Assembly (NCBI RefSeq): GCF_037975245.1
Contig: NC_092572.1
Coordinates: 11,169,769-11,233,768 of the forward strand
DNA: 64,000 nt
Direction of reading: 5' to 3'
Origin: Apostichopus japonicus
Lineage: Eukaryota > Echinodermata > Holothuroidea > Aspidochirotida > Stichopodidae
The position numbers and the translations under genes were made by a program. Below are positions 1 through 64,000 of this stretch, in pieces (the first letter of the stretch is position 1; each line of letters opens with the position of its first letter). A model generated the notes under the pieces. That model was not told where the DNA came from, searched no databases, and was given only the letters and a program-made list of their open reading frames with translations.

Positions 1-918
1 CGCTATCAGAAGTAGTTATTGAAATATTACATCAGGCATGACCAACTTACGTTTTACTCAATCGTAAAATTATTCAAATCACCTGCAACATTAAACTACT
101 CATTTACAAATCATGTTTTAAAGTCAATAATACCAAAGTACGCTTTATCTGTGAACCTTGTTTCTCTTATCGTTGTCGAGGGATCATCTGCTAGTTATAT
201 GAGATGAATAGAACGGCTCATTACTGCGAAGATAAATGAAAACATCGGGAGATAACGGATATGTACAATATGCAATAAGACAGTACATCATAACCACTAT
301 CAAAACTTCAACTAAATAATAAATCTTTACACGGAAATGATGTCTGACTACACCCTGATAAATTTGATTCTATTTCAATTTCATATCTCTCCTCTGTGAT
401 CGCAAGGACGCCACGTCAATTACTGTAGTAAGAGGCTATTATGACAAAGACGCTACGTCAATCAGGGTTGTCACATAATTGTTTTGACTCTACCATAATC
501 GAAGCTTACTGAAGATTATTGAAGAGTATCGAAGTTTACGTCAACCGATGTGCTTATATGGTCTCAACGACTTTACTCCCATCAATGTGGTCATTTAAGT
601 AGTGAAATACTCGTTGATCGGATTTGGCCGCAAGGACCATTGACAATCAATGTGGATATGTACTCATGACTTCTCTATGTCGTTAACGTAGGTCACATGA
701 TCTCAATATCGATATGTCAGTCACCGTCGTCATATATTCTTGACGAGTTCTGACTCTGGCATTGAATTCACGACCCTTTTTATCGTTCTGCCACGCCATA
801 CAGTGTCATGAGCGTGAACAAATTACATTGGAAAAGAAATACATAACATTCAACTGTTCGATAGGATTTAATTCATTCAGAGCTCTCTTTTTAACGAAAT
901 TTCAACATCCATATAACA

Positions 919-1021
919 TTAATAAGGTACTTGCCCGCTTTTCATATATATGTATCCTTCATCTTGTACGGGTGATGAGTCCATTCCCACATCTACATAT
1001 TTATGACTCGTGTCTAACTTA
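919..1021 (-). CDS. Tail exon of unit Z receptor, YIYM motif
   Basis: This is a last coding exon on the minus strand, starting after a ttgcag acceptor at 1021 and ending in TAA at 919. It encodes a polar tail with GYIYM, which fits the YxxM docking motif of PI3-kinase p85 SH2 domains. It is homologous to the tail exons of units B (11107-11263) and C (22009-22165). A codon read as CAA (Gln) in B is TAA here, so the tail stops about 19 residues early, just after QVPY. The exon sits left of a new unit edge at about 1265, so it belongs to a fourth, mostly missing repeat (Z). It could still be spliced onto unit A, because phase 2 matches the A cytoplasmic exon at 1871-1931. Confidence 0.65.
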
Positions 1022-4000
1022 CTGCAACTGGCGATAAGAAAGGATGTCTTCATTGTATATTGACTAAAACGCACAATTGGGATGAGTCTTAAAGTACCGG
1101 TACTGATAGTATGAACAGTATAAAATACATTATATAGTGGCGATAGCACTGGAAAAGTGACCAAACGGTTCCTTAACATTCTATTGAGAATACATGTTTT
1201 CCGTAATTCGTCGGCAGCAATGACTGGTCGAAGTAACTCAATAGGGGTATATCCTTTTTCATTCTATGAAAAAATCATAAGTAAGTTAAATATAACTACA
1301 ACTACTCTTCCCGTGCGCTAAATTCATGAAAATTTAGTTTAGTCAACATGTGGTTCTTTCTCCACAAGACCTATAACTGCTCCACGAGACCTACGAATTC
1401 TTTGAAATGGAAAATAAATGATTAAGAAGATTGAAACACAATAAAAGAACAAAATGTAGGGTGTACTTTCCACTTCATTAGTTGTCGACTAATGTAAGCA
1501 GTCATAGAGCTAGAACACATTGCTGAAATTTATAGGTAGTTCGATAGGATTTAATTCATTCAGAGCTCTCTTTTTAACGAAATTTTAACATCCATGTAAC
1601 ATTGATAAGGTACTTGCCCGCATCAATGACTGGTCGAAGTAACTCAATAGGGGTATATCCTTTTTCATTCTATGAAAAAATCATTCCCGTGAAGCACATA
1701 GTAAAACTGGTAAACCGCACTTTATATTTAAGAATGTCGAACATACTGTGGTGTGCATGCAAGACTTGATTATTTTCTTTTTATTGCAAAATTCTAGGAT
1801 TCTCGTTTCAAAGGTTAAAGTATGTTTACCAAGTGTCAATATATACTTAGTATAATAATATGCATGTTACCTGGGACACGTTGATCTCATACGGCCAGTT
1901 ACCGAAACAGGATAGGACCCTGATCTGTCTGCTATGTAGAAAATAGTGTAATAAAATAAAAAGCACACATGAGAACCCAGATGATTAAAATTAACCCGTC
2001 CTTTACTGCATGGAGTAATAGTCGATTCTTTTTTGATGGACATTCTTGTGTCCTTGTGTCTTAACATATTTATGAAAGACCATGTATCAATTATTCATAT
2101 CTTATTTCATCATTACATATTACACCACATACGAGTAAGTATTTACATCTCGTTAATATCTTGAAGACCCGATTCCTCCAAGCCTAGAAATCAACATTTG
2201 TATTATGTCACACGCATCAACTATCAAATACCTTTAGTTAGCCAACATCATTCCGAACATTTACCTAACTGCTGCTTCTGGTAAACATTCTTGTTCTTTG
2301 TCCGTTTTGAGCAATGTCTTCTATTTGTACAGATCAATGCACCGGTCAGAAAAGCAATTACAATGGCACAAGTGACGATCGTTGGTTTCTCCCACGTAAC
2401 GGTATTAGGACCTAAAGAAAATATCATAAAAGTTCCATTGTAAATAAAGGTTGTATCGTAACGTTACAACCTTTTCAAACGATTTTTGTGTCTATTCACG
2501 CTTGAACACACTTGTATCCGTAATACAATCAGTAAAACTGTCCAGGTCTCATGATATAAAGTGTTTGGAATCGTTCATAGTGTTAGAACCTGTGCTTTGA
2601 AGCGCTATATTGGAAGTACACTATCATTTTGTACTAAACATTAACAAAAACAATCCAAACGGACTGTGGTTATGCTTGACGTATTACATATTAATCAAGT
2701 CACATCATCAGGTGAAGTAAACTCTTGAATCTATGCGATCGCCGTTATTGGTAGCAATTTGTGCATCAGCGTTGAGAACAGACATATCTCTTCTTCCCGA
2801 TCGGATTCAAGAGTTTACTCCACCTGATGATGTGACTTTGTTAATAGGTATTACGTGAAGCATACTAGTCCAACATCAAAACAATGTTTATTTACAATAT
2901 GTCTACGACGACAATTGACCATAATTAAGGTACAAAGTAGTCCTTTCCTTGAACCTCTTTTGTGCAAAGGTTAACTGGGATATGCAAAATAATCATAGCT
3001 CCCAAATATGAATTCTTTCTTTTGTTCTGTACATGTGTAGGGTGCATATCATAAAAGTTCTATATTACAAGATATGTTGTAAACCTTACCAAATTTGTGT
3101 CTAGCATTAGTAGTTGCTTCCAAATTCCCATTGAGAAGTAACAGTTAAAACATGTAAATCATAATTACGGCAACCATTGAACTACTATTAAATGATATTG
3201 TGAAATGCTTTGTAATCAAATATGCATGTTTAACCATTTAAATTTACCAGGGGTGTTCGGTACTTCGAGTGTAATAACTAGCGTTACTGAGCCATTAGAG
3301 TAAATGTGTACATGCCAAAAATGTGAAAAGAGTACTCACTGAGGACCAATATCCTAACTCTGGAAAAATTGTTACTCTTATCGAAGGCTCGACAAATAAG
3401 AAAATTGTTATGAAAATTTCTTTTGCTTCGAAATATTGAAGTTTGGCACAGAGAAGTTATGTTATCTTTCGTAGTACGCTCGGGTGACAAAACATAACGT
3501 AACGCTAAGTTATCATTTCCAATGCTCAATGTTATATTTGAAATGTCCATCAAGCCAGACGTGTAATTCACACAGCATGTCGCAAAAATAGGCTCTCCTT
3601 CCTTGAACCTGTCTTTGTCAACAGAGAGTATTGGGATACCTGAAAGAAAAGACAATAGTTTATAATAGTTTATTGCAATACGTATAAGTAATAGAATAGC
3701 TTATCATTGTTATTCGTGATGTCATCTTGTATGATTCTTTTGTGGTTTTTTTACATCTGTATTTGTGTCATAAACAAAAATTGTATTAATTGATTCCCAA
3801 ATATTAAAAGCAAAGCACGAATAATTTATTTCTATCAATAAAAATAAAATCAACTGTATCGAACGATTAACTGGGCTTGTGTTGTAAAAAGAACAAAATG
3901 ACCTGACCGTATCAAACGGAGGAACACGCTATAGGTCTGTATCATTACGCACTAAGACCTTTGTTGAAAATTTAAAAGAAAACTCCTAAGCTTGTTTGTG

Positions 4001-5309
4001 TTAGACACTAGGAAGAGAATGAAGCTTAGGTGTATAAATATATCATGAAATATAGCTTCTGCGGCTGTAAAGCTTAGATTTTGTGTAGGTTTTAATGACG
4101 CTTTTAGTCAACAAATATTTCATTTTATCAGAGATAGCAGTTGAACATTTAAAAATATTTCAGTAAAACCGACAGCGAGATGTTCGTACCTGGTTGATAT
4201 TATTTTGAAGCAACGCTCAATTTCCCTTTCTGCAATATTCAAAGTTAAAACATCGAAAATATTCTGATATGATTAAGTTTTAATTACTAAACAATTTCTT
4301 ATACTGTACGAATCTCTTACATATCTAAAACGTTTTTAAACATATTAAGGATCATATTGTTAACAACTTAAAACGTGAAACAAATGTTTACAGCTTGAAA
4401 CATGTTATTACCTTGAACCATTAACGTCACGTCATGCGTTTCTACATCTTGTGCATTATATTTTGATTGTTGAATACATGAGTAATTTCCAGCATCTTCA
4501 AATTTAATTTGATTTTTCACTAATGCAGATATCGAACGGTTTAAGTTAACGGTCAAAGAGAAATCCTTATATCCAATGGCAGTCCCTTCCACGTAGGTAG
4601 CAATCACGTCTTCGTTTCTTTTCCATACCAGCACATCCAGAGATGAAATCAGATGACACCTCATAATAACATGTTCTCCTTCAATGACAACTTTCAAATT
4701 ATCTGAACGTTGTGCTAAGAAAACAATAGTTTTAAAGCAACAATAATAAACATTAACTATATTTGCATGCGTGCTACTTTGTGATAATATCGAAACGGTC
4801 TATATATTTGGAAACTGAGCAGGACGTTATCACCCATCGGTGAAGTTGTATTGCTACATAGACAAACACACAGCAGTTTGAATATTCAAGTCGGTCATTT
4901 AGTTAAGTTGAATCTACAATATTGATGTGCCTTCTTGGTCCGTAATATAATATGAAACGTTTTTGCAATAACTTAAGGTTTTAACTGCAGATGTTTATCA
5001 ATTTTCCTACTTGTTAATATATCTAATTTGTTTAGGATCACAGAATCTTGATAATGGTGCGAACTTGAAGTACAACTTTACACTGTCTGTAGATTCACTT
5101 TACTTCAGCAATGCTGATTGCATATAGATGGCGTTTAGATTAAAATAATATCATCGTTAACTACAACTCACGTGTTTAATCGCAGAGCAATTATGATGTT
5201 AGCGCAAGTAGAAGTTTAGAACTCATAAAAAGCACTTACCATTAACCGTTTTTAAAAGGGATGTCAGTACAAACAATAGTATTGGTGTAAATGGTATCGG
5301 AAGAAACAT
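919..5309 (-). CDS. Receptor A: two-Ig transmembrane receptor, Ig3 lost
   Basis: Exons on the minus strand are: signal peptide 5309-5240, Ig1 4714-4412, Ig2 3639-3340, membrane exon 2411-2265, cytoplasmic 1931-1871, and possibly the unit Z tail 1021-919. With that tail all phases match and the product is 327 aa. The start is the ATG at 5309, followed by a hydrophobic leader of 23 residues. Ig1 has the Cys, Trp and DAGNYSC landmarks. Ig2 has a double Cys (ATCC). The membrane segment lies around TIVTCAIVIAFLTGALIC. The Ig3 exon present in B and C is absent; an inverted repeat lies in its place at 2671-2864. Because all Ig exons are phase 1-1, the frame survives. The unit's own tail exon is mostly deleted (see 1535-1670), so the true 3' end is uncertain. 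Role: probable cell-surface recognition receptor; ligand unknown. Confidence 0.6.
1265..1670 (-). repeat. Rearranged 3' end of unit A
   Basis: Bases 1265-1530 match the left edge of units B (about 9850-10080) and C (about 20570-20830). Bases 1535-1622 match only the last part of the tail exon region, and 1625-1670 match the conserved block that lies between tail and cytoplasmic exons in the other units. The block is joined directly to the tail remnant, so the acceptor and the YxxM codons are deleted. This marks the Z/A junction and shows unequal exchange plus an internal deletion. Confidence 0.6.
1871..1931 (-). CDS. Receptor A cytoplasmic exon 1
   Basis: This is a 61-nt exon between a catag acceptor and a CCCAG|gtaac donor, entering in phase 1 and leaving in phase 2. 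It encodes about 20 residues with SYPV. The equivalents are 11797-11857 in B and 22728-22788 in C. The frame is open in all three copies, while the other frames contain stops in at least one copy. Confidence 0.65.
2671..2864. repeat. Inverted repeat replacing Ig3 of receptor A
   Basis: About 60 bases at 2671-2733 are repeated in inverse orientation at about 2803-2864, around a spacer of about 70 bases. Unit C has only the left arm and spacer (from 23682), then about 0.87 kb of unique DNA including the Ig3 exon. In A the sequence matches C up to the end of the spacer, then switches to the inverted arm and resumes beyond Ig3. This is the form expected of a fold-back duplication-deletion rather than a plain transposon insertion. 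Confidence 0.7.
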
Positions 5310-5499
5310 TGTAAAACCTTGAACGATGATGTTTTGACCCGGGTTTACGTCCTTGAAGGCACTGATTTTCAAAACAGAATAGTTCGTAAAAGTACTTGAA
5401 AAGACAAGTGAAGTTGAAATCTGAGGTTAATAATTCACTTTCTTTAGTGAATATGCTTCTTTTCTTCTTGTACCGTATACAGTTTCGCATGCATTCACA

Positions 5500-8400
5500 A
5501 ATATTTTCTTAGTTCCTAGTTTGATTCTTGAGTATTAAAGTGTTGCTTTATTAACGAAATCGACCAATTATATAACACATGAAGATTCATAGAAGTGATT
5601 TTTTTCCATGACATCGTTTCCATGTCTAAAAGCCGTACATACAAAGTAAAATCAAAGTATCTTGAAGGTATCTTTATTTAACCATGTAGTATGCATCAGT
5701 TTCTTGAACTGCAATATTGTTTTTGTCAAACCTTAACCTCGTTGCTATGTGCTGAGCTAAGGGGACCAATTATGTTCGTTGAGTAGCTTCAGGTTACCTT
5801 TATTCAACCATTACGTATTCTTCATTCTTCTACCGCCAGATTGGGGAAAGCCCGACAAAGTTTGACTTTCTTTTATAATAAATTATTAACAACTGTGACG
5901 TTGATTTCTAGAACAGACATTTTATTTTTCGTAAAATCTTCGTTTGTCTGACGAAAGTAAAAGACACGTCAAACCTTAACTTTTTCATATTTATTCTCAT
6001 TTCTTCATTCAGCTTTTTGTAACTCTAACGTTACATAATATTGACCTAGACAAAGTTTTATCGAATCCATAGTAATTGTTCTCTTTATGGATTTTAAGTC
6101 ACCTTGGAATCTTTTTGCCCATGTTCGCTTTATTATGCATGATGAATAAGCTTAGAACTCAACCCACTGATTGTTATTACAGCTGAAGTACGTTATTTGA
6201 ACAGATTTCTGTGTGAGATATATATTTTAATATCTTTCTTTTCTGTATTGACTTTATCTGTTTTGTTTGAACAATACGATAAATAGAGGATTGTTGCGGA
6301 TAACGTTAGCTGACATTGAAATAAAATCCTCATTAAACGACAGCAGAGACAACTGAAAGTAACAAGCAACTTCCAGTTTGAGTCTGTATCGAGCATGCGA
6401 GAATGGAATACGCAAGGTTCTTCGTTATCTTTTGAATCATTACCTTATAGCACATTGAAATATATGACTGTAAGTCTACTAGCTTTCGTAAGTATGGCAA
6501 CGTGTATTGAATTTTCTATCTTTATCTGGCCTTTTGTCAACTGCATGTAACAATGCAAAATCAAATGGTAACCAAATGGAATTAAAATGGTTATCAAATG
6601 ATAATCAAATAGAAAATATTTGAACATTCTTTCAGATATTAAAAACCATTTTAATACTCTTTATTGTGTGTGAAGTCGTTTTGTTACCACCACTTTTTTA
6701 TGTTTAGTATTGCGTGTATTAGATCGTGTAACTGATCAAGGTAATTTACCTTAAATATAATGTTTTCACACCACATGCACACTCCTAGGTAGAAATACAT
6801 GGATGAAATATTGGTCTATAGCAGACACGTGTTCACTTATAGCAATCATAAGTTCAAACATTACAGTATTGAAGAAGATTTTGTTTGGTACAAATTAGTG
6901 GTGATTTGCAGTGGATTCGCTTCTAGTACATAAACTATGAACACGGAATCGGTGAATGTTCGACAGAAGAGAAGATTAAATAGATCTCATAATTGAATTT
7001 CATCTTCACAATATTTAGCTTATTTAAGCCTCTGTGTGTCGAATACAGTGGTGGTAAGAATATCAACCACCTACGACGTGTTAATGTTCTCTAGATTATA
7101 TTCAAATTCGTTCCCTGGCTGTATCGTTCTGTTGATAATTTTATCTTTTCTAGTTATACAAGAAGCCTTTCATGTCAAAGACGAGTTACAAAAATGGAGC
7201 ATATATATGTAGCCTATACTTTACGACAGAGACACCAGTTTGATATTTAGATGAGTGCGTATCGTGGATTGCCTCCTTAGAAACCACTGTTTCCTCACTT
7301 TCATGTTTCATTTTTAGTTCAGGGATATGACGAATTGAAAACATTTAGATGTACGCAAACTCTCGTCATCAACGAAATGAGAATATGAATGCCGATGTGA
7401 GCACAACATCTATAGGTATGAGACACGAATAAATATGATATGTTACCAAAAGATAATTAGTTTGTAGCATCCATCGAAACAATAGTTAGACTAAGTAGAG
7501 TCACAGCCTTAGTTGTGTATTAACACTGCAAATTCTATACATCTTAATTAAATTGGCAATAACTATATTTTACCCGTTGTTGCGTGTTGATCAATACTTT
7601 TGATACCACCTACATTTAGTTTGTAAGAAATTAAGTACAGTTCTACACACTGTATGCGCATTATATTCCTCATAATCGGATACTCGTGGAGGCCGGCGCA
7701 CTCTGTCAGTTGTGCTATCTAGAATCTTCGGCGACACTCTGAATAGGGCAGGGAAATGGTTCACTTTCTCGTTTTCTATGTCTTAGTAGCACATATTGAT
7801 ACCTTATACGCAAGAAAAGCGTTGCAGTTTTAGACTTTTCCTCGTAAAGAATATTGTAGTAACTTCTCATTTTGTGTCAAATAAATGAAATATTTCCCAA
7901 TTTCTATAATTATTCAGCAGTTAGTCAACATTACTGGTGTGATAATTATCGATGTGGGGGGAAATTATCTCTCACCGAATAGCCGGGTTGCAAGATGTAA
8001 CGAAAATTATTTGCATCCCTGTTGTTCAGGTCATATGTGGTGTGGCATAGGACATCTATTTTGCAATTGTGCGTCGTGCGTAGATTTTAGACTAAATAAC
8101 AACTGAGGTCAGATTTGTTATTTGTCAAACAATCAAATTGCGCAGTTGCATCTTTTCCACCATGATGCTCGAATACGAAGATTGTCAATTATTGTGCAAT
8201 AGAAAAAAACTTAAACTTCTCGACTATAAACTTGATATTCATTGAAGAGTTGTCAATTTTCGTGAGCGCAACCACTTCCGGATGATTGTATATGTTATTT
8301 TCTTATTATCTCATCTTATTTTCTACCCATCCCGGGGTTCTACTCCCACACAGGAAACTCAACTACAGTGGGACAGTGGATCATGACCTTGCGATACAAG

Positions 8401-9850
8401 CCAGGAAAAATTGACCACAACTAATATATGAAGCAATATAGTCTAACCAGTTTATTCCAAGATAACATATGTAAAGGAGAGATACAAAGCGATATTTGTC
8501 TTGAGTCGTCTACAATATACCCTTCTTTATTACGTTATTTTATCGTCATATTTGATGACACTTAAATGATAGAAGCTGCGAGTGGCTCAGTACCAGCGTA
8601 AAAATCATATGATACACACAAACGATGATTGATTTAAATTAGGTAACGGACCCTATGTTCAGTAGGTAAGTATGTAATAGCTCCTCAAATAATACAGAAC
8701 TTCGTGAGTTCATACTAATCATTATATTCTTTACTCGGTGAATAAACTTAAACGCCGAAGCACCTTCAAAGATGTATGTTCTAATATTTTAATCATAGAT
8801 TTTGTTTCATGTACCATTTTTTTAAAGAAAAATATATGTGTACAATATGCATGCACAATGTAGGAACAATACAAGTACCGTTAGTAGTTTAGCGATGCCT
8901 GATGGTGTAAATTTAATTTTAAAAATGTAAACATAATGTATAACTGATGTCAGATTAAATTTAAAAATGGGTTTGTTGCTTCGATCTATCTGGTCATATC
9001 AAAGACATATAAATAAGCATTAGACTCTCGAATACAAGACCTAAATATCCACACCAGAAAAGATTTAGCAGAAATGTTCCTCGATGTGAAGGATATATAT
9101 TCGTAGGAGGTGCAGCTGTACACTTTTGTTCTTATAAATGTACATTCTAGCGGATATATCTTTACAATCTGTGATAATAAGATGATTGCAAAACGAAGAC
9201 TGAAATACAAAAGATCACCACAATTCAGGACAAGATACTCCTATATGTGACAGACGACGTGCAATAAACATATCAATGACACCCACATACTAAACATAAT
9301 AACGACAATAACATAATTCCTAACTATTTTACAACATTATATTCATATTCATTATCGATAAACCAAGTGGATAGACAGGTGACGTTACAAAGTGTTTGGT
9401 GATTCACTGATTTGGGCATTATCTTTATTACTGAGCAAGTATCCCTTTTTAAAAGTTCAGATACATGTAATTTGTGCTCGATTAAAATTGATGATTTATA
9501 ATGTCGACAAACCTTTTCTCTTTATTGATTTTGCATTTGAACCTGTTTTCTATGTGGATATTATTTGAGAATACAAGCACTAACCTCGTTAGAATGAACA
9601 TACCTACATTTGCATAGCTGCGTAGATTTGTCAACGTTTAAGAGTAATAGCATACGCTGAAATTAACTTAGCAACACGTTAGAAAAAAATCAATACTTCA
9701 AAGGTTCATTGTTTATATGTCTGTTATTGACTAAAACGGTCTTACTTGCATTTTGACAACAGAGAGAAGTGATTATAGTTTTCTCAGGCAACATTCTATA
9801 GAACGGTCACATAGCAACAAGATGATTAGGTAACCAATCACGGCAATATT
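5500..9850. other. Spacer upstream of receptor A, no gene seen
   Basis: This stretch is the 5' flank of receptor A and the 3' flank of receptor B. It aligns along its length with 15500-20570 (for example 6190 with 16195, 8480 with 19150, and 9640 with 20270). Short open frames exist, but I see no conserved domain, splice-bounded exon or RNA gene. The promoter of A should lie just above 5309, but I cannot point to a specific element. Confidence 0.5.
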
Positions 9851-11106
9851 TTTTAGTCAATATTAAGTTGTTTCTCCACAAGACATATTACTACTCCACA
9901 AGACCTATACATTTCTTGAAATGGAAAATAAATGATTAGGAAGATTGAAACACAACAAAAGAATAAACTGAGGGTGTAACAAGTACACTGTTACCCCGGG
10001 CTACTTTCCATTTCATAAGTCGACCACTCTTGTCACTAACCTCAACTAATGTAAGCAGTCAAAGTTGAAAACACATCGCTCTTTACACTTAAGGAATTAT
10101 ATAAGATATTACATCAAATATAACAGACTTAGTTTTTACTCGTAAAATAATTCAATCACCTGCAACACTTAACAAGATGATTCGTATGGACAGATGGTTA
10201 ACCAAAATGATTGACTTACTTTTTACTCAATCGTAAAATAAATCGAATCACCTGCAACATTTAACTACACATTTATAAATCAGGTTTTACAGTCAATAAT
10301 ACCAAGCACGCTTTATCTGTGAACCTTTTTTCTCTTATCGTTGTCGAGGGATCTGCTAGTTATATAAGATGAATAGAACGGCTCACTACTGTGAAGATGA
10401 AAAACAAAGGGAGATAACTATTTATTTGCATTTTTAGTCCCGGTGATAACGTCCAAACAAATATGTACAACATGCAATAGGATAGTATATCATAACCACT
10501 ATTAAACCTAAACAATAGATCTTGATACCAAAATGATGTCTGACTACACCTTGACAAATTTGATTCTATTTCAATTTAATACCTCTCTTATGTGATTGCA
10601 AGGACACCACGTCAATCATTGCAGTAAGAGGCAATTATCACGAAGACGCTACGTGAATCACTGTTGTGACATAATCGCTGAAGTTTACGTCCAACTGATG
10701 TGGTTATATGTTCTCAACAACTTGATTGTGACTACTCTACATTTAATCATTGTAATCACATTTGCCGCTCATACCCTTGGCAATTATTGTGGATATGTAT
10801 TCATGACTACTCTACGTCGATAACTGTGGTCACATAATATCAATAACAATATATCAGTCCTATAGTCCTTACGAGTCTAAGACAATCATGATAGTCATAT
10901 ATTCTTGATAATTATACAACTAACAAGGATGATGAATTGTTTCATACGATTCCACGTCAAATTTCGTGGTCATATAGACATTACTATCAATCACTCTGGC
11001 GTTGAATTCACGACACTTTTTTATCGTTCTGCCATGCCATACAGTGTCATGAGCGTGAAAGATTACGTTGGGAAAGAAACACATAACATTCAACTGTTGG
11101 ATGATT

Positions 11107-11263
11107 TTAAATTATTTTAGAGCTCTTGTTTTTGAACGAAATGTCCACATTCATGTTGCATTGATAAGGTACTTGCCGTCTTTCCATGTCTATGTATCCT
11201 TCATCTTGTACGGGTGATGAGTCCTTTCCAAAATCTACAGATCGATGGCTCGTGTCTAACTTA
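11107..11263 (-). CDS. Receptor B tail exon with YIDM
   Basis: This last exon follows a ttccag acceptor in phase 2 and ends in TAA at 11107. It encodes 52 codons including the stop. The motif lies in an acidic setting, QDEGYIDME, close to DEDGYMSMS in the R1 tail (36757-36891) and AEDGYTSME in R2 (61536-61637). That shared setting is my main evidence that the small receptors and the pseudokinase receptors share a tail. The incoming phase differs (2 here, 0 in R1 and R2), so the exon was not simply inherited unchanged. Confidence 0.75.
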
Positions 11264-14200
11264 CTGGAACTGGCGATAGGAAGGATACAACGCACAATTG
11301 TGGAAAAAAAGTCTTAAAGCACTCGTACTGATAGCATGAAGAATATGTATATCTAATTTCTATTTCGATCAATACTAGTAACGGTATATACTCTCAGTGA
11401 CTTTATGACTTGAAGCATGATATAAAATACATTATATATTGGCGTTAGCACTGGAAAAGTGGCCCAACTGGTCGCTTAAAGTAGAAACATATAACTAAAT
11501 AATATTTTTGAAAATTCATTTGATTGGAGTAAACATGTTTTCCGAAATTCATGGGCATCAATGACTTGTCGAAGTACTTCAGTGGGGAAAAATTTTCCTT
11601 TCTATGAAACTTCATTCCCGTGAAGCACATAAGCTATTACCTCTGGTAAACCACAATTTATTTAAGAATGTCGAACATACAGCGTTGTGGCAAGACTTTG
11701 GTGTTATTTTCTTTACAAATTACGGATTCTCGTTTCAACGGTTAAGATATGTTTCAAAGTTTTCACATGTTATAAGTACAATACCGTGCATTTTACCTAG
11801 GCCAAGGTGATCTCACACGGTCAGTTGCCGGAACAGGATAGGACCTTGCATTAACTGCTGTGTAGAAAATCGTGTAATAAAATAAAAAGTATACGTTAAA
11901 ACCCAGATGATTAAATTATTCGGAGAAGGATCAATTCGTTTATATCTCGTTTATTTAGCGAAAACCCTATCCCTCCGGGTCTAGAAGACAACATTAATTA
12001 TCAACTATCAACTACCCACAGTCAGTCAACATCATTCTTAACATTACCTAACTGCTGCACGTGGTAAACATTCTTGTTCTTTATCCGTTTTGAGCGCTGT
12101 CTTCTATTTGTACAGATCACTGCACCGGTCAGAAAAGCAATTACAACGACACACGTGATGATTGTTGGCATTTCCCATTCAAACGTATCAGGAGCTAAAG
12201 AGAATATAATAGCTCTGTTGTAAATAAAGTTTGTATCGTAATGTTAATACCATCATTCAGGTAGAGTTTCTTTCTCGATAAAGTCTCCATTCACTCTTGA
12301 AAACACTTCTATCCGTAGTGACTGTATCAGCTATGAATATCGGGTGCATGACCACATTTTGGATTGTTTGTGTCACAATCTCTCTAACAAGCGGTTTACT
12401 TCTAGAGATCCCTAACTGTACAAATTACTTAATTTTGAACAATACTTACAAAACTGTTAAAAACTTTATGTAGTTCACTAATTATGATCATATTGTTTTA
12501 TACTAACCTTGTGCATAAATGAAGTTTACCTCTGAGAAAGATGACCCAATGACATTCGTTGCCATACATCGGTAAAACCCTCGCAAACTTATTTTCAAAG
12601 TTACATTTAATCCCTTATAGTTGGTTTCATTGTCCTGGTTTGTGTTGGTTTCTATGTTAAAAGTCGTCCAGTCGGAGGATGAGACTTTCTGCTGTAAGTA
12701 AACTTCCGGAATGGGATTTCCATTAGCTTCACATATGACGTTAGCTTCTTCGCCTTCTTTAACTTGCCACTGTTTAAGGGCAGGGTAAATCGTTACGACT
12801 GGCAAGTCTATTATAAAAAAATACAAAGAAGAGTAAACATTTTAGTCCAAACATCAAAACGATGCTAATGTTTATTTACAATATGTCTACGAAAACGATA
12901 ATTGATCATAATTAGCGTAAAAAGTAGTCCTCGCTTTGATATCTTGAGGACCTATATTTTTTTGCAAATGGTTAACTGGGATATGTAAAATATCATAGCT
13001 TCCAAATATGTATTATTTCTCCTTTACCTGTAAATGTCTAGGGTTAATATCATAACAGTTCAAAATTACAAGATATGTTGTAAACATAATCAAAACCTTA
13101 GAAAATCTTTTCTTAGAATTTTGTCTGTTGTCTGTAGTTGCTCCCACACTCCCATTGAGAAGAAACAAATACAATCTGAAATTCATATTGAAGGCAGCCG
13201 TTGAACTACCGTACAAATGACATTGTGAAATGCTCTGCAATCAAATACGCAATTTTCTTTGATGCATTTATATTCACCAGGGGTTTTCAGTACTGCGAGT
13301 GTAATACCTATGGTTACTAAGCCATAAGAGTAAATATGTACATGCATAGTACTTACAGAGGACCAATATCTTAATGCTGGAAAAATTGTTACTCTTATCG
13401 AAGGCTCGACAAACAAGATATTTGTTATGAAAACTTCTTTTGCTTTGAAACATTGAAGTTTGGCACAGAGAAGTTATGTTATCTTTCGTAGTACGGTCGG
13501 ATGACAAAATATAACGTAACGGTAAGTTATCATTTCCAATACTCAATGTAAAATTTGAAATGTCCATCAAGCCAGACGTGTATTTCGCACAACATGTCGC
13601 GAAAATAGGCTCTCCTTCCTTGAACCTGTCTTTGTCGACAGAGAGTATTGGGATACCTGAAAGAAAAGACTATAGTTTATAATAGTTTATAGCAATACGT
13701 ATAAGTAAACGAATAGCTTATCATGATTATTCGTGATTTCATATTGTATTTTGTATGATTCTTTTGTGTTTTTTGCCACATCTGTATTTGTGTCATGAAC
13801 ATAAATGTATTAATTGATTTCCAAATGACACGCAAAGCACGAATAATATATTTCCATCAATAAAAATAAAAATAAAATCAAGTGTATGGAACGATTGACT
13901 GGGCTTGTGTTATAAAAAGAACAAAGCGAATTGACCGTATCAAACAGAGGAACACGCCATAGGTCCTTACCATACGTACTAAGACGTTTGTTTGAAATTA
14001 AGCAAAACATTATAAGCTTGTTTGTATTCGACACTAGGAAAAGAATGAAGCTTAGATATTTGGTGTAACAGTATATCATGAAATATAGCTTCTGCGGCTG
14101 TAAAACTTAGAGCTTGGTAGGTTTTAATAACGCTTTTAGTCAAGCAATATTTTCATCTGAGAAAGCAATTGAACATTAAGAATATATTGCAATAATACTG

Positions 14201-15275
14201 ACAGCTAGATGTTCGTACCTGGTTGATATTATGATTAAAAAATGCTCAGTTTCAATTTCTGCAATATTCTAAGTCAAAACATCGAGAATATTCTGATATG
14301 ATTAAGTTTAATTACTTAACAATTTCTTATCATAACGTTTTTAAACATAAAGAAGATCATATTGTTAACAAATTAAAACGTGAAACTAATGTTTACAGCT
14401 CAAACATGTTATTACCTTGAACCATTAACGTCACGTCATGCGTTTCTACATCTTTTGCATGATATTTTGACTGTTGAATACATGAGTAATTTCCAGCATC
14501 TTCATATTCAATTTGATTTTTCATTAATGCAGATATCGAACGGTTTAAGTTAACGGTCAAAGAGAAATCCTTAAATCCGATGGCAGTCCCTTCCATGTAG
14601 GAAGCAATCACGTCACCTTTGTGTATCCATACCAACGTATCCAGAGAAGAAATCAGATGACACCTCAGGGAGATATGTTCCCCTTTAATGACAACTTTCA
14701 CATTATCTGGATGTTGTGCTAAGAAAACAATAGTTTTAAAGCAACAATAATAAACATTAACTATATTTGCATGCGTGATACTTTGATCTAATATAGAAGC
14801 GGCCTGTTTATTTGGAAACTAAGCAGGACGTTATCACCCATCTGTGAAGTCGTTTTGCTACATATACAAACACACACAGTTCGAATATTCAAATCGGTCA
14901 TTTAGTTAAGTTTAATCCACAATATTGATGTTAAGGTTTTAACCTGATATGTTTTTCAACTTTTCTACTTGTTAATATATCTAAATTGTTTTATCAAGGG
15001 TGGTGTCACAGAGTCTTGATAATGGTGCGTAGATTCTGTAGGTCTGTATGGTCTGTAGATTCACTTTACTTCAGCAATGCTGATTTCATATAGATGGCAT
15101 TTAGATTAAAATAATATCATCGTTAACTACATCTCACGTGTTTAATCGCAGAGCAATTATGATGTAAGCACAAGTAGAAGTTTAGAACTCAGTAAAAGCA
15201 CTTACCATTAACCGTTTTCAAAGGGGATATCAGTACAAACAATAGTATTGGTGTTAATGGTATCGGAAGAAACAT
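11107..15275 (-). CDS. Receptor B: three-Ig receptor with YIDM tail
   Basis: Exons on the minus strand are: signal peptide 15275-15206, Ig1 14718-14416, Ig2 13656-13357, Ig3 12807-12508, membrane exon 12194-12048, cytoplasmic 11857-11797, tail 11263-11107. They total 1338 nt, and every junction phase matches, giving 445 aa. Residues 1-23 are a leader, and the Ig domains are about 24-124, 125-224 and 225-324. Ig1 has DAGNYSC, Ig2 has a double Cys, and Ig3 is I-set-like with GFYRC. The membrane helix is near 335-354 and is followed by basic NRRQRSKR. The tail carries YIDM at 417-420, a fit to the p85 SH2 site YxxM. There is no kinase domain. Ig1 and Ig2 resemble those of R1 at 56.8 and 56.0 kb. 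It is probably a cell-surface recognition receptor; ligand and partners are unknown. Confidence 0.8.
11540..11601 (-). other. Conserved block between cytoplasmic and tail exons (unit B)
   Basis: This block follows a catag in unit B and recurs at about 1194-1263 (Z), 1622-1669 (A) and about 22464-22533 (C). One frame reads like GYIPPELLRPVIDADEFQKT in C, and differences between C and Z include several silent ones. It could be an alternative cytoplasmic exon. However, phases do not let it sit between the cytoplasmic and tail exons, and the C copy has AA in place of the AG. Coding status is unproven. Confidence 0.3.
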
Positions 15276-15499
15276 TGTAAAACCTTCAACGATGATGATT
15301 TGACCCGAGTTTACGTCCTTGAAGGCACTGATTTTCAAAACAGAATAGTTCGTAAAAGTATTTGAGAGACAAGTGAAGTTGAAAATTCGAGGTTAATAAT
15401 TCACTGTCTTTAGTTAATATGTTTTTTGTTCTAGTACCGTATCTAGTTTCGCATGCATTCACTAATATTTTATGAGTTCATAGTTTGATTCTTGAGTTT

Positions 15500-18400
15500 T
15501 GAAACGTTGCTTTATTAACGAAATCGATTAATTATAAATCACATGAAGATCCATAAAAGTGATTTTTTGGTCCATGACATCGTTTTCATGTCTGAAAGCC
15601 GTACATACAAAGTAAAATCAAAGTATCTTGAAGTTATCTTTATTTAACCATGTAGTATGCATCGATTTTTTGAACTGCAATATTGTTTTTGTAACATCTT
15701 TCGTTTTCGGTCAAAACAAAAAGGAAAAGTCAAAACTTTACCTCTTTGCTATGTGTTGAGCTAAGGGGACCAATTATGTTCGTTAAGTAGCTTCAGGTTA
15801 CCTTTATTCAACCATTACGTATTCCTCATTCTTCTACCCCTGGATTGGGGAAAGTCCGACAAAGTTTGACTTTCTTTTATAATAAATTATTAACAACTTT
15901 GACGTTGATTTCTACAATAGAAATTTATTTTCGTAAAATCTTCATTTGTCCGACCAAAGTTAAAGACACGTAAAACCTTAACTTTTTCATATTTATTCTC
16001 ATTTCTTCATTCAGTTTTTTGTAACTCTAACGTTACATAATATTGACCTAGACAAAGTTTCCACGAATCCATAATAATTGTTCTCTTTATTTATGGATTT
16101 TAAGTCACCATGGAATCTTTTTGCCCATGTTCGCTTTCTTATGCATGATGAATAAGCTTAGAACTCAACCCACTGATTGTTATTACAGCTGAAGTACGTT
16201 ATTTGAACAGATTTCTGTGTGAGATATATATTTTAATATCTTTCTTTCTGTATTGACTTTATCGATAAATAGAGGATTGTTGCGGATAACGTTAGCTGAC
16301 ATTGAAATAAAATCCTCATTTAACGACAACAGAGACAACTGAAAGTAGCAAGCAACTTCCAGTTTGAGTCTGTGTCGAGCATGCGAGAATGGAATACGCA
16401 AGGTTCTTCGTTATCTTTTGAATCATTACCTTATAGCACATTGAAATATATAACGGTAAGCCTACTAGCTTTAGTAAGTATGGCAACGTGTATTGGATTT
16501 TCTATTTTTATCTGGCCTTTTGTCAACTGCATTGACAATGCAAAATCAATTGGAATCAAATGTTTATCAAATGATAATCAAGTGATGATCAAATAGAAAA
16601 TATTTGAACATTCTTTCAGATATTCATTGTCGAGTAGAGGATCGATGTTAGTCTAGTCCCGACAAAGCTGCAAAGTTTCATGCGGAAGCGTGAATTCCAA
16701 AGGTAAGAATAGAGAATATTTATAATGTTCTGTGACTATTATTCCTTCACTACTCCAGTCCCAAACTCCTTCACTCAATCTCTCAGGTCTCTATCAGTTT
16801 GCAGTCACTTCACTCAGCCACACCCTTCATTTTCTCAACAGCCACAACAACACAAGGCCAATATTCCAAGTCAAAGTGAACAGTGAACTCCCTTCCTCTC
16901 ACACAATATCACAAGTAGTCTCTACATATAGCATACACTGTAGAAACACACTCACACACATCTCTAACCCCTCTTGACACCCATCTCCCCTTATCTCACC
17001 TTCATCCTACCTGACCGACATAAGCACCAACTTTCGGACTTTCACTGGCTCACGCCCAAAAATTCCATCTCCATAGCAATAATATTTACAAAGTATAGTT
17101 AAAGAGGTATAATATAGAAATAGAAAGTTGCGATGTACAGATTGTTCATGGTTATAGAAATAGATAGTTGAGATATGTAGATTGTTCATGGTTATAGATA
17201 TAGTCTTTAAGTTTGTTCTCGACATTCATAAACCATTTCAATACTCATTTTTGTGTGTAGTCGTTTCGTTACCAACACTTGTGTTTGTTTATTATTACGT
17301 ATATTAGATCGTGCAACTGATCAAGGTAGTTTACCTTAAACATAATGTCTTTAAACCACATCTCCTAGATAGAACTACATGGATGACATATTGGTCTATA
17401 GCAGACACATGTTCACTTATTCAATCATTAGAGCAAACATTCAAGTATTCCAGAAGATTCTGATTGGTACAAATTAGAAGTGATTTGAAGTGGATTTGAT
17501 TCTAGTACAAAACTATGAACACGGATTCGGTAAATGTTTGAGAGAAGAGAATATTAAAATAGATCTGATAATTGGATTTCATCTTCACAATAATTAGCCT
17601 TTATGAGCGTCTGTGTGTTCGAATACCGTGGTGGTTAGAATATTAACCACCTACGACGTGTTAATGTTCTCTATAATATATTCAAATTCGTACCCTAGCT
17701 GTATCATTCTGTTGATAAGTTATCTTTTCTAGTTATACCAGAAGCCTATCATGACGAAGACGAGTTACAGAAAGTGGAGCATATATATTTATACCTTTCA
17801 ACAGAGACACCAGTTTGATATTTAGATGAGTGCGTATCGTGGATAACCTTGAAAACCATTGTTTCCTCACATTCATGTTTCATTTTTATTACAGGGTGAC
17901 GAATTGAAAACATTTAGATGTACGCAAACTCTCGTCAATAACGAAATTGAGAAGATAAATGCCGGTGTGAGCACAACACCATCTATTGGTATGATACACT
18001 AAAACATATATAGATTTTCAAAAGATAATTAGTTTGTAGCATCCATCGAAACAATAGTTGGACTGAATAGAGTCACAGCCTCATTTTTGTAATAACACTG
18101 TAAATTCTATCAATCTTAATCAAAATGTCAATTACTATATTTTAGCCATTGTTGCGTGTTGATCAATATATATTTGATGCCACCTACATTTAGTTTGTAA
18201 GAAATTGGTTACAGTTCCACACACTGTGTGCGCATTATATTTTTCACGAGCGGATTCTCGTGGAGGGCGGCGCACTCCAGTTGTCAGTTGTGCGATCTAG
18301 AAACTTCGACGACGCAGGGTCTGAATAGTGCAGGGAGATGGTTCAGCTTTCTCAGTTTTTTACGTCTAGTAGCACTAAAAAAATGATACCCTATAACGTA

Positions 18401-20570
18401 AAAAACATGCCCCAGACATAATTGTACCTACTTCTTTTTTTTTGCGGCCAATGTTATGCGTTGCAGTTTTAGACTTTCTCTCGTAAAGAATATTGTAGTA
18501 ATTTCTCATTTTGTGTCAAATAAATGAAATATTTCGCAATTTCTATCATTCTTCAAAAGTTAGTCAGCAGTACTGGCGTGATGATTACCGATTTGTGGTA
18601 AATTATCTCGCACCGAATGGCCGGGTTGCAGGATGTAACGAAAATTATTGAGATCCTTGTTGTTTTAGAATAAAAAACAACTGAAGTCAGACTTGTTACT
18701 TGTCAATCAATCCAATTGCGCAGTTGCATTAATTTCCACCTTGAGCCTCGAATACGAAGATTGTCAATTATTGTGCAATAGGAAAGAAACTTAAACATAT
18801 CGACTATAAACTGATATTCATTGAAGGGTTGTAAAGTTTTGTGAGCGCCAACACTTTCGGATGATTGTATACGTTATTGTCTATCTGATATGATCAATCT
18901 ATACACAGTTACAAGCGCCATCTTTTTTATCTTGCATGTATTCTAACACCAGTAATTTTAATACACATATGCTTAGTGAAATTGCAAAAACGGCGTTATA
19001 TCCGAAATGAGTATGCTCCAATTTACACCCATCCCGGAGTCTCTACTCCCAACACAGTTACTACAAGTACAGTGGGACATTGGATCAGGACCTTGCGATG
19101 CCATACAGAAAACATTGATCACACTGCTTTATGAAGCAATATGGAAGGAAGAGATACAAAGCGATATTTACTTAACGTCATCTACAATATACTCTTCTTT
19201 ATTACGGTATTTTATCATCATATTTGATGACATTTAAATGATCATACAGTTGCGAGTGGCGCAGTACCAGCGTGAAAATTCTATGATACACCCAAGCGAT
19301 GATTGATTTTAATTAGGTAACGGACCCACTGTTCAGTAAGGAAGTACATAACATCTCCTCCGTTTATATAGAACTTCAGATTTCTTACTAATAAGTATAT
19401 TCTTTAATCGTTCTACGAATAAACTTAAACCTAGGACCTTCAAAGATGTAAGTTATAATATTTTTATCATAGATTTTGTTTCAAATTTTCTGAATGTACC
19501 ATTATTTAAAGAAAAAATATGTGTGCAATATGTATGCACAATATGGGAACAATCTGATGTCAGATTAAATATATAGGTGGGCTTGTTGTTTTGATCCATC
19601 TGGTCATATCAAAGACACATAAATAAGCATTAGACTCTCGAGTACAAGACCCAAATCTCCACACCATCGCTAGAAAGATTTAGATGAAATGTTCCTAGAT
19701 GTGAAAGATATATATATTCTTAGAAGGTGCAGCTCTTAACTTGTGTTTATATAAATGTACTTTCCATTGGATATATCTTTACATTATGTGATAATAAGAT
19801 AATTGCAAAACGTAGACTGAAATACAATAAGATGGACACAATTCAAAACAAGATACCACTACGTAACAGACGACGTGCAATTTACATATCAATGACACCC
19901 ACATACGTAACAGAACAACAATTCAGACAGAATTCCTAGCTATTTTACAACAGCATCTCCATATTCATTCTCGATAAGCCCAGTGGATAGATAGGTAACG
20001 TTACAAAGTGTTTAGTGATTCACTTATTTGAGTATTCTCTTTTTTAACTGAGCAAGTATTCCGTGCTTAAAAGTTCAGATACATGTTATTTGTGTTTGAT
20101 AACATTTGAAAAATTAAAATGTAAACAAGCCTTAGTTCTTAATTGATTTAAAATTTGGACCTCCGTTAAATGCGGATAATATGTTGGTATACGAGCACTA
20201 ACCTCGCTAGAAAAAAAACATACCTACATTTGCATAGCTGCGTAGATTTGTATATGTGTGGATGAGTAAAAGCATACGCTGAATTTAACTGAGCAACACG
20301 TTAGAAGAAAATCAATACCTGTAAGGTACATTGTTTATATATCTGTTATTGACTAAAACGGTTTAACTTGTAGTTTGACAACAGACATAAATCATTATAG
20401 TTATCTCAGGCAACACTCTATAAAACGTCCACATAGCAACAAGATGATAAGGTAACGAAGCCGCGCAAATAGTCCATGAAGGCTGGTTAACGAACATAGT
20501 TAATAGTTGAACATTTTAACTCAAGGAAGTTGATAGTGAGAAAACTTTTAAAAGGAAAAGTAACAGTAAG
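15500..20570. other. Spacer upstream of receptor B, no gene seen
   Basis: This is the counterpart of 5500-9850. A 74-codon plus-strand frame near 16372-16596 has a hydrophobic stretch and a shorter match at 6396-6548, but I see no splice context or family match. I see nothing else that supports a gene. Confidence 0.45.
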
Positions 20571-22008
20571 TTAATATATAACTACAACTACTCTTCCCAT
20601 GCGTTAACTTCACGACAATGTATTTTAGTCAATATTCAGTTGTTTCTCCAAAGACCAATTACTACTCCACAAGACCTATAAATTCCTTGAAATGGAAAAT
20701 AAATTCTTAGGAAGATTGAAATACAAGGAAGTAATAAAATGTAGGGTGAAACAAGTACACTGTTAATCCGGGCTACTTTTCACATCAAAGGAAGACCACT
20801 CTTGTCACTAGCCTCAACTAATGTACGCAGTCAAAGTTGTAAACACATTGAACAAGTGTATAAACAAATGGCTTCTTTTGTTTTAACTGCGTCCACAATC
20901 GCTCTCTACACACTATTCGAGGAATAAATTGAGATCTTTTTAATCGTAAAATAATTAGAATCACCCGCAACACTTAACAATATGATCAGTATGGACAGAT
21001 GGTTAACAAAAATGATTGACTTACTTTTTACTCAATCGTAAAATAATTCAATTCACCTGCAATACTTAACTACACATTTATAAGTCAGGTCAATAACACC
21101 AAGTACGCTCTATCTGTGAACCTTGTTTCTCTTATCGTTGTCGAGGGGTCCTCTGTTAGTTATATAAGATGAATAGACCGGCTCATTACTGTGAACATGA
21201 AAAACATATGGAGATAGCTGTTTATCTGCATTTCTTATCCCGGTGATAACGTCCAAACAAATATGTCCAACATGCAATAGCCACCAATCATCATATCATA
21301 TATCACCAATCATCAATAAAACTTCAACTAAATGGATATGAAAATTATGCATTAATAAATCTATATACCGGAATGATGTCTGACTACAACCTGACAATTT
21401 GATTCTATTTCAATTTCATATCTCTCTTATGTGATTGCAAATCACTGTAGTAAGTGGCTATCAGAACAAAGACGCTACGTCAATAACTGTTGTGACGTAA
21501 TCGCTGTGATCAAATCGTGTTGAATGTATATAAATCAATCACTTTGGATTGAAGTTGACTGAAGATATCTGAATGTTACTGAAATATTTCAACCGATGCG
21601 GTTATACGTTCCCGACAACTTTACTGTGAATTCTCAACATGTAATCATTGTGATCACATTGGCCGCTCAGACCATTGGCAATCAATGTGGATATTCATGA
21701 CTACTCTACGTCGATAACTGTGGTCACATGCTCTCAATATCGATATGTCAGTCACTATCGTGCTATAGTCCTAACTAGTCTTAGTCAATCATGATACTCA
21801 TATATTCTTGATAACACTACGACTAACAAGGATGATCAATTGTTCATTAGATTCCACGTTAACTTTCGAGGTCATATGGGTGTATATATCAGTCGCGCTG
21901 GCAATGATTTCAAGATCCCTTTTAATTGTACTGCCACGACATACTGTGTCATGAGCGTGAAAGATTAAGTTGAAAAAGAAACACATAACATTCAACTGTT
22001 AGATGATT

Positions 22009-22165
22009 TTAAATTCTTTTAGAGCTCTTGTTTTTGAACGAAATGTCCACATCCATGTAACATTGATAAGGTACTTGCCTTCTTTCTATATCTATGTATC
22101 CTTCATCTTTTACCGTTGATGAGTTCTTTCCAACATCTACAGATTGATGGCTCGTGTCTAACCTA
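22009..22165 (-). CDS. Receptor C tail exon with YIDI
   Basis: The exon follows a tttacag acceptor in phase 2 and has the same length as in B (157 nt). The setting KDEGYIDIE is retained, but the +3 Met is Ile. A QVPYQCYMD sequence downstream keeps a second tyrosine. The difference from B may alter the SH2 partner. Confidence 0.7.
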
Positions 22166-25100
22166 CTGTAAATGGCGATAGGAAATTCATTGTATAATGA
22201 CTACAACACACAACTGGGACATGTCTTATAGCACTCATACTGATGGTATGGACAGTATGGTTACATTATGTTAGATCAGCTTGTAACGGTATATGCTCTC
22301 AGTATACTGTATCTTTACTTTATATATACTCAGTATGGTTTGAAGCATGATATAAAATAAATGATATAGTGGCACAGCAAAATGACCCAAGTGGTTGCTT
22401 AGAGAAGAAACATATAACCAAAAAAATATTTTTTAACATTCAGTTGAGCGGAGTAAACATGTTTTCTGAAATTCATCGGCATCAATGACTGGTCTAAGTA
22501 GCTCAGGAGGGATATATCCTTCTTCATTTTATGAAAACTTTATTCCCGTGAAACACATAGTAAATCTGGTAAACCGCACTTTATTTAAGAATGTCGAACA
22601 TACTGTGGTGTGCATGCAAGACTTTCATATTTTCTTTTTCTTTGCAAGGGTAAGGATTCTAGTTTTAAAGGGTAAAGTATGTTTACCAAGTGCCAATTTA
22701 TTCTCAGTATAATAAAATGCTTATTACCTGGGACAAGGTGATCTCATACGGTTAGTTACCGAAACAGGATAGGACCCTGATCTGTCTGCTATATAGAAAA
22801 AATAAAAACAAAAACATTAGCATCCAGATGAATAAAATGAACTGATCCTTTACAGCAAGGAGAATGGTCAATTCGTTCTCGGTAGACATACTTGTATCCT
22901 TATGTCTTAACATATTTATGAAAGCCCATGAATCAATGATTCATATCTTATTTCATAATTACATATAACACCACATACGAGTAAGTATTTATATCCCGTT
23001 AATTTATTGAAACCATATTCCTCCAGATGTAGAACTTAACATTTATTTCATGTCACAAGTATCAACTTCCAAGTACCTACAGTTAGTCAACACCATTTAT
23101 AAACTTTACCTAACTGCTTCAGGTGATCAACATTCTTTTTCTTTATCCGTTTTGAGCGCTGTCTTCTATTTTTACAGGTCACTGCACCAGTCAGAAAAGC
23201 AATTAAAATGACACAAGTGATGATTGCTGGCCTCTCCCACGCAATCGTATCAGGACCTAAAGAACAAATCATAGAAGTTCTATTGTGAATAAAGGTTGTA
23301 TCGTAACGTAACCACTATCACTCAGGTGGAGTTTCTTTTTCAAACCTTTCTTTTCTATTCATGCTTTAAAACCTTTTTTTCGTATCACCAAGCAGTAAAA
23401 ATTTTGGTTTCGTAAGATTTGTTTCTCTTTTTTTTTTTGGGGGGGGGTGATCATGTTTTGAGGCGTTAGATGTGAAGTACACTATTATATAATACTTATA
23501 ATACTACTACTACTTAAAATAATAATTAAAATAATAATCATAATAATAAGACGTATTTATAGCGATTTATACAGACGGTTGCAATGCGTTGTACAAGAAG
23601 CAAAATGAGTACTAAAATACAGCCAAAAAATGTAGTTTTGCGCTAAACATTACAAATATTATTTCAAAACGAGCTGGGATTATGCTTCACATTTTACATA
23701 TTAATCAAGTCACATCATTAGATGACGTAAACTCTTGAATCCATGCGATCGCCGTAATTAGTAGCAATTTGTGCATCAACGTTGGGAACAGACATTTCTC
23801 TTCTTCCCGTGTTTTTGACCATGCTTTAACTGTGGTAATATTGAATTAATTTAGTTATTTTTTTTTCATCCGCTTGAGTCAAGAAATCATTCCCTACTTT
23901 GGATGTTTATTTTGTAACTTTCCGTCTTAATTGGAGACAGACAGTTACATAAATTGCAGCAACAGGATTTATTGTTATTACCCACTGTACTTAATACTAT
24001 GAGATGCACCCTGTTTGCACTACAACAACAACTGTGACTCAGTGACCTTCGTTCCATTTTGTTCCTCTCGCCCTGTTATAAATATGCAAATAAAGTACAG
24101 ATTCCCTTATCGATGTGATTGACATCGGAAATATGTAAATTAGCGAGTGTAAAATGTAAGGCATTGTGACAATATATAAGCACATTTTAAGTTGTTTGTG
24201 TCAAAATCCCTCTAACAAGCAATATACTTCTAAGAATCGTCTATTGCACAAATAGCTCAATGTTGAACAATACGTTTAAAATTTGGGAAATATTAAAGTC
24301 GTCCATTTAAATAAATATGATCAAATTATATAATATTTACCCTGGGCATACAGGAAGTTTACATCTGAGAAAGATGACCCAATGTCATTCGTTGCCATAC
24401 ATCGGTAAAACCCTAACGAACCTGTATTTATTTTCAAAGTTACATTTAATCCCTTGTAGTTGGTTTCACTGTCCTGGTATGTGTTGGATTCTATGTAAAA
24501 AGTCGTCCAGTCGGAGGAGGAGGAGACTTTCTGCTGTAAGTAAACTTCCGGAATGGGATTTCCATTAGCTTCACATATGACGTTAGCTTCTTCGCCTTCA
24601 TTAACTTGCCACTGTTTAAGGGCAGGGTAAATCGTTACGACTGGCAAGTCTATTAAAACAATACAAAGAAAAGTAAACATAATAGCCAAACATCAAAACA
24701 ATGACACTGTTTATTTACAATACGTCTACGTAGAAGATAATTGACGATTATTTAAGTAAAAGGTAGTCCTCTCTTTGAACCTTTTGAGAAATTTTATTTT
24801 TTGCAAATGGTTAACTGGGATATGCAAACTAATCATAGCTTCCAAATATGAATTCTATCTATTTTTATTGTAGATGTGTAGGGTGTATATTATAATAGTT
24901 CAATAATACAAGATATGTTGTAAACCTTATCAAAGCCTCAGCAAAACGTTTTTAAATTGTGTTTGTTATCTGTAGTTGCCCCCACATTCCCACGGAGAAG
25001 CAATAATTAGAACATGTAATTCATAATAAAGGCAACCATTCTACTACCTTTGAAATTACATTTTGAAAAGCTTCGCAATCAAATATGCAATTTTCTTTGA

Positions 25101-27169
25101 ACCATTTATGATCACCAGGGGTTTTCGGTACTTCGAGTGTAATAACTAGCATTAGATAAAAAGTGTACATGCTAAGAATGTGAAAAGAGTACTCACAGAG
25201 GACCAAAATCCTAACGCTGGAAAAAGTGTTACTCTGATCGAAGGCTCGAAAAATAAGAAATTTATTATGAAAATTTCTTTTGCTTTGAAATATTGACGAT
25301 TGACACAGAGAAGTTATGTTATCTTTCGTAGTACGATCGGGTGACAAACTTATACGTAATTCTAAGTTATCATTTCCAATACTCAATGTAATATTTGAAA
25401 TGTCCATCAAACCAGACGTGTAATTCACACAGCATGTCGCAAAAATAGGTTCTCCTTCTTTGAACGTGTCTTTGTCAACAGAAAGTATTGGCATACCTGG
25501 AAGAAAAGAAAGCTTATTTTTATATCATATTTTTACTTTTTATGTTGTTTTTTGGTGTTTTTTTTCACATTTTTATTTGTGTTGTGATTAAGAAATGTAT
25601 TCATTTATATGATACGCATGACAGGAATAATTGATTTCCATCAATAAAGATAAAACCATGTGTAGTGAACGATTTATTGGCCTTGGGCCAGAACAAAAAC
25701 AATGTGACCAGACTCGATCAAACGGATGCACACGTTATAGATCTGTATCATCACGCACTAAGACCTTTGTTCAAAGTTTTGAACAAAAAAATCTAAACTT
25801 TTTTATTTTGTGTATGAAATATATCATTAATAGTAGCTTCTGTAGCTGTAAAGCTTTGGTCGTTTTAGGATATAATAACACTGTTAAGTTAAACAATATT
25901 GGTTTTTATCAGAAAGTGCAATTGAAAATTAAGAATATAGTTCAATAGAACTAACAGCGATATGTCTGTGCCTGATTGATAAAAAAATGGTCACTTTCAG
26001 TTTCAGCAATATTTAATATAATAATATTAATATATTAATATATTAATAATACATTAAAAATTGATGATATTTTATGATTAAATTTTAGTTCGTAAACTAT
26101 TAACTAATCTTTACGAACCTCTAACATGCAAGGAAGATGATTTTTACACAGTTGAGGGATTTCCGTTGAACACATAGAGAAGATCACATTGTTAACAACT
26201 TAAAACGTAAAACAAATGTTTACAGCTTGAAACATGTTATTACCTTGAACCATTAACGTCACGTCATGGGTTTCTACATCTTGTGTATCATACTTTGGGT
26301 ATTGAATACATGAGTAGTTTCCAGCATCTTCAAATTTAGTTTGATTTTTCACTAAAGTAGATATCGAACGGTTTAAGTTAACGGTCAAAGAAAATTTCTT
26401 ATAATCAATGACAGTCCCTTCGTTGTAGGTAGCAATCACGTCATCGTTGCTTTTCCATACCAACGTATCCAGAGAAGAAATCAGATGACACATCAGGGAA
26501 ATATGTTCTCCTTCAATTACAACTTTCAAATTATCTGAACGTTGCGCTAAGAAACAATATTTGTAAAGCATTAATAATTAACATTTACTTTATTTCCATG
26601 CGTGCTACTTTATTATCATACAGAAAACGGCCTATATATTTTGAAACAAAGCAGGGCGTGATCACCGATCGAAGCCAACTAATAAAGAAGTCATACTATT
26701 ACATAATCAAACACACAACAGTTTGTATATTCAAATTGGTCATTTAGTTAAGTTTAATCTACTTTATTGATGAGCCTTCTTGGTTCTTAATTTGTTTTTA
26801 TATAACATATGAATCGTTTATCAAAAACTTACTTAAGGTTTCGACCTGAGGTGTTTTTCAATGTTCTTACTTGTTAATATGTCTAATTTGTTTTATCAAT
26901 GGTGGTATCACAGAGTCTTTATGATTGTGCGAACGTCAAGTATAACTGTACACTGTCTGTAGATTCACTTTACTTAAGCAGTGCTGACTTCATTTAGATT
27001 AAAATAATATCATTGTTAACTACATCTCACGTGTTTAATCGAAGAGCAATTATGATGTAAGCGCAAGTAGAAATTTAGAACTCAGTAAAAAGCACTTACC
27101 ATTAAGCGTGTTCAAAAGGGATGTCAGTACAAAGAAAAACATTGTTTTGGATGGTATCTGAAGAAACAT
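22009..27169 (-). CDS. Receptor C: three-Ig receptor with YIDI tail
   Basis: Exons on the minus strand are: signal peptide 27169-27100, Ig1 26546-26244, Ig2 25496-25197, Ig3 24649-24341, membrane exon 23256-23110, cytoplasmic 22788-22728, tail 22165-22009. They total 1347 nt with all phases matching, giving 448 aa. The layout is that of receptor B. Ig3 is three codons longer than in B. The membrane helix lies around AIITCVILIAFLTGAVTC. The tail motif is YIDI rather than YIDM, so the Met favoured by p85 SH2 is lost; other SH2 domains could still bind. The leader differs from A and B in its middle part. The signal exon is followed to the right by DNA unlike that of A and B beyond about 27300, so the upstream control region may differ. 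Confidence 0.8.
23500..23625 (-). repeat. SINE/LINE-like tail
   Basis: Read on the minus strand, this ends with tataaatcgctataaatacg and an AT-rich simple tract of tta repeats. This form is common at the 3' ends of invertebrate SINEs and LINEs. It lies in the intron between the membrane exon and Ig3 of receptor C. Only the tail is recognisable. Confidence 0.4.
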
Positions 27170-27299
27170 TGTAAAACAGTGAACGATGATGTTCTGGCCC
27201 GTGTTAATGTCCATGAAGGCACTGATTTTGCAAAACAGAGAAGTTCGTAAAATGACTAGAAAGGAAAAGTGAAGTTGAAATTTGAGGTTAAAGATCACT

Positions 27300-28550
27300 T
27301 TCTATAGACTGTTGCCTTCAGTTAGAACAATGAGATGGTTGCTAATCATTAATCGTTAGCCTATGTATGCGTCTTAAGTCGTACTATGTTTCAATTAGTA
27401 ATACATTTATAGACGCTGTAAAGTAAGTTATCGAATGGTTTCGGAGAGGAACATCAATAGACTTCGAACAAACATTAGGTATCTTACAAGATATCCGTCC
27501 TTCATATAATCTTCATATGGGATTTGGATAAAGAATTTATACATATATTGTCAACGGTGTACGATGTGTTTACGTTACGCAAGATGCTGCACTCCAGTTA
27601 TTGTGTTTGTTGCGGGCCGTCTTGCGTAACATAAACACACTGCATACCGTTTACAGTATATACTAGATTTCTTTATGACGTATTTTGGCAATCAATATGT
27701 CAATGTTTCTTGTACCGTACATGTATGTTTCACATGTATACCTTATATTTAATGATTACATATGTTTAATCGTAAGAATTGAAGTGTTGCTTTATTAACG
27801 AACTCGATTAATTATATATCACAAATACATCCATATGTATTTGAAACCACTAAGTCACGTGCAGTCTTAGCTTGTAGGATTTTATTTCTCAAAGTTTTGA
27901 TTTTAAAACAATAATATACTCTATGATGAAACGTAAATAACAAATATCAAATCAGTTATGTTTTCCCTCAAAAAATAGTGGGTAATTGTGACAAAGGATA
28001 TTTTTTTAATACAAAGGAAGCCATCGTGGCTAACAATGGCAAACAATTCTAATAAAATTAACAAGAAGCTGTACAGCGCCTCACTTTATCAATATTGTGT
28101 GTGTGTTTGTACAGAAGGAAGAGATGTACCTATACAGAGGAAGCCTTTCACTTGTACGAGAAAGTTACAGCTACAATCAACAAGTTGGTACAAAAGCATT
28201 CACCTGTTACCCGAAAACATGTCACCTATTACAGGCGATTCCACTTTGAAAGGTTAATGTGTGCTTCACTCACTTCGTTCACAATACTTTTGAAAGCTCA
28301 TCGTATCAGTCAAGCGTTCACAACTATTAACAACTAATTATTTTGTTCATTCATTTTTGCTTTCTTTTCTCGTTTCCTCTCCTGCGCCATACACACCCTC
28401 CCGGTGGATATGCTGGCGTAATAAATCACTACTATTTATTAAGAATGTAATTGTTCGTTAAGTATGTTAATTGAACAATTGATGCAGGAAAACGGAAGAA
28501 GGTTTCTTTTATATACGTTTCAAAGCATTCTTGGCAATTGCGATATGTAA
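27300..28550. other. Spacer right of receptor C
   Basis: Similarity to units A and B fades after the receptor C signal exon and returns briefly near 27780-27840. Apart from the hairpin at 27543-27661 I see no gene. Two overlapping open frames near 27988-28337 resemble nothing I know. Confidence 0.4.
27543..27661. repeat. Hairpin / MITE-like inverted repeat
   Basis: Arms of about 42 bases at 27543-27584 and 27620-27661 are near-perfect inverse copies around a 35-base loop. The core of the arm is gttacgcaaga. There is no coding capacity. It is probably a tiny non-autonomous DNA element or a foldback. Confidence 0.6.
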
Positions 28551-28555
28551 TAGTA

Positions 28556-31500
28556 CACTGAAAAAATAAACTAGTCAATATTGCCACGGACTAACGTTAA
28601 ATTAGTCTTTAACGTTAGTCAATGCACCCGGACTAGCAAAAATCTTCGTTTCATCGCTGCTTCTTAGTTAGTTTACACTGACTAAGGAAAATATAATCGC
28701 AGCTTAGTCGGTGGCGACGGACTAAGGTATTTTAACCCATGGACTAAGAACGATACGGACACCCGATTTACGCCATAATCGTAGCTTAGTCGGTGTCGAC
28801 GGACTAATGTATTTTAACCCAATTCGATTCACTTCAATTTGGAAACCGAGAGGCAACGGCAGCTTGCTGGGCTTGGCATAGTTTCATACGATCACTCTAA
28901 GCAACTTTCAACCGTAAATCACCCAAGAAGGTCTTTAGAAGAATGGAGGTATTAACTGCATCATCGGCCTACCTGTTATTCCTTTAACTAGAAGGTAAAA
29001 TTAAAGTTAATTGTTAGGCCACTGGCACTAGTACTGTATTATGGTTAGTGTAATGCTACCGTTGTCACGTTGGCGTTTCGCAATACACAAGTGCAATGAC
29101 AGTGAGTAGCCTATAGGCTTCTACTGGGTACTGCAGTGCATTCTCAACACTAAAGTGTGCATTCTAAACACCAATTAACAATGTGTTATGTGTGTATTGG
29201 GCTAAATTGAACAGTGGCACATAATCTTCTAATTTATTCCCAAACAAATGCTGGAACTATAAGTCTCAATAGTTTATTTGAAGTCTACACTCATTTGGTA
29301 AAGATTTCCTGTAATTTCCCATGTGAATCTAAATGGGTAGGCTTTGTGATATTGAATAAGCAAGGCTAGACCTTCAAACGTACATTCACAGTAGGCTGAA
29401 CAAATTATGTTGGCTAGTCAACGGTATTATATGTTGCGAGCAGTCAGGATGCACGCTTCAGTTCTATTTAACCTTTTCATTTATCATTTTTTAGTATTTA
29501 ATTTCCGGTCACGCCCAGGAAACAATTGCGACATTCCTTCACGGTCGACTTGTTTACTGTAAGAAGTATTAACCGTTTTTTCTCAGGAAAGCTTGATAGT
29601 CTGAAGTTATTATAACATGTGCTTTTAGTATACTGCCAAAAGAGTAAGTTGTTGTATTTGTATTGATATTTTATGTAGAAGTAACGGAAAATTTAGTATG
29701 TTTAGTTTGGTCTAATTGCACGTTTTTTTACTGTCCAATGTAGTGCAGGGTTCACTTGCGCGAATTCAAATTATTCTGTTTATGTGTATGTATATACATC
29801 GATTCTTAGATTATGATGTTTTTTTGACATTTATTTGTAATTCAAGCATATCTGTTTAGTAGCAAAGTTTAAAGGTTAAGATTAACTAGTTTTCTCTTTT
29901 TGATCCTAGATTGAATGAAACTCATTGGCGTAAATAATAGATCAGATGATACAGTTTAACGCAGTTGCTAAAACTCTGGGTATTCTCTAGTCTTCGCCGG
30001 TCCATTATATACTTTAGTACTACTAGTAAGACTAAATCAAAACGACCGTAGACAAACTTAGTGTAACAAAGTACTGATTCTCCTCTAGCCTAGGTCTAAA
30101 CAGGCTTGTTATGTGAGCAAGCAAAATAACAACTAAAAACGATTAGGCCTATAAATAAGTTGGCTCAGTGCATTTCTGTTTCTAAAATTTTATATTTTTA
30201 AAGATCATAAAAACAAACAAAGATTTAGCCCATGTTTTATTATCTCTGTATTCTGGGCATTTGATTCTGGTTGCAATGGTGATGACACTCTCGTTCAAAT
30301 TTTCAGCTTTATACAGTCTGCTTCAAACTTTGGGATTGTTTTTTTGAGACTATAGTGGAAGCAAATCTCACATAACTTTGTGGTGACAACTTTATTTTAT
30401 TTTTTTTCAAAAGATGAATTCTTTGCTGTTTCATTTTTCCAGCAGGAATTGAAAAGCCAAATATCTAAGTCAAGGGTGAGCTTTCCTGTGATGTACGACA
30501 CCAGTGTGGAGGCAACAACAGAAGAGGAGAACTGTGTTATATATGGCTTAAAGACATGTTTTAAGATGATATATTGGTACCCTTCGCAGAACAAAAGAGT
30601 TTATCCAAGAGTCCAAAAAGCAAAGGAACAAGTACCATAGAGAAAAAAGATGGAAGAGTGAGTTTAACTATTGTACCCAACTGTTTAATGATATTTAAGA
30701 TACTTTTCATAACCTGTTTTAAAAAAAAACAGTCTAGTTTATCATTTACGTGCAAGCTTCATAAGTTTGGTCAAATTTTCACTGATCTGTAGAGCGGGAG
30801 TCCAGAGGGTTTGGTTAGCTGGGAAGGTAACCAATTGCCTGGTACATCACAATGTTCACAATGCATTCCTGTATATGAAACCTGACGACTGGCAAACCGA
30901 CTGTGGTGGATGTGGCTGGGAGAGCAATTTTAAAGTCACCTAATAGCTAACCTAGAGCAGCTTTCATGGTAACCACATCAAAGTAAGAACAATGTGTCAG
31001 GTATGGCCCCAAGAGCAACAAATGGCCATTGCCAGTAATTATTGGTGGTGGGGTACCCCTGCCAGTGATCTATAATTGACCCCTCACGGCTGACCTAGGT
31101 CAGCTCATGAGGTAACCACTTGAAACCTACTGGAAAATGTTGGTTAGGGCTTCAGATACAAGGGATGGGCATTGCCAGTAATTTTTATTGGTGGGGTACC
31201 CCTGCCAGTAGACCCCCAATATGCCCATCCCCTCATTGACCTAGGTGAGCTCATGATTTGACCAGTTGAAACCTACAGGAAAATGATAGGTATCACTTCA
31301 TATGTAAGGATGGGCATTTCCAGTATTTTATATTGGTGGGCCACCACTGCCAGAGTTCGCCCATCCCTTACATATAGAATCCTGTTAATAATTTTCCAGT
31401 AGTTTTCAACTGGTTAAATCATGAGCTGACCTAGATCAATGAGGGGGGGGGGGGCTTTTTGGGGGTCTACTGTCAGGAGTACCCCACTAATATAAATTAC

Positions 31501-33348
31501 TGGAAATGCCCATCCCTTACATATATATAGAGTCCTGCCAATCATTTTACAGTAGTTTTCAACTGGTTACCTCATGAGCTAATCTAGGTCAATGGGGGAT
31601 GGGCATTTTGGGGGTCTACTGGCAGGGTTACCCCACCAATGTAAATGACTGGAAATGCCCATCCCTTACATATGAAGTGATACCTATCATTTTCCAGTAA
31701 TTTTTCAACTGGTTATCTCATGAGCTGACCTAGGTCAATGAGGGAATGGGCATTTTGGGGGTCTACTGGCAGGGGTACCCCCCCCCAATATAAATTACTG
31801 GAAATTCCCATCCCTTACATATGAAGTGATACCATTTTCCAGTAGTTTTCAACTGGTTACATCATGAGCTCATCTAGGTCAATGGGGGATGGGCATTTTG
31901 GGGGTCTACTGGCAGGGGTACCCCACCAATAAAAATTACTGGCAATGCCCATCAGTTGTATCTGAAGCCCTAACCAACATTTTCCAGTAGGTTTCAAGTG
32001 GTTACCTCATGAGCTGACCTAGGTCAGCCTTGAGGGGTCAAATATAGATCACTGGCAGGGGTACCCCATCACCAATAATTACTGGCAATGGCCATTTGTT
32101 GCTCTTGGGGCCATACCTGACATATTGTACTTACTTTGATGTGTTATCATGAAAACTGATCTAGGTTAGCTATCAGGTGACTTTAAAATTGCTCTCCCAG
32201 CCACACCCACCACAGTCGGTTTGCCAGTCGTCAGGTTTCATTGTGATGTACATTGTGATGTACATTGAACATTGTGATGTACACGGCAATTGGTTACCTT
32301 CCCAGCTAACCAAACCCTCTGGGATCCCTGTCTATTGGGATCATTATTAACATGATTAACATAATTATTAAGCTTTGAGAAATAACTTGGTGTTATGCTG
32401 TGCAAAGCTAATAATGATTTGGTAAAGCTGCTATTCCTGGCTTATAATTTGAGGGACCTAGATTTAAATGTATACCTCCCAATATGTTATAAAATTTTAA
32501 TGTAAATGTATGTTTATGATAATGTGAGTTATCATGTGCTATATCTGTATCTGTGCTTACACGTATATCATATTTTCTGTTCACAGGTCAATAATGGTGC
32601 AGATTTTGGCTTCCTGAAGACAAGTGGGAGGCCATTTGTAGTTAAGAGAAACACTCTTTGTTCGTGAAGACTTAACTGGTGTCGATTTGGGGTACCACTT
32701 TAAAAGGAAAGTCATGAGGAACCCTTGCCCAAGATTCAACTTTGCATTATTGTGCAGTGCTATACTTTTGCGATTCATGTTTGATCCATTAAGTTGTCTT
32801 AACTTTGTTGGAAAAAAATTAGATTTTCAGATTTTATTAACAGTGATTTCTTCTCTATCTGTCGAAAGTCAGCCTTTTGTAGACATCAGAAGTTTTATCA
32901 GAAATAAATACTGCCAACGTACACATTATTTGTGTTTCTTCTTCTCTCTTTTCTTTCAGTGATGCTAGTCAGTGAAACTAGTCGGGTTTAATTCTTTCAG
33001 TGAATCTAGTCGGTGCAACTAGTCAGTCGATACGGACTAAGAAAGGTTAGTCGGGAGAGGCACCATCCTGACTAATGTAAAACCTGCTAAAAACTAGTCG
33101 GTGGCTCATATAAATTAATCGGTAAAGACCGACTAATGTCACCAACTAATGTAACTGACTAATATACATTTACCGACTAAGAAATTGTTGATCGACTAAG
33201 CTGACGGACTAAGATGACCGACTAAGAAATCCAACTGACTAAGGAATAAATTAGTCGGTATAGCAACTGACCAAGGCTATGTTAGTCGGGAGAGGCACCA
33301 GATGGACTAACGCTATGTTAGTCGGTGAACCAATTTAAGTTTTCAGTG
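28556..33348. mobile_element. TA-flanked DNA element with subterminal TTAGTC arrays
   Basis: Both ends are CACTGAAAA in inverse orientation, next to TA on each side (28554-28555 and 33349-33350). Inside each end there are many copies of GACTAA/TTAGTC, often as TTAGTCGGT. About eleven lie in 28590-28820 and more than fifteen in 32960-33345, on both strands. This is typical of subterminal binding repeats of a non-autonomous DNA transposon. The TA duplication suggests a TA-targeting superfamily, but I cannot assign one. No transposase frame is visible. The middle holds the foldback core at 30796-32330. Confidence 0.55.
30796..32330. repeat. Foldback core with tandem units of about 145 bases
   Basis: The outer arms, from ccagagggtttggttagctg at about 30802 and its inverse ending near 32321, pair over several hundred bases. 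The right arm carries about five direct units, marked by ctaggtc or a variant at 31431, 31584, 31730, 31874 and 32019. Each unit contains gggatgggcattt, gggtctactggcagg and gcccatccctta. The left arm carries the same units inverted. The whole can fold into a long stem, as in foldback transposons. Confidence 0.65.
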
Positions 33349-33478
33349 TAACAACTCAGCTAATTATGTTTTCGCGATGGTAGGTTGGAACGGTGAATGT
33401 AATGGATAATACACCGACTGGAAGCTACCGGAAAGATTCCTTTTCTTTTAACATCAACCTCTCTACCCAGAGACCAAT

Positions 33479-34012
33479 ATGACGTTATCTACCCAATCAG
33501 CCACATCGGCTGCAACTACACAGTTCAACGCAACGGAATTATCTGTTCATTTAGATACGTATGTTTCACACTTTAAGCCACAAACGGTTGTTCCCATTGT
33601 CTCTTTGGCCTCGAAAGCATGAACTAAACTTACTCAAAATACCGGAAGCTGTATGAAAATATTCTATTTCTTTAAAATAATACTCTTATCAGCATCTATA
33701 CGTCTGTTGCATGACTTGACCAATCTAGGTAAATCAACATCACATTTTTTTTGTCGTGGTTTTTTCTATGCAATTCTTTCCGTGATGATGGGCGATGTGG
33801 AAAAGGCTTTCTGGCTCTATATATCAGAATGCGATGGAAGTGCCAGTGGGCCTGCGTTTATCTTCATGGGTGCGTGGACTACAGAATTATGGTTACTGTG
33901 TAAATCCCTTGTGAAAGTAAGACGTAGGCATAACTACCGAAGTCACGTTGCAAAAAGACTTCTAATCGTCTATTTAATCCGTCTATATGTCATATCGTAT
34001 ATTCATTTTTGA
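33479..34012 (+). pseudogene. Broken intronless GPCR-like copy
   Basis: A 47-codon frame starts at 33479 with an N-glycosylation-type NATE sequence and ends at 33622. A second frame, 33653-34012, has hydrophobic stretches, a Cys-Arg-Gly-Phe-Phe segment, then AFWLYIS, and a basic RRRHNYR loop. This spacing resembles transmembrane regions 2-4 of GPR157/cAMP-receptor-type GPCRs, as I recall them. The reading frame is broken and there are no introns, so a decayed retrocopy or a single-exon pseudogene is likely. Family assignment is weak. Confidence 0.3.
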
Positions 34013-34618
34013 AATGTGATGCATTTGGTATCTCTGATTAGTATTTCACAAAATTATGGATTTGGGTGAGGATATACAATGCTAGCTGGAAAAAGGTTTT
34101 GACCACAATTAGAAAACTTTCCCATCAATTTCTTTAATTAATTCTTTAATTTCTTTAATTCAACTACAGTGCATTATAATTTAAATACGCTGTGCTGATC
34201 TTTTGAAGTGAAAAGAAGGTCGCGCTCATGTTCATCGTTAAATAATCCACTAATGTGAAGAAACTTGCATTATTCAGAACAAAGGAAAGTGTTGCTAATT
34301 CTAGTCTTTGTAAATAAATGAAACTATTGATAATCCATTCCAGTCCAATTCAGGAAGGTCGAATTGCTTCTGTAGTCCCGACATTCATATGGCAACGGTT
34401 GCACATTTCGTGACCTCTCTTTCGTTAATATTTGTTAAAAAAATATTAGTTCCATTCCTCGTTTTGAAAAACCTTTAAATGATTTGTATACGATTAAAAG
34501 AGAAACTTCCAAACAAATTGTGTCCATCTGACAGTGAGAGTAACATAATACACTGTAAGCTTTCTTTGTTGTCCACTTCACGAGAGGTTCTTAATTACCA
34601 TTTCTTCAAAATGATTAT

Positions 34619-34712
34619 TACGGAGAGCCAAACGTTCCATAAATGTTGAATATATATTAACTTGGACACTTCACTTTCTTTTCGACATTTATGGAACGTT
34701 TGGCTCTCCGTA
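34619..34712. repeat. Near-perfect hairpin
   Basis: The 31-base arms at 34619-34649 and 34682-34712 differ at one base and enclose a 32-base loop. The arm core is ccaaacgttccataaatg. It could be a mini-MITE, a small structured RNA or a hairpin-forming repeat. I see no evidence of transcription. Confidence 0.6.
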
Positions 34713-35149
34713 GAATATTTTCTTTGTTTCTACAGGCTTTTAATATATAAATCAATGGAATATATTAATAAAAATCAAACAATAAACACGTCAGCTGTTG
34801 CCATCGCTTTTAAATCAGTCAACTTCAAGCTCAGGTAAATAGAACATCAACGTGAGAGCTCTTTGTTTACAGTATACTCCTGAATAAGCGATGGATATCT
34901 CGAACATGTTATCACATTTGTATTGATCTTGTCATGTTAATAAAAGGTTAGCAAACTTTCTTTATAACATTTAATCATCCAAGTTGGATACATATTGTTA
35001 ATAGAAACATTCCGAATACTAAATCTTAACTTGCAGTCTCGTATTACAAAATATTGTAATGTGCATGTTAATAATTTTATTAAAAAAGGATTATACTTAC
35101 GTTAATTAAATTTTATAGACGAAATAATGAAACTCATATTTACTACAAG

Positions 35150-35350
35150 AAATTTGATTCAAAAGAAGGTTCAAGCGTCTTAAAAACTCACTTATTCACG
35201 TGCTACCGTCATTGGACCTTGTAATTTGTTCGATCCTTTCGGGTATCTTTAAATTTGTGTTTTACTTTGTTGTATTTTTGTACTCCTTTTGTTTCTCGTT
35301 AAGCGCATTGAGATCTCCAGGATAATGCGCTATATAAATAAGTATTATTA
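35150..35350 (+). repeat. 3' end of a non-LTR element or SINE
   Basis: The sequence runs through a C-terminal-like Phe-Lys-Arg-Leu-Lys stretch, then gcgcattgagatctccagg and gcgctatataaataagtatt with a short ATT-type tail. This is the usual look of L2/CR1-type LINE 3' ends and of SINEs that borrow them. It is truncated at the 5' side. Confidence 0.5.
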
Positions 35351-36466
35351 CTATTGTTCATACTAAACAATTCTGAATTGTATAAAACAAACACAGGCCA
35401 CAAGTTGCCGTATAAAGAGAACTTCGATGAAATTGATTAATTGTCCATTTCATATAGTTGTTTATATACTTCATGTTGTCATAATGAAAGGATACTAAGG
35501 AATAAAGAAACTTAAATGAAATACAATGTAAGTGTAATTTAATACAATTTTTTTTTATGTTGAAAATCGATTTTCGTATATTAATATGTGGTACTCTTTA
35601 TCGTACCATGAGAAAGCGACATTATATTCTCACGTACCTTTAAATGTTATAAAATGTTTGTCAATTTTTTGAAATTTAAATATATTGCTGTTTTCAAATA
35701 TATGTAACAGAATATATGAGCATCATAGAATGTCATCAGACATAAATTGATTATAAGATGTTTCAATGAATTTAAAATAACATTGCTAATCGTGGCAAGA
35801 AATTGATCTTTGAAATTCAGTAATGCCAAGTGAATATCTTTTACACAGTGCGTTCATATCTGTAGTTTCATTATTTTCATTTTTTGTTTTTCGTTCATTG
35901 TTAAAGTTTCCATTTATTAAACATTTCAATTGAGACATGTTGGTACATTCTGTATCACAATATATTAATAATGCAACGTGCTATCTTTGCAAATCTGACA
36001 CGCTTCGTTCCAAATAATTAAGAACATTTAAAACACAAAATGAGACTTGCGAATCGATATGTATATTACGAACTTCCTGATCAATGAAAGGAGATGAGTA
36101 TCAACTCACTTAAAACCGAACAATCGTCTTAAGTTTATACATTCAGAGGCCATCTTTTGTGAGTTTCAACAAGAAGACAAAGATGAATTGATGACTCAAA
36201 CGTACATGTCTTCAAGACATACATTGTGGAAAGGTTAGCTAGTGACCTTAATTCACTCAGCCGCGAGAGAAGCGTTTGCTTAAATTTTGTAACAACGTAG
36301 ACTATGGACAAACCATTTTGTAATACATTGTTTTTATTTATTCAGAATGATTAACTTGTTTCAAGTAAATACGAAAACATTATAAGAAATCTAAACGCCC
36401 CTTAACCCCTCTTTCATCCCCCTCACCCACCTACCTCCTTCACCCACCCGATTTGTATTTTTGTTA

Positions 36467-36472
36467 TTTATT
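36467..36472 (-). terminator. Candidate poly(A) signal of R1
   Basis: AATAAA on the minus strand, about 285 bases beyond the R1 stop at 36757. It is the nearest clear hexamer I noticed. Confidence 0.35.
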
Positions 36473-36756
36473 ATGTTATTTTCTTTTATAATATATTATG
36501 TGCACAATACATTAGAAATGTTAAAGAAGCATGGAAAACGCATTTTAAGATATTCTTTTTTTCTGAAAGAATTAGCAAAACGTATGCTTGAATTGAAAAC
36601 ATGCGTACGTTCGAACCTTTCAACCAACGTAAGTTCAAATAATTCATAACAACTGAGTGATGCTTAGTAGAAACCAAGGTCCACTAACTTTTCGTGTGAT
36701 TCAAAACTAACAATCGAGTCCAGTCTTAATACAGATCTGTAAGACGAAATGATATT

Positions 36757-36891
36757 CTAAAGACTAGTCGTAATAATATCATGTCTGTCTACCGTTACGT
36801 GCGCACTCATCGACATGTATCCATCCTCGTCATCACTTACGCTTGGCGAAGAGCAACTGCTGCTTTCACTATCATCGTCTGGCATCAGTTT
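36757..36891 (-). CDS. R1 exon 20: C-terminal tail with YMSM
   Basis: This last exon follows ttatttcag in phase 0 and ends in TAG. It encodes 44 residues. An acidic, Ser-rich stretch leads into DEDGYMSMS, with Tyr at about 1235. YMSM fits the p85 SH2 consensus YxxM. The Ser-rich acidic run also resembles casein-kinase-2-type sites. Confidence 0.8.
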   Translation of the reverse strand, partial: KLMPDDDSESSSCSSPSVSDDEDGYMSMSAHVTVDRHDIITTSL

Positions 36892-39713
36892 CTGAAATAA
36901 CAATAGCACAGCAATCCTTTTTTCCAGGAAATATATCTTTCTTAATACGGGAAGGTTGTAAATATTCTACAAACAATTCAACGTAGATACCAGCACAATA
37001 CATAATAATTGACCTTATTTATAGGGTTAATTATGCAACTCTATCAGAATACACCATTTGACGTCTAAACTGTTTGGTTTTGTTTTCTTTTTTTTTTGGA
37101 GGGGGGGGGGTGCGGAGGGCTGTAAGAACTCCATTCATGCGAGGATCCTCAACGACTCAAGGTCACACCCACATTTTAATAAAATCCTTGTTCCGTCCCT
37201 TGTGCATAACCTATATGTCTATGTTTGCTGGTGACTTACCACGTTACACTTCAACATTTGTGAATGAGGGTAACAGTACTTATCTGAGCTATATCACTCT
37301 ATTTGTATGTTTAAATTCACTATTTTTCGAGAAAAATTCCAGCAAAATTCATTGTAAGGTGTTTCTTGTTTAACGACCAATACTTCTGATTTGTCACACA
37401 CTTGACAAGTTAGTTCAACTTCAATGCAAGGTATTTTTTTCTCTAACATTCGGAATATATAGGAAATTCAAAAGCAAAAGCAAAGTGATGTGAAATATTA
37501 ATTCACAAAAATTGGCGTAACCAATCCTGGTTCCTGCTGGCCAATATTTATTGTCAACAGTTCACAAATGTATTGATGTAAAATTATCGTAAAACATTCT
37601 CTAATAAAATTACTAATAGGCATTTACATTTACTAGTAATGGTTTCAAATGCAATACAAAAACGTCAATTTCAAAGCAAAGATGTTATTCCCAGAGCATT
37701 TTTTATCACGGTAGCACGTTGTCACGATAATATCACATAATATATACGTATATTTCATTTAATAAACTCACGATGCCCTCTTCCGATAACCAGGTCGATA
37801 ATGATTCTTTCAAATTTCGCAACGGAAGTCGATTCATGGGATCTTTGGAATAACATTCTTGTAAGCTGTTCTGACTGTAAACAGAAGCAACGACATCACA
37901 TCATCACATTTCAGAAGTCATTAATTGTCTTTATAATGTTAGAAAACACTGTATTTTTGTGACAGAAAAACCTTGTAAATTAAGACCCTTAGTTAGGATT
38001 TATGTAATTTCTAAGGAAATATTAAACCTCAAAATCTGAATACATACTTTTATACCTCCATGCATAAACAGATGAATACATTTGAGTTCAATTCATGTCA
38101 ATCCTGGAATGCCAAATGCCATTATGCTAAGTTACAAATAAATATTCAGTGAAAAGATTCATGTTTTTAACTGTAAATGTCTGTGATTGTTTTACTTACA
38201 TAATGTCACAGAACGTACACAAACAAAAATTTCATTTATTGTAAAAGTGAGAAGAACATAACGTCTTTTCGTGTACATATTTTAAACAGCAAAACAATTA
38301 ATTGCATAAATTAAGTTAATATGCAACATGTTATATCTTGATAGGATCATCCAAGCTAATAACTGTATGACTCTACTATTTATTTACAAGACTTGTCAAC
38401 CCACAAGGCGCCAATGCTACCTCATAAAACATTATTTATTTTAGTACAACAATTTTTATTTTTTTATTTTTGGTACAGTCTGTGGGAAACGAGACTTGCA
38501 AAAAGATTCTTTCCTTGACAATTTTTTTTGAAATTCGTTGAGTAAAATTAATGTTTAATATTTGACCGAAGTGTAAACAAACTCACACATCAATTGGTAA
38601 ATCACGTTGTCCATCTTCTGTTTCACCGTCGATGTCCACCTTTATCCCATGAGCTTGAAACAGGGTGAACCGTCCAACATTATAACAAATGTATTAATTG
38701 ATCAATTTAAATAGAAACACATTGTCTAGTAAATGTCACTTAGTGCAAAAAATAGGTTATTGTTTGAAGAGGGAACTGCGACAACATCAGTGACATTTGC
38801 ACTGATAATTCTGCTGGAAAAGACTGTATAGTTACATAGAGTGTAGTAAAAAGTAACATTGTGTAATTCCATTTACGTATTAAATTATTTTTAAAGTTCG
38901 TTGTTTATTCAATTGTGTCTTGTTTAAAGATCATTAAAGGAAAGATCATTTTCTTACCGTATGCAAATACGTCACAAATGCATATTGCCACAGACCAGGA
39001 ATCACTTGCCCAAGTATATTCGTTGCGTTCTTCTGTCTCTGGTGGCAGGGTCGGTCTATTCTCCTATTGAAACATACAAAAGACAAAACGAACCTAGCAC
39101 TGCATCTGCCTGCAAATACACAGTGTATGCTGCGTGTGGAGTGTTTACAGTATTTGGAAAAACTTTTCTTTTGTTCATGGTGTTATTTTTTGGGCAGACA
39201 ACATACCAGGGAGTATAGTCATGTAGGTGCTTACAAAGTGAGAGCGGTTGTGAACGCCGTAAAAGGCTCATAATAAGTTGGCTATGCAGCTAGCAGTCTT
39301 TGAAACCTCAAATGTACACAAACTATATAAAACTTTAAGTTTCTTGGCCAATAATGCCAATATTGTAGCGCGCACGCGCACTACAATCATAAGTACTTCA
39401 GTTATCACGAACCGTTTACCCTTGCATATTTGTGACGTATCACTTGCACCTAACCTGACCAATGTATAACTGTCATTTTTGTTTTAAAAATGAAGTGCTT
39501 CTTACCTGTTATTTATTCGTTTTGAAATAAATTACTTTTACCCTCAATTGGCCTTGAGGTGTCATATAACTCTTTCTTTGCTTATTCCAGAATCAAAGGC
39601 AACTTTATATTTTTAAAGGAAGCCGTTTCTTATTCAATATTCACCGATGAACTTATAAATAATTCTTTGATATTTTCCAAAGATGAATAATTTTTCTTTG
39701 TATTCATATATAA

Positions 39714-39766
<53 letters not shown>

Positions 39767-42700
39767 TAACGTCTTTATCACAGAGTTCTTAGCAACCATA
39801 TTAATTTATACACTGCAATATTTTTTCAATAACTTTCAACTGACAAAAGTAAATACAGAAATTGAAGAGAGTATAGTAGTGACCGTTTACCCTCGAATTA
39901 AATCGCATGACATACCAGTTTGTTGTTGTTTTGTGGGAGAGGGATGTGTTCTACAATGAATTCCAAACATTTCGGTATGAAACCAGGGCTCAAATGAGCT
40001 CATGTGTGATAAAAACGTGTTCAAAGTGTTTCATAGTCTTTTCTGAAATTCCTTACTGATACTGGTACTGCTATTATCTCTAAAAAAATTACCTGAGGAC
40101 TATTAAACTATATTATCCATTGCTGACGTGTGGGCTACATTCTTTATTGTTTTATAAGAGATAACTAAATTGTTGGAAACTTGTTTGTTCTTTTTAATTC
40201 ACACACATTTTAATATCGTTTAGTGATTGTCACGAAAATCCAAAACAAAAGCCATTACACAATAATTTTGCTTTCAAAAAAAAAAAAATAACACTACGGT
40301 GCGTTGCAATTAAATATTTTGATATACTTACCTTCCCTTTAATCAAATCGACTTTTTTCAAGACATCCTCTTTGAGACAAAAGTCATAGATTTTACAGCA
40401 CTTTCTTTCTGTCAACAGAATTTTTTTCATTGAAAGTCCAGGGTGCAAAAACTGTGAACAAGTAAACGACAAAACTTCATTGTGAAACGTCGCGCTGAAT
40501 ATTGCCTTTGATGAAATTTAATAACGTACGTCTGATATGTGTACTAAAGTTAATGATATTTGGATATTACCTTCGAAAGCGTACTGCGTGAGACAAAAAT
40601 ACTAAACTTTCCTCTTCTTGATTGTTATCTGAAGAGCACACACTGCGTAGTTGTGTATATCTTGCACACATATAGGCTTCAATCACATGCATTGCAAGTT
40701 TTTAATTTAATCTGTCGAGTTTAATTTTAAGATTTGTATTTCCTTTCAAAAGTAATTTTTTGAACTGTGCGATGACAATGTTATTAGAAACAGCATATCA
40801 TGAAAGTTAAATGTCGTGCTCTGAGCCTAATGTGCAGTTTTGTGCGGGACCCTCATTTTCTGGGCATGCTCAAAACTTCTGATTAGTGTAGTTTAAATGG
40901 TAATTGACGTCCATCAAGGAAGTAACACTAATTTACTAGGTGGTTTGCCTTCATGACGACATGACATGCGGTTATTTAGAATTTGTTGTTCGGCAATTAT
41001 TGTTGTTCTGTAGGTTTGTAGAGCATAAATCAGTGTAAAACGCTGATAGTCATGTTAAGTAATCGCTCTATGTCACTGGAAGACTTTAGTTGCCTCTACT
41101 GGTGCTCACCCTCCTGGGATATAGTAGTAGTCGTTACTATTAGTCGTACTCTGTAAATAGTAGGCTACACTACTAGTACAAGATTAAATATTGTCACTAT
41201 ATCGCTTAGAACCCAATACTCATACTTATACTTTGTACCAAAGGGAACTTTACTTATAATTTTTCATCATGTTGCTCTACTTGTATCAGAAGTTTGTTTT
41301 TTGGTAGTTTGGGACTTGTTTTCACCTTCACTTCAAGGTGAGTCAATTATGTCAGTTACAGAGATATCTCCTTACCCCATATGTAACGATCATTTCCATT
41401 CCAGCTACAATTTGATTTGCATATTCCAACACTTCTACGGTTGTAAAAGAGCTGACGGTCTGTTGTTTTCCTACCATCCAATCATCTAGTGTACCAACCG
41501 GTTGATAGTTTTGCAAAAGGAAAATATTCACTGTAAGAAAGAGAGCAAAACATCCCATTAAATTGATAAATGGATATTTAGTAGATATATAACACTTATA
41601 ACTTCGAAAAGGAGCTCAAACATTATACTAAATGGATTCAAGTAATTGTATTAACACATACCTCTGTCGATACAAAGCCCCACAGTTTTTATCAGTGCTC
41701 TATGGTGAGGCATTTCCATGACCTTCTGAACGTACATATCCCAGTGATATTCTCTCTTTACTTGTCTGTCTTCTGTAGATTGATGACAATCAAAAGTTGT
41801 GGTATTTTCAGTGTATTCTTGTCGCTTTTTTAAATTAGGAACAAAACATATTTTCATATTTCCCCTTAACTTCCTAAATGTCAATATCATATTGCACTCA
41901 GTTAATACTCCCATACACCTCTGAGTATACATCTGCAAAGTTTAAACAATTCCGCGGGTTATGTCTTTACACGCACGCTACCCTTGTTATTGTTGGTACC
42001 TCTATAATTGTATATGTTAAGATATAAATATAAATAGTACCTTTCACAGAGGTGACGAAAACCGACTTCTTGTTACCATTTTTGTTGACAATAGTTCCCA
42101 TCCATCTGTCAAGTAACATTCCTTTCTTCAAATGAAGTACGAAACAGACTTCATGCCTCTTGTAAATTTTCGCGTGCAAGGACTTTATTCTGAGACTAGC
42201 GTAGTCTAAGTAAATTTAAAAAAAAATGCTTAACAACAGTAATCAATGTGTTAATATATATTTGTAAGTTAATGCAGATTCCCATGCTTTATCAGTTAAA
42301 TCTGGAAAAGGTGAGTACACGTTAATAAGTTGAAGCTGTTGTGTGTTATAATTTTTTTAACATGTGCTACATTAATGACCAATTGCTACTGAGAAGGACT
42401 TACAAACAGAAAATACTAAACACACAATCCTATGCATAATAATTGACTGGACTAACCAGACTACTCTAAAGGGTTTCGCCAATACTTGTGTCCATATTTT
42501 AACAGAAAGTGAATGACACATTGCTGCACAATGCTTCAAATCTGCAGTTTGAACCATCTTTACAAGTCATACTTACAAGTCAAACATAGGGATAGCTATT
42601 TAGAGTCGTAATCAGTCATTTGAAGGCAACAGCCTTTGAGTAATGAATTCGTCTGTTAGTATTTTTCCACAGTTACATATGCTGACAGGTATGATTATTG

Positions 42701-45700
42701 ATTAACGGCTGTCTCGTTTTCGCATTCCTAACTGATCAACCCATGTACATTGTGTGACATCTTAACCATGAGATTCAGTTAGTTGGCGTGCCATTCTCAC
42801 ACCCTCATAGTCCCTACAATCCACTTATCGTACTGTACGAATAAGTTACAATTATAGAAATATCTTGCGCTATTCATGAACTCATGTTGTCATTGCGTTC
42901 ATATATACTGATTGTTAATATATACATATTTGTAACAAGTAGTAACTAATGTGTAACTAAGGTCAACAAGGTGAATCTGCATCACAAGGTGGTGTAATAA
43001 GAAAATTTGAAAATCTTTACTTCTAGTTTTAATAGCTTAAGATGACAGGCGACTACTTAGCGTATTACCACAGAAGCCTCAGTACACGTAATCACAGTAC
43101 AAAGCATGCGTATTGTCTGTTATGAGTTTTTCATGAAGATATCACTACCAAATGGCACATTTATTTACCAATATAATTTATAGGAAGCAAGTTGAAGTCA
43201 CAACTTTGTGTGCATAAACAACATCGATATCATACATACCTCCATAAGAACGCCTGTTCTCTCGCGGTACCTTTGGCAGCGCCATGCTGCAACAAAAGAA
43301 ATACATCTATTTTGATAGCAAAAAGTAGTGCAAACGTTTTTTTTTTAATTGCAAGATGTGCGTGTTCTCTGTCATCATATTGATTAAAATAAATGCTATA
43401 TTGGAAATGTGTATAGACCGCAGATTGCCTTCAACAAAATTTAACTCGAACCACTATCGTCATGATTCGAAGTACAGTGCTTCATCAATATGATCTAGAG
43501 AGCTTTGTAACGATCGCCATATTATTATTACCTTTATGACGGATGCCTAACAGTAGTTGTGGTATCTTTCAACTTATTATGAAATGAATTTGTTTCATGT
43601 TCGTTTTAAACATCACAATGTTTGTAAAACTAGCTTCTTACGGTGTATTTGGTCTATTGAGTCAATAACATACCTCTGCTTTCTGTTAGCTGATGTGGTG
43701 CCAGTTTGATCTGTTCGGATTTGACGTAAATTTGGTTTTAATTTAATATGTTAGAAAGTGGAACGATTTGTTTCATGACATGAACTGTATTACTGTTCAT
43801 CAGACTATCATTTTTAATTTTCAAGTCAATCGCACCTCAAGTGTATCGCTGCTGTATTGAGTCATCTTATTCATAGTCGGAATATCACGTGACAGTCATA
43901 CAATGCAAAAGTCAAACTCAACTGGCTATTACGTGCAACATATAAAAAAAAAAATGAAATTAGAGATTTAAAGTTGATCTCAAAGAAGATACTTGTAAGG
44001 CTCTCACAATCTCAGGGGGACATTCCTTACAAATATGTGTTGGTCACATCGCCAGGGACAATTATAAAATTATAACTCGTCAGTAATTGCGACGGGTATT
44101 AGTTTTCAACATTGGTGTTATACCTATCTGTGCAGAACATGCAGCCATATGTTCACCACCTGCTATCGTGTCATCTAATGAAGTACATATGGTTTCCGTA
44201 TCTGGTCTACAAAGCAACGATTAAAGAAATGAAAACCTGTTATCACATGATATACGAGTAGGTTTTTGACAAACATGCACGAGTGGATGGATGGGTATTA
44301 CGTTATCTAATCAGAGTCTAGTGTTGAAAAGCAAAACTAATAGCAATCGATGGATGAGTTACTATTCGTTATGAATCATTGAAATGAACAAACACATTAC
44401 TGTGCCTTTGAGATGATATTTTTAATAACAAGTGCTATGTTGCGCTTTTCTTCATTCTGCTGCACTTCATGTTTAAGCCGACCTGTATTTCCTGTTGTTT
44501 GAAAACTATGTTTTTCTGTTTATAAATACACAGAAGTTAATAACTATTTTTGCTGATATTTAACTTTTAGTTTCGAACACTAGAACTATCAAAATATTGG
44601 ATTACTCATAAAATCTCAAGAATCAAGAGATGGAAAATAACAACAGTTATAAAGTTTTAAGAACTCACAGGGTGGCCTGAGGCAAAATTGTAATCTTCAA
44701 ATGACATAGACAAGGGCAATGAAACCCTCGAGCGCCTTTTTTTTTAACGATATTCATGTAGTATAAGCTTGCATCTCAGTGAAAGGCTAAATATTCACAT
44801 TAATCTTGGGTTTTTGTGGGGGAGGCAGGGGTATTCATATTGATAACTCAACCACACTATATAATATGTTTTCTCTACATAATCTTCAGGGTTCCCTTAT
44901 ATGACCTTCAGCATAATTTGTTTCCCTACGACAAATTGGTAATGCATTTTAACTTGAACAAATTAATTAGTTACAACTGAAGGCATGATCTCCTTGTATC
45001 AATCATAAATGTTTTGTTTTTCTTTGATCAATGGTTCTCATACTACGATTAAATGGTGGTAATTGAGCAAGTATTAAGACAATTGCAATTACGCATATCT
45101 TTAATCGATTGATCCATAAACTTTTTTTAGTGAATTAATAATTCTTTTAACACATTAAGCAGCATGTTGCAAAAATGTATTACTTGAATACTTGAAATCA
45201 CTTACCGGGTAATTGCTGCAATCCTTGTGTCAAGAATAGAAAATGGACGGACTATCGGAGAAGATGAACAGAGATATTGAACTTGTAGAAATTAGGACAC
45301 TTATGTATCTAATCGAAATAACAAGCTGTCAACAACTTAAACAGTTTAATAGTATAAGCACAACGTAAAATATATCCACTTTCCGATAGCCATAAGTTGA
45401 CAAAAGCTGTCATTTCAAAGTAGGAGGGAATATCATGAATGTGTGCACCTTTGACCGAAAATTGAACCGAAGAAGACATGATTATCATTCATATTCATTT
45501 TATGAATTGGTTTAATTCCTGTGTGTAGTGTGGTCATTCATAACAGTTAATAGCCACTGAGTGCCTTGCAAATAGGTATGATCTGAAGCAGATCCCGTAT
45601 GAAATTGTACATATAGCAAGAAATAAAACTAGATATGTACCGTAATCTTACTTACATCTACGCACGTTTCTGTAAATTATAAATGTAACCACGAGGACTG

Positions 45701-47701
45701 CAGCCAAAATCAATGCAGGGGTAATGATGATCTTGTTAAGGTTCCATGAATGAAGGTCTGTGCTTTCTAAAATACAAAAGGAATTATAACTGATAATTTT
45801 AAGCACAGTTTATAACAAATGAAGAAAATGGTAAACCATATAACGGAAATTGTAGTTGGGGTGTGCGTGCGTGTATAAAGGGTTTTGGAGGGACGGGGGG
45901 TATATATGTGTACATATATTTAGACCTCACAACTGGTAACATGGAACAAAAGAAATGCCTGTCACAAGTTGTCGAACAATAGAGAACAATAGTGTTCGGT
46001 TGTCCAGACAAAGGGTTAGAATAAAGGGAAATGTCATCGGCTATAGCTAATATAATAGAAAACCAATTTGAGAGGGGAGGGGTGGTTGTATGTAATTACG
46101 ATAGCATTATTGACTTAATCAACTAGGTAAGAATAAGTCATATAGGCATGAATGCCGCAAGTAAATATGTTTTCGACTCAGTGGCGGAGCGTCCATACAG
46201 TCAGGGGCGGATGCCCCTCCCCCCCCCGCGACGGACTTAAATGGACTGCCTGCGCCCTTTTCAGCTTTTTACTACTTTTTACTAGTTCGTGATTATTGAC
46301 TTTTTTATTGCGCTCTCATCTACCTATTGACATTTGTCACATTATGTTGGTGTAATTTTCTGACAGCTATTTATTCTTCGCTGATCTGAATATTAGCAAG
46401 GCCCTGCAAGGGTCATTTCCGGCGGTCTAGGGAGTATATTTACTCAAACCAATTCTGTACGCTCCGCGCCAACTTGTGCTGGCGCTCCGCTAAGATAGTG
46501 TCGAAAGCGCCCCTACAGACCATTTTCGATCCCCTGACCAATACTCTTAGCTGCACCACTGGTTTTCGTGGTTTCCGTAGCAATTTAACTTACCAGCTTG
46601 AGGCTTCATAAGAAGAGTAACTGTCGAGTTACACCTCTGTTCCTCCAACTCTGAATCAGCTGTACAAGTTACTTGAGCGATTTCTGTCTCAAGACGAAAG
46701 TACAAATCATTGAATATGTCGAAATATTGGTCTTGGTCATTCCTTTGTGCGTATGTTGTACTATTTACCTCAAAAACTTCACTTGACTTGGTCAACCAAA
46801 CCAAGGTAACATTTGGTTTTCCTCCCATTGCTAAACATGTTAGCTTATGGGTTATATCAGGAGCAATACTGATATTTGTTTTCATTATTTCCTCTTTGAA
46901 AACTATGATGATTTCTGGAGATGCTGTTGAAGAACCAAATAAATGATGTTTGAAAGTAATACAATGGTTTGCTTACAGTGCATGGTCGTTCATACTCTTT
47001 AGAATAAGTGTTTAATATAGTTGTAATTATGAAAATTACTATCCTTAGCAAAGTGATGTCGAAAATTTTGTAACCATTTGAAATTTGAGATTAATCAAAT
47101 CTTTAGTGACTCACCAAACGTTGCGATCTGCAAGTGAGTGGATATATTTCTCATTTCGACTGGAGATTCTATTTTGCATTCCGCGTAAACATTTTCTGAG
47201 CGTGCTTGAAAAGTAAGAGTTAGCGGGACGTTGTTGTATTTGCCTCTGCGTTCAATTACCTGGGATCCATTAGTTATGTTTGTTTCAGGAGTTGCACTTA
47301 TTGAGAGATACAGTATGTATGCTAATAAGATGTCACCCTTAACATTACAAGTGACAGAATGGTTAGTGCCGTAACGCATTTGGATAATTCCATCAGTTGT
47401 ATTAACTCCGTCCAACGTGATACTTATTTCAGGCAAATCTGCAGATGGAATGCAAATATATATTTCATTGGCTTACAGATCTGTACTGTAAAATTAAATT
47501 CAATAAAAATCATACCAATGGGAACATTTCAGAAACAACAAATATGTAATACTCATCATATAACCAAGTATTTAACTTTTTCCACACACAACTGCCTTAG
47601 ATAGCGCTCTGTTACAACATTATTTCAGGCTGGCATACACAAAATTATACATGTAATATATATAACATTGATGTTATATATATATATATATATATATATT
47701 G

Positions 47702-47751
<50 letters not shown>

Positions 47752-50700
47752 CTGTATATATATATTGTATATATATATATATATATATATGTATATAATA
47801 TTGATCAAGTTTGCCGGCTTCATTCTTAAAAAAAAGTAGCTTAATATAGTTTGATGAACTTGCCATGAAACTCAATGATTAACGTAACAGATGTATCTCG
47901 GACGGTGTTGTTTTTATCCAATGCTACACATGTTACTTCAACTACTTCTGCACGTTGTACCGCCATATCCAAACTTGTAGCAGACAATGCTTCATTCGAG
48001 CCATTTACCATTTTAGTAAAGTAGTTCTCTCCCTGTGTTGCACAGAGTCCAGCAACGCGCCAATCGAACGAATCAAATGACTCCACATTTGAAGCGTTGC
48101 ATGTTAACCTCACACGGGTGCCTACGTATACATGGAGACTCACTGGAGAGATATCCTCTTTGTAATACAATGTCAAGTTCGGATTTTCTGGGGGGAAAAA
48201 TTGATATGTAATTTTCATCAGTGAGCATCAAAACTCATACCTGGCTTTACCTTGTGAAAGGAGATCTTCATTCTTAGAGCCTATTCGGTAACATTAATCA
48301 GCAGAAGTTAATTAAGACTTTACATATTTTATTCAACAATTACGGAACCCTTTCGATGCATTACCATATAAATATTTTTTTCAATACCTTTTGCCATCTT
48401 GCAAGTCCTAATGCCAAAAATATTTTGCAAACGACCAAACATCAACTACTTCCTGTATCAAACAACAACTTTTGCGTTAGGAACCACTGTATTTGTACTC
48501 GTATTCCAAGTTCTCACCGTAGTACTGTATAACCAGTGATGTCACTTGACGTTGAAGCTCACTCTCACCAGACGATACACATGAAACATTCGTGAAATGT
48601 TCTTGTAAAACAATTGACACATTACTTGTCATTATGCTATTTTGATTTTCAACAAATCGTGTAATCATCCTTTCATTTTGCTGTTCCAACCGTTTTCCAT
48701 GTTTCATCCAATCAACAGCCAGCTGTGAACTCGCGTTTGCAGCAATACATGTCAAATTCACAACTGGGTCGCCGTAAATTACGATTGATCCCACCGCGGA
48801 TTGGGTATTGACAATGATATTAAGATCTGGAACATCTGCAGAGTGAAAAGAACTGCTATCAGTTAGGATTTTCTGTTTTCGAAAGGTGGCATTTAAATAG
48901 TTGATGGAATAAACATGCAACAGTCACGAAGTTACCGGCACAATGAGCCGGCTTTTGCTTTCGATCTCCAAACTGTGGAGCATGCTTAACACACCCTAAC
49001 ACGACCTTTGCACGAGATGCAAATAATTTTCGCGATTTCTGGGATGTACCAGGTAACGTTAACGGCATGGAAAAATACACATATAATACTGTATTTTTCT
49101 GATACCCAACTGTAAGTGTAGCATCGGACACCAGGTAACATTTAATATTATTACAAATATATTCACTGCTTGGTCTATGTCTTATGAGGAAATGTGGAAA
49201 GTTCAAAAGATTATAGCCTTAAATAATGCATAATTGGAGGAACTGTTCATGTATTTGTCAGCTGACGATCAGTTATGAACCATAGCTTACCGTAAGCTAA
49301 CACTTCTATCCTCTTCGTTACTTCAAACGATTCGCTATTTCCATCTGCTGAGCAAACAACAATCGTAGAATTGCTTTGGAAAACGTGGGATATATGGAGG
49401 TTTGCAGGTAAATGACCGTTCGTGTCTTCGTAAGACAGACTATTTGCATTTATACCAATAGATGCATTGTTGATGGTCCATCTTAGATCAAAGTTTTTCT
49501 TTGAAAACCGTGCTTTACAAGTCAAGTTATACTTCTGTCCCTTGATGACCTCCACTGTATCAATTACCTCGTCATTGTTCAAGGCAATACCGAGGCGAGG
49601 CAGATCTAATAAACATAAAATACACACTAAATAAATACATCTTCATAAAAATACATTGTTTTTAATGGTAAAATGATTTAATGAATTAGCAATATTCTGA
49701 ATTACATCATAAAGCCGCAAATCACATAATACACTATGAAACAACGTATTATTTATTTTCATTAAGGGAAGACTGAGTTATTCTTTCAATAGTTTTTCTT
49801 TGAAGGCTGTTAGTGAGTTTTGAATGATTCATTTAGGATATTTGCCTCTCAGTATTGTCATTATAATACTGTTTTATCTTCTGCCAATGATATATACGTA
49901 ATAATTCCGCCAAGATAAATCATTAACTGATAAAAACGATGGAGAATAGTATATGATTTCGTGGTTGTCCTGGAAGCTGTATCATGCACTTATCATAGTT
50001 GCCTGAATTCCTACTCGCCTTCACGCAACTGTATTTGTACTAGTTTAATGAAAATGTTTGATATCTATTAAATATACTATTTCTAGATGAACACTAGAAA
50101 TTGCCGTAACAGCATTTAACTGATACTCGACATACTCATAACAAGAAGGAATCGAAGGATTTTACTTGTAATCGTTCTCATACTGGTATGAGACTGTACT
50201 TTTAACGCTTTCCATAAAATGGAACGTTCAAGACTGCGCCATACAGTCATTATAACTTCCACGTATGATAAAATAGAAGAAAAATTTAGAGTGGAACTGG
50301 CATTACAAAATATGACACAACTGGCTGGAAGCAGCACATATACAATATACAAATATTGCTTAAAAGTGCTACAAAAGCTTCACTTATCAATAGTTTTATT
50401 AATTACGATATATTTTCCCCGATAATTTTGTTTCATGTCGCTTTCTACTCCATGCAGTAACAAATTGTCTATACCATATAATAAATGTAGATCAAATTCA
50501 CTAAGTCGTGCAAATATCTGTTATACAAAAGCAAATCAGTTGCGCTTTGAAAACGAAACTACATTCTGCTCCCCACACTTATGCCTACACATTTACAACT
50601 GAGAATTTACCATTGGTTTTGGATTGTAACCCCTGCTATACTGTTCACTACTACATATATAAGTTCACTGAATAGGCGAATGGTGTCATGGCCATGTTCA

Positions 50701-53700
50701 TGTTCATATACAGTAGTCTGTAACATTAACATTTCTTAGACTTACCAATACAATTCAGAAAGCAATGAACATAACTGACTTATTTAACATTTAAATAGAT
50801 CTTTCACATAGCGATCACAAGTCTTTGATAGTCTATTATGATTCACTTTTCAAATATGTAGCCGAAAGCAAACACACACGTTTCGGAATGATTAAGACAT
50901 TCTTAAACATGCATCTCTCCATGAACAAAGCTGACCTTCCTATTACCTATATCTACATTGCTTACCGTATGCAAACAGTTTAATCGATTTTCTTGCTCCA
51001 CTCTTGTTAAATTTTCCCAATGCTATGCACTCCACCAACGTTATGTTTTCTTGTATTACGAATGAAAGACTATTTTCAGAGTAGTGTGTTCCATCTTCAT
51101 TCTTGGCTTGGATACTACTACTGACTGTGGTATTCGCTGTGTTAATGGTCATTTTCAAATCCGCCTCTGGATTCGAATTCGAAGAGATGCACTTAAACGT
51201 ATGTTCTGAACCTTTTATTACATCTATAGAATTCTCTATTTCCTTATTATTTACGAGTATGTGAAGCTGAGGTGGCCCTAGGATGGAAAAGAAAAAGAAA
51301 ACTCCTTTACGGTCAGTAATTAACAACCTTAAACCTTATTGAGCTTACAATCTACTTTTCAAATTCATTTTTTATGGCACTACATTATACATATAAATAC
51401 ATATACATCAACATAACCCCATGAGATTAAAGGTTTCCTTGCACAGAGAGCGTGACATTTAACTATAGTACTGAAAAAACACCCTATACATTCCAACAGA
51501 TTATGCTACACGGTAAGTTAAATGAAGAATACAAATAATTAAGGCATTATAGAAAATTGTTTAGTTCCTTCCTATTTACTGCTGTTTTATATAATTCACT
51601 TCCATTATCATATATATGCTCTTCCACTGAAGGCAGACGTAAGTCGAACCAGTCGGCGCACCCAACCCAAGAAGTAGAAGGCCAGGATAAACCCCACAGT
51701 GCTTTCGAGTCGACAGGCAAGAATTTTTATCACAAAAGAAAGACCAAAGAAGAAGCCCACCTAAATTGCAGAAACATTGAAGTCAAAGATTACATAAATC
51801 TGCCAAAGCCATCTGAAGACTCAATATGGAAATCCTTTGATGAGCAACTATAAGAAGAACTACCAACAGAAATAGGTGAAATGCATAATGAGCAGCTGAC
51901 TAATCTGGAGACTCAGGTCTACAAGAGACTCGTAGACAGATTTGGAGTCAAACCAGCAGTCTCCAAAAAGACTGATAAAAAACAGCAATGCTCAAGACAA
52001 CAAAGAAAGCTAAGGCGCTTAAAGAAAGACACTAAACGGCAATACAAACAAGCCCTAAGAGATGGAAACAAAGTGCACTCAACAAATCTGAAAAAGGATT
52101 TCCTTAAGCTTGTACGCCTACACAACAAAGTAAGGAAACTAGAGCTGAAATCGCAGCAAAGAAAAACTGCCAGCAAAGAACAGCATCAATTTCGACAAAA
52201 TCCACACAAATATGCAAAACGTCTACTAAATGAGAAGCAGACCAGATCTCCCTCCTTCAGTAAAACAGCTGCAGAGAAATTCTTCAAAAATGTCAACAGC
52301 GATAAAAGGCGTGACTACAAATGCCACCCTCTAAAGGGCTTGAAGAGACCACCAAAGCCGACCAAGCCATTCAAAACCAAACCCCCCAGTCTGTCAGAGT
52401 TAAATAGCTACCTTCAGAAAAGAAGAAATGCCAGTGCTCCGGGCACCAATCGCATTCCCTACCTAGTGTGGAAAAAATGCCCTAGAACAACACAGCTACT
52501 ACACGAAGTAATCTGTGGTATCTGGAGAACAGCTGCAATACCTATGAGCTGGAGAACGGGAGAGACAATTCTTATATCAAAAGAAGAGAACACCAGTGAC
52601 CCTTCCTGCTTCAGACCCATCACACTGAAGAACTCAAGTGGCAACCTCGGAATGGGTATTCTCGCTCAAAGAACCATCAATTACCTGACAAACAATAACT
52701 ATATTGACCAATCCATTCAGAAGGGTTTCATGGAGAAGATATCAGGATGTGTGGAACACACAGAAGCACTAACTGAAATGCTCCAAGATGCCAAAAAGAA
52801 TGGCAAACCGATTGTGACAACATGGTTGGACCTGCAAAATGCATACGGTACTGTACCACACAATCTTGTACAGTTCGCTTTAGAGTGGTATCATGTTCCA
52901 GATCACATCAGGAAGATCATATTTAAATAAGTACTATGATGAGCTATTCATACGTGTCAAAACAACTGACTGGACAACTGACTGGATACAGTGCACGATT
53001 GGAGTCTTCCAAGGCTGCCCACTTTCCTGCATCCTGTTCCTGGCCGTTTTCAACCTGTGCCTCGACCTCCTAGACCAGTTCAACCACCTTGGATACTGCA
53101 TGAGTGGATCTGACATCACATCATCTGCCAAAGCATGTGCAGATGACCTAAACCCTCATAGCTAGGAGCCCAGAAAGCTGTCAAGAACTTGTTGATACAA
53201 TGAACATCTTCCTCAAATGGACTCGGACCATGAAAGCTAAACCAAGCAAATGCAGATCCCATGCCATGAAGAAGGTCGTCCCCAATGCAGAACAGAAGCA
53301 ACAAGGACACAAAACTCAATATGTGGCATACGACCCCGGACTAGAAATAGACGGAGAGCAGATTGCCTATATCCACAGTCAACCCATGCGGTTCCTCGGG
53401 AAGATGATTTACAATGACCTGAAAGACAATAACATCAGGGACTTGGTAAAAACAAAGCTGTCAGAGATGCTGCAGAAAACCGACACAAATCAACTAAGTG
53501 GAATTATGAAGCTGTGGATTTACAACAATGCAAGCGTACCCAAAATGACATGGGAATTCACCATCTACAACTTCCCAATTACCTACATCACAAGTCTAGA
53601 AGCTATATGCACCAAATACCTGAAGCAGTGGGCAAGAATAAGCAGATGTACCACCACCAGCGCTCTGTATAGGAGCAGGAAACACTATGGTCTGCAACTG

Positions 53701-56700
53701 AAAAAGCTCACCACTTCAGTCAAATGTATGCAAGTAACCAAGTACCATCTAAATAAGCACTCTAGAGATGGAAGTACCCAGACATTCTACAGGAAATGCA
53801 TGGAAAGTAAGAAAAGCAAAGCCAGGTGGAATGGTATGAAAGAATTAGAACAAAAAGAACGCCACCTAATCCTGAATGAGATGGCTAGGGGCCAGACCGA
53901 CAGAGCAGGTCTCGGTTACAAAAGAAACCAGAAGCTGATCAGAGACATGAGTCACCAAGAACATAGGAAATGCCTCACCGGGCTAGTGAAAGATGTAGAC
54001 GAGGAGGACATGTTGGTCTACCTTTACGGATGTGCAAAACAAGGACAGTGGTTGAAATGGGAGTCTGCCATGCAGGTCGACACCTCCTGGAAGAAACTTC
54101 TGTATATCTGGACACCAGAATTGCTGTCCTTCCACATCAATGCAATTCATGATCAACTTCCTTCTCCTGCCAATCTGAAGCTGTGGGGGAAGACCAATCT
54201 AGGACTCTGCCAACTATGTCATCTTCGTCATTGCACATTGTTCCACATCCTAAATGGTTGCAGCTACTCACTACAAAGTGGAAGGTATAACTGGCGCCAT
54301 GACCAAACACTGAGGGCAATTGCATCAGGTCTGGCACCGTACATCGTAGAGGCAAACCAGAAGAGATTCAATACATCTGAGACTGTGGATTTTACCTCTA
54401 CAATATCCTTTCGTACAGCTGATGGCACAACGTACCGAAATCCAGTCCTGCCACTTCCAAAGACAGAGCCAACCAACATCCTGAAGAAGGCCAGTGACTG
54501 GATATTCTTGATGGATGAGGAACACAAGCAAATAGTGTTCCCTCCAGAAATTACTGAGACCGCTAAGAGACCAGATATCACCATCTTCTCCAAGAAAACA
54601 AAGAACGTTATCATCGTAGAGCTTACAGTTCCTATGGAGGAGAATCTGGCAAATGCATATGCTAGAAAGAAGTGTAAATACCAAGACCTAGTGGCTGACT
54701 GCGAGAGCAGAGGTTGGTCTACATACTACTTTCCGATAGAAGTAGGAAGCAGAGGCTTTTGCAACACATCAGTCAACAAATGTCTTGCATCCTTGGGCAT
54801 CCCTAAAGGAAAGAAGAAGGCTATAACCGATACAGCAGCCAATATCACACTCAGAGCGAGCTACATCATCTGGCTATGCAGAAACTCAAAGGCATTCAGA
54901 CAGATGGAGCTACATACAACCCCAGCAATTTGCTCTGAGGGAAGTGGGATGGTCGAGCGCTCATAAAACCAGGTTTAACCCACCAATGTCTGGTCCCAAG
55001 TCCAGAGACCTCAGAGCAAACTAATCTAGACAGAGATATTCTGCATAAGGTGAATTTTTCCCTACTATGTCACCTTCACAGAGTGATGTACCAGGAGTGC
55101 TTATCTTCAAACGGATAAATAGGCTCCGAGAGCGCTGGTGTTCTACCAATGAACTATTCCGCATATGATATTCTACCGTTTTCTATATTTGGCATCTTCA
55201 CCGTTCATCTTTACCGTTAATTTTGAAGCTACTAGTTGCAACCGCTCTCAGAAATCAGTAGCAAGTTGAATACACCCACTCATCGTGTCATCAAAGTGAA
55301 AGAGAAACACTTAGTTCAAACACGTATAGGTTAAGTCAGGGATACTCCTTAAAATGTTGTAATACGATAAGAGATGAGCTGATATTCATCCTATAACAAC
55401 GGAATCAGGGAATAAAAGGGTGGTATTAACTTGTTGACGTTATTTTCCCCCAATATAAGTATGACAAAGCACCGTCATTTACATATAGGCTTAGGCTTGT
55501 AAGTTAACTTACATTTGTGCTTGCTTTTAACATTCTTAATATGGATATGATTATCAATTCATATCAAGATACAGCATTACAATATAACAACAAAATAATT
55601 CAAATTCAAATTCTTTATGGAGTGATATTTGGGAAAGTTTCTTTCAATGAGTAACAATTTGCTGTGTGTTTTTGTAAAGAAACTGTTCAAAGAAAGAGAA
55701 ACTTACAGTAAACCTGTAATTGTGTAGCTGTTGAAACTTGTAACTCATTTTGAGCTATGCACTGTAAATTCTGGTCGATGAACCTTCGTAAACTGGTGAA
55801 AGTTACATTGCTGCATTCAGTATATAAACCTTGCAATGTCTGTTCTTGAAATTGCTTTACGAAGCTTCCAGTTATTGTTTCATTACCAATATACCACAAC
55901 AATACTATTTCTTCAAGATTCATCGAATATGCAATGCAACAAGTGGCTGAAATACAATCCCCTTCAACTGTAGTGTTTTGTGAAACTGACACAGTTGGAA
56001 AGCCTACGAAATTAAAAAGAAAATTTGAATCGCTGAGATGTGGTATTATCATTAAATTTCTATACATTACTCGCAAAACATATCAAAGATGAACATCAGA
56101 GGCATGTATGAAAATAATATGTCATCCAGGCTATCAAACAGTTTTCAGTTTAGACTGTGCCTTTCGAAATTTAAGCAATAGTGTATTATTAACTCTAAGG
56201 AAGGGTCGTATAAATGATTGTTGAGTATTAATAGTTCTGATCAATATAAATGCATGCCTAGTCTCCCTATTACACAGAGTTTGATGGGGTTTAGATGGTG
56301 AAATCGAAAGCAACGGTTACCATAAAAAAATACTTCCAACACTTTAAAAATTGCATGATGATAGTGTAATAGTGTTAGGTTAAATGTTAACGGCGATATC
56401 ATGACATGACACAAAGGTCAATTCATCAGTTATAACAAGCTAACAGAAATTCTAGTTGAGACATACTACATGTTTTGGTTGATTGCACACATTCATGTAT
56501 CGATATGAACGTATTTTTATCTCTTAAATAGGATACATAAAATTATCTATATACCTTGAACCTGTAGCTTAAATGTTGTTGTTAAAATGCGTCCTTCATT
56601 CCGTACTTGCATGCAAGTATAGTTTCCAGCATCTGAAAATCCCACATTTGTAATATTCAGCGTGGCTGTTTTAGCATTCTTGGGCGGTTTGTTGTATTTA

Positions 56701-57898
56701 CTCAGATCAATGTATTTATCATTATATTTCCATAACAACGTGTGTAGTTGAGGTGCAATTCTGCATTCTAAACTAACGTCCTGGCTCACAAGGACAAGCT
56801 GAACTTGATATTTGCAAAAACATGTTCTCACTGTAATCATAAACAAAATGTATAAATCAAATCATCAGATATATATATTTAAAGTAGCTTGAAGCACTTA
56901 AGAATAACGTTATATAAATTCATTACACTTAATAGGTATTATTTTCTTTTCTTGGTTGGAGGTATTTGTAGATGCATCTGGTAACAGCAGCTTAAACGAT
57001 GTCGTTAGAGAAACTAACTGAGAATACCCTCATCTTCTTAACATATATCCACGTTTTTCAAATATATCAGGTACCAAGGATAGATCGACAACAACAATAT
57101 CCCAGTAGTAACGAATTGTAGAACACGTTGCAAGATGACGTCTGCGGTCCACTTCCTTTAGTAGGGTTACATTTTGGTCAAACGAGAATATATTGAGATG
57201 GTATTTTCAAATCACAATGGTGTGTTTTTCTTCAAGCATGCATGTTCCTCTAAATGGTGCAATTTTCAATACATTTGATGTAATATAAATATAATTAAGG
57301 GGCCCATTGTAACTTTTTGAGGGAATTACGTGTTTATATGGTTGTACGGACGGTTTTAAATGAAGTAAGAACGCCTTTGAAATGCGATTCATTGTGTTAA
57401 AGCAAATGTTACCCTGTTAACATGTTAACAAATATTAAAAGGGACACAAGCCACACACATGCAGTGCACAGCCAATATATTAAACAACGTTTACCGGGTA
57501 TGAACGGAGAAATTGAATATGACAAATTCAGTCACAGAAGATTGTCCTCGTCATAAACATTTTCCATTCAATCCTCACCGCGGTGTATAACATGTCTGTT
57601 GGATTGTGAATAATTCAATAGACTAATGCATTGGTGCTGATAATGAAGACCTACCAAGCGTCACAAATGGACAAAACTACACGACTAGGACATTAACAAT
57701 TACCATTTAAGGAAGTGTATTAGCAAGGTAGAATACAGGAAACAATGATATTCTTATGGGTCTTTCTCGTATTCTTTTTCGTTAAAACTATAACCTATTC
57801 TAACCATTAGAAAGATACCAGGAAACAGAGCTGTACTCACTGTTAAGAAACGTTAATAAGAGAATAAATTTACTCCCGTGACCGTTTCCTACAGCCAT
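36757..57898 (-). CDS. R1: eight-Ig receptor pseudokinase, VEGFR/PDGFR class
   Basis: Twenty exons on the minus strand total 3765 nt, and every phase matches, giving 1254 aa. They are 57898-57841, 56830-56555, 56003-55707, 51277-50966, 49605-49291, 48835-48518, 48187-47864, 47438-47115, 46923-46594, 45766-45652, 44206-44124, 43286-43236, 42205-42041, 41772-41662, 41530-41376, 40451-40332, 39063-38958, 38653-38587, 37874-37772, 36891-36757. Order: leader, eight Ig domains (20-851), membrane helix (about 863-884), juxtamembrane, kinase fold (about 935-1210) and tail with YMSM. From HPGLSMKK to the end of the fold it aligns without large gaps to VEGFR-type kinases, including a PPET turn and SDSWS. 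The Gly-loop, VAIK Lys, alpha-C Glu, HRD Asp, catalytic-loop Asn and DFG Gly are all replaced, so catalysis is very unlikely. The kinase insert is short. Ig1, Ig2 and the tail link it to receptors A-C. Confidence 0.85.
37772..37874 (-). CDS. R1 exon 19: end of kinase C-lobe
   Basis: This 103-nt exon enters in phase 2 and leaves in phase 0. It encodes LQECYSKDPMNRLPLRNLKE, the counterpart of the CW...P..RPTF..L segment that closes tyrosine kinase domains. The usual Trp after Cys is Tyr, and the Arg is kept. The R2 exon at 63072-63174 has the same length and phases. Confidence 0.8.
38587..38653 (-). CDS. R1 exon 18: kinase subdomain X
   Basis: This 67-nt exon runs from phase 1 to phase 2. With the previous exon it reads YGAHGIKVDID, matching the SLGASPYPGVKID turn of VEGFR-type kinases, then an acidic helix and DLPID. 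The donor is gtgagt. Confidence 0.7.
38958..39063 (-). CDS. R1 exon 17: activation-segment end and subdomain IX
   Basis: This 106-nt exon starts in phase 0 and ends in phase 1. It reads LPPET where active kinases have WMAPE, then SDSWSVAICICDVFAYG, the counterpart of SDVWSFGVLLWEIFSLG. The structural Asp and Trp of subdomain IX are kept, so the C-lobe fold is probably intact. Confidence 0.85.
39709..39764. repeat. (TA)n microsatellite
   Basis: A TA/AT tract in the R1 intron between exons 16 and 17. Confidence 0.85.
40332..40451 (-). CDS. R1 exon 16: degenerate catalytic loop and DFG
   Basis: This 120-nt exon encodes 40 residues in phase 0. HPGLSMKKILL stands where HRDLAARNILL is expected, so the catalytic Asp is Gly and the metal-binding Asn is Lys. 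KIYDFC stands for KICDFG, so the DFG Gly is Cys while its Asp stays. The exon is otherwise well aligned and has clean splice sites, so this is a maintained gene with changed catalytic residues rather than a decayed one. Confidence 0.88.
41376..41530 (-). CDS. R1 exon 15: hinge, short insert and alpha-E
   Basis: This 155-nt exon encodes NYQPVGTLDDW at the hinge/alpha-D, then only about 15 residues before VLEYANQIVAGMEMI, the alpha-E helix. VEGFR and PDGFR kinases carry a much longer insert at this point, so the insert has been lost or never expanded here. Confidence 0.8.
41662..41772 (-). CDS. R1 exon 14: alpha-C region
   Basis: This 111-nt exon is phase 1 to phase 1. MPHHRALIKTVGLCID matches the GHHLNVVNLLGAC segment of VEGFR-type kinases. 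In an ungapped alignment the alpha-C Glu falls on Tyr, with a Gln two residues on. Confidence 0.75.
42041..42205 (-). CDS. R1 exon 13: degenerate glycine loop
   Basis: This 165-nt exon follows a long T-rich tract and cttag. LKKGMLLDRWMGTIV aligns with LKLGKPLGRGAFGQV, so all three loop glycines are replaced (Asp, Trp, Thr). KSVFVTSVK aligns with the VAVK strand, so the ATP-anchoring Lys is Thr. ATP binding in the usual manner is unlikely. Confidence 0.78.
43236..43286 (-). CDS. R1 exon 12: juxtamembrane
   Basis: This short exon of 51 nt follows ttgcag. Two donors lie four bases apart (GGAG|gtatgt and GTAT|gtatga). Only the second keeps the frame into exon 13. Confidence 0.55.
44124..44206 (-). 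CDS. R1 exon 11: juxtamembrane
   Basis: This 83-nt exon runs from phase 2 to phase 1 and encodes a polar stretch beginning PDTETICTSLDD. It is open only in the frame that fits both neighbours. Confidence 0.65.
45652..45766 (-). CDS. R1 exon 10: transmembrane
   Basis: The helix runs around IIITPALILAAVLVVTFIIY and is followed by RNVRR, the usual stop-transfer charge. Tandem donors (AGAT|gtaagt and TGTAA|gtaaga) lie four bases apart. The first would lead to a stop in exon 11, so I chose the second. Confidence 0.8.
46179..46561. mobile_element. hAT-like MITE in R1 intron 9
   Basis: The ends CAGTGGCGGAGC and its imperfect inverse (CAGTGGTGCAGC) define about 383 bases with no gene. A gttttcg flank occurs on both sides (left gttttcga, right gttttcgt), consistent with an 8-base hAT-type target duplication. 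The right end lies 33 bases from the splice donor of R1 exon 9. Confidence 0.6.
46594..46923 (-). CDS. R1 exon 9: Ig domain 8
   Basis: This exon is 330 nt, phase 1-1. The landmarks are LTCLAMGG, LVWLTKS and QVTCTADS, with an extra Cys in EEQRCNSTV near the end. It is the membrane-proximal Ig domain. Confidence 0.8.
47115..47438 (-). CDS. R1 exon 8: Ig domain 7
   Basis: This exon is 324 nt, phase 1-1, starting DLPEISI. The cysteines lie in SVTCNVKG and YAECKIES. The usual Trp position reads AYILYLSI, so the core Trp is missing. It is a divergent Ig fold. Confidence 0.75.
47676..47792. repeat. (TA)n microsatellite
   Basis: A long TA/AT tract in the R1 intron between exons 7 and 8. It is prone to length change. 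Confidence 0.85.
47864..48187 (-). CDS. R1 exon 7: Ig domain 6, GC donor
   Basis: This exon is 324 nt, phase 1-1. The landmarks are LTCNASN, FDWRVAG and EVTCVALD, with an extra Cys after the Trp strand. The exon ends CATG|gcaagt, a GC-AG intron. A GT donor that fits length and phase is not visible nearby. Confidence 0.75.
48518..48835 (-). CDS. R1 exon 6: Ig domain 5
   Basis: This exon is 318 nt, phase 1-1, starting DVPDLNI. The landmarks are LTCIAAN, VDWMKHG and NVSCVSSG. There are several N-glycosylation sequons. Confidence 0.8.
49291..49605 (-). CDS. R1 exon 5: Ig domain 4
   Basis: This exon is 315 nt, phase 1-1, starting DLPRLGI. The landmarks are LTCKARF, LRWTINN and IVVCSADG. The donor is gtaagc. 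Confidence 0.8.
50966..51277 (-). CDS. R1 exon 4: Ig domain 3
   Basis: This exon is 312 nt, phase 1-1, starting PPQLHIL after a pyrimidine-rich acceptor. The cysteines are in FKCISSN and LVECIALG. The core Trp position is Met (LKMTIN). It lies on the near side of the antisense LINE. Confidence 0.78.
51622..54966 (+). pseudogene. Dead LINE ORF: reverse transcriptase plus restriction-like endonuclease
   Basis: The reading frame holds a basic N-terminal region, then reverse transcriptase with APGTNRIPY, DLQNAYG (motif A, near 52829), GVFQGCPLS (near 53001) and ADD (motif C, near 53140). Downstream lies a C-x2-C-x7-H-x4-C zinc knuckle (near 54208-54262), then RHDQTL, then RPD...VELTVP (near 54571-54634). 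The last two resemble the PD-(D/E)xK restriction-like endonuclease of R2/NeSL/R4-type LINEs. At least three lesions break it: an in-frame TAA at 51851, a frameshift near 52925 and another near 53145. It is therefore a dead copy. There is no apurinic-type endonuclease frame upstream. Confidence 0.8.
51630..55140 (+). mobile_element. LINE with restriction-like endonuclease, antisense in R1 intron 3
   Basis: This is an insertion of about 3.5 kb between the Ig2 exon (ends 55707) and the Ig3 exon (starts 51277) of R1, in the opposite orientation. The coding part is less AT-rich than its surroundings. The 3' untranslated part continues to about 55140. Ends are approximate; I could not find a clear target duplication or poly(A) tail. 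It does not interrupt an R1 exon. Confidence 0.7.
55707..56003 (-). CDS. R1 exon 3: Ig domain 2 with double Cys
   Basis: This exon is 297 nt, phase 1-1. EGDCISATCC resembles EGEPIFATCC of Ig2 in receptors A-C, and NLQCIAQ resembles their FLICRAF. Both groups start with a Gly-x-Pro step. This is one of the two domains that tie R1 to the small receptors. Confidence 0.8.
56555..56830 (-). CDS. R1 exon 2: Ig domain 1
   Basis: This exon is 276 nt, phase 1-1. LHTLLWKYND and DAGNYTCMQV match LDTLVWIHKGD and DAGNYSCIQQ in Ig1 of receptor B, and both groups end in VQG. This is the probable membrane-distal, ligand-facing domain. Confidence 0.82.
57841..57898 (-). CDS. R1 exon 1: signal peptide
   Basis: The ATG is at 57898, followed by a short polar stretch and KFILLLTFLN, then donor gtgagt in phase 1. 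This phase matches the Ig1 exon. It is the only leader exon I found in the right place and phase; an earlier untranslated exon is possible. Confidence 0.65.
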
Positions 57899-57899
57899 C

Positions 57900-60800
57900 T
57901 TTGATGATTTTGAAGCACTGGCGGCATTACCTAGTCAGATTCTCCTCCGAATGGAACAAAATAGCTAGAAATGGTTTTCCTCTTGCTTGATTATTTACAT
58001 TTCAACTTCCTAGTCACCCAAAGCTGTAGCCGTGATTAAGGGTTGTTTGTACGGACTGACAATAATTTCGAAAGTGATATGCTATAGCTTATTACATAAA
58101 TAAATCAATGGAACGCATGGATCCCTCTTATCACGTACTACTTTTGTCCTTATTTTATATTTTGAACTTTCACATTACCGTCGATACGTCATAGGTATTG
58201 CGGGCATCGAACGAATGGCATTATGAGTGGATGTGTTATTAAAATAGTTAAGGTTACAGATGTGATACGTTCCGTATTAACGCTTTATGTTATTGTCTCT
58301 TCCTTATACACGTAGTGTACTAGGGAAGAGATATAAACTGAACTCGGTAGGATTGTCTGCCCGTTGATCTTTTGACTATTCTTTCTCAGTAATAATTTTT
58401 CCTTCGTTGATTTCTTTATGGCATCACCAGTCATTAAAGTATAACATTTATGTTCAAAGTATGTGTTTCTACATAGGTGATTCAGCTCCTCTTTGTTTGT
58501 GGTCAATCGTCGTTCCGTGCACTACTACAACGCTAGATTCAGCAACTTTATCAGGATTCCTGTAACTCGTTTTAACGGCACTTAATCTTTAACACGGATA
58601 CAAAGCTATGTTTATGTCTGCATTCCTAACGTTTCCTGTCGTTTATGCCTTCGTATTTTTCTATTTCACTGTAATCTGCCCTCGTAGACATGTAGATACA
58701 TAGTGGGGCGGGCGTGTTTCCGGTGTCTCCTTTGTTTTCTCTGATTGTTAGTTCTTATTCCAGACTTGTTCGTCTTAACCTGTTTTTCTTCCTCACTGGG
58801 GACTTCTATTCCACTTAAACTTTCTTTTTATTAACATAAATCATAACAGTTATCTCTACACTGTTAGATGTTCCTTTCTTTATGATTTTTGACATATCAC
58901 ATATAACTTTATAACAGTATTGATGCTCTTGCTTTTATGAATGCGTGTTTTATGAATTCTGTTTTATGAATTTTGCGTACGAAGTTAAAATATCAACGAA
59001 ACTGAGGTCAGTCAAATTCAAGGCCTATTTACTTTAACCTTTGTTATCCATAATGGTGATCTAACATTGGATATATAGCAACCTTTTGGAATGATGACTT
59101 ATGCTAAGGTTATGTTGCTCCGATGAGAAATGTTCTCCTAATTAAAGGTCTAAATTAATAAATTAATTATTTTATGTGTAAAAATAACTCAACAACAAAG
59201 AACGCTTACCACTTGATGATATAATAGATGGCACTATCACCGTTTTCTAATTTGCCTTTTTGTCTGCTACTTTCAATCAGGTGCCTAGATGAAAACGCAA
59301 ATGAGTAGGGAAGGCACCATACAAATGCCGTTATCAAGTGTATGTACTTACAGAGCAGCACGGCTCTCACTTAACATTTGTCATGGAGCAAGAGCATTTT
59401 CTTTTTTACTAATGAAACCTTTTGTCAATCTCGATCCCAGTTATTTTTTATTAAATCGATTGCCGGTTCTCCATTCTAAAGTTGTATTATGATGACTTTA
59501 GGAAGATTTATTTTACTGATATTTTGAATTCAGCAAAAATGAAGTTATTGCTCAGCATTTCCGAGTTTCAAGATATGAAATTTTGAAATATATCGTAATC
59601 TCTAAATCATTACAAATATTAATTTCAATCCAATTTTTGTTACTGTAAATCCTATTTACTCAACAAAAACATCTTCCTTAACACGTGATATGACATCAGA
59701 ACACCCTTAACATTCAATACCTCGTGTCTCTTTACAAGTTTGAAAGAATCTTAAATATTTCTAGTAGTGTTTTAAATAGTTGTATCTGAGAAACTGATGG
59801 TCCGTGCGTAAGAATAAATAATCCGACTGTCTAAATAATCATTGCAAAAATATTGAAGTGGTATTCATATATTTAGAAATAGTTACGGCGGATAAAGATA
59901 GTCGTTGTCAGCCGGGTGTCGAGGCCCACAATCTGTTTTATACAGGATTTAAGTTGTCCCTTTACAGTTTATCCCCTACGTCCCCCCCCCCCCCTTTGTC
60001 TTCTAATGCTCTTACATCTGTCTAATTTGTGTTCACCCTGCTCATTAACCTATCTGTATTCTTTGCTTGTATTTTGTCCCTTGTAATTTTTGTTACTTGT
60101 CATTTAGACTCTGAAGAAGATCCTGCTAGGATCCAAAAGTCAGGCCAACTTACTTTTACACGTTCTCTTATACAGGTTCTTTAGTGTACGTAGCTTGCTA
60201 GCAGTTTTGTTGAAAGATATAACTGGAGTGGAATTGATACTAGAAAGTGTTATTAGGGCTTTACTCTTTGCCTCTTTCCTCACCAAAGCTGGCAGTTATT
60301 TTAGTGTATTGCTTCCACATATGTCACCACATGCAAAACAGGCGTTGGAACTGAGGTTCATTTATGTACTCCAAACGACGTCCGCCAATTGAGGGAGGGG
60401 TAAGAGGGGAAGAAGGACAGTAATGACAACACGTATGCCTAAAGTAGATGTGTGCTATTAAATTTTATATTTTGTCACGTTTTAACGTAAACTGACTGCA
60501 GTGCATTGTCATTTCGTACCAGGGCGTTATCAAAACAATCGCTCAGAAAAGGTTAACTGGTGCACCATCTCTTAACACTTCCATCACCTAGTAAAGTGTG
60601 TATGAAAACAAGTGAGTTGATAGAATAACCCGACGTTTTCTTTCGGGGCGATGTCATTTTCTCGGAAGGAAACTGAAATAACATATATGGTGAAAACTTC
60701 ATTATGTAGTATATGAAGCGTTTCACGTCAAATAAATTGAATCCCCTGTATAGATCACCCACCCCTCATACTCCATAACAGCACCATAACGCACACAGTT

Positions 60801-61180
60801 CAGTGTTTATCACTGATATATCTTTTGCCGAGATACATTTATTTCTCCCGATGTTGGGGGGGGGGGGGTATTATCATTGGTGCAACTGTGTAATCATCTC
60901 GCATCATTCTGTTATGTTGAATTTGTATATGTGATGCTTTTCTTTGCTTTTTAAACGTCCTTAAAGATGAAAGCACAGAATCGTCTACCCACTAGCATAA
61001 CAAACTGATAGTGAATGTAAGATGACCAATATCAAATGGGAGGAATAACACATATCAAGAAGATGAGCCGAATTGTCTTATAGGTAAAGATTTCATTTCT
61101 GGCAAATCACTTTCACCCCTATTGATATCTGCAACAGTTGAGTTCAATATTCTTGAAAACTTCTCACATCAACAGTTATT
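57900..61180. other. Spacer between R1 and R2
   Basis: This spacer should hold the R1 promoter just above 57898 and the R2 3' flank near 61180. Apart from the retroelement trace near 60.0-60.15 kb, and C and G homopolymers near 59.98 and 60.86 kb, I see nothing I can support. Confidence 0.4.
60107..60148 (+). ncRNA. Degenerate hammerhead-like motif of a retroelement
   Basis: CTGAAGA is followed by a stem-loop (gatcc, tgcta, ggatc) and then CAAAAGTC. Hammerhead ribozymes have CUGANGA, stem II and GAAA. Here the G before AAA is C, so self-cleavage is unlikely. Similar sequences are known at the ends of Penelope-like elements and retrozymes. Flanking DNA from about 59980 may be part of the same relic. 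Confidence 0.35.
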
Positions 61181-61535
61181 GTTATAGCACTTAAACAGTT
61201 AGTGGAAAACAAGCCGTATGACTAGGAACTGTACAATGGTTTACGAGACAATATAAATTTGAAGACTATCTATTACTGACTAGAAAGTGCTTAAAATGAC
61301 TCGTGAAACTGTTTATATCAATTCTGTGATAATGGCCGCCTTACAAAACCAAGTAATTACTTTTTCGAATAGTTGATGATTGAAAATGTTGTATTGTTCG
61401 TAGTCTGGGGTACACACAATGCTACAAAAGTAAAACTTGCATGTTTCCAGAAAATTAATAACAATAATAAGGGAACTTAATGCGTTCATTAATCGTCTGA
61501 CCATTTTCACAAATTTTGCTATGAGTAGTTGGTAT

Positions 61536-61637
61536 TTAATGTTTGGCCATTACTATATTTCCTTCCATTGACGTGTATCCATCTTCGGCTAGGCTTTCAC
61601 ATGAAAGTTTCCTAGTCAGATCAATCTCGTTAATTTC
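61536..61637 (-). CDS. R2 tail exon copy 2, YTSM
   Basis: This exon follows a tgtcacag acceptor in phase 0 and ends in TAA. It encodes 33 residues with AEDGYTSME, matching DEDGYMSMS of R1 in setting and exon phase. It is the distal of two tail exons, so it is either an alternative last exon or a spare copy. Confidence 0.7.
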   Translation of the reverse strand, partial: EINEIDLTRKLSCESLAEDGYTSMEGNIVMAKH

Positions 61638-62491
61638 CTGTGACAAAGAAGTAAATAGTATAACGGGATAGAAATCCAAGGAATAATTGCTTCTTTATTA
61701 ATAATAAAATACAATGCATTATATAAACTTTAGGAAAACATATATAATGACCATATACATGACCCCGAGCCAATTTTGTCGTTCTGTTGGTATCATAAGA
61801 TAATGAACAAATTGATATACAATTTATAATATAGCACTTAAACAGTTACTGGAAAGAAAGCCGTATGACTAGGAACTGTACAATGGTTTACGAGACAATA
61901 TAAATTTGAAGACTATTTATTACTGACTAGAAAGTGCTTAAACTGACTCGTGAAACTACTTATATCAATTCTGTGATAATAGCCGCTTTACAAAACCAAT
62001 CAATTACTTTTTCGAATAGTTGATGCTTGAAAATGTTGTATTGTTCGTAGTCTGTGGTACACACAATGCTACGAAAGTAAAACTTGCGAGTTTCCAGAAT
62101 ATTAAAAAGGTCAATTGTTATTGAAATGGATAGACACTGTAGCACAATAGGTTACAATGTGAAATTGATGAACACTATTCCAGGAACGAGTATTATCCTC
62201 TCACTCAATCTAACATACTGATAAATAATTTTCATCAGCAAGGAGTGGCCTGCAACGTATGGGAAATATATACCGTAGTAAGGAACAACCAAATAATACA
62301 AGTCTCTCAAATAACGAACCTCTCTTGATATTTGTTTAACATAATACTAATAATCAACAGTTATATTTACGTAAACTTTGACTTTTCTAAATGTTTCTCA
62401 AAATTCATTAATTCCTCCTGTAATAAGGGAACTTAATGCGTTCATTAATCGCCTGACCATTTTCACAAATTTTGCTATGAGTAGTTGGTAT

Positions 62492-62593
62492 TTAATGTTT
62501 GGCCATTACTATATTTCCTTCCATTGGCGTGTATCCATCTTCGGCTAGGCTTTCACATGAAAGTTTCCTAGTCAGACCAATCTCGTTAATTTC
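62492..62593 (-). CDS. R2 tail exon copy 1, YTPM
   Basis: It has the same length and phase as the copy at 61536-61637 but reads YTPM, and differs at only a few other codons. It is the nearer last exon for the kinase exon at 63072-63174. Both versions keep the YxxM form. Confidence 0.7.
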   Translation of the reverse strand, partial: EINEIGLTRKLSCESLAEDGYTPMEGNIVMAKH

Positions 62594-63071
62594 CTGTGAC
62601 AAAGAAGCAAATAGTATAACGGGATAGAAACCAACCGTCTTTATTAATAACTAAATACAATGCATTAGTTAAACTTCAGGAAAACATATATAATGACCAT
62701 GTACATGTCTTCTAGCCATCTTTTTCGTTCTATTGGTATCATAATATATTGAACAAATTTATTTCCCTCTTGATAAGAATGTAAGCAAATTGTGAACACA
62801 TATACACTATAGTGTCTGGGTTTAACTGCTTCCCATCAGTATTACAAACTGACAAAAGTGGCTTCGTTCAAGGCTAAGAATTACGTACTTTGTAATGAAA
62901 AACATGAAAACTATATCCAAACGTCCATTACGTCATAGACTCCTTTAATATAAAGGGTACATCTTCACAGATAGGAATGCCTTCCATTACTTTCTGCATC
63001 TTTCGTGTGTTTATATGATAACTTGAGGAATTAAGACGAACGAACAATTCTAGTGTGCTTGTATTACCTAC

Positions 63072-63174
63072 CATACTCTGGTCAGTCATCCACGTACGCA
63101 GTGTTGTCCGCAGGTCTCTCAAAGGCGGACGATCTGCAACTTCAATCGATTTACAATTCATCAAGCACTCCAAA
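63072..63174 (-). CDS. R2 kinase C-lobe exon (partial gene)
   Basis: This 103-nt exon is phase 2 to phase 0, as in R1 exon 19. It follows caaattgcag and ends ATG|gtaggt. It encodes LECLMNCKSIEVADRPPLRD and then LRTTLRTWM, the counterpart of LQECYSKDPMNRLPLRNLKE. The RP of tyrosine kinases is present here. The rest of R2 lies beyond the right edge, so its catalytic state is unknown. I saw no convincing match to R1 exon 18 in 63200-64000. Confidence 0.72.
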
Positions 63175-63239
63175 CTGCAATTTGAATATTTGCGGGTATA
63201 CAATGAGTATTACCTTTGTGCTACCTATGTGCTGTTAAA

Positions 63240-64000
63240 CACACGAATCCCTCTTCGTGATTAGACAATGAGTAATTATTTCTAATATACTGTTAAGTTG
63301 GGGCACTCCGGCTCAATTAGTTCGGGCTCCGTCATTAAATAAGTAGAATTAACAGCAGATAAAGAGAAACTCCAGACATAGATATATTTGTAGAATATAA
63401 GCTTTATCTATTCTGTGGTGATATTGTTGCTGGAGTACAGATCCAGAATAGTGTATCTGAACTACACTCTCTGAAGTCTGGAATGCTAGTCTTTTTGCAT
63501 ACTAAGAAACTACATTATTTAAGTCATTAAAACTTCCTGTGAAGGGGCAATAACCTTTCTGTGACATAAACTCTTGGTCACAGAGTCTTTTACTTATAAT
63601 TACTAGGGGACATAGGAGATGGCTATGACTAACCACATTTGTATGCACATGAGATGCAACAGGTTGTCATCTGTGGTTAAGCATGAATATTTCATGGAAT
63701 TAAGACAAAGGGGGCTTCTACGAATATGATGTGGGTGAGGGGTGAATAAACTCGGGAACAGGAAGCATAGTAGTTACTCTTTAGACAAAGAGGCATAGAA
63801 GCACATGTTTAAAGTAATATGTTGGGGATACAACTACATACTACATTGCAATACACTTAAAGCTCCATGATATATTCTATCTCGACGGTCTTAACATGTC
63901 TCTTCGGTATTATTGTGTGGTGAATAAGCACACAATCACGATGTTTACATTTTTTGCCAAAACGTCGGCCACGTCACAGAGATCGAGCAAAGGAATAATT
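63240..64000. other. Probable R2 intron
   Basis: This lies upstream of the R2 kinase exon. I see no exon, repeat or RNA gene I can support. Confidence 0.35.

What the first reader, a model, noticed from the sequence alone, without database searches (positions are those of the whole stretch)
919..63174. Cluster of kinase-less Ig receptors next to receptor pseudokinases sharing Ig domains and a YxxM tail
Seen: three small receptors and two larger receptor genes (one partial) lie in one orientation. Ig1 and Ig2 of the small receptors match Ig1 and Ig2 of R1, and the tail settings are alike: DEGYIDM, EDGYMSM, EDGYTSM. Known: YxxM is the p85 SH2 docking form, used by kinase-less immune co-receptors. 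Inference: a receptor family of VEGFR/PDGFR ancestry has turned into a recognition system that signals through docking instead of its own kinase, expanded by segmental duplication.
Basis: partly seen in the sequence, partly recalled or inferred. Interest (0 to 1): 0.92.

Follow-up and report, generated by a model that had tools for sequence, protein, structure and literature searches.

The report
Sea cucumber dead-kinase receptor family
A sea cucumber chromosome carries a tandem cluster of cell-surface receptors whose kinase is dead or missing but whose tails mostly keep a short tyrosine signal, and they belong to a family of probably more than a hundred genes that looks built for sensing something outside the cell.

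Summary
On the minus strand lie three kinase-less Ig receptors (A, B, C), a receptor with 8 Ig domains and a dead kinase (R1), and the 3' end of another (R2). The exons modelled for R1, A, B and C join in phase and are open. A tree puts the small receptors' Ig1 and Ig2 with R1's Ig1 and Ig2. One correction: A's tail reads YIDI, not YxxM. The window is chromosome C12 of a 671.58-Mb genome, inferred to be Apostichopus japonicus. Units continue past both edges. Genome-wide, 134 places match the catalytic-loop exon. In 65 rows read, the HRD aspartate is lost in 64 and the DFG glycine in 65. YxxM tails were found at R1-R5 and at 6 of 8 further loci. Best reading: a large, conserved receptor-pseudokinase family that signals by phosphotyrosine docking, probably p85/PI3K as ErbB3 does, with kinase-less offshoots. 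Ancestry is unsettled: exon phases favour VEGFR/PDGFR, sequence scores favour FGFR. A recognition or immune role is plausible but untested. Published "Fgfr" and "tyrosine-protein kinase receptor" expansions in this species may be this family; I found no report that it is kinase-dead.

The parts
919..1013 (-). C tail exon, DEGYIYM, short stop
2265..2411 (-). C transmembrane exon
3340..3639 (-). C Ig2 exon
4412..4714 (-). C Ig1 exon
5240..5309 (-). C signal-peptide exon
11107..11255 (-). B tail exon, DEGYIDM
12048..12194 (-). B transmembrane exon
12508..12807 (-). B Ig3 exon
13357..13656 (-). B Ig2 exon (modelled as beta sandwich)
14416..14718 (-). B Ig1 exon (V-like model)
15206..15275 (-). B signal-peptide exon
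22009..22157 (-). A tail exon, DEGYIDI (no YxxM)
23110..23256 (-). A transmembrane exon
24341..24649 (-). A Ig3 exon
25197..25496 (-). A Ig2 exon (Cys82 replaced by Phe)
26244..26546 (-). A Ig1 exon
27100..27169 (-). A signal-peptide exon
36757..36891 (-). R1 tail exon, DDEDGYMSM, stop
37772..37874 (-). R1 kinase exon K7
38587..38653 (-). R1 kinase exon K6
38958..39063 (-). R1 kinase exon K5 (PPE, SDSW)
40332..40451 (-). R1 kinase exon K4: HPG for HRD, DFC for DFG
41376..41530 (-). R1 kinase exon K3 (hinge, no kinase insert)
41662..41772 (-). R1 kinase exon K2 (alpha C)
42041..42205 (-). R1 kinase exon K1: glycine loop lost, beta-3 Lys replaced
45656..45766 (-). R1 transmembrane exon
46594..46923 (-). 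R1 Ig8 exon
47115..47438 (-). R1 Ig7 exon
47864..48187 (-). R1 Ig6 exon (GC donor)
48518..48835 (-). R1 Ig5 exon
49291..49605 (-). R1 Ig4 exon
50966..51277 (-). R1 Ig3 exon
55707..56003 (-). R1 Ig2 exon
56555..56830 (-). R1 Ig1 exon
57841..57898 (-). R1 signal-peptide exon, tentative
   Evidence: hydropathy and donor only
61536..61637 (-). R2 alternative tail exon 2, EDGYTSM, stop
62492..62593 (-). R2 alternative tail exon 1, EDGYTPM, stop
63072..63174 (-). R2 last kinase exon; K1-K5 lie right of the window

Best explanation
The window holds part of a sea cucumber multigene family of Ig receptors whose tyrosine-kinase domain became a pseudokinase in a common ancestor and was then kept as a dead domain. 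Shown: loss of the beta-3 lysine, the catalytic aspartate and the DFG glycine; conserved splice sites of the catalytic-loop exon; YxxM in most tails read. Inferred: an outside ligand binds the distal Ig1 (V-like) and Ig2 (C-like) module; the receptors cluster; a different kinase (a partner receptor or a Src-type kinase) phosphorylates the tail tyrosine in trans; the YxxM then docks the p85 SH2 domains and starts PI3K signalling, as in ErbB3 or CD28/ICOS. A, B and C are offshoots that keep the Ig1-Ig2 module and a short tail but no kinase exons, acting as extra docking receptors or, where YxxM is lost (A, D), perhaps as decoys or co-receptors.
For: R1 is open through its 17 joined exons, and its kinase region matches the Pfam tyrosine-kinase model at E 5e-25. 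In 65 catalytic-loop exons (60 of the 76 places outside R1-R5 that I counted, plus R1-R5; 54 distinct), Asp of HRD is lost in 64, Asn in 62, Gly of DFG in 65; His, Pro and Phe do not vary. All 60 fetched exons have AG right before them in phase 0. In 11 of 11 further K1 exons the beta-3 lysine position (aligned by eye) holds Thr or Ser, and RWMGTI or RWIGTI replaces the glycine loop. 134 places match this exon at E<=0.001, 133 without a stop. R1-R3 kinase exons: dN 0.008, dS 0.038, ratio 0.21, on 5 and 6 changes. Tails with YxxM: R1 YMSM, R2 YTPM/YTSM, R3 YMSM, R4 YIIM, R5 YTPM, B YIDM, C YIYM, and 6 of 8 loci elsewhere. 14 of 16 tails against 1.15 expected from shuffles. The genome has p85 iSH2 exons and canonical HRD kinases.
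Against: No transcript, protein or binding data. I recognised several distant tails partly by their YxxM, so the 14 of 16 is biased upward; the tails are related, not independent, and two pairs (R1/R3, R2's two) are near-copies. Distant tail exons have a phase-0 AG before them but their splicing is not otherwise checked. Tail exons of L094 and L095 were not found. A (YIDI) and D (YMAV) lack the methionine. YxxM also fits the YxxPhi sorting signal. L067 keeps the catalytic aspartate and L082-L084 the asparagine. Only R1 was joined into a full model; R3 was matched exon by exon, R2, R4 and R5 without K6, and elsewhere single exons were read. The weakest of the 134 matches (about 30 bits) were not all read.
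Confidence: 0.6

Rival explanations
1. The tail motif is an AP-2 type sorting signal (YxxPhi), not a p85 site: these are fast-cycling scavenger or decoy receptors that clear a ligand, with a structural pseudokinase.
For: All 16 tails listed, including A (YIDI) and D (YMAV), have a hydrophobic residue at +3.
Against: Every kinase-bearing tail read has Met at +3 (R1-R5 and 6 loci; found partly by that motif); acidic residues precede the Tyr in many, and Pro or Ser stands at +2 in most, as in PDGFR sites (recalled).
Confidence: 0.2
2. They are co-receptors or decoys of growth-factor signalling (FGF, VEGF or PDGF) in growth and regeneration, not a recognition system.
For: Among the 60 best PDB chains shown, the family profile scores EGFR, FGFR3, JAK2 and FGFR1 highest. 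Published work reports an expanded 'Fgfr' family of 38 genes, mostly a separate clade, whose transcription is activated in gut regeneration (PMC6018497, passages); it may be this family.
Against: 134 catalytic-loop places on 15 contigs is far more than known growth-factor co-receptors (recalled); distal Ig domains of R1 and R3 share only about 40%.
Confidence: 0.25
3. Decaying relics: a burst of duplicated genes losing function.
For: The A-type copy right of the window has stops in Ig1 and Ig3 and no Ig2 found; A has lost the Ig2 Cys82 and YxxM; C has lost Ig3; A-C dN/dS 0.56-0.83; unit F's Ig3 match holds a stop.
Against: R1 is open over 17 exons; 133 of 134 catalytic-loop matches are open; the dead motif itself is conserved; R1-R3 kinase dN/dS 0.21.
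Confidence: 0.1

Closest known systems
ErbB3 (HER3), recalled
   Same: Receptor with a catalytically impaired kinase and tail YxxM sites that dock p85 after phosphorylation in trans
   Different: ErbB3 is one gene with an L1-CR1-L2-CR2 ectodomain and several YxxM; here Ig ectodomains, one YxxM per tail, and a very large family
VEGFR/PDGFR/KIT receptors (RTK classes III and V)
   Same: Ig ectodomain; kinase exon phases 0-0, 0-1, 1-2, 2-0 from the HRD exon on, with sizes near-equal except K6 (comparison recalled)
   Different: Catalytic residues lost, no kinase insert, eight Ig domains in R1, PDB profile scores do not favour them
FGFR family, and kinase-less FGFRL1
   Same: Among the highest kinase profile scores, with EGFR and JAK2; FGFRL1 is a kinase-less relative (recalled)
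   Different: R1 exon K5 runs through alpha F and ends in phase 1; FGFRs have an intron after SDV (recalled)
PTK7 / CCK4 (recalled)
   Same: Seven-Ig receptor pseudokinase
   Different: Usually a single gene; different dead motifs; no YxxM-tailed tandem family known to me
CD28/ICOS, DAP10, NITR-type receptors (recalled)
   Same: Short Ig receptors or adaptors, several with a YxxM tail; the Ig1 model best matches V-set domains, NKp44 first
   Different: No sequence tie shown; A-C share Ig1 and Ig2 with pseudokinase receptors

Membership tests
Receptor pseudokinase | Kinase-fold region present in an open gene with Ig and TM | tested here: met
   Pfam E 5e-25 for R1; 17 R1 exons join and are open
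Receptor pseudokinase | Loss of catalytic residues (beta-3 Lys, HRD Asp, DFG) | tested here: met
   64 of 65 HRD Asp, 65 of 65 DFG Gly; beta-3 Lys in R1 and 11 of 11 further K1 exons
Receptor pseudokinase | No measured phosphotransfer | not testable with these tools
   needs a biochemical assay
VEGFR/PDGFR (class III/V RTK) | Split kinase with a long insert | tested here: not met
   R1 K3 runs from hinge to alpha E with no insert
VEGFR/PDGFR (class III/V RTK) | Class III/V intron phases in the kinase | tested here: inconclusive
   R1 phases 0-0, 0-1, 1-2, 2-0 measured; the reference pattern is recalled
VEGFR/PDGFR (class III/V RTK) | Kinase closest to VEGFR/PDGFR by sequence | tested here: not met
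   VEGFR2 50.2 bits against FGFR3 53.6 and JAK2 54.8; no VEGFR or PDGFR chain among the 60 of 937 shown
p85/PI3K-docking receptor | YxxM in the cytoplasmic tail | tested here: met
   R1-R5, B, C and 6 of 8 other loci; not A, D
p85/PI3K-docking receptor | Phosphorylated tail binds p85 | not testable with these tools
   p85 iSH2 exons present in the genome
Immune or allorecognition receptor family | Diversifying selection in binding loops | tested here: not met
   A-C changes not loop-enriched, p 0.83 and 0.63; dN/dS 0.33-1.20 by exon; three copies only
Immune or allorecognition receptor family | Polymorphism between individuals; immune-cell expression | not testable with these tools
   one genome, no expression data

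The most novel reading that the evidence does not exclude
Sea cucumbers evolved a large recognition system from a receptor tyrosine kinase: over a hundred catalytically dead Ig receptors, plus kinase-less V-C offshoots, sharing a PI3K-docking tail, with variable distal Ig domains joined to a homogenised signalling module. It would be an invertebrate parallel to YxxM immune co-receptors, unnoticed because the genes are annotated as FGFR or tyrosine-kinase receptors.
Probability: 0.35. Interest if true: 0.92.

Novelty: new variant of a known kind. Interest (0 to 1): 0.78.

Why it matters
Receptor pseudokinases are usually single genes (recalled); a conserved family of probably more than a hundred in one animal would make the question of what a dead kinase domain is for testable by comparison. 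It may also change how published gene expansions in this regenerating animal are read: 'Fgfr' and 'tyrosine-protein kinase receptor' families credited with regeneration or signal recognition may largely be kinase-dead docking receptors. If the ligands are non-self, it is a new route to a receptor-based recognition system.

Tried and rejected
Rejected: chance similarity of the Ig domains (shuffle z 11-16, tree). Rejected for the kinase-bearing set as a whole: pseudogene decay; it may hold for the A-type copy upstream of R2 and possibly for R2's 5' end, where I found no TM exon. Positive selection in A-C: not supported; only the A-C TM comparison exceeds 1 (1.20), Ig2 B-C is 0.98. Loop-focused diversification: not supported. 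Ectodomain divergence of R1 and R3 as selection alone: rejected, because dS also falls from 1.28 (Ig1-2) to 0.04 (kinase), which points to recent homogenisation or duplication of the 3' part. Led nowhere: viral contig scan, Rfam, Ig2 fold search (no match at E<=0.001; top hits mostly generic Ig), Pfam on the 28-36.6 kb stretch (+ strand, two of three frames). Family placement of the kinase by PDB profile is ambiguous. Paper searches for a described family of this kind: in the titles and abstract starts listed I saw none that describes it in this animal; the one paper holding both 'Apostichopus japonicus' and 'pseudokinase' is about MLKL. The three sea cucumber genome papers hold none of 'inactive', 'kinase-dead' or 'kinase domain', nor 'pseudokinase'; 'catalytic' stands only in gene-ontology wording of the 2017 paper. 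Supplementary tables naming the published Fgfr genes could not be read, so identity with this family is a guess; the HGD-type family (L108-L111) is another candidate.
Full report
Where it is. The window is C12:11169769-11233768 of a genome of 671,581,487 bases in 35 contigs. C16 is 46,036,110 bases. The chromosome-level Apostichopus japonicus assembly is 671.6 Mb, 34 scaffolds, 23 chromosomes of 18.21-46.02 Mb (PMC10344927, passages read), so I infer that species; totals differ slightly.

What is in the window. On the minus strand, A, B and C each have signal peptide, Ig1, Ig2, TM and tail exons; A and B also have Ig3. They are tandem units 10-12 kb apart, 76-85% alike in the longest aligned blocks. 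C has lost the Ig3 exon (phase 1-1), which leaves the frame open. R1 has eight single-exon phase 1-1 Ig domains, TM, seven kinase exons and a tail, open through every junction; one donor is GC. Its signal-peptide exon is only a candidate. Of R2 the window holds the last kinase exon and two near-identical tail exons.

Shared Ig domains. Local alignment scores of A-C Ig1 against R1 Ig1 lie 11.2-16.0 SD above 300 shuffles, and of Ig2 against R1 Ig2 15.3-16.0 SD; no other R1 domain exceeds 3.5 for these two. In a tree of 31 domains from A, B, C, D, F, G, R1 and R3, Ig1 (8 rows, 87/86) and Ig2 (8 rows, 97/91) each form one group (the tool warns that long branches meet). The small receptors' Ig3 has no clear partner in R1 (z at most 3.8).

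The kinase is dead by its residues. R1 matches the Pfam tyrosine-kinase model at E 5e-25, but the glycine loop is lost, the beta-3 lysine position reads VFVTSV, HRD reads HPG and DFG reads DFC. No assay exists.

Beyond the window. Right: R2's kinase exons K1-K5 (HPG, DFC), with a broken A-type copy just upstream (stops in Ig1 and Ig3, no Ig2 found, no TM exon found); R3, a second R1 with all 17 exon types matched; R4 and R5 kinase exons (K6 not found) with tails; R6 further on. Left: kinase-less D (signal peptide, Ig1-3, TM, tail); E (Ig1), F (Ig1-3, a stop in the Ig3 match) and G (Ig1-2) matched in part; no kinase exon matched in the 100 kb left of the window. B's protein finds 73 matches genome-wide, all on C12 (99 of 135 candidates scored).

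A genome-wide family. The catalytic-loop exon of one member finds 134 places at E<=0.001, R1-R6 among them, 133 without a stop, on 15 contigs (150 of 248 candidates scored). Not all of the weakest matches were read and some places may be broken genes, so gene number is not known. A canonical HRD exon of this genome finds 77 places; comparing the two lists by eye I see none in common. I read 60 of the 76 places outside R1-R5 that I counted (R6 is one of them), plus R1-R5 (65 rows, 54 distinct): H, P and F invariant; catalytic Asp lost in 64 (L067 keeps it); Asn lost in 62 (L082-L084 keep it); DFG Gly lost in all 65 (Cys in 64). All 60 exons have AG immediately before them in phase 0. In 11 of 11 further K1 exons (one is R6's) the beta-3 Lys position, aligned by eye, holds Thr or Ser, and RWMGTI (10) or RWIGTI (1) stands in place of the glycine loop. 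A dead motif kept this uniformly, in open exons, argues for function rather than decay.

Tails. [DEN]GYxxM occurs 8 times in minus-strand frames of the 264-kb stretch, all in tail exons of B, C and R1-R5, and once on the plus strand. Elsewhere I read 4.2 kb at eight loci: six have a YxxM tail (YVPM, YVPM, YTAM, YVPM, YIPM, YTSM), two (L094, L095) gave no tail. I searched partly by the motif, so this count leans upward; a phase-0 AG lies before each of the six, otherwise their splicing is unchecked. A (YIDI) and D (YMAV) lack YxxM. Of 16 tails 14 have it; shuffles give 1.15.

Evolution. R1-R3 identity is 39% (Ig1), 40, 50, 55, 68, 63, 71 and 90% (Ig8), 97% (TM), 96-100% (kinase exons) and 98% (tail). 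dS falls from 1.28 to 0.04 along the gene, and introns align as long blocks mainly in the 3' part, so a recently shared 3' signalling part is joined to older, divergent ectodomains. Kinase dN/dS is 0.21, on few changes. A-C overall is 0.56-0.83, close to relaxed; A has lost Cys82 of Ig2 and the YxxM methionine.

Structure. Ig1 of B models as a V-like domain (best model pLDDT 83, the other four 34.5-61.0, residues 1-11 under 50); the 50 PDB matches shown are led by NKp44 and hold many VH and TCR V domains, and DNAM-1 and TIGIT entries. Ig2 is a beta sandwich (82.9; others 56.5-79.0) with only weak, mostly generic Ig matches. The models rest on 4 and 6 sequences.

Mechanism. Shown: dead kinase residues, conserved architecture, YxxM in most tails read, p85 iSH2 exons in the genome (two), canonical HRD kinases present. 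Inferred: ligand binding by Ig1-Ig2, trans-phosphorylation, p85 docking, PI3K output. The main rival for the motif is a YxxPhi sorting signal, which would also cover A and D; but every kinase-bearing tail read has Met at +3.

Ancestry. R1 exon sizes K4 120, K5 106, K6 67, K7 103 with phases 0-0, 0-1, 1-2, 2-0 resemble KIT/PDGFR/VEGFR (123, 112, 100, 106) and not FGFR (123, 71, 138, 106); those reference numbers are recalled. But the kinase insert is missing, and PDB scores put EGFR (as labelled), FGFR3, JAK2 and FGFR1 above VEGFR. I leave it open within Ig-type RTKs.

What is in print. The 2017 genome paper lists 'tyrosine-protein kinase receptor' among expanded, clustered families (PMC5638244, passages). 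The 2018 paper reports 38 Fgfr genes, the expanded members mostly in a separate clade, their transcription activated in gut regeneration (PMC6018497, passages). A 2026 preprint repeats both (PMC13228809, passages). Word searches of these three texts found no statement of lost catalysis. Because FGFR is among the best hits of this family's profile, automatic annotation could name it Fgfr; a second expanded family (HGD-type, catalytic Asp kept) could equally be meant.

Noticed in passing
window 51854-54963 (+): Retroelement-like open frames in the R1 Ig2-Ig3 intron, on the opposite strand; only a weak zinc-binding reverse-transcriptase match.
   Followed up: partly
window 31022-32026: Minisatellite of about 146-149-bp units between A and R1.
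   Followed up: no
window 6277-6546 and 16263-16532: 270 bp upstream of C and B that are 96% alike, more than the surrounding alignment (about 83-85%); possibly a shared control region.
   Followed up: no
L108-L111 (C18, C21, C17, C19): A second expanded kinase family in arrays, reading HGD for HRD with catalytic Asp, Asn and DFG kept; for L109 the nearest PDB hits are EGFR 9p9u, RET, then FGFR1 and VEGFR1.
   Followed up: partly
right of window, C12:11238464-11240481: Broken A-type copy (stops in Ig1 and Ig3, no Ig2 found) directly upstream of the R2 kinase exons; R2 may have borne an A-type ectodomain.
   Followed up: partly
window 61536-62593: R2 has two near-identical last exons differing at YTPM and YTSM; possible alternative tails.
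   Followed up: partly
window 25197-25496: A Ig2 has Phe in place of a conserved Ig cysteine that B, C and R1 keep.
   Followed up: no
L089, L091-L093, L096: Distant tails carry a second tyrosine (YEVP, YEIP, YQVR, YEIP, YETP) 8-11 residues before the YxxM tyrosine, a possible further docking site.
   Followed up: no
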